Positions 1 to 64,000 of a DNA stretch of 64,000 nucleotides are shown piece by piece (within the stretch, counting starts at the first letter, position 1; every line of letters starts with the position of its first letter). A model generated the notes under the pieces. It was not told the DNA's origin. It saw only the letters and a program-made list of their open reading frames with translations, and ran no database searches. The stretch covers positions 186,001 to 250,000 of the forward strand of contig NZ_JTEO01000005.1 of assembly GCF_024500045.1 (NCBI RefSeq). Reading direction: 5' to 3'. Source of the stretch: Methanolobus chelungpuianus (GTDB lineage Archaea; Halobacteriota; Methanosarcinia; Methanosarcinales; Methanosarcinaceae). The position numbers and the translations under genes are program-made.

Positions 1-1695
1 GACTATTTCAGTGAAATAGACAGCAAATATTACTATCTATTCCCGGCGCTCTTCTTCGTATTCTTTGCCATATCTATAGCACTGCTTTACTTTAATGCGA
101 TCAGGCCTTACAGCTATTATGCAGTCATAACCGTAATGGCCACATTGATCCTTGCCCAGATCCTTTTCTTCCCGACTGGACGAAGCAGGTCCATGCTGAT
201 ACTCTTCCAGTCAAGCCTCCTACTGCTTGACATCATATGGGGAGTGAGCCTGAACTACTTTTTCTCCATTGAGAGAACTGACTCCTTCTTCCATTCATGG
301 ATGATCCAGATACTTGTGGAAGAAGGGACCATCAACGAGAATTTCGACCTGTATAGGAATTTTCCCCTGTGGCATATCCTCTGCGCCGCGATCTACAAGG
401 TCAGTGCCATGGATATGTCGTATTATAAGGCCATGTACCTGGTCAACGGAGTTATTTTTGCAGCCATACCTCCGGGAGTGTACATACTCTCAAAGAAACT
501 GTTCACCGAGGAAAAAGTAGCTCTGCTCGCTGCCCTCTTTGTGTCCTTCTATCCTGAAGTGCTCAAATACGGGATAGCCGCACTTGCAAGAAGCCCCATC
601 TCCTTCTTAGGCATATTGCTCGTGATCACACTGCTGTACCACAGGAGCTTTGCTGCCACCCTGATGGCTATTGCCATGACGATATCCATAATTGTGTTCC
701 ATACGGTATCAATTCCTTTCTTGCTTGCGGTGTTTGCAGTACTATACCTGCTCCAGAGGATATACGGCGTAGTAAGCGAACAAGAGATAGTGGACGCCGA
801 TTACTTGGCATTTGCAGTTGCTGCAATGTTAGCCTACTGGATGTATATCTCTATAAGCCTTTTCGAAACGATCATTAACAACATAACGGCTTCAGCTCCT
901 GACGAGGTTTCAACTAGAGGCGTTTTTCTGGCTCCTCTTAACGAGCTGTTCAATTACCTTCACTATTCACCGCTTCTCTTCTTCTTGCTCATCGGGACAC
1001 TGGAAGCATTGAGGAAAGATCGTATACCACATGGTGTAAAAGTTGTATGTATTGCCGCATTACTTTTCACTGCTGTATCTTTTCCTGGCCCGGGTCTGCT
1101 CATCACCAAACTGGGCGGCAACTTTAATATTGACAGGTTTGGAGAGTACGTCTTCTTCCTGATAGTCTTTGCCGCATCCTTTGGTTTCTACACCATTTAT
1201 ACCAGATCCAGGAGACACTTAAAAAGCACTTTGATAATACTTTTCATGATACTGGTGTTCCTTTCGGTTTCCAATGACTTCATCGCTTCGGACAATCCGC
1301 TTGTCAAACGGCCGTTCTATACATTCTACCTGACGGAAGAAGAAGTAAATGGCTTTGATCACGCCGGCAATACATCAAGAGGCTTTGTGATGTCAGATTT
1401 CGTTACAACCAGATACATGTATTTCACATACTACAGAGAGAAAAGCCATATACTCGAAGTAGATAACCAAACACAGAATATCGTCAAGGGCAATGATTCA
1501 GATCTGGTTCTCATAAGAAAAGGGGAGCTTGAGAGAAGACCGCTGAGATTTTATATAGCGGAGAAAGGATTTATCAAGGAGCCCAGCATCGATGATTCCT
1601 TGGAATACTACTATCCTAGTAATAAGAAGTTGTGGTCTTCTCTGAATAAATATGATAAGATATACGACTCAAGCAGCATCTCAACTTACATATGA
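1..1695 (+). CDS. Polytopic membrane glycosyltransferase-like protein (5' end outside window)
   Basis: The frame is open from the first base of the window, so the true start lies upstream and 564 residues are visible. The chain is very hydrophobic, with about ten likely membrane segments, and ends in a soluble part of roughly 110 residues. A loop with ERTDSFFHSW followed by FPLWHI resembles the first extracytoplasmic loop of ArnT/PMT-type (GT39/GT83-like) transferases, where an acidic residue binds the lipid-linked sugar. That family call is an inference from topology and this loop. It could instead be an uncharacterised membrane protein of a glycan cluster. It is convergent with the next gene, 17 bp away, and lies beside amidotransferase and FemAB genes, which supports a role in building or attaching surface glycan. 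Confidence 0.6.
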   Translation, partial: DYFSEIDSKYYYLFPALFFVFFAISIALLYFNAIRPYSYYAVITVMATLILAQILFFPTGRSRSMLILFQSSLLLLDIIWGVSLNYFFSIERTDSFFHSWMIQILVEEGTINENFDLYRNFPLWHILCAAIYKVSAMDMSYYKAMYLVNGVIFAAIPPGVYILSKKLFTEEKVALLAALFVSFYPEVLKYGIAALARSPISFLGILLVITLLYHRSFAATLMAIAMTISIIVFHTVSIPFLLAVFAVLYLLQRIYGVVSEQEIVDADYLAFAVAAMLAYWMYISISLFETIINNITASAPDEVSTRGVFLAPLNELFNYLHYSPLLFFLLIGTLEALRKDRIPHGVKVVCIAALLFTAVSFPGPGLLITKLGGNFNIDRFGEYVFFLIVFAASFGFYTIYTRSRRHLKSTLIILFMILVFLSVSNDFIASDNPLVKRPFYTFYLTEEEVNGFDHAGNTSRGFVMSDFVTTRYMYFTYYREKSHILEVDNQTQNIVKGNDSDLVLIRKGELERRPLRFYIAEKGFIKEPSIDDSLEYYYPSNKKLWSSLNKYDKIYDSSSISTYI

Positions 1696-1712
1696 AAAAC
1701 AAAGGAAAGCGT

Positions 1713-2726
1713 TCACGTTAGTGAACTGCTCTTCTTATAGAGGTTCAGGTAGGCCCATTCTGCCACAACCCCAATGCTGCTACGCCTGAATACCCTGTAA
1801 CTTGTCTCAAGGGAGGGGTTAAAATGGGACTTAAAAGAACATAGCCTTCGGGTATCAGCTCCACCTATCTCAAAAACACTATTTGTGTTCTTGGCCATCT
1901 TGATGAATTCCCAGAATATGAACTCATTGACAGGCAGGTTCACATCCGGCTTTGGAGTTCCAAGCCAAGAGATCAGCTTGTTTTTATACATGATAGCTAA
2001 ATTGGACCCTACGATAACGCCTTCCTCATCATATACGTAGTATAGCCTGATATTATCTGGGTACAGATGGAGCAGGTCTGCAAGGTATTCCATACTTATG
2101 ATCGGAAGCTTTAAACCCTGCTCCTTATATCTTCTCGACAGCAGATCAAAGAAAGGAGCAAGCTCAGTGCTCTGTACCATTTCTATGCCGAACTTTTTAC
2201 TATTGATTCCCCGTATCAGACGCTTTGTTGAGCGGCTGAATCCCTTGAGTATGTCATCCAGGGAAGCATCAGTAGGAATATAATAAGTGAACAGAGGGTC
2301 CACCGAATAATCGTTCCATTTGAACTCCCTTATATCACTGAAAGCAGAAGGCAGCTGAATGGACAGATAAACAGGAGATAGTTTATCAAGCTTTTCTGTG
2401 ATACCTTTCACAATCTCCTTTAAGCGGGCTTCTTTACCGTTCTGTGTAAGTTCGACATAGTCTGAACTCATTATAAATCCCATGTATGGTATCCCCGTAC
2501 GTGGAGGGGGTGAGAAGACCGCACTTACTCGGTAATTGGACTTCAGAAAAGCCGGGAATACGCCTGCCAATGTGTCCTTTACGTAGATGCCGTAAGGAAG
2601 CAAGATATAACCTGTATGTTTTTCAATGGTCTTCAGAAAATCCCATTTGTGAAAAAGAGTCCCATATGGACTACTGTCAACAAAATCGTCCCATATGCTG
2701 GAATCATCTAGAGTCGATATCTGCAT
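1713..2726 (-). CDS. FemAB/GNAT-like transferase, copy 1
   Basis: A 337-residue protein of the FemAB-like double GNAT type. It starts MQISTLDDSSIWDDF and carries SPYGTLFHKWDFL near residue 18 and a C-terminal GGADTRRLCSFKSHFN block, both also present in the paralogue at 5.1-6.1 kb. FemAB proteins transfer amino acids or acyl groups onto sugar or peptide acceptors; archaea lack murein, so a surface-glycan amino sugar is the likelier acceptor (inference). The ATG is preceded by GGAGA at good spacing. No membrane segment is visible, so a cytoplasmic enzyme is expected. It is divergent from the amidotransferase gene. Confidence 0.72.
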   Translation of the reverse strand: MQISTLDDSSIWDDFVDSSPYGTLFHKWDFLKTIEKHTGYILLPYGIYVKDTLAGVFPAFLKSNYRVSAVFSPPPRTGIPYMGFIMSSDYVELTQNGKEARLKEIVKGITEKLDKLSPVYLSIQLPSAFSDIREFKWNDYSVDPLFTYYIPTDASLDDILKGFSRSTKRLIRGINSKKFGIEMVQSTELAPFFDLLSRRYKEQGLKLPIISMEYLADLLHLYPDNIRLYYVYDEEGVIVGSNLAIMYKNKLISWLGTPKPDVNLPVNEFIFWEFIKMAKNTNSVFEIGGADTRRLCSFKSHFNPSLETSYRVFRRSSIGVVAEWAYLNLYKKSSSLT

Positions 2727-3077
2727 TATTCTCTCCTATTCTTCAACCAAAAAGATATTTTACTGTAAATGTGAAATATTCCGGTATCCTTAGGCCGGAT
2801 CAGTTTGACCGGAGGCATTATTAATAGCGCCTCGGATGAACTGTTTACTTGCTAGTCAGAGCTGACTGTTATTACCCTATAAAGAATATCTAACTACCCA
2901 CTTAATAGCTTTTTGAAGCAATGATTACATAATACACTTCTATCGGCGGCTTATCAAGGATTTATGCCCCGGTAGAAATGTTTTCCAGAATCCCGTTATA
3001 AGTAGAATGCACTATGCAAACATGATACGGATCAGAAATTGTTATAAGGGAACAGCCACAGTATAATGTGTGGTAAA
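2727..3077. promoter_or_regulatory. Divergent intergenic region between FemAB-like gene and amidotransferase
   Basis: About 350 bp without a convincing gene. It must hold the promoters of both flanking genes, since they point away from each other. AT-rich stretches such as TATAAAGAATAT near 2878 could be a TATA box, but no single site can be fixed by eye. Confidence 0.35.
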
Positions 3078-4997
3078 ATGTGTGGGATTACAGGGTTTAA
3101 CTGGAAGGATGCGAAGCTACTTCAAAATATGTGCGATGCCATAAGGCACAGGGGACCTGATGATGAAGGAGCCTATGTGGACGACAGTGTGTCGCTTGGA
3201 CACAGGAGACTGTCCATACTGGATCTTTCCGAGAAGGGGCACCAGCCTATGTATAGCGAGAACGGGGACCTGGTCCTGATCTATAACGGAGAAGTCTACA
3301 ACTTTTTAGAGATAAAGGAAGACCTGCTGGAAAAGGGCCATCATTTCAACAGCAGGACTGATACGGAGGTCATACTTCACAGCTACCAGGAATATGGCAC
3401 CGACTGCGTACAGCATTTCAATGGCATGTGGGCCTTCTGCATCTATGATAAAACAAAGCAGACACTTTTCCTTAGCAGGGACAGGTTCGGGATCAAGCCC
3501 CTGTACTATTACTACGATGGCAGTTCCTTCATTTTCGCCTCGGAGATCAAGGCCATCCTCGAACACGACATACCCCGCAAGGAAAACAGGGCGATAATAT
3601 TCGATTACCTTTACTACAACCTGACAGATCACACGGAAGACACCTTTTTCGAGGGCATCAGGAGACTTATGCCAGGGCATAACCTTGTCTTTGATCTCAG
3701 GAACGGGAAAATGGAGATCAACCGGTATTACGATGTTCATGAAAGACTGGTTGAAGGTGCCAATGACAGTGACAGGCTCAGGGAGATCTTTACGGATGCA
3801 GTCCGTAAGAGACTCATTGCCGATGTCCCGGTAGGCAGTTGCCTGAGCGGAGGGATCGACTCCTCATCGATAGTCGTCACCATGAGAAAAGTAGACCCAG
3901 ACGCCCTTATAAAGACATTCTCCCTGAGATTCCCGGACATGAAGATCGATGAGACCGTCTACCAGAAGGAGATAAGTGAAATGGTCAGCTCGGTCAGCCA
4001 TGCTGTGACCCCCGAGCCTTCGGAGCTCATGCGGGACCTTGAAGACCTGTTCATGACACAGGAGGAGCCATTCAGCGGGACAAGCGTGTACGGGCAGTAC
4101 AGGGTCATGAAGCTTGCGCAGGACAGCGGTATCAAGGTCCTGCTGGACGGGCAGGGGGCAGATGAGGTACTGGCAGGATATCACTATTTCCATGGATATT
4201 ATTACTACGAACTGCTCAAGGGACTTGACATCCCGCATCTTATGAAGGAAACAAACAACTATTACTCCAAATCTGGTTCTTTGTCTCCTTTGACATACCT
4301 CCTGCTGCGCGCTACCAGTGCAGGTATGAAGAAACTCATCTATAATCACCGGAAGGTGCCCTTCCTCTCCCAGCAGTTCATCAAGGAGAACCAGGGCAGG
4401 AAGGACAGCAGATGGCATCTCTCGTCCCTGGACGAAGCCCTGTATGAGAGCCTGATGGTATACTCGCTTCCCCATCTGCTAAGGTTCGAGGACAAGAATT
4501 CCATGAGATTCTCTATCGAATCAAGGGTTCCCTTCCTCGATTATCGCTTTGTAGAGTATGCATTCTCCATGCCCTCTGAAATGAAGATACATGAAGGGGT
4601 CACCAAGTATGCGTTCAGGAAAGCCATGGAAGGAGAGCTGCCGCAAAGCATACTGTCCAGGTACGACAAGATAGGCTTTGCAACGCCTGAGCAGAAATGG
4701 CTTCAGGAAAAATCAATGATCGAGCTGATGCGCGATATAATAGCTTCGGACAGCTTCAGGTCCAGGGACTTCTGGAACGCCGAGCTTGTGGCGGACATGT
4801 ACAACAGGATGCTGACAGGAGAGTCATCAGGCATCTTTGTGGGCACTGAGATCTGGAGATGCATCTCCGTAGAGCTGTGGATGCGCCTGTATATCGAAAA
4901 ACAGCGCTCTTCATTGCCTGTCCCCGTACAGGCACCAGTGCCGGAACCATTGGCAGTGCTTGCTCCCGGGGAAGAGGCCGTTGAAACACTAAGCTGA
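3078..4997 (+). CDS. asnB: Asparagine synthase-type glutamine amidotransferase
   Basis: Class II glutamine amidotransferase fused to a synthetase domain (639 residues). I place the start at the second ATG (3078, not 3066), because this gives Met-Cys-Gly-Ile-Thr-Gly and exposes the catalytic Cys2 once Met is removed. The glutaminase half has RHRGPDDEG, LGHRRLSI and IYNGEVYNF; the synthetase half has the PP-loop SGGIDSS near residue 257. It releases ammonia from glutamine and amidates an AMP-activated carboxylate. Paralogues in polysaccharide clusters amidate uronic acids or are associated with exopolysaccharide systems. The position between two FemAB-like genes and a deacetylase suggests that role rather than free asparagine synthesis, but substrate cannot be read from sequence. 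Confidence 0.88.
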   Translation: MCGITGFNWKDAKLLQNMCDAIRHRGPDDEGAYVDDSVSLGHRRLSILDLSEKGHQPMYSENGDLVLIYNGEVYNFLEIKEDLLEKGHHFNSRTDTEVILHSYQEYGTDCVQHFNGMWAFCIYDKTKQTLFLSRDRFGIKPLYYYYDGSSFIFASEIKAILEHDIPRKENRAIIFDYLYYNLTDHTEDTFFEGIRRLMPGHNLVFDLRNGKMEINRYYDVHERLVEGANDSDRLREIFTDAVRKRLIADVPVGSCLSGGIDSSSIVVTMRKVDPDALIKTFSLRFPDMKIDETVYQKEISEMVSSVSHAVTPEPSELMRDLEDLFMTQEEPFSGTSVYGQYRVMKLAQDSGIKVLLDGQGADEVLAGYHYFHGYYYYELLKGLDIPHLMKETNNYYSKSGSLSPLTYLLLRATSAGMKKLIYNHRKVPFLSQQFIKENQGRKDSRWHLSSLDEALYESLMVYSLPHLLRFEDKNSMRFSIESRVPFLDYRFVEYAFSMPSEMKIHEGVTKYAFRKAMEGELPQSILSRYDKIGFATPEQKWLQEKSMIELMRDIIASDSFRSRDFWNAELVADMYNRMLTGESSGIFVGTEIWRCISVELWMRLYIEKQRSSLPVPVQAPVPEPLAVLAPGEEAVETLS

Positions 4998-5051
4998 GGA
5001 TACCCTGCAACAGCTACGGAAAAAAGAAAAGGGAGTATGGATCACAGGATC

Positions 5052-6062
5052 CTACACCTCTGCAGACGTCCTCTTTCGGTGCACATTGATGTAGAACCAT
5101 TCTGCCATGCTTCCTATGAGATCTTTCTTGTAGATCCTGTAATTGACATACATGTCAGGATTGAACTGTGATTTGAACGCGCAGAGGCGGGGGATATCGG
5201 CCCCTCCCATTTCCATTATCTGATAGCCTTCATTCTTGCTTTTCTTGATGAACTCCCAGAAAAGGAACTCATTGACAGGCGCTTTCACAGCAGGCTTCAC
5301 ACTACCCATCCACATGGTCAGTTTCCTGTGCTCGGATGTCAGCACACCCCCGATCATATTATCTTCAGCATCTGTAATGGAATAGACCTTTATTTGCGCA
5401 GGGAACAGCTGATGCAGTTCCTGGAGATATTCTTTACTGACTATGGGAAACGTGAGGCCCTGATCCCTGTACCTCTCCACCGAACTCTTATAGAACTGTC
5501 CTATATCGTTAGTCTCAACAAGCTTCATGTTATACTTATCCATTTTCTTCACGGCAGTGCGTTTTGAAGTGTTGAAGCCGTCGCATATCTCGTCGAGAGA
5601 ATGTTCAAGATTGAAATAGAAAGTATAGAGAGGATCTGTTATGAAACCATTCCATTTGAAGGGCCTGACATCGGTTATGGAAGGCGTGAGGCAAACGGAC
5701 ACGTAATTGGGAGATAAGCTGTCCACCTCGGCGGAGAATATCTTTCCCATCTCATAGAGCCTTTGCCCCTTCTTGCTTAACTTCATATTCATGCAGTTGC
5801 GACTCAGCACAAAACCCAGGTACGGTATCCCGGATTGCGGCGGAGGGGAGAACAGCATCTTCACACCACGGATATTCCTATAGAAGAGGGGTACTACGCA
5901 CATTATCTCTTCGCTTATATAAAAACCGTAAGGTAAAAGCTTATAGCCGGTATGCTTTTCAACGGTCTTAAGAAAATCCCATTTATGGAATACAGTTCCA
6001 CCCGGGCTCTGGTCAATAAATCTATCCCACATATCCTTTTCATGGATAATTGATATCTGCAT
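5052..6062 (-). CDS. FemAB/GNAT-like transferase, copy 2
   Basis: A 336-residue paralogue of the protein at 1.7-2.7 kb, sharing TVFHKWDFLKTVEKHTGY near the start and a GGADIPRLCAFKSQFN block near the end. A longer frame exists, but the start at 6062 gives the same MQIS N-terminus as copy 1 and has GGTGGAG just upstream. The start overlaps the end of the deacetylase gene by 23 bp, so the two are probably translationally coupled. Likely aminoacyl or acyl transfer onto a glycan precursor; substrate unknown. Confidence 0.72.
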   Translation of the reverse strand: MQISIIHEKDMWDRFIDQSPGGTVFHKWDFLKTVEKHTGYKLLPYGFYISEEIMCVVPLFYRNIRGVKMLFSPPPQSGIPYLGFVLSRNCMNMKLSKKGQRLYEMGKIFSAEVDSLSPNYVSVCLTPSITDVRPFKWNGFITDPLYTFYFNLEHSLDEICDGFNTSKRTAVKKMDKYNMKLVETNDIGQFYKSSVERYRDQGLTFPIVSKEYLQELHQLFPAQIKVYSITDAEDNMIGGVLTSEHRKLTMWMGSVKPAVKAPVNEFLFWEFIKKSKNEGYQIMEMGGADIPRLCAFKSQFNPDMYVNYRIYKKDLIGSMAEWFYINVHRKRTSAEV

Positions 6063-7092
6063 TTCTCCACCACTCATACATATCCCCACAACTGGTAATC
6101 CAGGCATTTTTCTGATTGCAATAATCAAGAATCTTCACATAGAGCTTTTTCCAATCCTTTAAATTGGGTGAGCTGAAAATATTGTTGTGCCACAGCACAG
6201 TTATTACACCATTATACTTGGCCCCCGTGTCAAGTATCTGTTTTGCCATCTCCCAGGCCTGGCTGAAAGAATCCGTATATTCGAAAAGGGCTATATCCAT
6301 TATGTTCAGAGGTATCTCCAGGATATCCAGTGCCCGGCTTTCCTCGGTATCGTATGGCCTGAAAGGATGGCACATCCCGTTCCTGAAACCTACAACATTG
6401 TTAAAGCCTAATGTAGTGTCATACTTGAAGCCTGCCTTTGAGAGCATCTTCCATGACTGGTTGATCTTCATTCTCAAATAATGGTTCCTGAACCCTATGA
6501 CAGGCCTGCCAAGGACGTTTTCAAGCCTTTGCTTCTCCCGGACCATCTCCTCATAGTTATCATAGGAATAATAACCACCATGGAGCCCGACCTCCCAGCC
6601 CCTGTCCACGATCTCCCCCATATATGTTCCGGCATCTTCTATATTATACCTGAATCTCCTCGGGTCCTTCTCAGCAGTCAGGAAATAAAAGGAGGACTTG
6701 GCGCCATACTCCTCTTCAATGTCCATTATTTCCCTGAAATTAAGGTAAGGAGACTCATGTTTGCCGTTGAATCTCCACAAGCTATGCTTCTTTAACTGCT
6801 CCAGATTCGCGCCTTTGACCGAATGCAGCATCGACAGAAGGGTATGATGGAAAGGAGGATATATGTCATCTATATCATGTGTCAGGCATACCCCGAACCT
6901 CCTCTCATCAGGCAGTTCGACCTTAAGCCCGTTCTCCACAAGCATCATGGAGGCATCCGGAGAAAGGATCTCCCTGATATCGTGCTTTTCAAGATTGCAA
7001 TAACTATCAACGTATGAATGCTGGTTGAACTCGTCACCATTGGCGGTGAATCTTTTCCATACTTCCGGACGCTGTCTTATTGATCCATACAT
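6040..7092 (-). CDS. Polysaccharide deacetylase family protein
   Basis: A 350-residue protein with the NodB-type fold. THDIDDIYP near residue 90 supplies the paired acidic residues of the first motif, and VGLHGGYYSYDN supplies a metal-binding histidine region. The family removes N-acetyl groups from amino sugars by a metal-dependent mechanism. I prefer the ATG at 7092 over a TTG at 7113, because GGGTGGGG lies directly upstream. There is no signal peptide, so it probably acts on a cytoplasmic or lipid-linked precursor. It lies 21 bp after the DUF354 gene and overlaps the following FemAB-like gene, forming a three-gene operon. Confidence 0.8.
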   Translation of the reverse strand: MYGSIRQRPEVWKRFTANGDEFNQHSYVDSYCNLEKHDIREILSPDASMMLVENGLKVELPDERRFGVCLTHDIDDIYPPFHHTLLSMLHSVKGANLEQLKKHSLWRFNGKHESPYLNFREIMDIEEEYGAKSSFYFLTAEKDPRRFRYNIEDAGTYMGEIVDRGWEVGLHGGYYSYDNYEEMVREKQRLENVLGRPVIGFRNHYLRMKINQSWKMLSKAGFKYDTTLGFNNVVGFRNGMCHPFRPYDTEESRALDILEIPLNIMDIALFEYTDSFSQAWEMAKQILDTGAKYNGVITVLWHNNIFSSPNLKDWKKLYVKILDYCNQKNAWITSCGDMYEWWRNADINYP

Positions 7093-7113
7093 GTTCCCCA
7101 CCCACAGGATCAA

Positions 7114-8151
7114 TCACTTTCTGGACTGGCTGGAGATAAAATCCATATATGCCACTACAAAACCGGTTACATCTATCTTATCACGTATAAGGTCATCCTT
7201 CTTCTTATCCCATTCCTGCTTGGCATGCTTATTGTTGAGTATCTCCACGGCCTTCTGGAGTGCCTGTCCCGAATCATTAAAGCTGTACATCAGCCCGTAC
7301 TTCTCTTCAAGTTCGGTAAAGTTACCCATTGTACCCACCAGAGATGAAACATATATCGAAGGAGTGCCGAGTATAGCACTTTCCACGGCTGTCGTACCGC
7401 CGTCACCTACATACAGGCTGGCATAGTACAGCAGGTCATGCAGCTTGTCCGGCCTCAGATGTATGCGATATTGCTCCAGTTCCGGTTCTAATTTCTGTTC
7501 TGAAGTTATGAATACTTTTCCGTATTTTCCCAGTTCCCGTACCATCTCCAGCTTATTAGTGACGCCATGCTGGCCCACATCATGGCTTGCACCCCAGGAC
7601 ACGAACCTTAGTACGATGATCCTTTCATTCCTGTCCAGGCCAAGGGACAAAAGGAAGTCCGGATCAGGACGGAAGTGTGCCGGATGGAGATATGCAAGTT
7701 CATGGTAGCCATTATAGCGAATCTGCTTCTTCCCGATATCAGTGACATAGGAAGTTGGTGTGAATACCATATCAGCAAAAGGAAGAGTTGCACGATTGGC
7801 AAGTTTTGCGTGCTCGGTATCCGTAAAGATCAGTGATTTTTTGTGCATCAGCCATGCAACATGGGCCACACACGGATTGAGTATGCCAGTGAGAACATCG
7901 GGATCGAACTTATAAGCTACCTTCAGCAATTTCATATCCCTTCCGGCCCACTCCTTCATCAGGTTCCCTTTACCGCTTCCCATCCTGCTTAAGACCTCAT
8001 AGTTGAACCCATAGGAATCAAGCAGATCGACAGTAACGTCTTTCTCCCTGGCGGTGACAAGTACCTCATGGCCGTTCTTTTGCATTGCCCACGCAATATT
8101 CTTATAGAAATGGACATGCGCAGGATGTCCTATATCAATTAGAACTTTCAT
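7114..8151 (-). CDS. DUF354 family glycosyltransferase-like protein
   Basis: A 345-residue protein starting MKVLIDIGHPAHVHFYKNI, the hallmark N-terminus of the DUF354 family, which has a GT-B fold like MurG and WecB. The GDGGTTAVESAILGTPSIY segment in the C-terminal half resembles the nucleotide-sugar binding part of such enzymes. The ATG at 8151 is preceded by GGGGG. It is the first gene of a minus-strand operon with the deacetylase and FemAB-like copy 2. The probable role is glycosyl transfer or nucleotide-sugar conversion for the surface glycan; the exact reaction is not known for this family. Confidence 0.75.
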   Translation of the reverse strand: MKVLIDIGHPAHVHFYKNIAWAMQKNGHEVLVTAREKDVTVDLLDSYGFNYEVLSRMGSGKGNLMKEWAGRDMKLLKVAYKFDPDVLTGILNPCVAHVAWLMHKKSLIFTDTEHAKLANRATLPFADMVFTPTSYVTDIGKKQIRYNGYHELAYLHPAHFRPDPDFLLSLGLDRNERIIVLRFVSWGASHDVGQHGVTNKLEMVRELGKYGKVFITSEQKLEPELEQYRIHLRPDKLHDLLYYASLYVGDGGTTAVESAILGTPSIYVSSLVGTMGNFTELEEKYGLMYSFNDSGQALQKAVEILNNKHAKQEWDKKKDDLIRDKIDVTGFVVAYMDFISSQSRK

Positions 8152-8422
8152 TGAACCCCCATATCTATAATACCTAACTCGTATATAATCATTTTTAAAT
8201 AGTCTTTGACAAATCTTTCCGTTGCAGGCAAAACAATATTGGTCATGGAAAGCCCCTCTTCCAGGCATGAAAAGCAGGTACAGGGAATTCCAGAAGGACC
8301 CTGTCGTGAAAAAGGATTTGCAGCATCAATGTAATAAATCATAATGACCATTATTCTTTACTTTCAATAACGGAGCATATTGCAAAACGGAAATAGAATA
8401 ACAAAAGCCGTAGAGCAATGAA

Positions 8423-9799
8423 ATGAGAAACAAAGGAAAAATCCTGTCCGGGAAGTCCCTTCTGCCTGAAAAGATAGTTTTACCTCTTCTGGTCCTTGCA
8501 GTCCTGATCATACTGTACCTCACTTACGGATACTTTATCCCGGAGAAGGAGGAAGTGCCTGTGAAGGCCGATATCATAGTGACTAAGAATCAGACCATAA
8601 CGGTCACGGAAGCAGGTACCGGGATAGTCATATATAATGGCACAAATGATCACGAGGCCATCAGGAAGGCGGTGAGCGCCATAGATCAGGGTATCGTACT
8701 GTTCGATGGGGGGAATTACAAGGTTGCTTCTTCCATTGTTCTCAACTCAGGCATTACAGTTATCGGAAAAGACTGCACGATAACAGGACACAGCGTATTC
8801 AGGATCTCTGATGCAGCAGATGTCACTGTAAAAGGGTTCGACTTCAGCAATCCGGATGAGAACTACGGCCGTCACTCCGGCACCAAGAGCATAATAGAAA
8901 TAACTAACAGCAGAGACTGCCAGATCCTGGAGAACACGTTCAGGAACTTTGGCGATTACGGCCTGTACGTATCAACACTCTCCCCGCTTCATCACAGCAC
9001 CCGCATAACCATAAAAGATAACCAGTTCCTTGATTATGGCTACTGCGGTATTATGATAGGAAAGCAGGCAAGCCAGATATTTGTCGAGGGCAACCTGTTC
9101 AGGGATATAAACACAAGGAAAATAAACCCCAACTCTTATGGGGTGGCCCTTGCAAAAGGCAGCAGCACATACAGGTATTCCGAATACATATACATCCGCA
9201 ATAATGTCGTCGAGAACAATCCCATGTGGGAAGGTATCGACAGCCATGGCGCAAACCATGTCTACATCCTGGACAATACCATAACGGACTGCAGGATACC
9301 GATTTCCGTTGCCCAGATAAACAGCGATAACCTCTATCCTGAACCCGTACATAATGTCACCATCAAGGGGAACTACATCAAAGGGAATATGAGCGCAACA
9401 AAACAGGACTCGGGCATCTATGTGATCGGTGGACGTGGTTCCGGAGGGCTCATCCAGCCATACAGGGATATTATCATATCCGGTAACACTGTCAGCGATG
9501 TGAACAACTGGCTTCACTCCAATGACGGGGGAATAGTGCTGATGAATGTCGACGGTGCCAGGGTTTTTGGCAACAGGATCTCGAATGTAGGAGGAACCGG
9601 CATCAATCTGGCAGGCGCGAACAATGTTCAGGTATATGACAATGACATAAAGAAGCTTGTCCGGATATCCAAGCCTATTTACGGCATTAGTGTGTCGCAG
9701 GCCAAGGATTCGTACATAATTGATATCAGGGACAACACAATAGACATCAGAAAGAACTGCATCTATTATGATGCCGATTATGCCTTCACCCACAAATAA
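8423..9799 (+). CDS. Membrane-anchored right-handed beta-helix protein
   Basis: A 458-residue protein with a short positively charged N-terminus, one membrane segment at about residues 17-38 (LPLLVLAVLIILYLTYGYF) and an outside domain made of parallel beta-helix coils. The helix carries the motifs shared by all members in this window: FSNPDENYGRH, QFLDYGYCGIMIGKQAS, WEGIDSHGAN and DVNNWLHSNDGG. Beta-helix proteins of this kind bind, cleave or epimerise polysaccharides. The strictly kept Asp-Ser-His could be catalytic, but this is inference. Its closest relative is the inverted gene at 27.1-28.4 kb. It is divergent from DUF354, and no strong ribosome site precedes the ATG. Confidence 0.78.
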   Translation: MRNKGKILSGKSLLPEKIVLPLLVLAVLIILYLTYGYFIPEKEEVPVKADIIVTKNQTITVTEAGTGIVIYNGTNDHEAIRKAVSAIDQGIVLFDGGNYKVASSIVLNSGITVIGKDCTITGHSVFRISDAADVTVKGFDFSNPDENYGRHSGTKSIIEITNSRDCQILENTFRNFGDYGLYVSTLSPLHHSTRITIKDNQFLDYGYCGIMIGKQASQIFVEGNLFRDINTRKINPNSYGVALAKGSSTYRYSEYIYIRNNVVENNPMWEGIDSHGANHVYILDNTITDCRIPISVAQINSDNLYPEPVHNVTIKGNYIKGNMSATKQDSGIYVIGGRGSGGLIQPYRDIIISGNTVSDVNNWLHSNDGGIVLMNVDGARVFGNRISNVGGTGINLAGANNVQVYDNDIKKLVRISKPIYGISVSQAKDSYIIDIRDNTIDIRKNCIYYDADYAFTHK

Positions 9800-10236
9800 G
9801 CTTCATGCCTGCTTTCAATAGGTTTTTAATGACCATGCTTTTTGGTTGAGAGCTTCTGCAGACGAAAAAGTCCTGTTCACACTGCAACATTTCCGGACTT
9901 CCGATAGCTACCTAAGGAATGGGAGTTTACTATTTTTATAATCACATCTCAAATTAATATGTTTGAAGCATGCTTATGCACAAAACCCCATTAAAACTTA
10001 TACTTTTTCTTCAATATGAGATAATTTATATATGAGACATAGTATATTTAGAAAAACGAGTAATAATATGTTTCAATAGATGATAATTTGCTCATCCTGA
10101 AATAACTCAGTAAAAGGAATTGCTGTAAAGTTTGGTTATGAGAAAGCAAATCACACTATCATGAACATATTTCTTGAACGGTTATATGAAAAACACGAAG
10201 GATAAAATTATAAAAAACACACAGTGGAGAGTAAAA
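9800..10236. promoter_or_regulatory. Upstream region of the first large beta-helix gene
   Basis: About 440 bp without a gene. AT-rich stretches include TTATACTTT near 10000 and TTTATATATGAG near 10026, both plausible TATA boxes roughly 200-240 bp before the ATG. This would give a long leader, as proposed for the two later paralogues. The 71-bp element they share is not clearly present here. Confidence 0.35.
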
Positions 10237-13200
10237 ATGGATCTTCGGAAAACAATCAGCATTTTAGCTGTTCTTTTGTTCCTTAACCTGTGTTTAGGAG
10301 CAGCAACTTCCGCAGCAGCCACCGGTGGCACTGGAGACTATTCGGTCAGCATCTCTAAAAGTTCCGGCACAACTGTTGTTAAAACCGCTGACGGAAAAAC
10401 CGTCTATACCGGCACCAACGATGCTGAAGCTGTCAGGTCAGCTTTGAACTCTATAAGCCAGGGTACTATCCTGTTCAACCCCGGAACCTACACCATAAGT
10501 TCACCAGTTGTGGTCAAGTCCAACATTGAGCTGGTAGGTAATGGTGCTGTAATGAAAGGTTACACGATATTCCGGATGAATGGAGCCGCCAACATTATTA
10601 TAAGAGGGTTCGAGTTCAGCAACCCTGATGCAAACTACCTTGCCCGCGCCAGCGGAGCAGGCCTTGTCGATATAATCAACAGCAAGGACATCACTGTAAG
10701 GGATAATACCTTCCGCAATTTCAGGGATTACGGAGTAAATGTTGCTGTCAGTTCCACATCCCACTACAACAGGAACATAAGCATAAAGAATAACAGCTTC
10801 CTTGATTATGGCTATGCCGGCGTGATGATAGGCAAGCAGTCCAACTATATCTACGTCGACGAGAACACCTTCAAGAACATAAACACCAGGAAACTTAATG
10901 CCAACGCATACGGCGTTGCCATTGCCAAGGGCAGTATCACCTACAAATACTCCGAATATATCTACATCAGGAAGAACCATATAGAAAACAACCCGGTATG
11001 GGAAGGCATAGACAGCCACGGTGCGAACTATGTGTATATCCTGGACAACACGGTGATCAACTGTAAGATACCTATCATAGTAGCGCAGATCAATAGTGAG
11101 GGTACATATCCCGAGCCAGTGCACCACGTGACCATTACAGGCAACTATGTCAGAGGAAACCTGAAGTCGGCAGACAAGCAGCACTCAGGTATACACGTAC
11201 TTGGCGCCCGCAACAATGTCCAGCCATACCAGAATGCGATAGTGTCCGATAACACCATAGCGGATGTCAACAGCTGGCTGGTCAGCGATGACGGAGGCAT
11301 AGTGCTCAGGGATGTAAAGGGAGGGACCATAGAGAACAACCAGATGTCAAACGTGGGCGGCACAGGCATATACCTGCTCAACGCGGACAGCCTCCTCATC
11401 CAGAACAACAATGTGAAGAGCATGTTCGGGATATCAGGCCCCACCAAGGGACTGAAGCTTATGCCCGTCAATAAGGACTGCACAATAACCGTTAAGAACA
11501 ACGTTTTTGACAGTTCTGTGGTGTACCACTCTTACGGATACAGCAACTGGGGCTATAAATATCGTGTGAGTGTGCTGAACCAGGACACCTCCAAGTTCTA
11601 TAACCCCAACGGAGTACTGCAGCTGACGATACTCAAAGAGCCGGTGCCTTCCGCACCTGCAAGCACAGATATGAACATCTACAAGAGCGGGACCACTACA
11701 ACGGTCAAGGCAGCCGATGGAAAGACACTCTACAGCGGAAACAGTGATATGGATGCGATTATGGCTGCAGTGAATGCGGCAGATAAGAACACCATTGTAT
11801 TCAATGAAGGTACATACAGCATCAGTTCCGCGATAGCCCTCAAGTCGGACATTACACTGCAAGGTAACAAGGCAGTGCTCAGTGGCTACAACATATTCAG
11901 GATGAATGGCCTGACAAATGTCACGGTCAGCGGTTTTGTGTTCAGCAACCCGGATGCACAATACCTCGGGCGTGCCGGGAACAACGGACTCATTGATATC
12001 CAGAACAGTAATAATGTGATTGTCAGGGATAACACCTTCCGTAACTTCAGGGACTTCGGCATATTCCTCGCTACCCGTACAGCATCCGACAGCAATAAGC
12101 AGATCACGATCAAGAACAACCAGTTCCTTGATTACGGTTATTGTGGAATTATGATAGGAAAGCAGGCAAGCCAGCTCCATATAGAGGAAAACGTCTTCAG
12201 GAACATCAATACCAGAGCCATGTATGCAAACTCCTATGGCATTGCTGTCATGAAAGCAGGCAGTTCATCGGCGTACTCTGAGTACATCTACATCCGCAAC
12301 AATGTCCTTGAGAACAACCCCACCGGAGAAGCTATAGACAGTCACGGAGCCAACTATCTTTTCATTGAGAACAACGTCATCACAGACTGCAGGATGCCGA
12401 TGTATATCGTCCAGGTCAACGATGACGATGCATATCCAGCCGCGCTCAGCAACCTGTCCGTGACAGGCAATACCATCAATGGAAACTATGCCGCTGAAAA
12501 ACAGGACCCGGGCATCTATGTCTTCGGAGGCCGCAACAAGGCAGGAACAGTGACAAAGCCGTATCAGAATGTCGATATATCAGGCAATAAGATAAAGGAT
12601 GTCAATAACTGGCTGCTGGGCAATGACGGTGCCATCGTCATGAAGGACGTTGGCGGGGCAATGCTCTCAGGCAATGAGATATCAGGTGCAGGAGGTACAG
12701 GCATCAACCTGCAGAACTCAGGTGATGTGATCGTGCAGAACAACATCATCAGCGGTCTCAGAACACTGTCAGGGCCCACCATGTGTATCAAGATGCTGCC
12801 CGTGGACAAGAAATACAATGTGCTGCTCAGGAGCAATGACCTTGATGCCTCTGCAAGCTATCACGCATATTCATACTCCACTTTCGGGTATGTATACCAG
12901 GTAAGCGTGTCTGACCAGGATGTATCTAAATTCTATTTTGCCAACGACGGCATTGAACTTATCTTCCTGGACGAGCCTTCTGGCAGTGAACTTCCGGTCG
13001 CTGATGCCAGTACAAGATATGTTAAGGCAGGCACCCCCGCTACGTTCTATGGAGGGGAATCCAGCGACAGATACGGGATAATCTCATACTCGTGGGACTT
13101 TGATGCATCCAATGGTATCCAGAAGGATGCCACCGGCATGACGGTCACACGTACTTTCGAGAAGACCGGCAGGTATGTCGTTACCCTGACAGTGAGCAAT

Positions 13201-13248
13201 GTGAAAGGTCAGGCGGCCACAGACACTTTAACAGTGATCGTAAGCTGA
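10237..13248 (+). CDS. Secreted protein with two beta-helix modules and a PKD domain
   Basis: 1003 residues from the ATG at 10237, chosen because GGAGAG precedes it and a classical signal peptide follows (KTISILAVLLFLNLCLGA, cleaved near ATSAAA). Module A covers about residues 34-440 (NSFLDYGYAGVMIGKQSN, WEGIDSHGAN, KQHSGIHVLGAR). Module B covers about 478-880 (QFLDYGYCGIMIGKQAS, GEAIDSHGAN, KQDPGIYVFGGR). The C-terminal ~85 residues form a PKD domain (SYSWDFDASNG, TVTRTFEKTGRYVVTLTV), typical of archaeal surface proteins that contact polymers or neighbours. No C-terminal anchor is visible, so it may be released or bound through PKD. Activity is unknown; a polysaccharide lyase or C5-epimerase-like role is possible. 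Confidence 0.8.
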   Translation: MDLRKTISILAVLLFLNLCLGAATSAAATGGTGDYSVSISKSSGTTVVKTADGKTVYTGTNDAEAVRSALNSISQGTILFNPGTYTISSPVVVKSNIELVGNGAVMKGYTIFRMNGAANIIIRGFEFSNPDANYLARASGAGLVDIINSKDITVRDNTFRNFRDYGVNVAVSSTSHYNRNISIKNNSFLDYGYAGVMIGKQSNYIYVDENTFKNINTRKLNANAYGVAIAKGSITYKYSEYIYIRKNHIENNPVWEGIDSHGANYVYILDNTVINCKIPIIVAQINSEGTYPEPVHHVTITGNYVRGNLKSADKQHSGIHVLGARNNVQPYQNAIVSDNTIADVNSWLVSDDGGIVLRDVKGGTIENNQMSNVGGTGIYLLNADSLLIQNNNVKSMFGISGPTKGLKLMPVNKDCTITVKNNVFDSSVVYHSYGYSNWGYKYRVSVLNQDTSKFYNPNGVLQLTILKEPVPSAPASTDMNIYKSGTTTTVKAADGKTLYSGNSDMDAIMAAVNAADKNTIVFNEGTYSISSAIALKSDITLQGNKAVLSGYNIFRMNGLTNVTVSGFVFSNPDAQYLGRAGNNGLIDIQNSNNVIVRDNTFRNFRDFGIFLATRTASDSNKQITIKNNQFLDYGYCGIMIGKQASQLHIEENVFRNINTRAMYANSYGIAVMKAGSSSAYSEYIYIRNNVLENNPTGEAIDSHGANYLFIENNVITDCRMPMYIVQVNDDDAYPAALSNLSVTGNTINGNYAAEKQDPGIYVFGGRNKAGTVTKPYQNVDISGNKIKDVNNWLLGNDGAIVMKDVGGAMLSGNEISGAGGTGINLQNSGDVIVQNNIISGLRTLSGPTMCIKMLPVDKKYNVLLRSNDLDASASYHAYSYSTFGYVYQVSVSDQDVSKFYFANDGIELIFLDEPSGSELPVADASTRYVKAGTPATFYGGESSDRYGIISYSWDFDASNGIQKDATGMTVTRTFEKTGRYVVTLTVSNVKGQAATDTLTVIVS

Positions 13249-13259
13249 GCATCCCCCGG

Positions 13260-13296
13260 CAGGCTGGGGACAGCAAGCTCCCAGCCTGGCTTTTTT
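13260..13296 (+). terminator. Hairpin plus T-run terminator
   Basis: A 9-bp stem (CAGGCTGGG at 13260-13268 with CCCAGCCTG at 13280-13288), an 11-nt loop and six T residues from 13291. It sits just after the stop of the beta-helix/PKD gene and before the convergent small membrane gene. Confidence 0.65.
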
Positions 13297-13304
13297 ATCT
13301 AATT

Positions 13305-13529
13305 CTAATAGCTCCATCTTTTAAGCGTTATTTCCCTGTATGCTGACATCGCAGATACCAGGGATGCCACCAGCCATCCCAGTCCCGCAATGAGATCCTT
13401 CTGTAAGAAGAGGCCTATTGCCAGGGCAAAGCATATTACCGTTGCAAGTGCATAGAGATCAAGGCTCTTGCTCATTTTCATGATCTCTCTGATGCTATTC
13501 TTTTTTGTCTTTTTCGTATCCGGATTCAT
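13305..13529 (-). CDS. Small two-segment membrane protein
   Basis: 74 residues from the ATG at 13529, which is preceded by GGTGGAG; a longer frame upstream lacks such a site. The first 25 residues are basic and polar, followed by two hydrophobic stretches (LYALATVICFALAIGLFL and LIAGLGWLVASLVSAM) and a short basic tail. The family is not recognised. It is convergent with the preceding beta-helix gene and divergent from the next one. Confidence 0.6.
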   Translation of the reverse strand: MNPDTKKTKKNSIREIMKMSKSLDLYALATVICFALAIGLFLQKDLIAGLGWLVASLVSAMSAYREITLKRWSY

Positions 13530-13807
13530 CGCTCCACCGTAAATACCATGAGTTGCGCTTTTATGCTGCACACCAATCCGTAATTCCCTTGGGATTTCAC
13601 CACATTACAGATATTCTTTTCGAATCAGAGAAATTCCGATCAATTCCCAATATAGACAGATTCACATTGTTTCCAATGTTGATACATAGATAATATAAAT
13701 AAAGTTTAATTTTTGCCAGAGTACTGCACGATAGCTATTCCAATTTGGATATATCACGCGTAGCAGGCTGGAAAGCACACTTGATTTACTTTTTGAATCT
13801 GACAGAG

Positions 13808-13878
13808 TATTTATACTTTCAAGAATACTTACGATTAGCCTGTCACAATATATCACGAAAGATACCAGTTTGTTCTGC
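13808..13878 (+). promoter_or_regulatory. Shared 71-bp upstream element, copy 1
   Basis: Starts with TATTTATACTTT, a plausible TATA box, and contains TACGA, AGCC and GTCACAATAT, ending in TTGTTCTGC. The same blocks at the same spacing occur at 17633-17703 before the next paralogue, with about 49 of 71 positions identical by hand alignment. It lies about 135-205 bp before the ATG at 14012, so transcripts would have a long leader. Confidence 0.55.
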
Positions 13879-14011
13879 AAAACGGAAATACATGCGTAAT
13901 TTTTGCATTCCTGATGCCGAACAGGCAAGATCCTGCGTGGAAATATTGCACACAGGTTGACCTGAACAATATAAAACCCTATTTGTGAAAAACAGATTTC
14001 AGAGGTCAAAA

Positions 14012-17000
14012 ATGTATGTTAAAAGAAAAACAATAGGCCTTTTATTGGCTTTTTTAGTCCTTAATATAAGTTTAGGGGCAGCGCTCTCTTCAGCAGCCGT
14101 CGGCGACGGCTCAACAGAGGTGAACTACTCAGTAAGCATATCTAAAGACGCCGGCATTACGCGGGTACAGACAATCGACGGCAAGATCCTATACAGCGGC
14201 ACCAACGATGTACAGGCCTTTAATACCGCGGTCAATGCTATCAGTAAAGGTACTATTCTTGTCAATCAGGGAACGTACAATATCGCCACTCCCGTTGCGC
14301 TCAAGTCTAATATTGAACTTGTAGGAAAGAATGCAATAATAAAGGGATACAACGTATTTACGATAACCAGTGCGACAAACGTCACAGTAAGGGGTTTCGA
14401 GTTCAGTAACCCTACTGCAACATATACTGCAATTGCTTCCAGCAGAGGCTTTATCAACATCGTCAACAGCAACAACTGTCTGATAGAGGGGAACACCTTC
14501 CGTAACTTCAGGGATTACGGAGTCTACGTAGGAGTCAGTTCCACATCCCACTACAACAGGAACATAAGCATAAAGAATAACAGCTTCCTTGATTATGGTT
14601 ATGCTGGCGTGATGATCGGTAAGCAGTCCAACTACATATATGTGGAGGATAACACCTTCAAGAACATCAATATGAGGAAGGTCAACGCCAATGCATACGG
14701 GATAGCAGTTGCCAAGGGAAGCAATTCCTACAAACACTCAGAATATATCTATATCAGGAACAACTGGATAGAGAACTCTCCCGTATGGGAAGGTATCGAC
14801 AGCCATGGTGCAAACCATGTTTATATCCAGGATAATACAGTCATCAACTGTAAGGTGCCCATAGCGGTCTCCTACCAGACCAATGAAGGCACATATCCTT
14901 TGCCAGTTCACACCATAGTCATTACCGGAAATTATGTAAAGGGGAACATGAACGCCCCTGAGAAGCAGCACTCCGGCATACACGTACTTGGTGCACGCAA
15001 CTACGCAAAACCATATACAAACGTGACTGTATCGGGCAACACTGTCGTCGATGTCAACAGCTGGCTTGTCAGCGATGACGGAGGAATTGTTCTCAGGGAT
15101 GTTGACGGGGTCGTCGTCGACAACAATCTCATTACCGGCGTGGGCGGAACAGGCATTAACCTGAACAATGTGAACAATGCGCTGGTGCAGAACAATGATG
15201 TCAAGAACCTGAAGAAGATATCAGGCTCAACGATGGGTGTCAAAATGTCACCTGTTGCAAGGAGCTTTACCGCCACAATAAAGAACAACAAGTTTGACAG
15301 CACTGTGAACTATCATGGATATTCTTACCCGAAGAGTAGTAACGTCTATACCGTGACCCTGGTCAACCAGGTACAGTCAAAGTTCACAGGCGCTCTGAGG
15401 CTTAATGTTCAGACAGACTCAAATGCCATTACGTCACCCTACACCCCACCACTTACACCACCACAGCCTGGCGCCGTAAATGAGGATACATCAGATAACA
15501 CTGATAACACTGATCTCACCAACTCATGGATAGGCATTTCCAAGAACGCCGGCACCACTGTTGTCAAGACAGAGGATGGTACCGTAGTGTACAGTGGAAG
15601 CAATGACGTTGAAGCTGTCAAAGCTGCCCTGAACAACGCATATCAGGGAACTATAGTTTTCGAGGAGGGAACCTATGCTATAAGCTCGGCTATTGCTCTC
15701 AATTCAGACACGGAACTGGTAGGGAACAATGCTGTGCTCAGTGGATACAATATATTCACCATAAAGGATGAAACAAACATCACCATAAGAGGATTCGAGT
15801 TCAGTAACCCTGACGAGGAGTACCTCGGACGTGCCGGGAACAACGGACTCCTTGATATCCAGAACAGCGAGAACATCACTGTCCGGGACAACACCTTCCG
15901 CAACTTCAGGGACTTCGGCATATACCTTGCCACCCGCACAACATCCGATCACAACAAGCAGATCACTGTAAGGGACAACCAGTTCCTTGATTACGGTTAT
16001 TGTGGAATTATGATCGGCAAGCAGGCAAGCAATGTAACTGTTGAGGACAACCTGTTCAGGAACATCAATGTAAGGGCCATGTACCCGAACTCCTACGGAG
16101 TGGCGGTCATGAAATCAAGCAGCGCATATGAGTATTCCGAGTATGTGTATATCCGTGGGAACACTATCGAGAACAACCCCGTATCAGAGGGTATCGACAG
16201 TCACGGAGCTAACAACCTCTACATTGAGAACAACACCATCAGGGATACCAGGATACCCATCATCCTTATCCACGTCAACGATGATGATAACTATCCTGAG
16301 GCACTGCATAATCTCTCAGTGACCGGAAACTCCGTTATAGGAAACCTCAGCCTTGACAAACAGGATGCAGGTATCTATATCTTCGGAGGCATCAGCAAGG
16401 ACGGAACCGTCGTTCAGCCTTACCAGGCAGTGAAGGTCTCCGGTAACAACATTACTGATGTCAATAACTGGCTTCTCAATGAAGGCGGAGCCATCATGCT
16501 GCGTAACACAGACGGAGCTGTCATTGAGAACAATGAGATCTCCGGGGCAGGCGTCGCAGGTATCAACCTGGATAATGCGGACAATGTCGTCATGCAGAAC
16601 AACTCCGTCAGTAGCATGAGAGATATCTCAGGCTCCTCCACCATTGGAGTAAAGTTGCTGGCAAACGGTACGGACTTCAATGCAACCCTCATAAGCAACA
16701 CCTTCGACAGCTCCGTGGCTTACCATGCCCGTGCAGAGAGCGAGTCCGGAAATGTCTATGAAGTGAGCGTAAGGGACCAGGATACATCCATGTTCGATAA
16801 CTCGAACGATGGCATGAGACTGGTGGTTCCGGAGGATACTGAACCTTCAGAATCTTCAGTGGAGGGGCCGGTAGCAAATGCAGGAGGCAGGTTAACTGAT
16901 GACGGGAACACCGTGGTGTTCTATGGAGGCGAATCCTCCGACAGTTATGGAATAGTCAGCTATTCATGGGACTTTGATGCATCCAACGGCATCCAGAAGG

Positions 17001-17122
17001 ATGCCACCGGCATGAAGGTCACACATACTTTCGAGGAACCCGGCAATTATGTTGTCACCCTTACAGTGACAAACATGAAGGGGCAGATAAGCACGGACAC
17101 TATAACAGTGATCGTGAAGTAA
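14012..17122 (+). CDS. Secreted protein with two beta-helix modules and a PKD domain, paralogue
   Basis: 1036 residues from the ATG at 14012, preceded by AGAGGTCA; the GTG at 13985 has no such site. Signal peptide RKTIGLLLAFLVLNISLGA, then module A at about 37-450 and module B at about 505-910. They are joined by a Pro/Thr/Asp-rich linker (TPPLTPPQPGAVNEDTSD), unlike the shorter linker of the paralogue at 10.2 kb. The C-terminal PKD domain (YSWDFDASNGIQKDATG) is almost identical to that paralogue's. The IDSHGAN motif occurs in both modules. A 65-bp stretch at 14534-14598 is identical to 10747-10811. Exported polysaccharide-binding or -modifying protein by family; activity not known. Confidence 0.8.
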   Translation: MYVKRKTIGLLLAFLVLNISLGAALSSAAVGDGSTEVNYSVSISKDAGITRVQTIDGKILYSGTNDVQAFNTAVNAISKGTILVNQGTYNIATPVALKSNIELVGKNAIIKGYNVFTITSATNVTVRGFEFSNPTATYTAIASSRGFINIVNSNNCLIEGNTFRNFRDYGVYVGVSSTSHYNRNISIKNNSFLDYGYAGVMIGKQSNYIYVEDNTFKNINMRKVNANAYGIAVAKGSNSYKHSEYIYIRNNWIENSPVWEGIDSHGANHVYIQDNTVINCKVPIAVSYQTNEGTYPLPVHTIVITGNYVKGNMNAPEKQHSGIHVLGARNYAKPYTNVTVSGNTVVDVNSWLVSDDGGIVLRDVDGVVVDNNLITGVGGTGINLNNVNNALVQNNDVKNLKKISGSTMGVKMSPVARSFTATIKNNKFDSTVNYHGYSYPKSSNVYTVTLVNQVQSKFTGALRLNVQTDSNAITSPYTPPLTPPQPGAVNEDTSDNTDNTDLTNSWIGISKNAGTTVVKTEDGTVVYSGSNDVEAVKAALNNAYQGTIVFEEGTYAISSAIALNSDTELVGNNAVLSGYNIFTIKDETNITIRGFEFSNPDEEYLGRAGNNGLLDIQNSENITVRDNTFRNFRDFGIYLATRTTSDHNKQITVRDNQFLDYGYCGIMIGKQASNVTVEDNLFRNINVRAMYPNSYGVAVMKSSSAYEYSEYVYIRGNTIENNPVSEGIDSHGANNLYIENNTIRDTRIPIILIHVNDDDNYPEALHNLSVTGNSVIGNLSLDKQDAGIYIFGGISKDGTVVQPYQAVKVSGNNITDVNNWLLNEGGAIMLRNTDGAVIENNEISGAGVAGINLDNADNVVMQNNSVSSMRDISGSSTIGVKLLANGTDFNATLISNTFDSSVAYHARAESESGNVYEVSVRDQDTSMFDNSNDGMRLVVPEDTEPSESSVEGPVANAGGRLTDDGNTVVFYGGESSDSYGIVSYSWDFDASNGIQKDATGMKVTHTFEEPGNYVVTLTVTNMKGQISTDTITVIVK

Positions 17123-17469
17123 AGACTTAAGACAATAACCCGGATGGCGTGTCTGCGAACGCGGCCCGCCACCTATCTATTTTTCACGCACTCTTTTAGC
17201 CTTCCTGATGCCCCTGTAAGCATCCGGGGAATATGCCCCGTGTCGCCCATAAGGCACTCACCGACCACCCAGCTAAAGGTCTACTGATCCATCCTTAGAC
17301 GGCATCTGTCTGCATATGGCTGATCCTGGTGCTGCCAGCGCCTTTTTCATGCCTGCTTTCATCCAACCGGGGGTCGCTGGAAGTCCGTATATGAGTTAGA
17401 GATGATATGGGGCCTGCTTCCATATATAAAAGGAGGATACTACTTACATAATATGCAAGAGAGGTCTCC
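17123..17469. other. Gene-free stretch after the second PKD-bearing gene
   Basis: About 350 bp in which I see no supported gene. Near 17420 it holds CCATATATAAAAGGAGG, a good TATA-like sequence that could serve the short frame starting at 17470. Confidence 0.4.
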
Positions 17470-17646
17470 ATGACCCATTTCCTCATCAAAGTACCTGTAT
17501 CAGGCTATATCCGTGGAACTGTCCTAAGAATAACTGAAACGTCCTGCTGTCAGGTACCATATAAAATAAAAGCCGGGAATCTCCTTAAAATGGCTTCGGA
17601 ACAACACAAGAGTTTTTTTGGGTCTGCCAGACTATTTATACTTTAA
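17470..17646 (+). CDS. Possible 58-residue protein of unknown function
   Basis: A short frame starting MTHFLIKVPVSGYIRG, preceded by GAGAGGT four bases before the ATG and by a TATA-like stretch about 45 bp upstream. No family is recognised and its 3' end overlaps the TATA box proposed for the next gene. It could be a real small gene, a leader peptide or chance. Confidence 0.25.
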   Translation: MTHFLIKVPVSGYIRGTVLRITETSCCQVPYKIKAGNLLKMASEQHKSFFGSARLFIL

Positions 17647-17703
17647 GCAAAGTCTACGAAGAGCCCGTCACAATATGTTCATACTAATCACATATTGTTC
17701 TGC
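17633..17703 (+). promoter_or_regulatory. Shared 71-bp upstream element, copy 2, with inverted repeat
   Basis: Matches the element at 13808-13878 without gaps. This copy also contains a perfect 8-bp inverted repeat, ACAATATG (17670-17677) and CATATTGT (17691-17698), 13 bp apart, which could be an operator or an RNA hairpin. Two more hairpins follow in the leader (GTGGG/CCCAC and GGATAT/ATATCC near 17704-17745). Confidence 0.55.
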
Positions 17704-17854
17704 GTGGGCAGGGATCTCCCCACGGATATTTCCCCATATCCGGATCCTTGTCCCTTGCAGGACATGCTGATAGAAGTATACTGGCAGGTAAATGACCTAG
17801 TAGCTTAAAGAAAAGCCCGAACTAGCGCAAATAAACACGTTTAAGAGGTCAAAA

Positions 17855-20356
17855 ATGGCTATCAGATGGAAAACCACCACAAACCTTTTAATGGTTATAT
17901 TGTTCCTTAACTTAAGTTTGGGGGCAACAGCTTCTGCTGCTGTTCTTACGGACAGTCCTGCAGAGCTCAACGAATCAATAAGCATATCTAAAGACGCCGG
18001 CACTATTAGTGTCCAGATGACTGATGGAAAGGTCATATACACCGGAACCAATGACGTGGAGGCCGTAAAAGCTGCGGTCAATGCAATCGATGAAGGTGTG
18101 ATCCTGTTCAACCCCGGAACATACTCCATCAGCTCACCTGTGGAACTGAAGTCCAACATCGAACTTGTTGGAGATAATGCAGTTCTGCAAGGATACATCG
18201 TATTCACGATAACCGGCAAGACAGATGTCACAATAAGAGGATTCGAATTCACAAATCCTACTGCATCCTACACTGCAGTTGCCGCGACCAAGGGCCTTAT
18301 TGACATCACCAACAGCGAGAACCTTGTAATAGAGGACAATACGTTCCGCAATTTCAGGGATTACGGCATCAACATTGCAGTAGGCTCAACTTCCCACTCC
18401 AACGAGAATATAAGCATCAGGAACAATGAGTTCCTTGATTATGGTTACGCCGGAGTGATGATATGGAAACAGTCCAATTACATATATGTGGAGGATAACA
18501 CCTTCAAGAACATCAATGTAAAGAAAGTGAATGCAAACGCATATGGCATTGCACTTGCAAAGGGAAGCAATTCATACAAGCACTCTGAGTACATATACAT
18601 CAGGAACAACCATATCGAGAACAACCCCGTGTGGGAAGGTATCGACAGCCACGGTGCGAACAACGTGTACATCCAGAACAATACAGTCATCAACTGTAAG
18701 GTGCCCATAGCAGCCTCCTACCAGACAAGCGAGGGCACATATCCCCTGCCACTGCACACCATAGTCATTACCGGGAACTATGTCAAAGGGAACATGAACT
18801 CCCCCGACAAACAGCACTCCGGCATACATGTGCTCGGTGCACGCAACAATGCGGGACCGCACATGAATGTGACCATCTCCGACAACATCATAGAGGATGT
18901 CAACAGCTGGCTTGTCAGCGATGACGGAGGCATAGTGCTCAGGGATGTTGACGGAGGCACCATTAACAACAACACCATAACCGGCGTGGGCGGAACAGGC
19001 ATCAACCTGAACAATGCCAACAACCTGGTGCTTGAAGACAATAAGGTCACTAACATCAAGAGAATATCAGGCTCCACATTAGGTGTTGAGATGATACCTG
19101 TTGCAAAGGACTTCAGTGTCACCATGAAGAACAATGAGTTCGACGCCTCTGTGGACTATGATGCGTTCTCAACCCCTGGCTACGGCCACACCTATGCTGT
19201 AAGCGTGGAGGGACAGGACACATCAAAGTTCGCTACTTCCAATGGAGCACTGAAAGTAACGACCCTGAACGAAGCTCAGAATACCGCCCCTGCGGTGAAC
19301 AATGCTGGTGTCACAGACTCCAGCATCTCTATTTCTAAGAAAGGAACTACAACCACTGTCCTTACGGGTAGCGGGGAGACCGTATATATCGGGAACGCCG
19401 ACACCGACGCACTAAAGGCTGCAGTCGATGCTGTGGAAAGTAACGGAACAATCACTTTTGAGAACGGGACCTATTCTGTAAGCTCACCCATAGCCCTTAA
19501 GTCAGATATCAGTCTCATAGGCAATGACGCCATCGTTACCGGATACACCATATTTACAATAACCGACCAGAACAATGTCACCATAGAAGGTCTCGAGTTC
19601 AGCAACCCTGATGAGGAGTACCTGGACCGTGCCGGGAACAATGGGCTCATCTACATCCAGAACAGCAGCAATGCCTTTATCCGGGAGAACACCCTGCGCA
19701 ATTTCAGGGACTTCGGAATATACCTAGGGACCAGCTCCGCATCAGACAGCAACCAGAACATAACCATTGAGGATAACCGGTTCCTTGACTACGGCTATGC
19801 CGGTGTGATGATAGGCAAAGGAGCCAGCAATGTGACCGTTGAGGACAATACCTTAAGGAACATCAATGTCAATGGAACGAATTCAAATGCTTATGGCATT
19901 GCGGTGATGAAGGGAAGCAGTACCTACCCATATTCAGATCAGGTTTACATCCGCAACAATACCATTGAGAACAACCCGGCCGGCGAGGCTATCGACAGTC
20001 ACGGAGCCAACTACCTCTACGTTGAGAACAACACCATCAGAGATACCAGGACACCTATGTTCTTAGCCCATATCAATGACGACGACAGGTATCCCGTACC
20101 ACTGCATCACCTGACCGTAACAGGCAACACGATCGAAGGGAACTTTGATGCAGAGCAGCCTGCAGGCATCCATATTCTCGGCGGTGCGAAGGCCTCGGAC
20201 AGCGTGACAAAGCCATACATGAACGTAACTGTATCAGGCAACACTCTTGCAGATACCGCTGACTGGAATAACGGAGAAGAAAAAGCAATATTACTGGAAA
20301 ACGTTGATGCCCCTGTAATTGAGAACAATGTGTTCTCCGGCGCAGACGGCAAGTAA
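17855..20356 (+). CDS. Secreted protein with two beta-helix modules, no PKD domain
   Basis: 833 residues from the ATG at 17855, preceded by AAGAGGTCA exactly as in the paralogue at 14012. Signal peptide up to about residue 29 (LLMVILFLNLSLGATASAA), module A at about 37-440 and module B at about 488-833. It ends inside or just after module B (ENNVFSGADGK) with no PKD domain. Either the C-terminus was lost or the family has a two-module form. Module A has WKQSN where the others have GKQSN; module B is mixed, with GYAGVMIGKGAS. IDSHGAN is kept in both modules. Probably surface-exposed and glycan-interacting. Confidence 0.78.
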   Translation: MAIRWKTTTNLLMVILFLNLSLGATASAAVLTDSPAELNESISISKDAGTISVQMTDGKVIYTGTNDVEAVKAAVNAIDEGVILFNPGTYSISSPVELKSNIELVGDNAVLQGYIVFTITGKTDVTIRGFEFTNPTASYTAVAATKGLIDITNSENLVIEDNTFRNFRDYGINIAVGSTSHSNENISIRNNEFLDYGYAGVMIWKQSNYIYVEDNTFKNINVKKVNANAYGIALAKGSNSYKHSEYIYIRNNHIENNPVWEGIDSHGANNVYIQNNTVINCKVPIAASYQTSEGTYPLPLHTIVITGNYVKGNMNSPDKQHSGIHVLGARNNAGPHMNVTISDNIIEDVNSWLVSDDGGIVLRDVDGGTINNNTITGVGGTGINLNNANNLVLEDNKVTNIKRISGSTLGVEMIPVAKDFSVTMKNNEFDASVDYDAFSTPGYGHTYAVSVEGQDTSKFATSNGALKVTTLNEAQNTAPAVNNAGVTDSSISISKKGTTTTVLTGSGETVYIGNADTDALKAAVDAVESNGTITFENGTYSVSSPIALKSDISLIGNDAIVTGYTIFTITDQNNVTIEGLEFSNPDEEYLDRAGNNGLIYIQNSSNAFIRENTLRNFRDFGIYLGTSSASDSNQNITIEDNRFLDYGYAGVMIGKGASNVTVEDNTLRNINVNGTNSNAYGIAVMKGSSTYPYSDQVYIRNNTIENNPAGEAIDSHGANYLYVENNTIRDTRTPMFLAHINDDDRYPVPLHHLTVTGNTIEGNFDAEQPAGIHILGGAKASDSVTKPYMNVTVSGNTLADTADWNNGEEKAILLENVDAPVIENNVFSGADGK

Positions 20357-20427
20357 ATCCTAAATACCGATATCACTTTGTGCCCACCTTGCATTAAGGC
20401 CGGATATTGGAAAATATAATTAAAAAC

Positions 20428-20472
20428 GGACCCTGCGACCTATAAAATAGATAACAAGGGTCCTCTTATTTT
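20428..20472. terminator. Hairpin between convergent genes
   Basis: GGACCCT (20428-20434) pairs with AGGGTCC (20457-20463) around a 22-nt loop, followed by TCTTATTTT. It lies between two convergent genes and may end transcription from the plus strand. Confidence 0.4.
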
Positions 20473-20487
20473 GCAGTTGTCCCACGA

Positions 20488-22041
20488 TCACAGGTTGGTG
20501 CCCATTGTCTTGTAACACTCCCTCATGTCAAAGAGCATTGCAAAAAGGATCATCTGAAGTCCTGCGATGAAGAACAATGCACCTACAAGCGGCAGGCTGG
20601 CAGGCACAGGCCATCCGGTAAGCAGTCCTGAGAGCAATATATACAATCCGGTGAGCACTCCCACAGGCAGGAATAGCATCCCGAACACGTAGAAGAAGAT
20701 CAGCGGATGGAAACTCATTACTGAGTATTTGACCTTGAGGCGCCACAGGAATTTCCTGAAGAGCATGACAGATACCTTGGACATGTATCTCCCGTACTTT
20801 ATGCTGGACTTCTCTTCACCATAGTGTGCAGGCATTGTGACGTCAAGGGTCCTGAACCCGAAAGTGTTGAGCTTGACAAGCATATCGTTGCAATAGCCGT
20901 AATAAGTGTAAAGGCTGTCAATACCGATATTGGACAGCGCATGCTTGGAGATGGCAGTATAGCCGTTCTGCGGATCCATTATATGCCAGTATCCGCTCCC
21001 GATCTTCGTGACAAGGCTAAGCATGTTGTTACCCAGCAATCGCCAGGAGCTCATGCCGCAGCGAAACTCGTCACAGCTTAAGCGGTTACCTTTGGTATAA
21101 TCGGCCTTGCCTTCGATGATGGGCATCAGCAGGCCGGGCAGGTGCGCTGGATTCATCTGGTTGTCCCCTCCCATCACCACCACAATATCCATGTCCTCCT
21201 GAAGGGCACGTTTATAGCCGTGCTTTATTGCGGCACCCACGCCCTGGTTCTGCTCATGTGTAATGACAAACAGCCTCGGATCATTGATAGAGCCCAGCAC
21301 CTCTGCGGTCCTGTCCGTACTGGCATCGTTGATCACATATATCCTTTTTATATAAGCCGGAATGCCCCCTATAGTTGTGCGTATCAGTTTCTCTTCATTA
21401 TATGCAGGCACTACCACTCCGATCTTGTACTTATAGAAAGCATCGGTGTTCCTTTCATGAACCTTCCTGACATTCACTTCCTTCAGCTTGAAGCCTGCAT
21501 TCAGTGCATCCTTTACAAGACAGAGCTCCTCAGGAAGGCTATCCTCGGTGAAGGTAAGAGCTGCCGTGGAAAGCGACGAGAAGGCTGTAAAACCGATGTT
21601 TTCCGAGAGATACTTAGAGAGATACTTTCCATCAGAATCAAGATAAGGAGCAGCATCAATGAGGGACTGCAGATCACGGTTAAGTCCCGCACCGGGGTAA
21701 TCGTTATAACCTACGACCGCATCCGCCTCGCTCCACATGACCGGAGTGATAAGCTTTGGGATGGCATCCGGGTCATACAGGTCATCCGCATTGATTATTA
21801 TGACAGGACCATTCCCGAACTGCTGCGAATATTTGAAGGCTGTCCTGAGTGTTTCCATTTTACCTTTGTGTTCATTATGCTTTACTACGTGTGCATCCAT
21901 TTTCTCAGCTATGTATGCAGTGGAATCTGTACTTCCGTCATCCACAACTACTATATTGTCAACATATAGGCCTGCCTTTTTGATGACGTCATGTATATTG
22001 GCCTCGTCGTTATAGGCAGGGATTATACCTGTAACTCCCAT
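20488..22041 (-). CDS. Tandem GT2-GT2 glycosyltransferase with C-terminal membrane segments
   Basis: 517 residues from the ATG at 22041, preceded by GGGGGAG. Two GT2 catalytic domains lie in one chain. The first (about 1-200) has VVDDGSTDST and INADDLYDP; the second (about 208-440) has VINDASTDRT and VMGGDNQMNP. Two or three hydrophobic segments end the protein. GT2 enzymes use nucleotide sugars, and the second domain resembles dolichyl-phosphate sugar synthases and DPM1-like enzymes. The first domain could be a second transferase or a regulatory copy; both keep acidic metal-binding motifs. It acts at the inner membrane face, supplying lipid-linked sugar or extending a glycan. Confidence 0.82.
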   Translation of the reverse strand: MGVTGIIPAYNDEANIHDVIKKAGLYVDNIVVVDDGSTDSTAYIAEKMDAHVVKHNEHKGKMETLRTAFKYSQQFGNGPVIIINADDLYDPDAIPKLITPVMWSEADAVVGYNDYPGAGLNRDLQSLIDAAPYLDSDGKYLSKYLSENIGFTAFSSLSTAALTFTEDSLPEELCLVKDALNAGFKLKEVNVRKVHERNTDAFYKYKIGVVVPAYNEEKLIRTTIGGIPAYIKRIYVINDASTDRTAEVLGSINDPRLFVITHEQNQGVGAAIKHGYKRALQEDMDIVVVMGGDNQMNPAHLPGLLMPIIEGKADYTKGNRLSCDEFRCGMSSWRLLGNNMLSLVTKIGSGYWHIMDPQNGYTAISKHALSNIGIDSLYTYYGYCNDMLVKLNTFGFRTLDVTMPAHYGEEKSSIKYGRYMSKVSVMLFRKFLWRLKVKYSVMSFHPLIFFYVFGMLFLPVGVLTGLYILLSGLLTGWPVPASLPLVGALFFIAGLQMILFAMLFDMRECYKTMGTNL

Positions 22042-22556
22042 TTGTACTCCCCCGTTAGTATCATAGAAAGTATTCAAGCCCCCTTGAATACTGGCTCCGG
22101 AAGTAGACAGAGATATGGCAACTGCTCTCCAGTACCTATGCTTTCCAGTCCACTCCAATATACAAACATTGCTCTACACTTATAAGATTATCGTGTGGTA
22201 ACGACGAAAAGAATTCTTCCGGGGCAAATTAACTAAGTTTGAGCTGGTTTCCAATAAGGAATATAAGCTTAGTATTAATTTTTATGAGCATATCCAGTAA
22301 AGATTCCTGAAAGTTTCAGGAAAATCTGGCCGCATTTTCCCCGGGATCAGGCCAATATGATGCGGCACGCCGACAAAAAGCTCTTTTCGATAATTAATCT
22401 CATTTTTACTTTTTATTGCTCAGAATGTGCACTCAGAATGCGCGCAACTAAGGGATATTATTCTGAAATATGGACAGTAAGTATCTTACTTTCCACTGCA
22501 CTCAGGAACCAGATGTAAAAACAGCGAAACAAACCAACAGTACGTTTCCCGTATCC
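22042..22556. other. Gene-free region upstream of the GT2 fusion
   Basis: About 510 bp. It must contain the minus-strand promoter of the GT2 fusion, and AT-rich stretches lie near 22250-22290. No convincing gene or RNA is seen. Confidence 0.35.
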
Positions 22557-23474
22557 TCATACAGCCGCCGGCATTTCCTGCCCGGTCAGGTTATCAGCCT
22601 CCATGACACTTATCCACAGGTGAAGATCCCTGTAGGGCTCACTCATATTGTCCTCCCTGTAGAGCAGGTACTGCAGCTTCATGTCGCTTCCTGTCACCGG
22701 GGGGGCAAAGGACAGCGCTTGCTCCCAGGTGGAGTTATGCCCGAGAGATATATGCCGGTAGTTTTCCGGGACCTCCATTGACTCGTTATCCAGCCTTATC
22801 TCCAGGGAATAGTTGACCGGTTGGTACTCATGGTTGACAACACCGACTATAACATCAACGCTTTCACCCAACACAAGACGGGTCCTGTAATTGTCCGCCA
22901 TTCCCCCCGGACCTAATATGTAAAATTCCGTGAACCTTTCACCCTGTTTGGGGGTCACTACCACGTATACCAGAGTCACAGCAGACAACAGGATAGAAAC
23001 AACAAGCACTATGCTGAGAATGAGGTCAAGCCCGGACCGGCGCTCTGTGGCTAGCTCGTCACGAAGGGATGCATACATCTTCCCGAAAGGAACGCAAAAA
23101 GCGTTCTCTCCAAGCCCTTTGCGGCGGGTGATGGCTATGAGGGACATGCCGAGAGTGAACACCGATATTGATACCAGTACGGGAACAAGCCGTATGCCCC
23201 AGGGGGTGTAATTGAGGCCGAGACCCAGGAGGGGTACGACTGCTATGCTCAGGCCAAAGCTCAGGGCGATGCGCTCTATGCCGTCAAGGTCATCCTTTGC
23301 AGGGAAAAGGGCAGCGATCAGTGCATATCCCGGAAGGAAGAGCACCAGCGGAAGCCCAAGTACTGTACGGATGGGACTGTTACTGAGGAAAGGGAGAAGT
23401 ATGAAGAGGTCTGTCACCAGGACAAGTACCATGACAATTCTCAGGTCTGCGGGGAAGGAGGGATTCGGTCTCAT
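22557..23474 (-). CDS. DUF1616 membrane protein
   Basis: 305 residues from the ATG at 23474, which has AAGGA just upstream. The N-terminal part has four hydrophobic segments, with FLSNSPIRTVLGLPLVLFLP being typical of DUF1616. After a cytoplasmic loop comes a fifth segment (LSIVLVVSILLSAVTLVYVVV), then an outside domain of about 115 residues with several Asn-X-Ser/Thr sites. The function of DUF1616 is not established; it is common in methanogens next to surface-protein genes. It is divergent from the secreted Ig-like protein gene. Confidence 0.75.
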   Translation of the reverse strand: MRPNPSFPADLRIVMVLVLVTDLFILLPFLSNSPIRTVLGLPLVLFLPGYALIAALFPAKDDLDGIERIALSFGLSIAVVPLLGLGLNYTPWGIRLVPVLVSISVFTLGMSLIAITRRKGLGENAFCVPFGKMYASLRDELATERRSGLDLILSIVLVVSILLSAVTLVYVVVTPKQGERFTEFYILGPGGMADNYRTRLVLGESVDVIVGVVNHEYQPVNYSLEIRLDNESMEVPENYRHISLGHNSTWEQALSFAPPVTGSDMKLQYLLYREDNMSEPYRDLHLWISVMEADNLTGQEMPAAV

Positions 23475-23740
23475 GTTCCTTTTTACACCAGCCGGCAATG
23501 TTCATCTAGCCCAGGAAATAAAAATACTTCCGGATACGGCAAAATGTTGTTAATGCAACTCAAATAATAAGAGTTTTGTGCATTCATCATTTATTGCATC
23601 TTGTGTCATGACAATTAATTTGAAGAAGCGTCTTTTTATTAAGGTAAATTAATAAAAGATTTTGGATATACAGGAAGTTTTAAATAAAACTGAAATTAAT
23701 ACAAAAGATACTCAACTGATATGTCAAAAGAGGGGTTGTT

Positions 23741-24613
23741 GTGAAACAACAAAAAGCATCACGATCTATCTATCCGGGCCACTCACTGAAACTCTGTGGC
23801 ATATTATCATGTTCGATTTTGATAGCCTTGCTCCTGATCTCTGCAGCCAGCGCCAGCACTACCATAAGCAGTGTGACGCCTGCCAATCCGGCAGTCGGCG
23901 ATGAGATAGTCATCAAGGGTTACGGCACTCCAGACAGTGTACTGAACGCCTACACTTCCTTTACGGTGGAAGTGCCTGTCAGGGAGGGCAAATACGAGTA
24001 TGAGCTCAAGAACATCAAAGTACCTGCCGGAACCGACACTTTCTCAGTCGATGCCGAAAAGGTGACATTGCTGAAAGTAGAGGTCAAGAAGTTAGGAATA
24101 CCCTATTCACGTTCAGCCATAGCGGACAGTGCAGGGCTTGCAAGCATCTCGCAGTCATATGTGTTGCCCTTCACATATAAGGTGGCCATAACCGGAGAGG
24201 CGACGGAAGCAGAAGTGAACCTGACCCTCAAAGGCTTATCAAAGGTCAGGACTGATTCGACCGGTTACTTCGAGTGCTCCTATAAGACCAACGGCGTACC
24301 GGCCGGCCTTTTCGTTGTCGATATAGACGGGGAGATCATCGAGATAGAACTCCGTGAAAAGAAGGCTGAGAAAGAGAAGAGATCGGGTAAGACAGGCACT
24401 GAGCTGACAATAGTGCAGGCATCGGAGCTTGGCAAGCGTTCCGAGTTACAGGCACCTGAAGAGGATGCAGGACCGGAGGACACCGAAGAGGAGCTTGCCG
24501 CACCCCAGGAGAACATACAGCCTGTAGAAGGGAATGTGTCCTTGCTGGAAGCACAGCCAAAACCCGGCCCATTTCAAAGCATTGTCAACTGGCTGAAGGG
24601 TCTGTTCAAGTAA
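23741..24613 (+). CDS. Secreted Ig-like protein with acidic C-terminal linker
   Basis: 290 residues starting at a GTG with GAGGGG six bases upstream. The signal peptide runs to about residue 39 (ILSCSILIALLLISAASAS). TTISSVTPANPAVGDEIVI begins the first beta-sandwich domain, of the kind seen in IPT/Ig-like surface proteins, and a second similar domain follows (residues about 140-205). The last 80 residues are charged and Glu-rich and end in a short amphipathic helix (IVNWLKGLFK) that might touch the membrane. No enzyme motif is seen. Confidence 0.6.
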   Translation: MKQQKASRSIYPGHSLKLCGILSCSILIALLLISAASASTTISSVTPANPAVGDEIVIKGYGTPDSVLNAYTSFTVEVPVREGKYEYELKNIKVPAGTDTFSVDAEKVTLLKVEVKKLGIPYSRSAIADSAGLASISQSYVLPFTYKVAITGEATEAEVNLTLKGLSKVRTDSTGYFECSYKTNGVPAGLFVVDIDGEIIEIELREKKAEKEKRSGKTGTELTIVQASELGKRSELQAPEEDAGPEDTEEELAAPQENIQPVEGNVSLLEAQPKPGPFQSIVNWLKGLFK

Positions 24614-24930
24614 CCCTTTAACCTTAACCTTATTTTCACAGCCTTCGGAGAGTTTCTTGGCTCTCGGCATTCCTTCACCAGAGAACCATGTTCCGGATAC
24701 AGACCTGATCCCAAAGGACATCGGAGCTTTACCCTGATGATGCCGTTAAAACTATATACAGTACAGATGCATATTATATTTTAGCATATATAAAATAATG
24801 ACAATGCATCTTGCCTTCTCTTTAAAAGAGAGTAGAAGAGGACCTTCAGGCAGAGCGGGAAACTGGATGCATCATTGTGGCCAGGAGCCATAGAGGCAGA
24901 ATTAAATAGATGGCAGGGGAGTTAAAAACA
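24614..24930. promoter_or_regulatory. Intergenic region with likely TATA box for the epimerase gene
   Basis: About 315 bp without a gene. TTTTAGCATATATAAAATAA near 24779-24798 is a strong archaeal TATA candidate about 140 bp before the next start. Confidence 0.4.
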
Positions 24931-25893
24931 ATGTCATATAACCAGTTAATGAACAGGAAAATACTTATCACAGGCGGAGCAGGGTTTATCGGCAGCCACC
25001 TGACAGACCTCATGGTTAAAAAAGGGAATGAAGTCACTGTTTTTGACAATATGACCTCGGGAAGTCTCGGGTTCATAGACGAGCATCTTGGCAATGACGG
25101 TTTCAATTTCATTGAGGGCGATCTCCTTGATACTGAAGAGCTTGCCAGGGCCTGTGAGAATGTGGACCTCATATTACATGTCGCCGCAAACCCGGACGTA
25201 AGACTGGGAGCAACGGATACGGAAGTGCATTTTGAACAGAACATCACAGCTACCTACAACGTCCTGGAAGCCATGCGCCTGAAGGGGATCAGGGATATTG
25301 CTTTCACTTCCACATCGACTGTGTATGGAGAGGCATCCATCATTCCCACGCCGGAGAACTACGGCCCGCTTATCCCGATCTCACTCTACGGGGCTTCCAA
25401 GCTGGCCTGCGAGGCCCTGATAACCTCATATTCACATACATTTGACATGAGGTCGTGGATATTCCGCTTTGCCAATATCATCGGTCCCAGAAGCACCCAT
25501 GGCATCATAGTGGATTTTATCGAGAAACTTAAGCACGATCCAACACAGCTGGAGATACTGGGTGACGGCATGCAGTCCAAATCATACCTCCATGTGAAGC
25601 ATTGTGCTGATGCCATGGATTTTGCCATTGAGAACAGCTCCGAGGACGTAAACATATTCAATATCGGCTCAGAGGACACCACCACCCCTACACGCATCGG
25701 GGAGATAGTGGTAAAAGAGATGGGCCTGGAAAATGTGGATTTCAGCTACACCGGCGGAAAACGCGGCTGGAAAGGCGATGTACCTAAGATGATGCTGTCC
25801 GTGGATAAAATTAAGGAGCTTGGATGGAAGCCGGAGTGGGGCTCTGAGAAGTGTGTGAGGGAAACCGTGCGCTCCCTGCTAAAAGGCGATTGA
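24931..25893 (+). CDS. NAD-dependent nucleotide-sugar epimerase/dehydratase (SDR)
   Basis: 320 residues from the ATG at 24931, with AGGGGAG nine bases upstream; an ATG at 24910 lacks such a site. Extended SDR fold: GGAGFIGSH at the start binds NAD, TSTSTVYG supplies the catalytic Ser/Thr, and YGASK near residue 150 supplies Tyr and Lys. Closest in pattern to UDP-glucose/GlcNAc 4-epimerases; the exact sugar cannot be read. Stands alone between unrelated genes. Likely feeds surface-glycan synthesis. Confidence 0.85.
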   Translation: MSYNQLMNRKILITGGAGFIGSHLTDLMVKKGNEVTVFDNMTSGSLGFIDEHLGNDGFNFIEGDLLDTEELARACENVDLILHVAANPDVRLGATDTEVHFEQNITATYNVLEAMRLKGIRDIAFTSTSTVYGEASIIPTPENYGPLIPISLYGASKLACEALITSYSHTFDMRSWIFRFANIIGPRSTHGIIVDFIEKLKHDPTQLEILGDGMQSKSYLHVKHCADAMDFAIENSSEDVNIFNIGSEDTTTPTRIGEIVVKEMGLENVDFSYTGGKRGWKGDVPKMMLSVDKIKELGWKPEWGSEKCVRETVRSLLKGD

Positions 25894-26129
25894 AGGGCAT
25901 TGTCCTATAGGAAGCCGTCCCTTTTTTCCTCGGCCTTCCGAATGAACGGAAGGTGTGGTCAGGACAGCACTTTGTTCAGAACAGGGAAGCCACCATGTGT
26001 TCTTATAGTAAAGACCGAATACATATAACCGGGCAATTATTGGTAAAGATATCCGCATACTGACCTTTATACGCCCCTCAGGTGAATATCTTGCGCCTCT
26101 GATACTTTTCGCATATTGCTGAGGTTACC

Positions 26130-27056
26130 ATGGCTGACGAGCGTCCAGGTATTTTCGAGATGATACGCGCCTACGGGCTCCTTGCCATGCTGGCACCACT
26201 GACTATAAGCACTTCTGTTGCTGTGATCGCAACAGGAGAACTTGACCCCTTGGGCCTCTTCTTTGCAGCCGTTCTCGGTTTCAGCATGCATGTCTCCATG
26301 AACATCTATAACGATATATATGATACCAAACAGGGTTGCGATACCCTGGACTCCGGGAAGAGCATATTCAGCGGCGGATCCGCGGTGATGGTGAGAGATC
26401 CCGGACTCGAGGAAAGGATGTTCACAATAGCCAGGGGCGGTCTTGTCGTGGGTTTCCTGGGAGCGCTGGGGCTTATCCACAACAGGCCGGATATGTGGCC
26501 GATCTTTATCTTTATTTTTGTCACAGCCGCCTTCCTGAGCAAGTATTATACTGCAGAGCCATTCAAGCTGGCATACAGGGGCCTGGGTGAGATCGCAGTA
26601 TGGGCAGGTTTCGGACCCTTCGCAATACTGCTGTATGCCGCCGCTCAGGGCATTCCCTTCCACCCGCTGGTGGTTCCTATAATGCCTGTCACTGGCTTGA
26701 GCACGCTTATATTCGCCTGGGGCGGAGAGATGACAGACATGCCCTACGATGAAAAGGCAGGAAAGCGCGGGCTTGTCCTCAGGATGGGGCTCCGGAAGAG
26801 TATATATGGCCTTCTTATCCTGCATCTGTTGCTCATAGCCAATGTTCTTCTTGCTGCTTACCTGTTTGCCGGGGGCTGGATACTGCTTCCGGCACTCATA
26901 CCCTACCTGCTGCTCCTGCCCGGCGTATTCACCTTGCTGGAAAAGGGGCTGGAAAGCCGGGAAAAGCTCTACGAGGGAACAAGGCTGAACTTCTTCAGCT
27001 TCGTGTTATTCTCGGTGTCGATAATGGCAGGGTTCCTCGCTATGGCCCTGCTCTAA
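26130..27056 (+). CDS. UbiA family prenyltransferase (MenA-like)
   Basis: 308 residues with about eight membrane segments and both UbiA aspartate motifs: NIYNDIYDTKQGCD near residue 56 and DMPYDEKAGKR near residue 200, which bind Mg2+ and prenyl diphosphate. The layout resembles 1,4-dihydroxy-2-naphthoate prenyltransferase. In methanogens this family attaches prenyl chains to aromatic or lipid acceptors, and methanophenazine synthesis is one possibility; that is speculation here. ATG with GAGGT upstream. Convergent with the beta-helix gene that follows. Confidence 0.82.
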   Translation: MADERPGIFEMIRAYGLLAMLAPLTISTSVAVIATGELDPLGLFFAAVLGFSMHVSMNIYNDIYDTKQGCDTLDSGKSIFSGGSAVMVRDPGLEERMFTIARGGLVVGFLGALGLIHNRPDMWPIFIFIFVTAAFLSKYYTAEPFKLAYRGLGEIAVWAGFGPFAILLYAAAQGIPFHPLVVPIMPVTGLSTLIFAWGGEMTDMPYDEKAGKRGLVLRMGLRKSIYGLLILHLLLIANVLLAAYLFAGGWILLPALIPYLLLLPGVFTLLEKGLESREKLYEGTRLNFFSFVLFSVSIMAGFLAMALL

Positions 27057-27099
27057 AATAACGGGTTACGGGTCCTTGTTCCCGGTAGTTGCCAGCACC

Positions 27100-28437
27100 C
27101 TAGAAGACACAGTTATCCGTGCTATCCACCTTATTATCCCTTATGTCTATGCTGTAAATGTCCTTTACATTGGATACGCTCACACTGCATATCGGCTTGG
27201 ATATCTTCACAAGGTTGCGGATATCATTCTCATATACCAGGACATCGTTAGCGCCAGCCAGGTTGACCCCGGTACCTCCTACGTTCGAGATAGTGTTGTT
27301 GTATACCTGAGCACCTTCTACATGCATCAGCACTATTCCCCCGTCATTGGATTGCAGCCAGTTGTTCACATCGGTGATGATGTTATCGGATATGATAACA
27401 TCCCTGTATGGCTGGATGAGCCCTCCCGGACCGCGCCCCCCTATCACATAGATGCCTGAATCCTGCAGTGATGCGCTCATGTTCCCTTTGATGTAGTTCC
27501 CCTTGATGGTGACATTATGTACGGGTTCAGGATAGAGATTGTCACCGTTTATCTGGGCCACCGATATTGGGATCCTGCAGTCCGTTATGGTGTTGTCAAG
27601 GATGTAGACATGGTTTGCACCATGGCTGTCGATACCTTCCCATCTGGGGTTGTTCTCCAGGGTATTATTGCGGATATAGATATACTCGGAATAGCTGTAT
27701 ACCGTGCTGCCTTTTGCAAGGGCCACCCCATAAGAGTTGGGGTTCACCTTCTTTGCATTCATGTTCCTGAACAGGTTGTCATCCACATATATATTACTGG
27801 CCTGCTTTCCTATCATGATCCCGCAGTAGCCGTAATCGAGGAACTGGTTGCCCTTGATGATAATATCACTGTTATGGTGCTGCAGGGACCGTGTGGAAAG
27901 GTATAGCCCGTAAGCACTGTAATTGCGGAATGTGTTATCCAGTATTTGGCAGTTCCTGCTGTTCGTTATCTCCACGATGCTATTGGTGCCTGAGTGGCGG
28001 CCATAGCTCTCATCCGGGTCACTGAAATCGAATCCCTTTATCACGACATCCGAAGCATCACTTATCCTGAATATCCTGTACCCGATGAGAGAGCAATCGT
28101 TGCCTATCAGTGTGATATCCGATCCGAGGCCTATCGGCGAGGTGACATTATAGGTTCCCTTCTCGAACAGGATCACGCCCTTACCAACCGAATCAACTGC
28201 CACCCTGATTGCCTTTTCGTCGTCGTTTCCCTCGTACAGGACCGCCCCGGTGCTGTTCTGTATCACAGTGACCGTCTTGTCTTTCGTGATGACTATATCA
28301 GGCACCTCATCCCTGTCCTGGATAAGCTGCACATAGGCTAGATAGAGCATTATAAGGACTGCAATCACCAGAAGAGGATAAAAGATCTTTCCTGCCGAAC
28401 GGATCCTGCCGGAAAAGGCTGTTTCATTCATTCTCAT
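27100..28437 (-). CDS. Membrane-anchored right-handed beta-helix protein, inverted paralogue
   Basis: 445 residues with the same plan as the protein at 8.4-9.8 kb: basic N-terminus, one membrane segment (FYPLLVIAVLIMLYLAYV) and an outside beta-helix with QFLDYGYCGIMIGKQAS, WEGIDSHGAN and DVNNWLQSNDGG. The DNA is highly similar to that gene but in the opposite orientation; 27482-27537 equals the reverse complement of 9332-9387. The gene begins with ATG AGA ATG AAT and lacks a clear ribosome site. Likely glycan-binding or -modifying at the cell surface. Confidence 0.78.
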   Translation of the reverse strand: MRMNETAFSGRIRSAGKIFYPLLVIAVLIMLYLAYVQLIQDRDEVPDIVITKDKTVTVIQNSTGAVLYEGNDDEKAIRVAVDSVGKGVILFEKGTYNVTSPIGLGSDITLIGNDCSLIGYRIFRISDASDVVIKGFDFSDPDESYGRHSGTNSIVEITNSRNCQILDNTFRNYSAYGLYLSTRSLQHHNSDIIIKGNQFLDYGYCGIMIGKQASNIYVDDNLFRNMNAKKVNPNSYGVALAKGSTVYSYSEYIYIRNNTLENNPRWEGIDSHGANHVYILDNTITDCRIPISVAQINGDNLYPEPVHNVTIKGNYIKGNMSASLQDSGIYVIGGRGPGGLIQPYRDVIISDNIITDVNNWLQSNDGGIVLMHVEGAQVYNNTISNVGGTGVNLAGANDVLVYENDIRNLVKISKPICSVSVSNVKDIYSIDIRDNKVDSTDNCVF

Positions 28438-28952
28438 AGTAGTGCTCTGCGGATTTTTGTCGTTGTATCCGTTTTTGCATCATGACCCGTTTTAAGGTAT
28501 AGGAATAATGGTCCTTATGATTTATTACCTTGGTGCTGTTCTCTCAGGTAATGGCCCCGGGGTATGTCCGGGGTATGCACATGAAGATCCGTATCTCAAA
28601 CATTGAACTGTGACGAACTTCACGGAGGGTTGTAAAGCCGGCGATCAGCCCCTCCCGGAGGATCATTGGCGCTGGTGCTCATGTACAGTCCTGTCACTGC
28701 GATGGCTATCAGTGCCATATGAGAAAACGGCAGGCATAGCGTCGATATAAACATAAATGAGCATATTTTTGCTTTCTCTGCCCGGCAGCGAAGGAAAGAG
28801 CCGCCTGCGCCTGGACGCCTGTCCCCTTCGCCATGAGATCCCATCTTTCCGATCCACCAAGTGCATTTGAATTTTTCACTTGCAAGAGAGGCTATTTAGA
28901 AAACTTGATATATTAAGTAATTATAGTGCCTTGAATAATTTCAGTGGTACCT
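28438..28952. other. Gene-free divergent region
   Basis: About 515 bp between divergent genes. AT-rich sequence near 28905-28925 (AACTTGATATATTAAG) could be a promoter for the PEF-CTERM gene. No other feature was found. Confidence 0.35.
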
Positions 28953-30020
28953 ATGATGAAATATATATTATTATCGTTATTATTATTGATATCCTCTCTT
29001 GCCACACCTGCCTCAGCATTTGCAGGCGGCGATGGTTCAGCAGATGATCCGTATCAGATCTCGAATGTCTATGAGCTGCAGGCAATGAGCAACGGCCTGG
29101 ATGCACATTATGTGTTAATTAATGATATTAACGCATATGAAACTATAAACTGGGATGATGGTGCCGGGTTTGAACCGATAGGTGATCGTGAAAGCCCATT
29201 CAATGGTGTCTTTAATGGTCAGAACTATAAAATTACCGGATTGTATGTCAGTTTCGGTGACGGATTATTTGGTACTATAGGCCAGAGTGCATTAATAAAG
29301 AATATAAGACTGATCGGGATTCATATATGGAATGGAAGTTCTGCGCTTGCTGGACGGAATGACGGGACCATAGATAATGCATATGTAACCGGAGGTATTG
29401 GTTTTGATTCTTTGAGCGGTCTTACTAATGCTGCCGGATTCGTCTATACCAATTCCGGTGTAATAACGAACTCATATGCAGGTGTATGCATCATTACTGA
29501 GGAATCTGCTACGGGATTTGTTAGATTCAACAGCGGCACAATAAGTAATTCATACGCAACCGGAGGTCTTTCCGGGGGTCGTTCAGTGACAGGGTTTACG
29601 ACCGGAGGCACAATAATCAACTCGTATTCCAATGCTTATGTTGAAACGGGAGGATACGATGATGCTTATGAGTATTTCTTTTTTTCATCCGATAATGTAA
29701 CAAGCTCATACTGGAATGCCGGTAAAACCACACTGCAAATTACCGGTGGCCAAGGCCGTACTGCCGCAGAAATGACATATCCTCATGCACTCAATACGTA
29801 TGTCGGCTGGGATTTCGAGAATGTCTGGGCAATCGACAAGAATGTCAATGGAGGATACCCCTACCTGCAAGTTCAGGCAGACATGATGCCACGTGATGAC
29901 AAGGGCGGTGTTGATGATTGCGACGACAGGAGTGATGAGATCCCCGAGTTCCCCACGATCGCACTGCCAATAGCAGCAACCCTGGGATTTGCGTTCTTCT
30001 TCCAGCGCAGGAAAGAGTAA
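28953..30020 (+). CDS. Secreted GLUG-repeat protein with PEF-CTERM sorting tail
   Basis: 355 residues from the ATG at 28953. Signal peptide (LLSLLLLISSLATPASAFA), then a domain opening GDGSADDPYQISNVYELQ and several GLUG-type repeats (for example AGFVYTNSGVITNSYA and NSGTISNSYATGG), a beta-helix-like adhesin repeat. The C-terminus has the full PEF-CTERM pattern: PEFPTIALPIA, a hydrophobic helix and the basic end RRKE. PEF-CTERM is the archaeal counterpart of PEP-CTERM; an archaeosortase recognises it, removes the tail and attaches the protein to the surface. No archaeosortase gene is seen in the window. Confidence 0.85.
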   Translation: MMKYILLSLLLLISSLATPASAFAGGDGSADDPYQISNVYELQAMSNGLDAHYVLINDINAYETINWDDGAGFEPIGDRESPFNGVFNGQNYKITGLYVSFGDGLFGTIGQSALIKNIRLIGIHIWNGSSALAGRNDGTIDNAYVTGGIGFDSLSGLTNAAGFVYTNSGVITNSYAGVCIITEESATGFVRFNSGTISNSYATGGLSGGRSVTGFTTGGTIINSYSNAYVETGGYDDAYEYFFFSSDNVTSSYWNAGKTTLQITGGQGRTAAEMTYPHALNTYVGWDFENVWAIDKNVNGGYPYLQVQADMMPRDDKGGVDDCDDRSDEIPEFPTIALPIAATLGFAFFFQRRKE

Positions 30021-30052
30021 GCTCACAACTTACTCCTGACCTTTACTTTTTT
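30015..30052 (+). terminator. Hairpin terminator after the PEF-CTERM gene
   Basis: GAGTAAG (30015-30021, including the stop codon) pairs with CTTACTC (30029-30035) around a 7-nt loop; a run of six T residues follows within about 12 bp. Confidence 0.6.
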
Positions 30053-30691
30053 GCATAGACTCATTCAGATCATGGAACATCAAATGGAACGGAGCACTGC
30101 TCTGTAAAAGCAAGAAGTTCTATGACCGGAGGAAGATGCGATCAAAGCTATCAGCCCGGATCCTGCAAATTATGCCGCTTCTGGAAAAGATGTGAGCGTG
30201 CCAATATACCCCTGATATAGGTATAATTGCCTTTAGAAGGTCATCCATACTACTGTTCTTATCCTCTTAAGAATTGCTGACGCAATAAGCAAATTGCTTT
30301 TATCTGAAGGCTTACTGTCTTATGAGTTGAGCTTCTTTCAGGTTTAATATTTAGTTGATGGATTCTCCAAGGTATGTGCCTTTTACGGGAACAATGCCTG
30401 CTTCGTTAGCTTTGTGTTGGCTGTGCATTCTTTTTCACGGCAGTGAAGGAACGCGGCGGCTGTGGCGGATGGCCCTGTTCCCGTGAGCTATAAATAAGCT
30501 CCTTCAGAGCCTGCATATGGTAAAAGAATTAACAGAAAATGGATCACAAGGGCATAACGATCCCTATGCTGTCACATAAGCTCGCTTTCAGGACTGCCTC
30601 AGGGAAACGACAGCACTAAATAAAGCGCTGCGCATATTTCCTATACAGCATTAGATATCATAATGCAAATGACAGTGCCAGGGGGTACGCT
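30053..30691. other. Long gene-poor region with a spaced inverted repeat
   Basis: About 640 bp without a supported gene. ACGGGAACA (30385-30393) and TGTTCCCGT (30476-30484) form a perfect 9-bp inverted repeat enclosing 82 bp that contain further short complementary arms. A structured RNA is possible but unproven. Confidence 0.3.
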
Positions 30692-30994
30692 ATGGGGAAA
30701 GTGGAGAAGAGTATTGACAATATACACAAATGCCTGTGCAGGAAATGCCCGACCTACAGGACAGCATACGAGCAGAAGTCCAAGCCGGAGGACATGACAA
30801 GAATGATAGAGGGCGATACCTCGGATGCCGGGAGCCTGGAGGGGGTTTTCTGCGCTTCAGGAAAAAGCCGCTTCATTGAAGAGAGGAAAGGATGCATATG
30901 CGGGAGCTGCCAGGTCTATAAGGAGAACGGCCTGAGCAGTGGCTATTACTGCCTTGAGGGAACTGAGGAGGAACAAAGGAAGTCAGGTCCCTGA
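30692..30994 (+). CDS. DUF2769 cysteine-rich protein
   Basis: 100 residues with two cysteine clusters: CLCRKCPTY near residue 14 and CICGSCQVYKE near residue 69, plus FCASGKS between. This layout matches DUF2769, a small family typical of methanogens that probably binds zinc or an iron-sulfur cluster; function unknown. ATG at 30692 with GGGGG upstream. No operon partner is visible. Confidence 0.75.
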   Translation: MGKVEKSIDNIHKCLCRKCPTYRTAYEQKSKPEDMTRMIEGDTSDAGSLEGVFCASGKSRFIEERKGCICGSCQVYKENGLSSGYYCLEGTEEEQRKSGP

Positions 30995-31074
30995 GTAAAG
31001 GCATTGATCTGTCGAGACCTTTGGTTTTGCAGCAAGGACGCAGTGTGCCGCCTGCGGCGGGGCTGCGTCTGTCC

Positions 31075-31292
31075 CTATTCGCCGAGCCATTCTTCCCGGA
31101 ATATCTGAGCCTGCTTTAGAATCCTCTGAAGCGGGTCTGCGCTTACCCTGTCCTTGCGGGGATCCGGCATTGTCAGGACAAGATCACCTTTTATCATGAA
31201 CGGATCTCTTCCGCCGGATAAGGAGCCTCAAACCCGAATTCTCTTAATCGTTTTACAAGATCTCTCCAGCTAACGGGAACCAACTTAGACAA
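31075..31292 (-). pseudogene. hicA: HicA-type toxin, frameshifted
   Basis: Read on the minus strand from a TTG at 31292: SKLVPVSWRDLVKRLREFG, then FEAPY; a one-base loss near 31219 shifts the frame, after which GGRDPFMIKGDLVLTMP and LKQAQIFREEWLGE continue to a TAG at 31075. Joined, these give about 72 residues, the normal length and order of HicA mRNA interferases. The usual catalytic His (GGKHPF or GSH) is Asp here, a second sign of decay. No hicB-like gene is present; a broken small gene precedes it by 3 bp. A sequencing error could explain the shift but not the missing His. Confidence 0.65.
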
Positions 31293-31295
31293 GTG

Positions 31296-31466
31296 CTACT
31301 TTCCCGGAGCCTTCAGTCTGCATCGGATCTTTATATTTCTCCTCTTTGCAGCAGAGACGATGTTTTGCTTTTTTGCTGTAAGAACGGCGACCTGAAATAC
31401 ATTTAAAAGTTCGCCCCAACGCCCCCAGTCTTACCTCTTTACGCCAGGCAGAGTTCCAGCCACCAT
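31296..31466 (-). pseudogene. Small basic protein upstream of hicA, in-frame stop
   Basis: A 57-codon minus-strand frame starts at an ATG (31466) with GGAGAG upstream and a TATA-like ATATATAT about 15-25 bp before it. It reads MVAGTLPGVKR, then a TAA, then continues in the same frame with DWGRWGELLNVFQ and TAKKQNIVSAAKRRNIK to a TAG at 31296. The stop is TAA, so pyrrolysine decoding is excluded. The 3-bp gap to hicA suggests a two-gene toxin-antitoxin unit with this as partner; its family is not recognised. Confidence 0.45.
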
Positions 31467-31661
31467 TATTCTCTCCACTTATATATATCTCCGTAAATTA
31501 TCCTTCAATCATTTTCATAAAACTTAAATATGTTCACTGAGTCTCTACACCAGTGAAAAAACCTTACAGGCCATCCCGCGATGCCCTGAACAAAAAACCG
31601 GTGCGATAAAAATGCTTCATATCCCATTCCCAGACATTTTCTTTTTCGGGGGTGCCCACCC

Positions 31662-31745
31662 CTGAAGCTGGCCATCGTGATAGGCACAAGGCCCGAGATC
31701 ATCAAGATGAGCCCGGTGATAAGGGAGTGCGAGAGGCTGTTTTAA
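31662..31745 (+). pseudogene. wecB: 5' remnant of UDP-GlcNAc 2-epimerase gene
   Basis: A 27-codon stretch reads LKLAIVIGTRPEIIKMSPV followed by IRECERLF and a TAA. This is the conserved N-terminus of WecB-type UDP-N-acetylglucosamine 2-epimerase (GTRPEIIKM binds the nucleotide). No start codon remains, and the homology ends abruptly after ECERL. The rest of the gene was not found on the other side of the transposase. It is a deletion remnant at an insertion hot spot. Confidence 0.75.
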
Positions 31746-31860
31746 CCCAATTTTTGATTTTATCTTTTATAGTAATTAAAGGAAACTTACAATTTTCTGT
31801 ATCCATATATTATTTCAATAAAACCCAGCTTATATAGCATAATTTTCTTGGATTACTTAT

Positions 31861-31917
31861 GCAATATATACATAAGTGCGAGTTTCCGTATACAGCTACG
31901 CTGCATTAACAAATTTT
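31861..31917 (-). repeat. Degenerate copy of the transposase 5' coding end at its 3' end
   Basis: This stretch matches 32739-32796 in the same orientation (for example GTATACAGCTA and CGAGTTTCC against GATACAGCTAGC and TGAGTTTCC). Translated, KFVNAA at the transposase C-terminus corresponds to KFVDTA just upstream of its present start. It looks like the beginning of a second, truncated element. Confidence 0.55.
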
Positions 31918-32750
31918 GGCTCTGTAGAAATCCTCGTTTGAATTGAATAGACAACTTTGGCATGCATGCCAAGGTTGTGCACTATCAGTTTAATTTTAAT
32001 CTCTTTCACCTGATTCCAGTACTTCCTGGACTTGATCTCTTCTCCATATTTTCGTTTAAGGACTGAAAATGCTGTTTCAACCAAGTTTCTTCTATGATAG
32101 AGTTCATCATCAAACTCAAATATCATTTTTCTCCGGTAATATCCTTTTATCCTCTTTCTCTTCCTCTGTCTTAGAGGGATTATAGCTACTGCATGCAATT
32201 GTTCTCTTGTTAGTGAATGTATGGCTTCTGAATCGTAGCCCTTATCCATCACATAGTAGTTTGATCTTCTAGTTTGATGACATTGTTTAATCAATGTCAT
32301 TGCATGTTTTGCATCATGAACAGGTTTACCTGATATCTTAAAACCGGTAATGACCAACTTCTCCGTATCAACAGAAATGCTGGTTTTCAAGAATGATCTA
32401 CGTTTCTTTCCTGTTCTGAATGAATAATAGTAGCTACAGTGTCCACTGGTAAATCCACTTGAATCAATAGCAGTAACTTCTATTCTCTCTCCATGTGAAT
32501 AGAACAGGTCAATTGTTTGTTTCAATAATCCATTGAAGTAAACAGACTTAATTCTTTGAGTGAATTTATGCAATGTAGTATAATGTGGAACCTTTTTTAG
32601 CCCAATTTTCTTCTGTACCTTATCCATCACTTCAACAAGTTCAACAGTACTTCTATAGTCAACATCAAGGTACTCTTTCAGTAAAACAAGTGTCAGAAGC
32701 TGATGTTGAGTATAAGTCCTCTTGGAATACTTACAACTGTATATCTGCAA
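31896..32750 (-). mobile_element. IS5/IS4-like transposase, probably defective
   Basis: 284 residues from a TTG at 32750. DDE catalytic residues are visible: [11 protein letters not shown] (first Asp), [11 protein letters not shown] (second Asp) and [17 protein letters not shown] (Glu of the R-E-K signature). [11 protein letters not shown] is typical of this group. In-frame codons continue upstream to 32807 ([18 protein letters not shown]), the usual family N-terminus, but no start codon precedes them and a TAG stands at 32808-32810, so the true start has been lost. No clear terminal inverted repeats were found. It lies next to the wecB remnant and before an AT-rich glycan cluster. Confidence 0.75.
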
Positions 32751-32807
32751 ATGTGAGTTTCCTGATACAGCTAGCGCTGTATCAACAAACTTTAAGTACT
32801 TGTTAGT

Positions 32808-33150
32808 CTACCATCAAATCGAAGATTTAATGGGAATTCTAGGTCACAAACACAGAATGAAAACAAATCACCACCTGTATGTTTTAGTCGTAACTAACAC
32901 TTTCGGTTTAATCATTTTAAATCACCATGTGATTTTTAGCAGGAAATAGGTTTTAAAGCTATTCTTCTTATATCTTATAACGGTATAAATAATTATTCAT
33001 TAATGATTTTAAAATTAAAATAGTGTCATATAATTATTTGGATGCTAATTTGGAAATTGATATCTAAGAATGATAGTTTTTAGGAGACTAAGCAGTGAAT
33101 GTCATCTTATCCATAGGTAAAATAGTGGATTATATACATTTTGCCTTACT
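32808..33150. other. AT-rich gene-free stretch
   Basis: About 340 bp, strongly AT-rich, between the transposase and the end of the flippase gene. No gene or repeat is recognised. Confidence 0.4.
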
Positions 33151-34434
33151 TTAAAGTAGTGACTCAAGATTTACTTTAAATCTAATAATAATGATGAAGA
33201 TACCTATACAATAAGCTAGTGCTGTTGCTCCTATTGCACCAAGTAAACCAAACATCGGAATTAAAATTATATCAAGTAATATATTGGCCACAGCTATACT
33301 TCCAGTTCCTAACATTGTTAATTTAACACCTTTAATACCTACCGAATTAAATATCCATGTATATAGATTATAACAGGAAAATATAGCTGCTGTTATTGCA
33401 AAAAGCAACACAAGAGACAATTTCAATTGATAATCTTGTCCATACAAATTAATAATCAGATATTCAGATATTAATGAGAATAGGAATCCAAAAATAAGTA
33501 AATATGGCATAAAATAATTTAATCTTTGTAATATTACAGATTTATTTTCATATTTTGACATTACTGGAAATAGAACAGTCACTAAAATTCCAGAAATTAG
33601 AGCAATTATACTTATTGACGAACGATAATAAGCAGTATATAATCCAACATCAGATACTAGCATATATTTATTAATTAATATTTTATCTATATTAGTATAT
33701 AGAATATATGATATATTACTAAAAACACTAAAAGTCCCATAGTGAAATAGTGTTTTCGCCCATTTGAGATCGAATTTAAAACGTAAAAGTTTATAAGTGG
33801 ACAATAAAGTTAATAGAATTACAGAGGCATATGATAAGTATAAGCAAGTTATAATTGATAAAACAGACAGACTATTAAAATGCATAAATATTAACGCAGA
33901 TGACAGTAGTACTAAACCATATAATAGTTTTGAAATTGAAAGCATATTCATTTTATGAAGACTTTGAAGCGTGTTTGTAGTTAAAGAATGCAATATATAT
34001 AAAATCGAAAAAATAATGGATAAATAATAGATGTAAGGAGGAACAGAAAATATACTTCTGATAATATCTGCTAGAAGTATATAAAATATTAGAGAAAGAC
34101 ATGAAAGTATAAAAACAAGAATATATGAAGTAGATACAATTTTTTGCTGCCGAGGGAAATCAAGTTTTTCTGAATTGTATTTTACCATTGCAGTATTAAC
34201 ACCTAATAACATTGGAGGACACAAAAACATTGCAATGGAGTCTATTAGGGTGATTTGTCCATATCCTTCTGGACCAAGCATTCTTCCTACCAAAATATTA
34301 AAGATAACTATAAGGAAACTACCTATAACTGTCCCAACGCCAACATGGATAATATTTTTTAAAATCTCAAAGCCATCATTGCTCAATCTATCATGAAACA
34401 GATACCCATAGATACTACTTATTAAATATTTCAT
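33151..34434 (-). CDS. Oligosaccharide flippase (Wzx/MATE-like)
   Basis: 427 residues with about 12 membrane segments. The N-terminal GTVIGSFLIVIFNILVGR and MLGPEGYGQI are the usual opening of polysaccharide exporters (RfbX/Wzx family), which flip lipid-linked oligosaccharide across the membrane. ATG at 34434 with AGGTAA upstream. It is the last gene of a long minus-strand cluster and strongly AT-rich, unlike the flanking core genes, suggesting acquisition with its neighbours. Confidence 0.82.
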   Translation of the reverse strand: MKYLISSIYGYLFHDRLSNDGFEILKNIIHVGVGTVIGSFLIVIFNILVGRMLGPEGYGQITLIDSIAMFLCPPMLLGVNTAMVKYNSEKLDFPRQQKIVSTSYILVFILSCLSLIFYILLADIIRSIFSVPPYIYYLSIIFSILYILHSLTTNTLQSLHKMNMLSISKLLYGLVLLSSALIFMHFNSLSVLSIITCLYLSYASVILLTLLSTYKLLRFKFDLKWAKTLFHYGTFSVFSNISYILYTNIDKILINKYMLVSDVGLYTAYYRSSISIIALISGILVTVLFPVMSKYENKSVILQRLNYFMPYLLIFGFLFSLISEYLIINLYGQDYQLKLSLVLLFAITAAIFSCYNLYTWIFNSVGIKGVKLTMLGTGSIAVANILLDIILIPMFGLLGAIGATALAYCIGIFIIIIRFKVNLESLL

Positions 34435-34511
34435 GTTTTACCTTTAGACATTTTTCTCAGCCAGATTACATACTCGTGACTCTCACCATTAAGTGTAATA
34501 TAAACACTTTT

Positions 34512-36065
34512 TTAGAGATTAATTGTATTTGGCTGATAAATCTCAAAACTTTGAGTTTGATATATTTTATTTAAGCCTACATTATTTCTCAATAATGAAT
34601 ATTTATCATTTAAGGGTTCGAAATACATCCATGTAGGCGGGCCTACTTGCAAAGGATAGGATTTATTTTTAACATTTACAAGTAAAAAGTCAAAATCAAA
34701 GAATAAATTATCATCTAGTCCCAATATATTAGCATAACGTTCATTAGTATATTGAATAAATAAAAATTGATCGTACCTAGTAAATTGTTTTGCAAAATAT
34801 AATTTTGTAAATCCATATGTTCGATGATCCATAAGAATAGAACAGTTTATATTAGTATTGAATTCCAAATGAGAAATTAACATTTTAGATTCTTCTTCAC
34901 CCGAAAGTTTATATCCCTCATTGAATTCTAATATAAATAGGTAATGAAAAACTCCTAAAATCATCAAAATTATAATTATATAATGGGATGATTTTTCAAA
35001 GTGTGCCTTCAATAAATATGATGATATTAAGGGGTATATCAAAGTCAGATATCTTGTAACGAATAATCCTAATGATGCATATAGAACAAAATCAACAATG
35101 AAAGGCACCATTAAAGATGTAAAGAATATATTATTTATTTTCTCTGTTAAAAGTATGTTCCTTCTTGATAACAGGTTATAAGATAATATGAATATTGCAG
35201 GCAAAAGACTAATTATATGATAGAGAATATTAACTACTTTTAAAGGCATTGGAGTGCTGAGAACATACTCAAATTCTGCGTATGTAGATTGTGGATTCAA
35301 AATTGAGTTTATCACATTGCCAAGTGTATTTACTAAAATAGTAGCACCTATTTCTCGATAAAGAAGCTGGTCGTAAAATTTAGGGTTATAAGCTAAGAAA
35401 ATAACAATACATAAAATTAATAAATTAAAGGAAGAAAATGTTGCAGAGTTTGCATTCGAATGTTGGTTGTTACAAATAATCTGCAATAAAAAGTACAATA
35501 TTGTCGAAATACAAATAAAACTTAATGCCCACATTTCGACAGGTGGTCCATAGAACTTAATAGTAATGTACAATAAAATTGTTATTAAAGCAAGAATGGA
35601 TTTATTTTTTGTTTCTGTCAGATACTTATAATACGTGCATATAAACAAAAAAAGTAAAGCTTCTGCAAGATTATACTCTACAAAATGATAGTTTAAGGCA
35701 AATGTGTATAAGAAGATAGATAAAGTAAGAATAAGACTGTACTTACTATTAAAAAATATTCTTGTTAATACTAGTAGTGAAAATAAACCAATAATTTGTA
35801 TAATAGGTATATAAATTGCATCGATAATATCTAGACCTGTTAAAATACTGATTATGGAAAGCAAACTTGGAGCAAATGGAAAAGAATTATTGCCTTCAAT
35901 TACGCTTAATTCCAATTGAATATTTAATACTAAGTTTCCCAAACGTTCATAAAGAAAGCCAGATGATATGGTCCTATTAGTATATAAGTAGATGGAATTA
36001 ATTAGAAATAATAAACTGCATAAAATTATACTCAGCATTAAATTTACATTCTTTCTTTCCCACAT
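34512..36065 (-). CDS. Polytopic membrane protein of the glycan cluster
   Basis: 517 residues from the ATG at 36065, preceded by GGAG; about ten membrane segments, then a soluble C-terminal part of about 120 residues (FDFDFLLVNVKNKSYPL). The layout is similar to the truncated protein at the start of the window. In its first outside loop it has YERLGNLVLNIQLELSV. Either a Wzy-like polymerase or an ArnT/PMT-like transferase is possible; I cannot decide. Very AT-rich codon use. It lies between the flippase and a GT4 gene. Confidence 0.6.
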   Translation of the reverse strand: MWERKNVNLMLSIILCSLLFLINSIYLYTNRTISSGFLYERLGNLVLNIQLELSVIEGNNSFPFAPSLLSIISILTGLDIIDAIYIPIIQIIGLFSLLVLTRIFFNSKYSLILTLSIFLYTFALNYHFVEYNLAEALLFLFICTYYKYLTETKNKSILALITILLYITIKFYGPPVEMWALSFICISTILYFLLQIICNNQHSNANSATFSSFNLLILCIVIFLAYNPKFYDQLLYREIGATILVNTLGNVINSILNPQSTYAEFEYVLSTPMPLKVVNILYHIISLLPAIFILSYNLLSRRNILLTEKINNIFFTSLMVPFIVDFVLYASLGLFVTRYLTLIYPLISSYLLKAHFEKSSHYIIIILMILGVFHYLFILEFNEGYKLSGEEESKMLISHLEFNTNINCSILMDHRTYGFTKLYFAKQFTRYDQFLFIQYTNERYANILGLDDNLFFDFDFLLVNVKNKSYPLQVGPPTWMYFEPLNDKYSLLRNNVGLNKIYQTQSFEIYQPNTINL

Positions 36066-36085
36066 CGTTGCTCCGTCCAATCAAT

Positions 36086-37243
36086 TTAGAATTTTATATT
36101 GGATTTTTGACTTTCATGAATAGAATTGAGGGTTTTCTCAAACACGTTGACTGAATTTTCATACGAAAACTCATTTTCGACAAAATTACTTGCATTTTTT
36201 ATTATTTGTTCAATGTTTGGATAATTAAATGCATTTATTATATTTTCGGCTATACATTTTGAGGAGTTTTCTTCCATTATGAACCCTGTACTATTGTGCT
36301 TAACAATATCAAGTGTTGCTCCTATAGGAGTAGTTAATACTGGCGTACCACATGCCATTGCTTCGAGAACAACATTTGGAAGACCTTCAGAATATGACGG
36401 TAAAACAAGTAATTTCATTAGATTTAAGTAATTAGGAAGATCGTTGTAATGTACCCATCCAATTAAATTGACATATTCATTTAGTTGATGTTCATCCAAA
36501 TAAGATTTTATTTCATTTTTTAACTTTCCATCTCCCACGATTAATATCCGTATCTTTTTATTCCACAATATGAGATCTGGAATTGCTTGCATTAGATTTA
36601 AAATCCCTTTTTCTTCACTTAACCGACCAACATAACCAACAATGTCAATTCTGTCGGAATATTTACGAGTAATAGTAAAAGTATCAAAATCAAGGAAGTG
36701 TTCATGCGCAATTAATATTTTTTTTCTATATGCGCTTAAGCCCCATTCACTTATTAAATTGCTAGAGTAAACAATTATATTTGTTGATAATTTTAAATTT
36801 ATTGATTCCAATATCTTTACTACTGGATAAAAAGGATCATTTGAGTATTTGAGAGCTTTTGAAGAACCAGGCAGCATTAGAATTATCTTCTTACCTAATA
36901 TTTTTGCAGTAAACACAGGGAATAATAAAGTTCCCGACCCATGGAAAAAAATCCATGTATTGGCTTTCTTTGCTATTTTAAGGAATATGAATGAGATTTT
37001 TATTTGTAAAAATATGTATCCTAATATCTTTGCCAATTTATTGTCAACCTTATTATAAGTTATTGAATAAGTATCTGCGTTTTTGTTATCTTGTAAAAGA
37101 TCACTCCCTGCATTTCCCGTAATAAAATATATATGACTTGAAATATCTGATAGTATTTTTGTTAAATTGAACAATTGTTTTTTATTGGGTATAGCTATGG
37201 GAGAGCTAATTAAGCCAATGATCAAATCTTTATTTTTGTTCAT
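36086..37243 (-). CDS. GT4 family glycosyltransferase
   Basis: 385 residues from the ATG at 37243, which overlaps the end of the upstream GT4 gene by 14 bp, pointing to coupled translation. GT-B fold: VGYVGRLSEEKGILNLM in the middle and SYSEGLPNVVLEAMACGTPV at the nucleotide-sugar site (the E-X7-E motif). It moves a sugar from a nucleotide donor to a lipid-linked glycan. AT-rich like its neighbours. Donor and linkage are not predictable. Confidence 0.85.
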   Translation of the reverse strand: MNKNKDLIIGLISSPIAIPNKKQLFNLTKILSDISSHIYFITGNAGSDLLQDNKNADTYSITYNKVDNKLAKILGYIFLQIKISFIFLKIAKKANTWIFFHGSGTLLFPVFTAKILGKKIILMLPGSSKALKYSNDPFYPVVKILESINLKLSTNIIVYSSNLISEWGLSAYRKKILIAHEHFLDFDTFTITRKYSDRIDIVGYVGRLSEEKGILNLMQAIPDLILWNKKIRILIVGDGKLKNEIKSYLDEHQLNEYVNLIGWVHYNDLPNYLNLMKLLVLPSYSEGLPNVVLEAMACGTPVLTTPIGATLDIVKHNSTGFIMEENSSKCIAENIINAFNYPNIEQIIKNASNFVENEFSYENSVNVFEKTLNSIHESQKSNIKF

Positions 37244-38357
37244 CAGAATACACCATAGATTCAATAACCTGTAAATACCTTTCACTTACAACTTTCCAAT
37301 CTAAAATGCTTTTTGCATAGGCTCTTGCATTGTTTGCATAAGAGACGCAGTCATTTGAAATAAATGATGTAATTATATCTTCTGCAGTTTCAATATTATC
37401 AAAATCAACAACTAGGCCTGCTTTTATTTCTTCTATAAATTTGAGGTTTGGAATATCAGATACAATGCAAGGCAATCCTGAAGAGAGTGCTTCGGCAACA
37501 GTTAAAGTGGGCTCACCACCTTCATAACTGGAAGTAATTATGAAAAAATCAGAACATGAATATAAAGAAGGCAATTCTGTATCTTGAACAAAACCAAGAA
37601 ATATAACATTAGGTATAGTGTTAACTGCTACATAGTTTATTAATGAGTCATACAATTTTCCTTTCCCTGCAATTGCTAATGTATACTTTTCAGAAATTGT
37701 TTGTTGTACTTGATTAAATGTATCAATCATTAAGAATGGCCTCTTATGATCAACCAACCTTCCTACAGAAAGGATTACTTTTGAATTTATGGGAAGACCG
37801 AATTTCTCTTTAATCTGCTCCTTAAAGTTTAGTGGCTTGAATACTGCCGTGTCAACTCCATTCAAAATGTGTTTAACAGGTTTATTGTGAGATAATATAA
37901 TTTCTAATTCACTACATGTTTTAGAACTAACACCAGTAAAAATGGATTGTTTAAACCGATTTAAACAGTATTTCTCCAAGGCATAACAAAGTTTATAATA
38001 ATATGTTGGAGAAATATTTTCATTCATGAAACCATAAGCAGTAGAATGTACAGTAATTACACAATTTTTGAAGGGAATACTGCCAAGGAATAATGGATAA
38101 TGTAACCAAACAGCATCATATTCATAAACTTTATTTTTAAAATATTTCTTCACTTTAAACCAAAAATAGAGTAAACCCAGACGTCCATATCCTTTTAATG
38201 ATTTGATTTCAATATCAGGACCAGTAGGTGAACAAATTATACACTCTACACCCATTTTTTTAAGCTGCTCTACTACATTGAATGCAACGTTAGCAATTCC
38301 TGATCCAAATGGATGATATTCAGTAGTACATACTAATAATTTCACATTACCACACAT
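37230..38357 (-). CDS. GT4 family glycosyltransferase
   Basis: 375 residues. The N-terminal EYHPFGSGIANVAFNVVEQL is the acceptor-domain loop, SVGRLVDHKRPFLMIDTF opens the donor half, and SSYEGGEPTLTVAEALSSG is the E-X7-E region. The ATG at 38357 lies 2 bp after the stop of the epimerase gene. A GTG four codons later could also start it. Member of the AT-rich part of the cluster. Confidence 0.83.
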   Translation of the reverse strand: MCGNVKLLVCTTEYHPFGSGIANVAFNVVEQLKKMGVECIICSPTGPDIEIKSLKGYGRLGLLYFWFKVKKYFKNKVYEYDAVWLHYPLFLGSIPFKNCVITVHSTAYGFMNENISPTYYYKLCYALEKYCLNRFKQSIFTGVSSKTCSELEIILSHNKPVKHILNGVDTAVFKPLNFKEQIKEKFGLPINSKVILSVGRLVDHKRPFLMIDTFNQVQQTISEKYTLAIAGKGKLYDSLINYVAVNTIPNVIFLGFVQDTELPSLYSCSDFFIITSSYEGGEPTLTVAEALSSGLPCIVSDIPNLKFIEEIKAGLVVDFDNIETAEDIITSFISNDCVSYANNARAYAKSILDWKVVSERYLQVIESMVYSDEQK

Positions 38358-38359
38358 CG

Positions 38360-39304
38360 TTAATCAAAAATAAACCAATTTACAAACTTCTGCAACCCTT
38401 CTTTAAGGGGTATGGCGGGGGTAAAATCGATTATTCCAGCAGCTAATGTCACATCTGAAAGGGTAGCTTCAGCATCACCCTTCTGCTCACTAGTAAAAAT
38501 AACTTCAGAGCATGAGCTTGTTATTTGTTTTAAAGCATTAATTAGATCATTAATGCTTATCCGTTTACCGCTTCCAATATTCATAATTATATTATCGGTG
38601 GACTTATTGTTGAGTAGTCTTCTATTCGCCTCAACAACATCATCAATATAAGTAAAATCCCTTGTCTGTTCCCCATCCCCGAATACAGTTATAGGTTCGT
38701 TCGCAAGCATCTTCTTTGTAAAGATGGATATCGCCAGATCAGGCCTCATTCTTGGGCCGTAGACTGTGAAATAGCGCAGAGAAGTTGTTGGCAGGCCATA
38801 TACTTCATAGAAGACACGACAGTAATGCTCAGCAGCCAGTTTGCTGACACCGTATGGAGATACTGGTTCTGTTGGATGCTTTTCATCGAAGGGTAGATAT
38901 TTTACTTTACCATAAACAGAGGAAGATGAAGCGTTGATAACTTTTTTGACATCTGCTTCCAGTGAAGCTTTAAGGACATTGAGAGTTCCAACCACATTTA
39001 CATTGTTGGGTTTGAATGGATCTTCAACTGAGATCCTTACTCCGGCCTGGGCCGCTTCGTGATAGACATAATCCACAGTGCTGTCAATGATCTCTTTCAT
39101 TGCATTCAGGTCTGTGACATCTGCGTTGATGAAACTGGCATCGCCGCTTGCAAGAACTATATCGATATTCTTCTGCTTGATGTCAACAGAATAATAAGGA
39201 TCAAGGTTATCCACAATAACGATTTCATGACCATCCTTTGCAAGACTCTCTGCAATATGTGATCCGATGAAACCAGCCCCACCTGTAACAACTATTTTAG
39301 GCAA
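38360..39304 (-). CDS. NAD-dependent nucleotide-sugar epimerase (UDP-glucuronate/glucose type)
   Basis: 314 residues starting with a TTG that directly follows the TAA of the upstream GT4 gene. GGAGFIGSH for NAD binding, NASSSSVYGK and PYGVSKLAAEHY for catalysis. RYFTVYGPRMRPDLAI resembles UDP-glucuronate 4-epimerases and archaeal GalE. It supplies an epimerised sugar to the cluster. Base composition changes around here, from normal genes upstream (39.3 kb on) to AT-rich ones downstream. Confidence 0.85.
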   Translation of the reverse strand: MPKIVVTGGAGFIGSHIAESLAKDGHEIVIVDNLDPYYSVDIKQKNIDIVLASGDASFINADVTDLNAMKEIIDSTVDYVYHEAAQAGVRISVEDPFKPNNVNVVGTLNVLKASLEADVKKVINASSSSVYGKVKYLPFDEKHPTEPVSPYGVSKLAAEHYCRVFYEVYGLPTTSLRYFTVYGPRMRPDLAISIFTKKMLANEPITVFGDGEQTRDFTYIDDVVEANRRLLNNKSTDNIIMNIGSGKRISINDLINALKQITSSCSEVIFTSEQKGDAEATLSDVTLAAGIIDFTPAIPLKEGLQKFVNWFIFD

Positions 39305-40405
39305 TTAGATCAACTCTTCGTACAGTTGTATTGTTTTCTTTACCGTATCAGTCCAGGAATAGTTCTCCACAACATTCTCCCTTCCGTTTTCCCCTAAGGT
39401 TCTCGCAATGCTGGCATCGGATAGAATCTCAGAAATACCTTGCACCAGGGAGTCAACATCTCTTAAGGAAACAAGTATCCCACTGCCATCAACTATATCG
39501 ACCAGCTGGGGAAGACGGGTGCATACTACAGGGATACCGCAGGCCATTGCTTCAAGGATAGTGCGCGGAACTCCTTCTTCCAGACTGGGAAGGACGAACA
39601 CTGATGAACTCTGGTATAAACTTACGATCTCTGAATTCGGAATGAAATCCTTCAGGGCTACATCCTGATCCAGACCCAGTTGATCTATTTTTGATGCTAT
39701 CCTGTCTTTATCCGGTCCTCTTCCAACCATAGTCAGATGGATTCCCGGAAACCTTGACCTCAGGATGTGGAAGGCATCTATAAGGTAATCAACACCTTTC
39801 CCCTTTGCATACCTGCCAATCCATAGAAGTCTTCTTTTATCGTAGCAGGGCGAATCAGCGGGAACAAAATGATCTGTATTTATCCCATTATGGATCACAG
39901 AGATCTTGTTAGCTTTTATTCCCATACCCACAAGTTCTCTTTTCTCGGTGTCTGTGTAGCAGATAATCCGGTCTGCTGCCGAGTATGTGAATCTTGTACC
40001 CGTTAAATTGTAGAAGTCCTGGAACCACTTAGGAGCAGTCTGTGAGTTTAAGCCGTGGTTTGTAACCACAAGTGGAGAAGAACCTAACTCATTAACGAGT
40101 GCACAGAGGTTAGTTGAGAAGAAAAGATGAGAATGAGCATGAATTATATCGAAGCTGCGTCTGTTGTTCCATAATTCAAAGAGCATGTCAGGGGTTATGG
40201 AGTTTCCAAGAAGTTTAATCAATGGTTTAAAGGTACAGGAGTTGTACCCGGATTCAGATGAAACTCTTCCATTATGGTCCGCACAAGTGTAAACTGTTAC
40301 ATCATGCCCCAGTGCAGCCTGCATACGTGACATTTCATGTGCGTGCAATCCGACACCACCAACTACATTAGGATACAGGTCTGCTGCAACACGCAATATT
40401 TTCAC
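39305..40405 (-). CDS. GT4 family glycosyltransferase
   Basis: 366 residues. I choose the GTG at 40405 (MKILRVAADLYPN) because GAAGGGTG lies at proper spacing; a GTG at 40414 is the alternative. VVGGVGLHAHEMSRMQ is the glycine-rich N-terminal loop, WIGRYAKGKGVDYLIDAF opens the second domain, and SLEEGVPRTILEAMACGIPV is the donor site. Between a GT2 gene and an epimerase in one minus-strand operon. Confidence 0.85.
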   Translation of the reverse strand: MKILRVAADLYPNVVGGVGLHAHEMSRMQAALGHDVTVYTCADHNGRVSSESGYNSCTFKPLIKLLGNSITPDMLFELWNNRRSFDIIHAHSHLFFSTNLCALVNELGSSPLVVTNHGLNSQTAPKWFQDFYNLTGTRFTYSAADRIICYTDTEKRELVGMGIKANKISVIHNGINTDHFVPADSPCYDKRRLLWIGRYAKGKGVDYLIDAFHILRSRFPGIHLTMVGRGPDKDRIASKIDQLGLDQDVALKDFIPNSEIVSLYQSSSVFVLPSLEEGVPRTILEAMACGIPVVCTRLPQLVDIVDGSGILVSLRDVDSLVQGISEILSDASIARTLGENGRENVVENYSWTDTVKKTIQLYEELI

Positions 40406-40433
40406 TTGATACACCCTTCGTTTTTAAGTACAG

Positions 40434-41324
40434 TTAGAGTTGTGACTTTAAATCCCTGATGTGGGAAGCCACTGAATTCAATATCAATCCACTGAACATC
40501 CCAAAGATCCCTACCATTGCAGATGTCATTGCTATTAAAGAGGTTCCAATTGCAAACTTGCCGGTGGCCTGAAAGATGAACAGAGTCCTGAAAGCAAGAA
40601 CCAGTCCAAATAAAAACAATAGAAATCCAGGCACCCCGAAATACAATAGCGGATGCTTCCTCTGGAACTGATTGACAATGGATCCCAGCACGTTCATCCC
40701 GTGCTTCACAGGATTGAACGTTGACCCCTCTACATCATACCTGCAGGTTATCGGCACTTCTGTTATCTTGAAGCCGGCAGCACTCGCATCGGCCACCATC
40801 TCGGACTCCACGCCCATGCCGGCGTTGTTGAAACGGAAGGCTGGGAAGGTGTCTTTGGAGAAGGCCCGGAAACCGCTCTGGGAGTCGTTTAACTTGACAT
40901 CGGCTGTCATGTTGGTGGCGTGCGTTAATATTTCCTGTCCCATGCGCCTGTACCTGGGGACCTTGACGCTGTGGCCTTTGAGGAATCTTGCGCCGTTGAC
41001 GATGTCGGCCTTCTTCCAGAGGATGGGTTCGATGATGCGGGGGATCTCGTCGGGGTTGTGCTGGCCGTCGGCGTCCAGGGTCACGAGGATGTCCACCTGC
41101 TTGTCGATGGCCCACTCGAAGGCGGTGCGAAGCGCCATGCCTTTCCCGGCGTTCTGGGAGTGGCGCAGGACGGTGGCGCCCATGAGTTCTGCCACCTGGG
41201 CAGTGCTGTCCGCGCTGCCGTCGTCTATCACCAGAACCTCATCGACGTGCTGCCTGGCCCGCACTATAACGCTCCCTATGGCTATCTCCTCATTGAATGC
41301 AGGGATTGCAGCAACTACCGTCAT
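40434..41324 (-). CDS. GT2 glycosyltransferase, dolichyl-phosphate sugar synthase-like
   Basis: 296 residues. VIDDGSADSTAQ and LDADGQHNPDEIP are the GT2 donor and metal motifs; DSQSGFRAFS is typical of DPM1/DpmS-like enzymes. Two C-terminal membrane segments (LLYFGVPGFLLFLFGLVLAF and SLIAMTSAMVGIFGMFSGLI) tie it to the membrane. It probably makes a lipid-phosphate sugar used outside by the ArnT/PMT-like proteins. ATG at 41324 with GGTGGT upstream. First gene of the minus-strand cluster. Codon use is GC-richer than in the distal genes. Confidence 0.87.
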   Translation of the reverse strand: MTVVAAIPAFNEEIAIGSVIVRARQHVDEVLVIDDGSADSTAQVAELMGATVLRHSQNAGKGMALRTAFEWAIDKQVDILVTLDADGQHNPDEIPRIIEPILWKKADIVNGARFLKGHSVKVPRYRRMGQEILTHATNMTADVKLNDSQSGFRAFSKDTFPAFRFNNAGMGVESEMVADASAAGFKITEVPITCRYDVEGSTFNPVKHGMNVLGSIVNQFQRKHPLLYFGVPGFLLFLFGLVLAFRTLFIFQATGKFAIGTSLIAMTSAMVGIFGMFSGLILNSVASHIRDLKSQL

Positions 41325-41647
41325 TTTTGTACCACCGTGATTATTCTACCCTGCTGTCGTGCACCGTTATTCAGGACCGCATTATTGGTTTTGCAGGCAA
41401 TGTGCATAACATTCTCAGGGATTTTACTAATGTGCAAAGAACCCTGAAAGCATATAAAACTTTCTAAATTACCCAGATTTTTCACAAGCGCGGGCTTAAA
41501 TTTTTATTTGCAGAGAATTATTATGAGAACTGAATTAAATAAAGTGATGCACTGCGGACCAGCATATGCAGATATCCGGCGCTGGCAGAGAAAAGGACCG
41601 GGGAGAATAAAAAGAGAACAGGAAGGAACAAAGGGCCTGTACGGCCT
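41325..41647. promoter_or_regulatory. Upstream region of the glycan cluster
   Basis: About 320 bp containing the minus-strand promoter of the cluster. AT-rich runs near 41485-41515 and 41525-41545 are possible TATA sites. No gene is seen. Confidence 0.3.
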
Positions 41648-42007
41648 TTAGAGTTCCTCAATCGTCATCTGCGCGTGATGTGTTATATGGGCGGCAACTT
41701 CCGGTGTGATCTTATTGGAGTTCTGTGCGTTCACCTGGTTGATGAATGCATTGAGGATATTGCCTGCAGTGTCCGTCTGTCCGCGATCCGCTGCGGCCTG
41801 GGCTGCATCTGCCTTGGCCATGAGGCTGTTGTAGGTTCCCTGGCCGGAGATGTCACCCTGAGAGTAGTGATGATCTATACATTCCTTGAGCCCCTCGATG
41901 GTCGGAGGGCATTCCATCTCATCCTGCGCCAGGGCGGGAGACGTATATGCAAGTGTCAGTACCGCTATGACTGCTATCTGCATGAGCAACTTCTGTAAAC
42001 GTGCCAT
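41648..42007 (-). CDS. Small secreted protein with FIMAH-like domain
   Basis: 119 residues from the ATG at 42007. Signal peptide LLMQIAVIAVLTLAYTSPALA, then ECPPTIEGLKECIDHHYSQG and a helical domain containing GNILNAFINQVNAQNS, which resembles the FIMAH domain found at the end of many secreted proteins. Role unknown; probably surface or released. Single gene, divergent from the next one. Confidence 0.6.
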   Translation of the reverse strand: MARLQKLLMQIAVIAVLTLAYTSPALAQDEMECPPTIEGLKECIDHHYSQGDISGQGTYNSLMAKADAAQAAADRGQTDTAGNILNAFINQVNAQNSNKITPEVAAHITHHAQMTIEEL

Positions 42008-42310
42008 AGGCGATTGTTGCCTCTTATGTGATATAAACCTGTAAGAAACAGCCTTGCTGACCTTCTGCACAGGTGTTCTGCCACGATCATCAGGGAAGGC
42101 CGTCACGTCCGGGAACCGGGCCGGGAACATCCTCCACGCCGCAGGCGGCACGGCCCGCTGTCACATGGATGCATGGCATCCCGGGATGAAAAATCAGGAT
42201 ATTGTTACTAGTATATTTTAGATTCTTTAAAATGAGATCAAATTAAATAACTTTAAGTAGTATGATATGTTAGGATAACTGTAATAAAGATAGATAAGTG
42301 GGACAAAAAG

Positions 42311-42571
42311 ATGCTAACAAGTACGATAACCTCAACGAGCGCAGTATCCTCTGCAGCCGGGGCAATCTCAATGACCACGGGTACGGGATTACCTGAGTAT
42401 GGTGTACTGGCAGTGATAGCCCTGATCGCATTGCTCTCAGTAAAGGAAATACTTTCCGCGTCTGAAAAATGGAGCATTGACCTGAACCATTCCCTAAATA
42501 TGGGCATTGGCCCGCTACTTCTTGCTTTTACAGCGATTGTCGTATTCAAGGTCGCAGAGATCATCTACTGA
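42311..42571 (+). CDS. Small membrane protein, two hydrophobic segments
   Basis: 86 residues: a Ser/Thr-rich start, then GLPEYGVLAVIALIALLSV, a charged loop (KEILSASEKWSIDLNHS) and a second segment (GPLLLAFTAIVVFKVAEII). No known family is recognised. ATG at 42311 with a weak GTGGGA upstream. Confidence 0.55.
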   Translation: MLTSTITSTSAVSSAAGAISMTTGTGLPEYGVLAVIALIALLSVKEILSASEKWSIDLNHSLNMGIGPLLLAFTAIVVFKVAEIIY

Positions 42572-42704
42572 TCAGGGCAGAAATTCCCCTGAAGCTGTTT
42601 TCCGGACAGGGACCGATCACTGGCCCGGGATTCCTTACATCTTTTACATGAATGAGTATTTTCCGTCCCACACTGCCGCTCAGCCTATTTCTTGTCCCAT
42701 TCCC

Positions 42705-43511
42705 TTATAAGAGGCCCAGGCCGGGCCCCAGGTGGGGAATGATGCCGAACAGGAACACGTTCGTGAGGCCATGTATCAGGGTTATCAGGTACAGGCTCCT
42801 GGTCCTGACGTAGAGGTAACCGATCACAAGGCCCGCAATGCCGGTCATCAGGACCTCATATATGGTGCCATAGCCGGAGTGCATGACACCAAAAAGAATG
42901 CTTGCTGTCAGGAGCGCGGGCCAGGTGCCAAGCACCTGCTCCAGCCTTGTCTGCAGGATGTATCTGAATATGATCTCTTCCACCAGCCCCACAAAGAATA
43001 TCATGACTATGGATAACTGCAGCAGGCTGCTGAATGAAAGGTCCGGTATGAGGTACCCTGCCTCAATGATAGCGTACTCCCCTTCTGCAATTGCAACTGC
43101 CGCAATGACAGCGATAAGGGAATAGAGTATCCGGTTCCTCTTCATTTCCTCGCTGATCCTCCACGAGAACCTGAAGTCCTGCGCTCTCAGGACAATGATG
43201 ATCGGGATTAACAGCGGAGCATAGGTGAACACGAATATGTAGAGGGTCTTCTCAAAGAACACAGGCATTGATATGTTGACAAGCCGCAGGAGAGACAGGA
43301 GCATCAGGGCCTGGAAGACCATTGTGAGTTCCCTTTTGTGAACAAAGGTTGTGGCAAATGCCAAGAGCATAACAATGCCCACATGCATCCAGATGGAAAT
43401 ATACTCCCTGCCTGCAAGCAGGAGGAGTTCTGCCAGCATGATGAGGCATACAGGCACCAGTATGATCCCTGCATCAGATTTCAGGTACCCGGATATTTTT
43501 GGAGCGCTCAT
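42705..43511 (-). CDS. CPBP family intramembrane metalloprotease
   Basis: 268 residues from the ATG at 43511; in-frame ATGs at 43541 and 43574 are alternatives and no ribosome site decides. About seven membrane segments and the three CPBP (Abi/CAAX-like) motifs: EEIIFRYILQTRLE (EExxxR), FGVMHSGYGT (FxxxH) and HGLTNVFLF (HxxxN/B), which bind metal inside the membrane. Members cleave prenylated or other membrane proteins; substrate here is unknown. Convergent with the small membrane protein gene. Confidence 0.85.
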   Translation of the reverse strand: MSAPKISGYLKSDAGIILVPVCLIMLAELLLLAGREYISIWMHVGIVMLLAFATTFVHKRELTMVFQALMLLSLLRLVNISMPVFFEKTLYIFVFTYAPLLIPIIIVLRAQDFRFSWRISEEMKRNRILYSLIAVIAAVAIAEGEYAIIEAGYLIPDLSFSSLLQLSIVMIFFVGLVEEIIFRYILQTRLEQVLGTWPALLTASILFGVMHSGYGTIYEVLMTGIAGLVIGYLYVRTRSLYLITLIHGLTNVFLFGIIPHLGPGLGLL

Positions 43512-43850
43512 GTTTTTAGAACCCGCTTTGGCAGTCAGACCCATTGACAGTATGCTTTTTCTTTCCGTACTCATCAAAAGCGTCAGGTCAATAAGAACAT
43601 GTTGTATATTCTTAAGGAGAATATATGCCTTGCCATTAGAAAGGCCCTGCTCCCGTGCCAGCCGGAAGGTCCTGCCCTTGCGCAGGCAGCCGGGGAGATG
43701 CATCGTATCCTGACATTGAAGGTATTATAATGGCCCCGGGCCGCATTTGTCACATCGATAACTGCGAACCGGATTGAAGTTTAGACAATTATTTAATGTG
43801 TGCAGGTCGTTATTCACTGTATAAGGCATCCATTAACAGGAGATGAAAAA

Positions 43851-44597
43851 TTGCCGCAGGAAAATAACAGTAATATGCCGTATTATATCATCATCGCACT
43901 GACGATAGTCGTGGTGCTGCTGGCGACAACGGCCTATGCCAATTCACAGGCAGCATATACAAAGGATTCAGTAAGCACGATACAGATGACCGGGAACTCA
44001 GAAAGGATGGTCACACCCGATACTGCACAGCTGAGCATCGGTGTTGTGGTCCAGGCCCAGAACTCCAGCGAAGCAGCCGCAAAGAACGCAGCCATCATGA
44101 GCACTATAGTCGGCGAGCTCAAGGCTCTTGGCCTGGAGGACAGGGAGATACAGACATCATACGTTTCCGTGTATCCCATATACAACTACTATGAAGGGAA
44201 GGCCAGCATTGAAGGGTACTCAGCTTCGAACAACGTGCAGGTGACCACCACAAAGCTCGCTATGCTGAGCAGCATCATTGACAAGTCCGCAGCTGCAGGT
44301 GCAAACCAGATAGGAGGAGTCTATTTCACGGTTTCCGAGGAAAAGCAGAAAGAACTGCGCGAGGAACTCATAGATGAAGCTGTTGCCGACGCATCATCCA
44401 AGGCCGCAGCACTTGCCAGGAGCCTGGGTGTCAGCATCGCCGGAGTACAGAGCTCATCCATTAGTGACGGCACACAGCCGATAGTATACTATGACAGGGC
44501 TGAGGCAGCAAAGGATACGGCAGCCGGAGCCACCCCCGTAGAGCCGGGAGAGTCAAAGGTCGCTATGTCCGTTTACGTCACCTATATCATCAATTAA
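43851..44597 (+). CDS. SIMPL domain protein (DUF541)
   Basis: 248 residues starting with a TTG at 43851, chosen because a strong AGGAGATG lies 5-6 bases upstream; the longer frame from 43800 lacks one. Signal peptide YYIIIALTIVVVLLATTAYA, then the SIMPL core: TGNSERMVTPDTAQLSIGV at the start and NQIGGVYFTVSEEKQ, ELIDEAVADASSKAAALAR later. These secreted oligomeric proteins are common in methanogens; precise role not established. Followed by a strong hairpin terminator. Confidence 0.82.
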   Translation: MPQENNSNMPYYIIIALTIVVVLLATTAYANSQAAYTKDSVSTIQMTGNSERMVTPDTAQLSIGVVVQAQNSSEAAAKNAAIMSTIVGELKALGLEDREIQTSYVSVYPIYNYYEGKASIEGYSASNNVQVTTTKLAMLSSIIDKSAAAGANQIGGVYFTVSEEKQKELREELIDEAVADASSKAAALARSLGVSIAGVQSSSISDGTQPIVYYDRAEAAKDTAAGATPVEPGESKVAMSVYVTYIIN

Positions 44598-44626
44598 GGG
44601 AGAGTACTCCCTTTCCTCTTTTTCCA
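44596..44626 (+). terminator. Hairpin terminator after the SIMPL gene
   Basis: Perfect 7-bp stem AAGGGAG (44596-44602) with CTCCCTT (44607-44613), loop AGTA, followed by TCCTCTTTTT. Confidence 0.7.
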
Positions 44627-44821
44627 TCAGCCCGTGCATCAAAGGCCAGTGTACCGATCAAGGCGAATGCGGCACGGCCCTCCAATGCCGATTGCATGAT
44701 CCACTGCAGCGGCCGGCCTGAAGCCTGTACCGCCCCTTTCCCTTTTAAGAGCGAAATGCATGCTTCGGCAAAAAAGCAATAAGATGATGCAGATCACCCT
44801 GTGGGGTGGCGGCAAGACGGC

Positions 44822-45508
44822 CTACAGCCTGAACATCAGCCTGACAGATCCAACCACGTCCTCCAATATCCCGAAGGGAATACCCATGGCCATTTCCTCC
44901 CTGGCCAGGCCGCCAAAGACACGGCTTCCCGAACATCCAAGGCTCACGTTCACTCTCTCCTGCAGATACGGCTGGGCCACGCTTTCCACGCACAGGCTCT
45001 GCAGGGCAGCAAAACTTGCATGGACCCTTCCGCCGTCCCTGTGAAGCACAGCCTGCGAGAGCTTCATGATCTTATCCGGCGCAGCCACGATCACCACAAC
45101 ATCCGGAACAAGGACCGCTCTCTCAAGTGCAGAGAAAACCACGGCCTTCACGGAGCCCTCCGGCATCAGCGGCATCTCGTCGATGGCCCTTTTAGCAGCC
45201 TCAAGGGTGCTGAAGCAGCCAAAGGAATAGTAGAAATCACCCGATGAGATCTCCCTGCACCGGCTGCCCATCCCGAGAGATGAGGCACCTATGCCGCACT
45301 CCTGGTTCTCCGCAAGTGCATAGAAAGCCCCTTTCTCTTTCCTGGCACGGTCCACCATTGCACAGTGCCGCAACGCGCCCTCAAGCTGCGGTATGCCGGC
45401 AGGCACATCCTCATCCTCCCGGATAAAGGTCACTGCAACCGGAGATGTTCCCAGTTTCAGGATCCCTGTCAGCTCCTCTCCCAGATGATTTATTTTTTCA
45501 ATATCCAT
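44822..45508 (-). CDS. DUF169 family protein
   Basis: 228 residues with the typical DUF169 order: GTSPVAVTFI near the start, HCAMVDRARKEKGAFY and ENQECGIGASSLGMG with conserved cysteines, then a C-terminal YLQERVNVSLGCSGSR. DUF169 is common in methanogens and anaerobes and is thought to bind a cofactor or metal through these cysteines, but no reaction is established. ATG at 45508 with GGAGGATC upstream. Single gene. Confidence 0.82.
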   Translation of the reverse strand: MDIEKINHLGEELTGILKLGTSPVAVTFIREDEDVPAGIPQLEGALRHCAMVDRARKEKGAFYALAENQECGIGASSLGMGSRCREISSGDFYYSFGCFSTLEAAKRAIDEMPLMPEGSVKAVVFSALERAVLVPDVVVIVAAPDKIMKLSQAVLHRDGGRVHASFAALQSLCVESVAQPYLQERVNVSLGCSGSRVFGGLAREEMAMGIPFGILEDVVGSVRLMFRL

Positions 45509-46696
45509 TGATGATCCTCCATTAAGGCTTCCGGCATATTATCATTACGAAAGGTCAAAAAAGCATTTGATGCTGTTCATTGCCTCCCGGCAAGACTAGT
45601 TCGCTTACCTCATGATATAGCTACCCCTCTGCGTTCTCCGGACAAATAAATATTGAAATTAATACAATAATTTACGATCTAATCTATTGTTGAGGGAAGC
45701 TAAGATGGAAAGACATCAATATCAGGATATCCGGTAGTCTGGTGTTGTCTTATACTGCCCATACTCTTCAGCTTTTGCTCGCATCAGCCAGCTGTGCGGA
45801 AAGCGGCAACGAGCCCCGGATTACAATAGCGCCCCTCAACCCTGCATTTAGCCGGTGCCGGGAGGAAGTGTGGCAGCGGTGCGGGACCGGGGCTCCGCAG
45901 TCAGCTGCTGGGCACATTCGACCCCCTCCTCCCTTGGACCATACCTCCTTTACAGCAGATCGGAGACATGGGACCTCCCCGGGAATAATGTAAAGAACAT
46001 GCTTGTATCATCCGATCAGGAAGGATCCGGCCTGCCCGCAGCTGCCTAGATGACAGGACGGAGCGGCCCGGTACTTGAAACGGACGAAACGTATGATCCC
46101 TCCTGCGGCACTTCACCCAATGGTCCTGTCACAGCCAGGCACGTCCGGGACATCTCCATACTTCCGGGATTCAACGCTCCGATAAATCCCACAAATGGAT
46201 GCTCACCAATTACGGTGGCATCCCGGTGGCCTTCCACTACGGCCAGGCCTGTTTCGATCCGGTGAACAGCAGTTTCCGTTACTGCGATGAGGGCCGGCTT
46301 GCAAACGATAGGCGACCCCTGTAGGCTGGGACGATGCATACAACGGGACAGCACAGCGGTTTCTTAATCGGGGGATAAACGGTCAATGATGAGCAAAGTA
46401 TCCTCTATTGCAAAAGGAAAGCACGATATGCCGGTCAATGAGGCCATAGCCCTGATGAGCGAGAAAGGGAACCTGCATTTATGGTCATACCCATTTGTGA
46501 ACTGTAAGCATGCAGGTTCCCCTGTTGATCGCGGGAATATCCGGGTCCGTGGATGTTGCCGGGCTGGACGCAAAGGGAACAGGCTCCGCGCCGTGAAACC
46601 GGACAATAGTGATAAATAAGTATCAGTCAATTATCAGTCACTATATTTTCAACTGTAACCCTGGTAAAGCTATATTGACCGGATAAAGGTGATAAG
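45509..46696. other. 1.2-kb region with no secure gene
   Basis: No frame here has clear family support. An AT-rich stretch near 45647-45675 looks like a promoter. Two weak candidates: an open frame 46097-46324 (+) that reads HKWMLTNYGGIPVAFHYG and RYCDEGRLANDRRPL but has no good start; and a frame from the ATG at 46386 (+) whose first 30 residues look protein-like (SSIAKGKHDMPVNEAIALMS) and then lose quality, as after a frameshift. These may be decayed genes. Confidence 0.3.
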
Positions 46697-47035
46697 ATGA
46701 CCGGAGAAGATCCTGCTAAGAAAAAACATGAGTGGATGAACAAGCTAAAGGAAGAGGGAAAATTAAAGGCAAACCCTACCGAGGATCATGCGATCGGCCT
46801 CAGAACCCTGCAGAACCCCACACGCCGTAAGATCCTCAAAGCGCTGAGCGGCAATTCACTTGATATGGAGGGGATAGGCGCCCAGCTCGGTCTCAGCAGG
46901 TCAGAGGCAAAGTTCCACCTGGACATGCTGGAAAATGCATTATACATTGAAAAGTCTAAGGATACCGAGCCTGTAATGTATCAACTGACACCAAGGGGCG
47001 AAGGTTTTCTTGCAAATGTAGAGGACGTAAAGTAA
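46697..47035 (+). CDS. Winged-helix transcription regulator (ArsR-like)
   Basis: 112 residues with a basic N-terminus and a winged helix-turn-helix from about residue 35: NPTRRKILKALSG is the first helix, IGAQLGLSRSEAKFHLDMLE the recognition unit and YQLTPRGEGFL the wing. No metal-binding cysteines are seen. It probably binds DNA as a dimer; targets unknown. ATG at 46697 with GGTGATAAG directly upstream. Confidence 0.8.
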   Translation: MTGEDPAKKKHEWMNKLKEEGKLKANPTEDHAIGLRTLQNPTRRKILKALSGNSLDMEGIGAQLGLSRSEAKFHLDMLENALYIEKSKDTEPVMYQLTPRGEGFLANVEDVK

Positions 47036-47111
47036 GCTGCCGGACAACTAACGGCCCTGCAGGACCCTTTTATCTTCTATACGATGAGCGGGTTTTGCAG
47101 CTCATCTGAGA

Positions 47112-47405
47112 TCATTTCTTATAAGTAAGCTTAAGCGATCCCTGTACTGACGATTCGGACCTCATGATCTTTCCATTGCTGGTAAAGAACGGTGTGCCTC
47201 CCAGGTTGCCTTTTACAGTGCTCCTGGGGATCTCATTGTTCCCAATGCAGTTATCATTGTACCATTGTGAATTCCTGTCTGCTGGCAGGTACTGGTCCAT
47301 TATCTCTTCAGAGGACAGGGAAGACACAAGGCAGATGCTCTTCAGTCGATGCTCGTACAGCTGTTTTTGTTTCAATGCTATCCTGTTTTCCTTTTCCGTG
47401 GCCAT
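47112..47405 (-). CDS. Thioredoxin-fold-like short protein, possibly a remnant
   Basis: 97 residues. The C-terminal half contains WYNDNCIGNNEIPRSTV and GGTPFFTSNGKI. This resembles the last third of DsbA/DsbC-like thioredoxin-fold proteins, with GGTP as the cis-proline loop. No CxxC active site is present and the length is about half the usual, so it may be the 3' part of a degraded gene. The ATG at 47405 has no strong ribosome site, and in-frame codons continue only a short way upstream to a stop. Confidence 0.4.
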   Translation of the reverse strand: MATEKENRIALKQKQLYEHRLKSICLVSSLSSEEIMDQYLPADRNSQWYNDNCIGNNEIPRSTVKGNLGGTPFFTSNGKIMRSESSVQGSLKLTYKK

Positions 47406-47664
47406 AAGTATATCTATGTTTTCCTACTACTTCAATCTGTGTCAAGAGATATACAAAAGCAGACCAGGCACGGGAATTATATCGCCCGGCAACTGTTTTG
47501 AATGAATTCCCGCCATGACCATACAAGACCGGGGAACCTGCTGGCCCGGGTACGACCTGGCATGCTGTCAAGATGATGCCCAGGTCCTGAGATCATGCAT
47601 CGGCCTTGCCTGTGATCCATCTGAAGGTTCCTCCTGAACGTTGCTGATGGTTTTCAGGATGGGA

Positions 47665-47841
47665 TCATATCAGGATCTCTTTTTCCCCGGAAGCCAGTTC
47701 ATACTCCTGCAGAACAGTACCGGACCCTGTGCTCCCCATGACCAGAAGCCTGTATTTCCCACAGTAGTTCCCTCCTCCCTCCCTGCAAGTAAAAGCCACG
47801 CTGCTTGCATAATCACACTCATGGTAGAACCTGCACATCAT
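47665..47841 (-). CDS. Small cysteine-rich protein (58 residues)
   Basis: Read directly from the minus strand: starts MMCRFYHECDYASSVAF, followed by TCREGGGNYCGKYR, and ends GEKEILI. Four cysteines in a compact N-terminal unit suggest a zinc or iron-sulfur site. The first ATG at 47841 has GGAGGT six bases upstream, a very good ribosome site, which argues for a real gene. From memory, similar small Cys-rich proteins with GGGxYCGKYR occur in methanogens, but function is unknown. Confidence 0.6.
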   Translation of the reverse strand: MMCRFYHECDYASSVAFTCREGGGNYCGKYRLLVMGSTGSGTVLQEYELASGEKEILI

Positions 47842-48083
47842 GCCTGTACCTCCGGACCGTATCTGTAAGATTTGTATAAACTATACCGTATATTAAATCT
47901 GGTGCATCAGGCAGGAGCGGGATATATACCGCACCATAAAACTATTTAGTTCAGTACGACATATTCCACTAATGCGCTTTTATTATCCGGCCCTGCACAC
48001 GAAAGACCACTAAACTCCCGTATAATATTCCGCTTGGATCCGTGATAAAGACTGTGGTCCGCAGCGACAAAGGAGATACGGCT

Positions 48084-49010
48084 ATGAGAAAGATAATCAC
48101 CCTTACAATGAATCCTGCCATCGACAAGAGTACAGCCACAGAGCACGTGATCCCGGAGCATAAGCTCTACTGCAGGCCCGCCAGTTATGAACCTGGAGGA
48201 GGGGGCGTCAATGTGTCCAGGGCCATCAGGAAACTGGGGGGAGAGTCATTGCTCGTTTACCCTTCAGGCGGCATGGCTGGCCAGATGCTCCAGAGCCTCC
48301 TGAAGGAGGAAGGAGTGGAACAGAGACCCCTGAGCATAGAGGGAATGACCAGGGAGAACCTCATTGTCCTGGAGGAGTCTACAGGCCAGCAGTACCGCTT
48401 CGGCATGCCGGGCCCGCAGCTCACCGAAGAGGAGTGTGAGATGTGCCTGAGGGAGCTGGCCAATGCCACACCAGCCCCTGATTACCTGGTTGCCAGCGGG
48501 AGCCTGCCACTCGGAGTATCTTCTGATTTCTATGCCCGGGTGGCACGCGCCGGAAAGGGCATCGGAGCGAGGGTTGTCGTGGATGCAGCCGGCGAGGCCC
48601 TGAAACTGGCCCTGGATGAGGGTGTCTATCTCATCAAACCCAACATACGCGAGTTCAGTCATCTCGCAGGCAGGGATGTCATGGAGGAGCCGGAGATCGT
48701 GGAGAAGGCAAGGAAGATAATAAATGAAGGTAAATGCGAGGTCATTGTCATATCCCTAGGTGCAGCTGGCGCCCTGTTTATCTCGGAAGATGCAGTGGAG
48801 CACCTGGTCCCTCCCACAGTGCCCATCAGCAGCAAGGTGGGAGCCGGTGACAGCATGGTTGCAGGCATCGTCCTGGCACTTTCCGAAGGCAAGCCACTGC
48901 GCCAGGCAGTGCTCTACGGATTGGCAGCCGGCACTGCAGCTGTCATGACACCCGGCACAGAACTGTGCCGAAAAGAAGATACAGAGCGCCTGTATGCAAA
49001 AATGATATAA
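48084..49010 (+). CDS. pfkB: PfkB-family phosphofructokinase, bacterial Pfk-2-like
   Basis: 308 residues from the ATG at 48084 with GGAGATA upstream. Ribokinase-fold sugar kinase: [10 protein letters not shown] at the N-terminus, [18 protein letters not shown] for sugar binding, [16 protein letters not shown], and [15 protein letters not shown] with the catalytic Asp. The pattern follows E. coli Pfk-2 closely, including [10 protein letters not shown] and the C-terminal [14 protein letters not shown]. It would phosphorylate fructose 6-phosphate with ATP. Methanogens usually use an ADP-dependent enzyme, so this looks like a bacterial acquisition. It is 40 bp upstream of a glucan phosphorylase gene, suggesting glycogen breakdown. 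Confidence 0.83.
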
Positions 49011-49050
49011 CCGCTTAAGGCTTAGAGGACAGCACGGCCAGGAGATGCAA

Positions 49051-50763
49051 ATGCAGGAACTTCTCATTGAAAGACGCTCTGTTGCCTATTTTTCCATGGA
49101 GATAGGCATCGACGAAAAGATACACACTTACAGCGGCGGCCTGGGGATACTTGCAGGTGACACCATACGCTCGGCTGCCGACCTCAAGGTACCCATGATC
49201 GCCGTCACACTGCTCTACCGCAAGGGATACTTCCACCAGCGGCTGGGTGAGGACGGGTGGCAGCATGAAGAACCTGCACCGTGGGCTGTGGAAGAGTTCA
49301 TGCAGGAGATGGGACCCCGGGTAAAGGTAACCGTTCATGACCGGACCGTACACCTGCGGGCCTGGAAATATGAGGTAAGGGGCATCACCGGTTTTAGCGT
49401 ACCTGTCATTTTCCTGGATGCAGACCTCCCGGAGAACTCGGAATGGGACCGCACACTCACGGACTACCTATATGGGGGCGATGATTATTACAGGCTATGC
49501 CAGGAGCTGCTTCTCGGGGTCGGGGGTATCCGGATGCTCAGGCAGCTTGGCTATACGGACGTCCGCAGTTTCCACATGAACGAAGGGCATGCTGCATTAC
49601 TTACCATGGAGCTGCTTGACGAGGAGGCAAAAAGCGCAGGCAGGGAGCGGCTGATGGAAGAAGACCGTAAGGCTGTGCAGGGAAAGTGTGTGTTCACAAC
49701 CCACACCATAGTACCTGCCGGACATGACAAGTTCCCAATGGAAATGGCCAGGATGATCATCGGACAGCGGGACGATTTCTTCAACCTGGAGGGAGTGCTC
49801 CACGACGGCCACACACTTAACATGACACGCCTGGCCCTGAACCTGAGCCGCTATGTCAACGGCGTGGCAAAAAGACACGGAGAGGCCTCAAGGCAGCTCT
49901 TCACAGGATATTCGATCAACTCCATCACAAACGGGGTACACGCGGCCACATGGATATCGGAGCCTTTCAGGCAACTCTATGACAAGTACATTCCCATGTG
50001 GCAGAAGGACAATTTCAGCCTTCGCTATGCACTCAATATCCCCAAGACGGAAGTATGGGATGCACACATGCAGGCCAAGCGAAAACTCCTTGACTTTGTA
50101 AGGGAGCAGACCGGCACAGTGCTTGATGAGAACGTCCTCACAATTGGTTTTGCCAGGAGGGCTGCCACCTATAAGAGAGGGGACCTGCTGTTCCAGGACC
50201 TTGAGCGCCTGAAAGGCATTGCATCAGGGGCCGGCAGGTTCCAGGTGATCTATGCGGGCAAGGCGCACCCCAGGGACCAGGGAGGAAAAGAGCTCATCCA
50301 GAGGATATTCCGGGCAAAAGATGTGCTGGCTGCTGATATAAAGATAGTGTACCTGGAGGACTACAGCATGAAACTTGGGGCCATGATAACTGCCGGAGTG
50401 GACATCTGGCTGAACACACCCGAGCCACCCATGGAAGCCTCCGGTACCAGCGGAATGAAAGCCTCCCTTAACGGAGTCCCGAACCTGAGCGTACTGGACG
50501 GCTGGTGGATAGAGGGACACATAGAAGGGCTCACAGGCTGGGCCATCGGGAACGGCCTTCCGGAGAACCCGCAGGACCGCAACCATTCCCGTGATGCTGC
50601 ATCCCTGTACGACAAGCTGGAAAGGACGGTCCTTCCTCTTTACTACCAGGACCGGGAGCGTTTTATCGACGTCATGCGCTACTCCATAGCCATCAACGGT
50701 TCCTTCTTCAATACCCACAGGATGATGCAGGAATATGTGCTCAATGCCTATTTCTCCTGCTGA
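49051..50763 (+). CDS. glgP: Alpha-glucan (glycogen) phosphorylase
   Basis: 570 residues of the short GT35 form common in archaea and some bacteria. [19 protein letters not shown] near the start and [11 protein letters not shown] are typical. [23 protein letters not shown] near residue 470 holds the lysine that binds pyridoxal phosphate. It releases glucose 1-phosphate from glycogen-like polymer. An ATG at 49045 sits directly on AGGAG, so the ATG at 49051 is the better start. Likely cotranscribed with pfkB. Confidence 0.9.
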
Positions 50764-50828
50764 GCAGGACTCCGGCTAACGGAACAGTGAGATAGGCAGA
50801 CGCATCTTCGGAATTTAAAAGCCGGCAC

Positions 50829-51413
50829 TTATTCCATAGGCTCGTACCTGAACCCGAACCCCAGGTCCCTGAGGGCCAGGAGTGCCATGAGCATCACGCA
50901 GAATATGAAGAAAACTGACACGAAGCATGCGAAGTTATAGTAAAAGAAGTCCACACCCGACAGGCTTACGTTCATGAATATGAAAATGCTCAGAGGCTCG
51001 TTGTATAGGGGATAGAGGTAGGTCAGGCCACCGTCGGCAACATCATCCAGGAGCAGGTGCGAAAGGAAAGCCGCCTCTGCGAACACGCCAATCGAGCAGG
51101 CTCTCGATATGTTCCTGTAGATAAGGTACCCGGACGATACTGCAAGGACAAAAGCCACGACCCCGAAAAGCAGCGAGTGCGTCGGCAGCGGACCTATCCT
51201 TGTGTGACTGAGGGTGCCGTAGAGTAAATAGTTCCATACTGCAGGCACGTCCGGGAAAAGGGAGCCTATGCTTCCCACGATTAGCAGAAATCCTATATGC
51301 CTGGTGTCCTTCAGGCTCATTTCCCTCTTAAAGGAAGAGCCGAACACTGCAAATACCCCTGCGAGGGAAATGCAGAACACGAAGAACATCAGGTGGAATA
51401 CCGGGTAGGGCAT
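50829..51413 (-). CDS. YdjM-like (DUF457) membrane-bound metal-dependent hydrolase
   Basis: 194 residues from the ATG at 51413 (MPYPVFHLMFF), the usual start of this family. About five membrane segments; GSLFPDVPAVWNYLLYG, PTHSLLFG and SHLLLDDVADGG hold the conserved His and Asp residues of the putative metal site. Substrate unknown. No ribosome site precedes the ATG; a TATA box CTTATATAAG about 27 bp upstream points to a leaderless mRNA. Confidence 0.78.
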   Translation of the reverse strand: MPYPVFHLMFFVFCISLAGVFAVFGSSFKREMSLKDTRHIGFLLIVGSIGSLFPDVPAVWNYLLYGTLSHTRIGPLPTHSLLFGVVAFVLAVSSGYLIYRNISRACSIGVFAEAAFLSHLLLDDVADGGLTYLYPLYNEPLSIFIFMNVSLSGVDFFYYNFACFVSVFFIFCVMLMALLALRDLGFGFRYEPME

Positions 51414-51434
51414 GCAGTTAATATATAAATTTAA

Positions 51435-51600
51435 CTTATATAAGTCTGGTGTCACTCCGGGCTTTCAGGCAATGGCAAAGCCAACTCCTGCAAGCGATCC
51501 ATAACAGATAGTATCTGGACCGATATAGTTCAAACAGGTTTTTAGTAATAATAGCAGCACAATAGGCTTATATATAAATATAAATAAATGCTTATATTAA
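51435..51600. promoter_or_regulatory. Divergent leaderless promoters
   Basis: CTTATATAAG (51435-51444) lies about 27 bp before the minus-strand start at 51413, and CTTATATTAA (51591-51600) lies about 30 bp before the plus-strand ATG at 51626. Neither gene has a clear ribosome site, which fits leaderless transcripts. TATATATAAATATAAATAAA between them adds further possible TATA sites. Confidence 0.55.
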
Positions 51601-51625
51601 AGATTCTGCTAAATTCTTATCCACA

Positions 51626-54600
51626 ATGACCAATACGGGAACATTCAGCTCTTCTGCGGCGAAGGACATGACAGACAGAACGGAAGAGAACAGGAAACTA
51701 AAAAGACTGGTTAGATCCTCAGAGGCACTTTTCCAGAGTTCGGCCACTGATAGTGGATACCAGGCAACGGTAGATGCCCTTGTGGAAATATCCGGAGCAA
51801 AATATGCAGCCTTTATTCTTTATGAAGGAAATGGAGGATGCTTTACCACAGTGGCCATTTCAGGCCCACCTGCACATATCGAAGAGGCCAGCTCCGTACT
51901 GGGCATGGAACTTAAAGGGAGCAGGCGGGATATTGACAGCCGCGTTGAAGAGAGGATCCGGAGCAACAGCATCATCCGCTTCAGGGAGCTGAATGAGCTG
52001 ACCGATGGCATTGTTCCCTGCGGGACCATAAGATTGCTGCAAAAGAGGTTCGGTGTAGGGGAAACTGTGGTTGCCGGGGTAGGGAAAGATAATACCACCA
52101 TGGGCTATTTCATTATCCTGATGCCTTCCGGCAAAACACTGGAGGATGAAGAGCTTGTGGAGATATTTGCGCGACAGGCAGGACTTCTCATAAGCCGCAA
52201 AAAAGCAGAGGAAGAGCTGCGCAAAAGAGAGATGCTGCTTAACACTGCCCAGAGGTTAGCTCATATGGGCAGCTGGGAGTTTGACCTCACCACAGGCCTG
52301 ATATACGCATCCGAAGAAGCCCTTAAGATATACGGGGCAGAGAACAGGCCTTTCACTATTACCGAGACACAGAAGGCTTCACTGCCCCAATACCGGCAGG
52401 TCCTTGACCAGGCCATGACGGGCCTGATAAGAGGGGAACAGCCTTATGACGTGCAGTTCCAGGTAATAAGACAGAGCGACGGTGCGATCCGCCACGTCCA
52501 TTCGGTTGCGGAGTACAACCCTCAAACGAACAAGGTCATCGGCACCATACAGGACATCACCGAAAGCAAACTCGCACATGCAACCCTCGAGGAGAGCGAG
52601 AGCAAGTACCGCACCCTGTTCGAGGCCGCGCTCAGCCCGGTGCTCATTACAGACGCGGAAGGTAATTATATCGATGCCAACAAGGCAGCCCTGGAATTCC
52701 TGGAAACCGAAATTGGGTCACTGAAAAAGAGAAAAGTAGGAGATTACGACCCTCCGCATCTGCGTGAGAAACAGGCTGAAGAACATGCACCCTTCCTGCA
52801 GCCAAAGACGCTTGAAACAGTGTATGAGGTCAATGGAAAGGAGAAGATACTGCTTTTGAATGTAGTCCCTGTAGAGACCAAGGAAGGAACGCGCTTATAC
52901 GGCATCGGGCAGGATATCACCGAACGCAAGCTTACCGAGAGGAAACTTGCAGAAGAGGCCGCATGGAGGCAGCTTCTTATAGAGAGGTCCCGCGACGGGA
53001 TAGTTATACTGGACATGGATGGGAAGGTCTATGAAGCCAATGACAAGTTTGCCACAATACTCGGCTACACTCCGGAAGAGCTTCTTGACCTGTATGTATG
53101 GGACTGGGACAGGCAGTGGGAGCCTGAACAGTTGCTGCACATGATACGGAATCCCCATCAACAGGAGGATCATTTCGCCACACGTCACATGCGCAAGGAT
53201 GGGACACTGATAGATGTGGAAATAAGCTCCAACGAAGTTACCCGTGAGGGGCAGCAGCTGGTTTTCTGCACGTGCAGGGATGTCTCCGACCGCATGCGCA
53301 CCCAGGAAGCACTGCTTGAAAGAGAGAAGAACTACCGGGAAATATTCAATTCCACCGGCGAGGCGATCTTTATCCATGATGCCGCCACCGGGAAGATAAT
53401 CGATTTGAACGACGCCATGCTGAAGATGTACGGCTACACCGGCAAGGAAAAGATCCTTTCCAGTACCATAGCCGATATGAGTGCCGGAACTTTCCCCTAC
53501 ATAAGTGAGATGAGCCCGGAAATGGATACGGAGGGGAGTGACAATGAGCCCTTTATCTTTGAATGGCTGGCAAAGAAAGAGAACGGGGAGCTTTTCTGGG
53601 TAGAGGTCTCGCGCAAGAGGACAGAGATCGGGGGCAAGGACAGGGTGCTTGCCGTGGTCCGCGACATCACCGAGAGCAGGATGGCCCGGGAGCAGATACG
53701 CAAGAGGACGGAGACGCTGGATATGGCCCTGGAGGCCACACGCGCCGGAATATGGGAGCTGGACCTGAGGACCGGCGTTATCAGCCTTGAGGGGCTGGGC
53801 AGCTGGGAAAAGATAACAGGATACACTCCTGCTGACTTCGGGCAGCTCAACCTGGAAGTCTGGTCCATGCTTACACATCCGGATGACCGGCCTTCGGTTT
53901 ACAGGCAACTCTATGACATCATAGCATCAAACAAAGAGTTCTACGTAGCAGAATACCGCATGAGGCACAGGAACGGCGAGTGGGTGTGGGTGCAGGCCAA
54001 CGGGAGAATATCCGAATATGACAGGGACGGCAGGCCGCTCCGCATGTACGGGACGCACATACCCATTGGCGAGCGCAAGGAAATAGAAGGCGAGCTCAAG
54101 TCCAGCGAGGAGAACTTCAGGACCCTTTTCGCGACCCTTGACAACATCATAATAGTCGGAACATATGATGGAAAGGTATTGTATGCAAACCCCGCACTCA
54201 GCAACAAACTCGGATACACTTTTGAAGAGATCAGCACCCTCGGCAGCCTCGGGATCTATCCGCACAGCGGACAGAAGGAAGCCATGGAAGCCGTTGAAGT
54301 CGCATTGGAAGGTGATACGGACACATGCGTCCTGCCGCTCCAGCACCGGAACGGAACTTTAATACCGGTGGAGACCCGCCTGTGGTGTGGCAAATGGAAT
54401 GGTGAGGACTGTATATTCTCCATGTCCAGGGACCTCTCGCAGCAGCAGGAAGCCCTGACAAAGTTCCAGAAGCTCTTTGACAGCAATCCGGCATTCATGG
54501 CCCTGATGAGTTATCCCGACTTTACTTTTATCGATGTGAACAAAGCATTCCTGCAGAGGATGGGACTGGATAAGGAAAAGATCGCAGGTGAGAATATATG

Positions 54601-56806
54601 GTCACTGCAGGCTGCTCATTCAATGCAGTTCGCCGACAGGGAAACAATGATGGAGATCGGTGAAGAACTGAGAAGCGCAGGCAGAGTGCAAAACAGGGAA
54701 ACCATTACAATCACAGGTAGGGGAGAGATCGTTTACGGGCTTTTCTCTGCCGAGATAATTGACAGCCTTGCCCAGAAGATCCTCCTGGTCGTGATCACTG
54801 ATATCACCGCCCAGAAAAAGGCCGAAGAGGAAGCTACCGCAGCCAGCCGGGCCAAGTCGGAGTTCCTTGCCAATATGAGCCATGAGATGCGCACCCCCCT
54901 TAACGGTATAATCGGGTTCACCGACCTGCTCATGCAGACCGACCTGAAGGAGCCTCAAATGCAGTATATGCAGGCGGTCTACACTTCAGCGACCTCACTG
55001 CTTGACCTGATAAACGACGTGCTGGACCTGTCCAAGATAGAGGCAGGCAAGCTGGAGCTCGATCCTGAGAGGACGGACCTTGTAGAAATGTGCGAGCAGA
55101 TAACAGACATCGTGAAACATAAGGCGCATGAGAAGGGACTCGAGCTGCTGCTGGACATCTCCCCGCAACTGCCGCGCTATGTTGCAGCTGACAGGTTAAG
55201 GCTTAAGCAGGTGCTTATCAACCTGCTGGGCAATGCGGTCAAGTTCACGGAAAAAGGAGAGGTGGAGCTTAAGGTCGAATCGTCATCCCGAACTTTCATG
55301 GATACGGCCGGTATAATATTCTCAGTAAGGGACACAGGGATAGGTATTGCAAGGGAAAGCCATTCCAGGATATTCAGTTCCTTCTCGCAGGCGGATGGCT
55401 CCATCACACGCAGGTACGGCGGGACAGGGCTTGGCCTGACCATCTCCAACCGACTGATCGAGAAGATGGGCTCAAGGCTTGAATTTGAAAGCGAGCCCGG
55501 AAAAGGGAGCACATTCCATTTCACCGTCACCTTCCCTGCAGAGACAGGAAGGATGGCCATGGAAGAAGATCCCGCAGATGTCCGCAGAGCTCTTATCGTT
55601 GACGACAACAGCAGTAATCGCTCCATATTACATGGCATGCTCTCTGCAGCAGGCATCAGGACCGATACGGCATCCTGCGGCGAGGAGGCACTGGGGATGA
55701 TCGGCGACAGGAACAGCTACGATCTTATTGTAACAGACCACAGCATGCCGTCTATGGACGGACTTGAACTGGCCGGTATGATACGCAATGAACTGGGCAT
55801 CCCTGCGGAATCCTGTCCTGTCATCCTCCTGCACAATTCCCCGGATGGCTCGCTGGTACATGAGAGATGCAAAGCCCTGGGTATCGGGGCAGTTATCAGC
55901 AAGCCGGCCGGGATCAGCCAGCTCATGGGAGCAATCACCCGACTCTGTTCTGCAGAGAGAGGATATGCCGAAGCAGCCTGTGAGGAGGAAAAGGGACACG
56001 AAGCGGGGAAACGGTATCAGGAGTGTAGCATTCTGATAGCGGAGGACAATGTGATCAATATGGCTCTCGCATCCACGATCATCTCGGGCCTGCTCCCGCG
56101 GGCCAGGCTGATAAAAGCGACTGACGGGCGGCAGGCTGTCCGGGCCTTTAAGGATACGGGACCGGATATGATATTCATGGATATCCAGATGCCTGAGCTA
56201 AGCGGATACGATGCTTCCAGGGCCATCCGGAAGATAGAGGCAGATACCGGCGGAAATGACAGGCGCGTACCTATAATAGCGCTTACGGCAGGAACTGTGA
56301 AAGGGGAAAAGGAGCGCTGCCTGGAAGCAGGTATGGACGACTATACTACCAAACCCGTGGTGGCGGCAACCATCAGGTCCCTCATGTGCAAATGGCTTCC
56401 GGGATCAAAACCTGGCAGGGACACGGGGCCTTCACATCAAATATCAGACCGTGTCCGTTTTGACAGGGACAGGTTGCTGGATAATGTGAACGGTGATGAG
56501 GAATTGCTTAACAGGCTTGTAGGTATGGCACTGAGTTCTTTTGCACAGCACCTTGAAAATATCAGATGCTCATTAGCCGGAAACGACCTGGAACAGTTAA
56601 GGCGGGATGTGCACAGGATAAAGGGATCTGCACTGAATGTTGGTTTCAATATCCTTGGAGAGCTGGCCGGGGAGATAGAAGAGGCATTGGAAAGCAACGG
56701 GCAGATAATACCCGGACTGCTTGAAGAGATGCAGACAGAGATCAGACACCTCGAAAGCGAACTGAAGGAAGGTCCTGACAGACACCTGCCGGCATCTTTA
56801 CCATAA
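51626..56806 (+). CDS. Hybrid sensor histidine kinase: GAF, seven PAS, HisKA, HATPase, two REC, Hpt
   Basis: 1726 residues without membrane segments, so a cytoplasmic sensor. In order: GAF (about 45-190), seven PAS domains (about 205-1060, separated by linkers like DITESK and DITERK), HisKA with SHEMRTPLNG (His near 1085), HATPase with LLGNAVKFTEKGE, DTGIGI and GGTGLGL (to about 1310), REC1 with LIVDDNSSNRS and VTDHSMP (Asp near 1370), REC2 with LIAEDNVIN and FMDIQMP (Asp near 1517), and Hpt with HRIKGSALNVGF (His near 1662). All phosphorelay residues are intact. Signals and output partners are not in the window. Methanosarcinales carry many multi-PAS kinases; this one is large and has a full bacterial-style relay. 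Confidence 0.92.
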   Translation: MTNTGTFSSSAAKDMTDRTEENRKLKRLVRSSEALFQSSATDSGYQATVDALVEISGAKYAAFILYEGNGGCFTTVAISGPPAHIEEASSVLGMELKGSRRDIDSRVEERIRSNSIIRFRELNELTDGIVPCGTIRLLQKRFGVGETVVAGVGKDNTTMGYFIILMPSGKTLEDEELVEIFARQAGLLISRKKAEEELRKREMLLNTAQRLAHMGSWEFDLTTGLIYASEEALKIYGAENRPFTITETQKASLPQYRQVLDQAMTGLIRGEQPYDVQFQVIRQSDGAIRHVHSVAEYNPQTNKVIGTIQDITESKLAHATLEESESKYRTLFEAALSPVLITDAEGNYIDANKAALEFLETEIGSLKKRKVGDYDPPHLREKQAEEHAPFLQPKTLETVYEVNGKEKILLLNVVPVETKEGTRLYGIGQDITERKLTERKLAEEAAWRQLLIERSRDGIVILDMDGKVYEANDKFATILGYTPEELLDLYVWDWDRQWEPEQLLHMIRNPHQQEDHFATRHMRKDGTLIDVEISSNEVTREGQQLVFCTCRDVSDRMRTQEALLEREKNYREIFNSTGEAIFIHDAATGKIIDLNDAMLKMYGYTGKEKILSSTIADMSAGTFPYISEMSPEMDTEGSDNEPFIFEWLAKKENGELFWVEVSRKRTEIGGKDRVLAVVRDITESRMAREQIRKRTETLDMALEATRAGIWELDLRTGVISLEGLGSWEKITGYTPADFGQLNLEVWSMLTHPDDRPSVYRQLYDIIASNKEFYVAEYRMRHRNGEWVWVQANGRISEYDRDGRPLRMYGTHIPIGERKEIEGELKSSEENFRTLFATLDNIIIVGTYDGKVLYANPALSNKLGYTFEEISTLGSLGIYPHSGQKEAMEAVEVALEGDTDTCVLPLQHRNGTLIPVETRLWCGKWNGEDCIFSMSRDLSQQQEALTKFQKLFDSNPAFMALMSYPDFTFIDVNKAFLQRMGLDKEKIAGENIWSLQAAHSMQFADRETMMEIGEELRSAGRVQNRETITITGRGEIVYGLFSAEIIDSLAQKILLVVITDITAQKKAEEEATAASRAKSEFLANMSHEMRTPLNGIIGFTDLLMQTDLKEPQMQYMQAVYTSATSLLDLINDVLDLSKIEAGKLELDPERTDLVEMCEQITDIVKHKAHEKGLELLLDISPQLPRYVAADRLRLKQVLINLLGNAVKFTEKGEVELKVESSSRTFMDTAGIIFSVRDTGIGIARESHSRIFSSFSQADGSITRRYGGTGLGLTISNRLIEKMGSRLEFESEPGKGSTFHFTVTFPAETGRMAMEEDPADVRRALIVDDNSSNRSILHGMLSAAGIRTDTASCGEEALGMIGDRNSYDLIVTDHSMPSMDGLELAGMIRNELGIPAESCPVILLHNSPDGSLVHERCKALGIGAVISKPAGISQLMGAITRLCSAERGYAEAACEEEKGHEAGKRYQECSILIAEDNVINMALASTIISGLLPRARLIKATDGRQAVRAFKDTGPDMIFMDIQMPELSGYDASRAIRKIEADTGGNDRRVPIIALTAGTVKGEKERCLEAGMDDYTTKPVVAATIRSLMCKWLPGSKPGRDTGPSHQISDRVRFDRDRLLDNVNGDEELLNRLVGMALSSFAQHLENIRCSLAGNDLEQLRRDVHRIKGSALNVGFNILGELAGEIEEALESNGQIIPGLLEEMQTEIRHLESELKEGPDRHLPASLP

Positions 56807-57059
56807 GAGTTTCTCCTGACAGCTTCTTTCATGTTTGAGAGAAAACTGAGATGGCGTTCTGTTCAAACAGTAGTGCTATTTTATAAATGATTATCCTAAT
56901 ACCATGTATGCCGACCACCGGTTCCTGTTAAAGGATCTGGGCCTGATATCCTGCAAGGAAGCAGGGACAGAATAAACTTAGACTTAAATGTAACAAAGTA
57001 CTGTAACTGAAATATCTTTATATGGTAAATGAGACATATACCCAAGAGAGTGTGGGCAC

Positions 57060-57731
57060 ATGCACAATATTAAAAATAGTTACATCCATACATCTGTAAG
57101 GATTTACGGGTCCACGACCGTAGGGGAGAATAGTACGGTAATGGAGAACGTGATCCTGGGATATCCGCAACATGACATCCTGCTCGGGATCACTGAACAG
57201 GGTAAGCAGATAGAGGAACTTGACTTCCCTGGCTGCGAGATAGGCAGCAGCTCGTTCATCAGGGCGGGGACGACCATTTTCAGCAATGTGAAGGCCGGCA
57301 GCAGGTTGAGGACGGGCCATAATGCCATGATCAGGGAAAGGACGGTCATCGGGGACAATGTGCTCGTGGGAACCAACGTGATAATCGACGGCAACGTGAG
57401 CATCGGTAACAATGTCAGTATCCAGGGAAATGCTTATATCCCGACCCATGTGACCATAGAAGACAACGTGTTCATCGGCCCCTGTGCAGTGCTGGCCAAT
57501 GATAAGTATCCCATAAGGGGAGAATACCATCCGGAAGGACCTGTCATAAGGAAAGGCGCTTCCATAGGTGCTAACTCTACCCTGGTCCCGGGAGTCGAGA
57601 TAGGAGAAGGGGCCATGGTGGCCGCCGGGGCGCTTGTCACAAAGGATGTGCCCCCCTGGAAACTTGCCCTGGGTTGCCCTGCAAGGATAGCAGACCTGCC
57701 TGAAAAACTGCAGAGCCTGAACAAGATATGA
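57060..57731 (+). CDS. Left-handed beta-helix acetyltransferase (WbpD/WlbB-like)
   Basis: 223 residues built of hexapeptide repeats (VIGDNVLVGTNVIIDG, VSIGNNVSIQGNAYI, VEIGEGAMVAAGALVT), a trimeric left-handed beta-helix that binds acetyl-CoA. The ending DVPPWKLALGCPARI is typical of sugar N-acetyltransferases. With the following aminotransferase and oxidoreductase it matches WbpD, which acetylates the 3-amino group of UDP-GlcNAc(3NH2)A. ATG at 57060; TTTATATGG about 40 bp upstream could be the TATA box of the operon. Confidence 0.82.
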   Translation: MHNIKNSYIHTSVRIYGSTTVGENSTVMENVILGYPQHDILLGITEQGKQIEELDFPGCEIGSSSFIRAGTTIFSNVKAGSRLRTGHNAMIRERTVIGDNVLVGTNVIIDGNVSIGNNVSIQGNAYIPTHVTIEDNVFIGPCAVLANDKYPIRGEYHPEGPVIRKGASIGANSTLVPGVEIGEGAMVAAGALVTKDVPPWKLALGCPARIADLPEKLQSLNKI

Positions 57732-57769
57732 TCCATTAATTAATTTCCATATAAATCTTCAGTGATACC

Positions 57770-58852
57770 ATGATACTTGTAGCAAAGCCGCAAATTGATG
57801 AAGCCGAGATAGAGGCCGTCAGTGAGGTGCTGCGCTCGGGGATGATAGCCCAGGGCCAGCGCGTAGCAGATTTCGAACAGGCCTTCGCAGAATACAACGG
57901 TGTCGATCATGCTGTTGCAGTGAACTCAGGGACAGCCGCCCTGCATGCTGCCCTGCTGGCCCACGGGATTGGAAAAGGGGATGAAGTGATAACAAGCCCC
58001 TTCAGTTTTGTAGCCACAGCGAACTCCGTGCTGTTCACAGGCGCAACGCCGGTGTTTGCAGATATCGAACCTGAGGCCTTCAGCCTGGACCCGGACCTTG
58101 TGGCTGAAAAGATAACTCCCAGGACAAAGGCCATCATGCCCGTGCACCTGTACGGCCATCCGGCCGATATGGATGCCATGAGAGACCTTGCAGAGGATAA
58201 GCGTTTACTGCTCATCGAGGATGCATGCCAGTCCCATGGCGCCACCTTCAGGGGGAAGAAGGTCGGCTCCTTCGGAACGGGAGCGTTCAGCTTCTATCCC
58301 ACCAAGAACATGACCACCAGCGAGGGCGGCATGCTCACGACCGATAGCAGGGAAGTGGCCGAGAAGGCCCGCATGATACGGGCGCACGGCTCAGCACAGC
58401 GTTACCTGCATGAGATGCTGGGTTTCAACCTGCGCATGACCGATATCTGCGCAGCCATCGGCCTTGTGCAGCTGGATAAGCTGGACGGCTATACAGCAAA
58501 AAGGCAGCAGAATGCAGAGAAGCTCACAAAGGGACTGAAGGATGCCGGGAACATCGTGTGCCCGGCCATAAAGGAGGGATGCAGCCATGTATTCCACCAG
58601 TACACCATACGCACCGAGAAGAGAGACGACCTTGCAGCATACCTCAACAGCAGGGGCATAGGCACAGGGATACATTACCCTATTCCCATACACAGGCAGC
58701 CCTACTACCAGGAACTGGGCTACACCGACAGCATGCCCATCTCGGAGAAGGCCAGCAGGGAAGTCCTCTCCCTGCCGGTACACCCCCAGCTTGCAGAGGA
58801 AGACCTTGACCTTATTATAAACGCAATAAAAGAATGGAGTGGTAACAGGTGA
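57770..58852 (+). CDS. DegT/DnrJ/EryC1/StrS sugar aminotransferase (WbpE-like)
   Basis: 360 residues. NSGTAALHAALLA binds the cofactor phosphate, EDACQSHGA follows, and SFYPTKNMTTSEGG holds the PLP lysine. These enzymes transfer an amino group from glutamate to a keto-sugar nucleotide. In this operon the substrate would be the 3-keto product of the next gene, as for WbpE. The end overlaps the next start by 4 bp. Confidence 0.88.
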   Translation: MILVAKPQIDEAEIEAVSEVLRSGMIAQGQRVADFEQAFAEYNGVDHAVAVNSGTAALHAALLAHGIGKGDEVITSPFSFVATANSVLFTGATPVFADIEPEAFSLDPDLVAEKITPRTKAIMPVHLYGHPADMDAMRDLAEDKRLLLIEDACQSHGATFRGKKVGSFGTGAFSFYPTKNMTTSEGGMLTTDSREVAEKARMIRAHGSAQRYLHEMLGFNLRMTDICAAIGLVQLDKLDGYTAKRQQNAEKLTKGLKDAGNIVCPAIKEGCSHVFHQYTIRTEKRDDLAAYLNSRGIGTGIHYPIPIHRQPYYQELGYTDSMPISEKASREVLSLPVHPQLAEEDLDLIINAIKEWSGNR

Positions 58853-59781
58853 TAAGAGCAGGGGTCATTGGCGCCGGAGCCATGGGAAAGAACCATATAC
58901 GCATCTACAGCGAGATGCCGGATGTGGAGCTTGTGGGTATTTCCGACATAGACCAGGACCTTGTGCAGGGGCTTGCAAAACAGTACGGGACCGAGGCGTT
59001 CACCGACTACAGGCAACTCCTTGCAAAGGGCCTGGATGCGGTGAGCATCGTTGTGCCCACAAGGATGCACCGGCAGGTGGCTATCGATGCTATTGAGGCA
59101 GGCGCTAATGTCCTGGTGGAAAAGCCCATTGCAGACAGTGTGGAGAATGCCGAGGCCATCATCGATGCAGCAAAGGAGCAAAAGCGCTTTGTCATGGTGG
59201 GCCATATCGAGCGCTTCAATCCTGCGGTCATCAGGCTCAAGGAGATCATCGATTCAGGACTGCTCGGCAAGATAGTGTCCATCTCCACAACCAGGGTCGG
59301 GCCCTATAATCCCAGGATAAGGGATGTGGGAGTCATCCTTGACATAGGGGTGCATGATATCGATGTGATATCCTACCTTTACAACAGGCGGGCCAACCAG
59401 GTGTATGCGGTGGCCGGCGCCGACATACATTCCCAGGAGGACCATGCGACAATCCACATGCGCTTTGACAACGAGTTCTCAGGGCTGGTGGAAGTGAACT
59501 GGCTCACCCCTCACAAGGTGAGAAAGCTCACGGCCGTGGGCGTGAAGGGTGTCGCCTACCTGGACTACGTGGACCAGACCGTGGAACTGCATGACAGCGG
59601 CTGGGTGCGCAAGGCTAAGATAGAGCAGAAAGAGCCTCTGAAGAACGAGCTTGAACATTTCGTCCGGTGCATACGGGACTGCAAGCAGCCATATCCTGCA
59701 GGCGAGGACGGGATGCATGCCCTCCATGTGGGACTGGCGGCCATCCGATCCTATAAGGACAGGCAGCTGATCCAGATATAA
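58849..59781 (+). CDS. Gfo/Idh/MocA sugar oxidoreductase (WbpB-like)
   Basis: 310 residues starting with GTG in the GTGA overlap with the aminotransferase. GVIGAGAMGKNHIR is the NAD-binding loop, VEKPIAD the EKP motif that contains the catalytic lysine, and DIGVHDIDVISYLY the C-terminal sugar-site His motif. In the known pathway, WbpB oxidises the 3-position of UDP-GlcNAcA for the aminotransferase. The tight gene overlap supports this coupled role. Confidence 0.86.
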   Translation: MIRAGVIGAGAMGKNHIRIYSEMPDVELVGISDIDQDLVQGLAKQYGTEAFTDYRQLLAKGLDAVSIVVPTRMHRQVAIDAIEAGANVLVEKPIADSVENAEAIIDAAKEQKRFVMVGHIERFNPAVIRLKEIIDSGLLGKIVSISTTRVGPYNPRIRDVGVILDIGVHDIDVISYLYNRRANQVYAVAGADIHSQEDHATIHMRFDNEFSGLVEVNWLTPHKVRKLTAVGVKGVAYLDYVDQTVELHDSGWVRKAKIEQKEPLKNELEHFVRCIRDCKQPYPAGEDGMHALHVGLAAIRSYKDRQLIQI

Positions 59782-59859
59782 GACCGGAGCGCATTACTTA
59801 CGGACAACGATCATCGAATGAAAATCAACAATTATCAAATTGACAGACCAAGTGGTACC

Positions 59860-61302
59860 ATGAACAATAGCAATAAACTTGAGAGTATTTTAAGGGAGAG
59901 AGGCCCCATAAAAAAGATAGGGGTCATTGGTATGGGATATGTGGGTATTCCTGCAGCGGCACTGTTCGCCGATTCTGACAAGTTTGACCATGTACTGGGG
60001 TTCCAGCGGGCTTCCTCTTCATCGGGTTACAAGATAAACATGCTCAACCGCGGGGAGAGCCCTCTTAAGGGCGAGGAACCGGGACTGGAGGAGCTGCTGG
60101 CAAAGGTCGTGAAGGCAGGGAAGTTCGAGTGTACATCGGATTTCTCAAAGATAGCTGAACTGGATGCCGTGACGCTTGCCATCCAGACGCCCTTTGCGGA
60201 CTCGAAGGCCCTTGAGCCTGATTTCGGGGCCCTGAAGGACGGCATACGCAATGTGGGAAAATACCTGCAGCCTGGCATGCTTGTGGTGCTTGAGTCCACA
60301 ATCACGCCTAGAACGACCGATACCATGGCCCGCGAGATACTGGAACAGGAGTCCGGCCTCGTGGCTGGCGAGGACTTCGCACTGGCCCATGCCCCCGAAA
60401 GGGTGATGGTGGGCAGGCTGCTGCGTAATATCCAGGAGCACGACCGCATCGTGGGCGGAATCGACGGCCCGAGTACGCAGAGGGCTGTGGAGCTCTACAC
60501 CCCGGTGCTGACAAAGGGAAAGGTCATATCCATGACAGCCACCGCAGCAGAGGTAACAAAGACAGCCGAGAATACCTTCAGGGACCTGCAGATCGCAGCA
60601 GCCAACCAGCTTGCTTTATACTGCGAGGCCATGGGGATCAATGTATATGACGTAAGGGCCGGCATTGACAGCCTCAAGGGCGAGGGCATCACCAGGGCCA
60701 TCCTCTGGCCGGGTGCAGGCGTGGGCGGACACTGCCTGACCAAGGATACCTACCACCTGGAGCGCGGTGTGAAGCTCGGCACAGAACAGCTGGATTATCC
60801 TGCAGACGCCGAGTCCATTTACGTGCTTGCAAGAAGGGTCAATGACTTCATGCCGGTCCACATGTTCAACCTTACCGGGGCAGCCCTTGGCAGGGTGAAC
60901 GGGAAGATAGAGGGCTCGAAGATAGCCATGCTTGGCTGGGCTTTCATCAACGACTCGGACGACGCACGCAACCCGCCATCCGAGCCTTACAGGGATATGG
61001 CCATCGAGGCAGGGGCAGATGTCATGGTGCATGATCCCCATGTGCTCCAGTATCCTGATGTGGAGATACACAAGGATATCGGGAAGGTGCTTAAGGGAGC
61101 TGACGCGGTCGTCATCTTTACGGGCCATAAGGAGTATTTCGGCCTAAGTCCGGAGAGCATCAGGGAGCTGACAGGCAGGGACAATCCTGTCATAATCGAC
61201 GGAAGGAACGTCATTAACCCGGACATGTTCATTGATGCAGGTTTTGTCTACAAGGGCATTGGCCGCGGGGACAAGAACCAGCACCCTATAAAAAAGCAGT
61301 AA
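59860..61302 (+). CDS. UDP-N-acetylglucosamine/mannosamine 6-dehydrogenase (WbpA/WecC-like)
   Basis: 480 residues from the ATG at 59860, which has GTGGT just upstream; an ATG at 59818 is possible. GVIGMGYVGIPAAALFA binds NAD, KTAENTFRDL is the central helix, and GAGVGGHCLTKD contains the catalytic cysteine. It oxidises the C6 alcohol of a UDP-amino sugar to the uronic acid, the first step before WbpB, WbpE and WbpD. Last gene of the plus-strand set, 78 bp after WbpB-like. Confidence 0.88.
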   Translation: MNNSNKLESILRERGPIKKIGVIGMGYVGIPAAALFADSDKFDHVLGFQRASSSSGYKINMLNRGESPLKGEEPGLEELLAKVVKAGKFECTSDFSKIAELDAVTLAIQTPFADSKALEPDFGALKDGIRNVGKYLQPGMLVVLESTITPRTTDTMAREILEQESGLVAGEDFALAHAPERVMVGRLLRNIQEHDRIVGGIDGPSTQRAVELYTPVLTKGKVISMTATAAEVTKTAENTFRDLQIAAANQLALYCEAMGINVYDVRAGIDSLKGEGITRAILWPGAGVGGHCLTKDTYHLERGVKLGTEQLDYPADAESIYVLARRVNDFMPVHMFNLTGAALGRVNGKIEGSKIAMLGWAFINDSDDARNPPSEPYRDMAIEAGADVMVHDPHVLQYPDVEIHKDIGKVLKGADAVVIFTGHKEYFGLSPESIRELTGRDNPVIIDGRNVINPDMFIDAGFVYKGIGRGDKNQHPIKKQ

Positions 61303-61312
61303 CTATAAGCAC

Positions 61313-61909
61313 CTAATCCTGGTGCTTTCTTTTTTTCCTCTCATGGAGGCCCCATAGTATAAGCCCGAGGAGGATCACTTGGGCCAGCATGAGTCCGAGA
61401 CCGTTGGCAAACAGGTCTGCAACACTGCTTGTACGTCCCGGCACGTAGGACTGGTGGATCTCATCGCTTATGCCGTACAGTATGCCTACTATGAACGCAA
61501 AGGGAGCCGCATATCTCCTCATTACCGAGTTATCAGAGCTACTGAAGGTCATGTGCAGGAAGACACCCAGCCCGAAGTAAAGGAACATGTGGGCGACCTT
61601 GTCCTTGTGAGCATAGGCAAATTTCACGAGATCGGTGACAAAATAGATGCCTGCGTCCTCCAGGAAATCCTTGATTGCGTACATTATCGGTATCTTGAAC
61701 AGATGTGTAGGCACTGCTATATCAGACCTTGATGAGAGGTAGAATATCATGGCCGCATAGGCGATGGTAATTGTGAGGAACAGGTATTTCCTGTTCTTCC
61801 AGTAATCATATCTCAGGACCCTGCTGACCGCACCTAGGGAGCCCCTTGCCAGGTGGAGCGACCAAAGGACCAGCTGAGCCACAACTTTATTCTCTGATAG
61901 ACTTGGCAT
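61313..61909 (-). CDS. VanZ-like membrane protein
   Basis: 198 residues with about four membrane segments. DEIHQSYVPGRTSSVADLFA is the typical VanZ family block. The N-terminal 45 residues are extra and basic. Function of archaeal members is not known; bacterial ones are tied to envelope or lipid changes. ATG at 61909 with GTGAT upstream. Convergent with the dehydrogenase gene. Confidence 0.8.
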   Translation of the reverse strand: MPSLSENKVVAQLVLWSLHLARGSLGAVSRVLRYDYWKNRKYLFLTITIAYAAMIFYLSSRSDIAVPTHLFKIPIMYAIKDFLEDAGIYFVTDLVKFAYAHKDKVAHMFLYFGLGVFLHMTFSSSDNSVMRRYAAPFAFIVGILYGISDEIHQSYVPGRTSSVADLFANGLGLMLAQVILLGLILWGLHERKKRKHQD

Positions 61910-61992
61910 AGAATCACTTATATGATAGGCTTAAAGTTGAAATAATTATCCGGAACATTCCTTGCTTTGCCTATATTGTTCCCCGGAGGAGC

Positions 61993-62913
61993 TCATTCAA
62001 GCCTCTTGCCTTGCGCCTCTATTACTTCCAGGAGTCCCTCCTGCAAACAGACCTTCGGGGCATAGCCCGCTTTCCTTGCCCCGGATATATCGGAGTAGCT
62101 GTGCCTTATATCTCCCTGCACAGGGTCCCTGTACTCTATACCTGCATCCGAACGGAAAGCGTCCAGCACCATGCAGGCAAGTTCGGAGATACTGGTCTTT
62201 GTGCCTGTGCCCACATTGAACACTTCCCCTCCGCAGATGTCCTTATCCATGAGCAGAACGATCATATCAACAACGTCATGTGCAGATACAAAGTCCCTTG
62301 TCTGTGAACCGTCACCGAAGATTACCGGAGGCAGGCCCTGGCTGACCCTGGATATGAACTTGGAGATAACGCCGGAATACGGGTTGGAAGGATCCTGGCG
62401 GGGACTGTAGATATTGAAGGGGCGTATGGAGACCGTCGGGAGGCCGTAGGCCCTGGAATACATGCTGCAGTACTTCTCACCGCACAGCTTGCTTGCCCCG
62501 TAGGGTGAAAGGGGTTCCTGGGGATGTGCCTCATCTATGGGCAGGTACCGGGGGTTGCCATAGACCGCTGCGGAACTCATGTAGATGAACTTACGAACAT
62601 TGCCGATGCGTGCACCTTCCAGCAGGTTAAGGGTGCCGAATATGTTGTTCTGCGCATCGAACACGGGCTCCTGCATGGATCTTACAACGCTTATCTGGGC
62701 TGCCGTGTGGATGACCACATCGTGGCTGGCAGCCAGTTCCCGGGCCTGCGGGGAAGAAATATCATCCTTTACAAAGCGCACACCTTCAGGAACGGCATAA
62801 CTGCTTCCCGAGGACATGTTATCAAGCACGGTCACTTGTGAACCGGCGTGTAACCTGTCCACAAGATAACCTCCTATCTGTCCAAGACCGCCAGTGATCA
62901 GAATTTTTTCCAT
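61993..62913 (-). CDS. NAD-dependent epimerase (GalE-like)
   Basis: 306 residues. GGLGQIGGYL near the start binds NAD, YMSSAAVYGNPR and PYGASKLCGEKY hold the catalytic Ser, Tyr and Lys. Resembles UDP-glucose/GlcNAc 4-epimerases of archaea. ATG at 62913 lacks a ribosome site, with TTTTATAATT about 30 bp upstream, so the mRNA may have almost no leader. Third SDR epimerase of the window; the substrates need not be the same. Confidence 0.85.
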   Translation of the reverse strand: MEKILITGGLGQIGGYLVDRLHAGSQVTVLDNMSSGSSYAVPEGVRFVKDDISSPQARELAASHDVVIHTAAQISVVRSMQEPVFDAQNNIFGTLNLLEGARIGNVRKFIYMSSAAVYGNPRYLPIDEAHPQEPLSPYGASKLCGEKYCSMYSRAYGLPTVSIRPFNIYSPRQDPSNPYSGVISKFISRVSQGLPPVIFGDGSQTRDFVSAHDVVDMIVLLMDKDICGGEVFNVGTGTKTSISELACMVLDAFRSDAGIEYRDPVQGDIRHSYSDISGARKAGYAPKVCLQEGLLEVIEAQGKRLE

Positions 62914-63021
62914 AAAGATTAATACGGGAAGAATTATAAAATCTTAATGCAGGTTTATAAAATAAAAAGAAGATAAGAATAAGAGACAGATCAAAAGCAA
63001 CTTATGTAAGGCTGCATCCGG

Positions 63022-63174
63022 TCAGCCTGCAAGCACTTCCATTCTCTCCCTGCCGAGGCTTTCACCTGCGGACATCATGCAATGAAGAGTACAATACATC
63101 TTCTCACGTACAAAGTCTTCATAAATGTATATAGGACTACCACATGTTGCACATTTCGTTTCCACTAATTTCAC
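63022..63174 (-). CDS. 50-residue zinc-ribbon-like protein
   Basis: Read directly from the minus strand from a GTG at 63174 with GGTGG about six bases upstream. The sequence reads KLVETKCATCGSPIYIYED then FVREKMYCTLHCMMSAGE and ends MEVLAG. CATC and CTLHC place four cysteines for one zinc ion. Function unknown; small DNA-, RNA- or protein-binding zinc proteins of this size are common in archaea. The ribosome site and cysteine spacing make it likely real. Confidence 0.65.
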   Translation of the reverse strand: MKLVETKCATCGSPIYIYEDFVREKMYCTLHCMMSAGESLGRERMEVLAG

Positions 63175-63452
63175 GTTGACCACCAATATTGATTTTACCT
63201 ACGCAGCATCCATAGCTGCACACTATCTTTGAATAGACAATAACCCATTTATCCTATTCAACTGCTTTATGCTTTCACCTTGTATATAAAGATATGCACA
63301 TTGTAAAGACGTCATCATAATGATGATTTTTAAAGAATTATCAGCAGCAAAGTTAGCGAGAATAGCATAAAGCCTATATACGATATAGATGCTACGATTA
63401 TCAAACTGCTTGCACGCACACTTAAAAAATTTCTTAAAAAGAGTGTTATATT

Positions 63453-64000
63453 ATGCTGAATACAAGTTTCCTTTCTGTGATCCATGCCGTTATTCTGGCC
63501 TGTTGCTTCCTGATGCCTTTTACTTTTACATATATATCGATGCCCTATTTCATCACGAAATTGACCGAAAAAGGGATCCTTGCGAGAGACTATTACAAAC
63601 TGAAGATAACCATGGTCCCTGAAAGAGGCGGCATAGCTATACTGCTTGTGGCGATGGTGTGCTTTTCCCTGGCAACGCTCTTTTTCAAGTTCTCCACAAC
63701 CAATTATGTTGCCCTGATAGTTGTGTCGCTATTCGGGCTTTTCGGAATACTGGATGATATGGTAGATATCGGCAGGGTGACAAAACTGCTGCTTATGTAT
63801 TATTGTTCCTACCCGCTTATCCAGTATGCGACCACGACTGCCTTTACTTTCCCCACAGTGGGTAACTTCGAGACAGGTATCCTCTACCTGCAGTTCGTGG
63901 TGCCTACCTTCGTCCTTGTGGCTTCCAACCTGGTCAATATGCACTCGGGTTTCAACGGACTGGCTTCGGGTCTTTCCACCATAGTGCTCATCTCTCTTAC
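63453..64000 (+). CDS. UDP-GlcNAc:lipid-phosphate GlcNAc-1-P transferase (3' end outside window)
   Basis: 182 residues are visible from the ATG at 63453; the frame runs off the window. Several membrane segments and the MraY/WecA/GPT signatures: MVPERGGIAILLV near residue 50, FGILDDMVDIGR with the Mg2+-binding aspartates, and SNLVNMHSGFNGLASG. It would attach GlcNAc-1-P (or a related amino sugar phosphate) to dolichol phosphate, the first step of lipid-linked glycan assembly (AglH-like). This ties the 57-62 kb precursor genes to N-glycan or S-layer glycan synthesis. Confidence 0.87.
   Translation, partial: MLNTSFLSVIHAVILACCFLMPFTFTYISMPYFITKLTEKGILARDYYKLKITMVPERGGIAILLVAMVCFSLATLFFKFSTTNYVALIVVSLFGLFGILDDMVDIGRVTKLLLMYYCSYPLIQYATTTAFTFPTVGNFETGILYLQFVVPTFVLVASNLVNMHSGFNGLASGLSTIVLISL

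Follow-up and report, generated by a model that had tools for sequence, protein, structure and literature searches.

Beta-helix modules with a near-invariant Asp-x-His site in Methanolobus, candidate extracellular lyases for the cell's own exopolymer

In the window (the whole 64-kb stretch of DNA that was analysed), eight copies of one right-handed beta-helix module of about 400 residues are spread over five Methanolobus genes at positions 8423-28437. Translations, alignment and profile search confirmed the five paralogues, eight modules and architectures described in the initial annotation, namely a membrane anchor with one module (BH1 and BH5), modules A and B in tandem (BH4) and modules A and B followed by PKD (BH2 and BH3). 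A whole-genome search detected no module copies beyond these eight. The features of the modules and of the polymer-making block around them are as follows.

136 to 1695, + strand: polytopic membrane protein of the polymer block (ORF without family match; the frame continues upstream)
1713 to 2726, - strand: FemAB-like protein 1 (TIGR03019, E 9e-14, below its cut-off)
3066 to 4997, + strand: AsnB-type amidotransferase (TIGR01536, E 1e-151; syntenic)
5052 to 6128, - strand: FemAB-like protein 2 (TIGR03019, E 3e-20, below its cut-off; syntenic)
6040 to 7113, - strand: polysaccharide/sugar deacetylase, distantly VimE-like (NF053580, E 1e-28, below its cut-off)
7114 to 8268, - strand: DUF354 protein, putative glycosyltransferase, divergent neighbour of BH1 (PF04007, E 2e-25)
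8423 to 9799, + strand: BH1, membrane anchor and one beta-helix module (ORF/translation; PF13229, E 6e-20)
8468 to 8533, + strand: BH1 hydrophobic N-terminal anchor, aa 16-37 (by reading the translation, without a topology program)
8570 to 9796, + strand: BH1 anchored-class module (alignment A1; AlphaFold model, pLDDT 85.5)
9236 to 9256, + strand: BH1 IDSHGAN motif, module residues 223-229 (translation)
10174 to 13248, + strand: BH2, signal peptide, module A, module B and PKD (translation, profile search)
10336 to 11643, + strand: BH2 module A (alignment)
11008 to 11028, + strand: IDSHGAN motif of BH2 module A (translation)
11659 to 12963, + strand: BH2 module B (alignment; AlphaFold model, pLDDT 92.4)
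12334 to 12354, + strand: IDSHGAN motif of BH2 module B (translation)
12991 to 13242, + strand: BH2 PKD domain (PF18911, E 1e-13)
13985 to 17122, + strand: BH3, signal peptide, module A, module B and PKD (translation, profile search)
14120 to 15424, + strand: BH3 module A (alignment)
14795 to 14815, + strand: IDSHGAN motif of BH3 module A (translation)
15518 to 16834, + strand: BH3 module B (alignment)
16193 to 16213, + strand: IDSHGAN motif of BH3 module B (translation)
16865 to 17116, + strand: BH3 PKD domain (PF18911, E 3e-16)
17855 to 20356, + strand: BH4, signal peptide, module A and shortened module B, without PKD (translation, profile search)
17960 to 19279, + strand: BH4 module A (alignment)
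18641 to 18661, + strand: IDSHGAN motif of BH4 module A (translation)
19316 to 20353, + strand: BH4 shortened module B (alignment)
19991 to 20011, + strand: IDSHGAN motif of BH4 module B (translation)
20488 to 22158, - strand: two-domain GT2 glycosyltransferase, closing the conserved block (PF00535, E 5e-43; syntenic)
27100 to 28437, - strand: BH5, membrane anchor and one module (translation, profile search)
27103 to 28302, - strand: BH5 anchored-class module (alignment)
27613 to 27633, - strand: BH5 IDSHGAN motif (translation)
28321 to 28389, - strand: BH5 hydrophobic N-terminal anchor, aa 17-39 (by reading the translation)

The module proteins scored 68-144 bits against PF13229 Beta_helix (curated cut-off 25.9) and 44-72 bits against PF05048 NosD (curated cut-off 23.6), and the window modules are 45-71% identical to the first module. 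IDSHGAN is present in 8/8 window modules with a Glu always three residues ahead of the Asp, in agreement with the acidic residue noted before. FLDYG likewise occurs in all eight, which bears out part of the FLDYGY motif with a G-rich turn that had been proposed; genus-wide, however, it varies (FLDFGY, FLEYGH, FYDYGY and FTYFGY), and what follows it is a beta-strand, CGIMIGKQ (strand 159-163 in the anchored-class model), not a turn. BH4 module B lacks the final coils and spans 345 of 433 profile positions. Because its orthologues in other genomes stop at the same point, the shortening is not a local frameshift. None of the RNA elements searched for in the window was found.

Full-length relatives of the modules were found in 8 of 27 Methanolobus genomes, and conservation was counted genus-wide over 49 non-redundant modules, with residue numbers starting from window position 8570. 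D224, S225, K165 and Y256 are each kept in 49/49 modules, E221 in 48/49, W314 in 48/48 and H226 in 46/49. Given these counts for D, S, H and E, the IDSHGAN pattern is not a chance one. E221 is replaced by Gln once, in one B module. The change of H226 to Leu was seen in three modules only, all in multi-module proteins of two genomes (G064 and G040), in which another module retains the His wherever the protein is complete. Since the rest of the module is retained in these variants, the His is unlikely to be structural, that is, needed for folding. In a tree of the full module set, the anchored, A and B modules formed three old classes, and each class is orthologous from species to species.

The order FemAB, AsnB, FemAB2, deacetylase, DUF354, then BH1-BH4, then GT2 is the same in those Methanolobus genomes whose sequence extends far enough around the modules. 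The deacetylase occurs in exactly the same 8/27 genomes as the modules (one-sided Fisher 4.5e-7, shared ancestry ignored), and so do the DUF354 orthologues of at least 65% identity. Distant beta-helix genes adjoin DUF354 genes in G019, G007, G083 and G283 and FemAB-like genes in G283, G348 and G019, and in G019 they also adjoin a homologue of the membrane protein at 136 to 1695. Of the glycan and uronic-acid gene context put forward initially, the polymer-making block stood and is conserved across genera, but the UDP-diacetamido-glucuronate genes at 57-61 kb turned out to be unconnected with the modules, as their Gfo/Idh gene is missing from the module-bearing G040 and G064 and present in most module-less genomes. 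No uronic-acid gene tied to the polymer block was found. Nucleotide-sugar (UDP-sugar) dehydrogenases are present in every genome checked, and a uronic-acid polymer in the host is possible.

The fold was examined with AlphaFold models of an anchored-class module (pLDDT 85.5) and a B module (pLDDT 92.4), which among solved structures most resemble polysaccharide lyases and C5-epimerases, the kinship suggested in the initial annotation. VIA-align ranked the AlgE6/AlgE4 A-modules (Z 36/35) and RbmB (Z 34) highest or close to highest for the anchored-class model, and likewise RbmB (Z 35.5) and AlgE (Z 34) for the B-module model. The AlgE A-modules superposed at Z 34-36 with an rmsd of 2.1-2.2 over ~315-320 residues; the RbmB match was nearly collinear over ~365 residues (model 1-366 on chain 32-396) at 18% identity. 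The next neighbours, within a few Z units, were Sf6 and other tail spikes, PL6 lyases and the adhesin PfbA, and GH28 and GH87 enzymes were also among the fold neighbours. Since lyases, tail spikes and an adhesin lie so close in Z, the fold alone does not pick the function. The best PDB sequence match of the module profile was AlgE4 (E 0.001 and 0.0006), and a viral structure library returned many tail spikes of low identity and no closer lead. Judged by the strand pattern, D224 and H226 would point outward and I223 and S225 inward, which supports placing the Asp/His pair on the helix face that bears the catalytic residues in lyases and epimerases, as had been supposed. The outward face shows low variation at coils 5-7, where the stack M162-A193-D224 is invariant in 51/51.

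Searches with the N-terminal ~70 residues of the module found relatives in two further genera of Methanosarcinaceae (E as low as 5e-19), and the profile built on them (A2) picked up proteins of Methanosarcina and of a few more families in the phylum. [IV]-[DN]-x-H was found at the same place in other Methanosarcinaceae, in the Methanosarcina proteins, in other families of the phylum and in one phage tail spike. In this wider family a Tyr and then, one coil before [IV]-[DN]-[STA]-H, an Arg-His pair were present in 26/26 retrieved frames, many of them near-identical, and several members have a weak match to the Rider domain of the K1 lyase together with C-terminal disaggregatase repeats (PF06848). 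Strong sequence homology between the modules and the wider family covers only the N-terminal ~70 residues, the motif region being matched by spacing, by eye; what connects the Methanolobus branch to that family is a common N-cap, motif, spacing and context.

The wider-family profile (Arg-His type) matched the phage lyases LKA1gp49 (4RU4, E 2.8e-11) and AP22 (4Y9V, E 1.5e-9). The proposed active site of LKA1gp49 consists of His494, Asp497 and His499 with Arg459 nearby (PMC5701251), and by chain numbering this Arg459 corresponds to the Arg in the Arg-His pair. The wider-family Tyr/Arg-His/[DN]-x-H spacings are near those of AP22 (Y-21-R-38-H), in which GADMHGN ends the array; this D-x-H was found by eye at the expected spacing, whereas the profile alignment pairs the archaeal His with a later AP22 His. 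They are also near those of the K1 lyase (Y311, R333, H373), where Tyr311, Arg333/His334 and His373 are spaced as in the archaeal family; here the likeness is by residue spacing alone, and a weak profile alignment leaves Tyr/Arg-His out of register, possibly by one coil. The H373A mutant of the K1 lyase is inactive and Y311A retains 0.4% activity (PMC8822698).

LKA1gp49, AP22 and the Klebsiella K1 lyase (7W1C) are right-handed beta-helices with an outer-face D-x-H, as the modules appear to be by strand pattern. Unlike them, the modules are cell-encoded and lie in multi-module, anchored or PKD-bearing proteins next to polymer synthesis genes. Alignment showed that the Arg-His pair 36-40 residues ahead of the His is absent from the Methanolobus modules, which have N-[SA]-Y instead, and the Rider/insertion domain, weakly matched in the wider family only, had no match in the module proteins and no room in the alignment. 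A Stenotrophomonas phage tail spike carries NAYG...GIDTH, as do the Methanolobus modules, and phrog_2234, a family of phage tail spikes, is hit by the module profiles (E 3e-15, 3e-16). IDSHGAN is thus best read as the putative D-x-H of a lyase site of the phage type, the Methanolobus modules being a branch that lacks Arg-His and the Rider. A viral origin of the window copy was considered and rejected, there being no relative in viral contigs and none in plasmids. One phage tail spike, Jojan60, gave a 32% match covering a quarter of the module, and the Jojan60 beta-helix finds no other phage.

Known enzymes acting on the polymer of their own maker were also compared. RbmB, the Vibrio cholerae biofilm-dispersal lyase (9OZD/9OZL), is the best or near-best fold match and degrades its maker's own exopolymer (PMC11637428). 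The Methanosarcina disaggregatase and its relatives (PF08480, PF06848) are, like the module proteins, secreted Methanosarcinaceae beta-helix proteins tied to surface polymers, and the disaggregatase, an archaeal enzyme already described to cut polymer (PMC12369344), shares its repeat domain with distant relatives of the modules; the initial statement that no archaeal system of this form had been described was therefore too strong. Membership of PF08480 was rejected for the module proteins, with no match in them nor anywhere in this genome (G000), and the Tyr/Arg-His/D-x-H set was absent from 12/12 PF08480 disaggregatase-related proteins examined.

Taken together, we give about even chances to the reading that the modules are polysaccharide lyases working outside the cell on the exopolymer that the cell itself makes, a reading based on the predicted fold, the conserved D224/H226, the kinship to the D-x-H family and the place in a conserved polymer block. 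D-x-H alone would not specify a lyase, as GH110 galactosidases appear to align N-x-H there. We regard as unlikely a glycoside hydrolase that would act on the exopolymer through E221 (and D224) as acid/base while H226 binds the substrate. The weak alignment of GH110 DD-x-[IT]-N-x-H with the module motif would set an Asp at the place of E221, the one acid that the module has where GH110 has paired Asp residues; E221 is nearly invariant in the genus and also found in the g5/g7 relatives, and GH28 and GH87 are among the fold neighbours. However, E221 is gone in the Methanosarcina, G283 and phage relatives though D/N-x-H persists, no second catalytic acid is evident, and the nearest folds are lyases and epimerases. 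Less likely again are non-catalytic scaffold proteins that bind the polymer and tether it to the cell. Membrane anchors, PKD domains and tandem modules would suit such a role, as would the adhesin PfbA among the neighbours and the three modules without His. Yet those losses occur only beside intact modules, the corresponding site is catalytic in the phage relatives, and the Asp/His site is near-invariant while the modules are otherwise about half identical, a binder not obviously needing a His in 46/49.

A C5-epimerase, with or without lyase side activity, that edits uronic acids in the finished polymer as AlgE does on alginate seems the least probable of these readings. AlgE A-modules and RbmB rank first or second in fold similarity, and AlgE enzymes are likewise secreted paralogues with one or two catalytic A-modules; GIDSH resembles the AlgE/AlgG G-[FL]-D-P-H, with D-x-H at the same place within the coil, and the motif His of AlgE/AlgG is the proposed base (PMC8824271; PMC4444821). 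In the fuller motif, though, the place of the catalytic Tyr of Y-G-[FL]-D-P-H-[DE] is taken by Glu in E-[GA]-I-D-S-H-G of the modules, and these have PKD in place of R-modules and no alginate genes. Counting coils places the AlgE motif in coil 4 and the module motif in coil 7, and the structural alignment, which runs almost from end to end, is consistent with coils pairing one by one. Direct homology of IDSHGAN with the AlgE DPHE was not accepted, as profile alignments pair only the N-cap and the last coils and the coil count sets the motifs three coils apart.

Under the lyase reading, each module would be an extracellular right-handed beta-helix polysaccharide lyase, and the family would cut, and hence trim, clear or disperse, the exopolymer made by the surrounding synthesis genes. 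The D224/H226 site would face outward into the substrate groove, where H226, oriented by D224, may serve as Brønsted acid or base when a uronic-acid residue undergoes beta-elimination. The carboxylate could be neutralised by a nearby conserved basic residue (K165, K196 or R210) replacing the Arg-His of the phage enzymes, with Y190 or Y158 as the candidate second acid/base. BH1 and BH5 would remain membrane-tethered and BH2-BH4 be exported, and A and B modules may differ in specificity, as in the two-module AlgE enzymes. A more far-reaching proposal, which we consider improbable, though less so than the epimerase, is an archaeal counterpart of the AlgE set, that is, a cell-encoded system that edits finished surface polymer in place by tethered and released one- and two-module beta-helix enzymes with a D-x-H site in which the phage-type Arg-His is replaced.

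In conclusion, the cells of this Methanolobus can probably cut or edit their own coat. To our knowledge, archaeal enzymes known to cut or edit the matrix of their own cells are very few, the disaggregatase being the main one. The novelty lies in a putative set of archaeal enzymes that the cell itself encodes, multi-module and either anchored or released, which is kin to phage depolymerases and differs from the PF08480 disaggregatase. D224, H226, E221, the natural His-to-Leu variants and the co-occurring block make matrix processing in a methanogen directly testable, and the shared active-site motif ties archaeal surface proteins to phage tail-spike depolymerases, which bears on the origins of depolymerases.

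The following features were recorded in the window, together with module variants from two loci of other genomes (L049 and L014).

136-1695 (+): membrane protein of the polymer block, with no match to any family
28944-30020: secreted protein whose sorting signal is of the PEF-CTERM type (TIGR03024, E 4e-9)
Within 31896-40414: transposase, flippase, likely polymerase and glycosyltransferases
46697-47035: small winged-helix-like regulator
51626-56806: reading frame of 1726 residues that, as read from the translation alone, combines numerous PAS-like repeats with a histidine kinase core and receiver domains
L049:12446-17080 and L014:3-1196: modules with the motif IDSLGAN (His to Leu)

The membrane protein has a second copy of 82% identity 5 kb upstream (G000:C5:180872), and its homologues in other genera were found within the same polymer loci. 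It is also present with AsnB and FemAB1 at L084, a locus of the close relative G055 (AsnB 96% identical), where the modules, the deacetylase and DUF354 are absent; since the contig ends at AsnB, this absence may be either loss or an assembly gap.

The PEF-CTERM protein points to a putative archaeosortase route adjoining the polymer block. The stretch 31896-40414 is AT-rich (GC 29-35%) and, with the genes listed, looks like a polysaccharide cluster of recent acquisition. The 2.5 kb region 45510-48040 contains short frames only, the winged-helix-like regulator being one of them, and searches of it for RNA families and tRNA found none.

Among the modules, the B module of BH4 (17855-20356) is shortened at the identical point in the orthologues seen, therefore a shorter beta-helix is being kept. 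The IDSLGAN modules, in which the proposed catalytic His (H226) is replaced, are candidates for natural dead-site variants.
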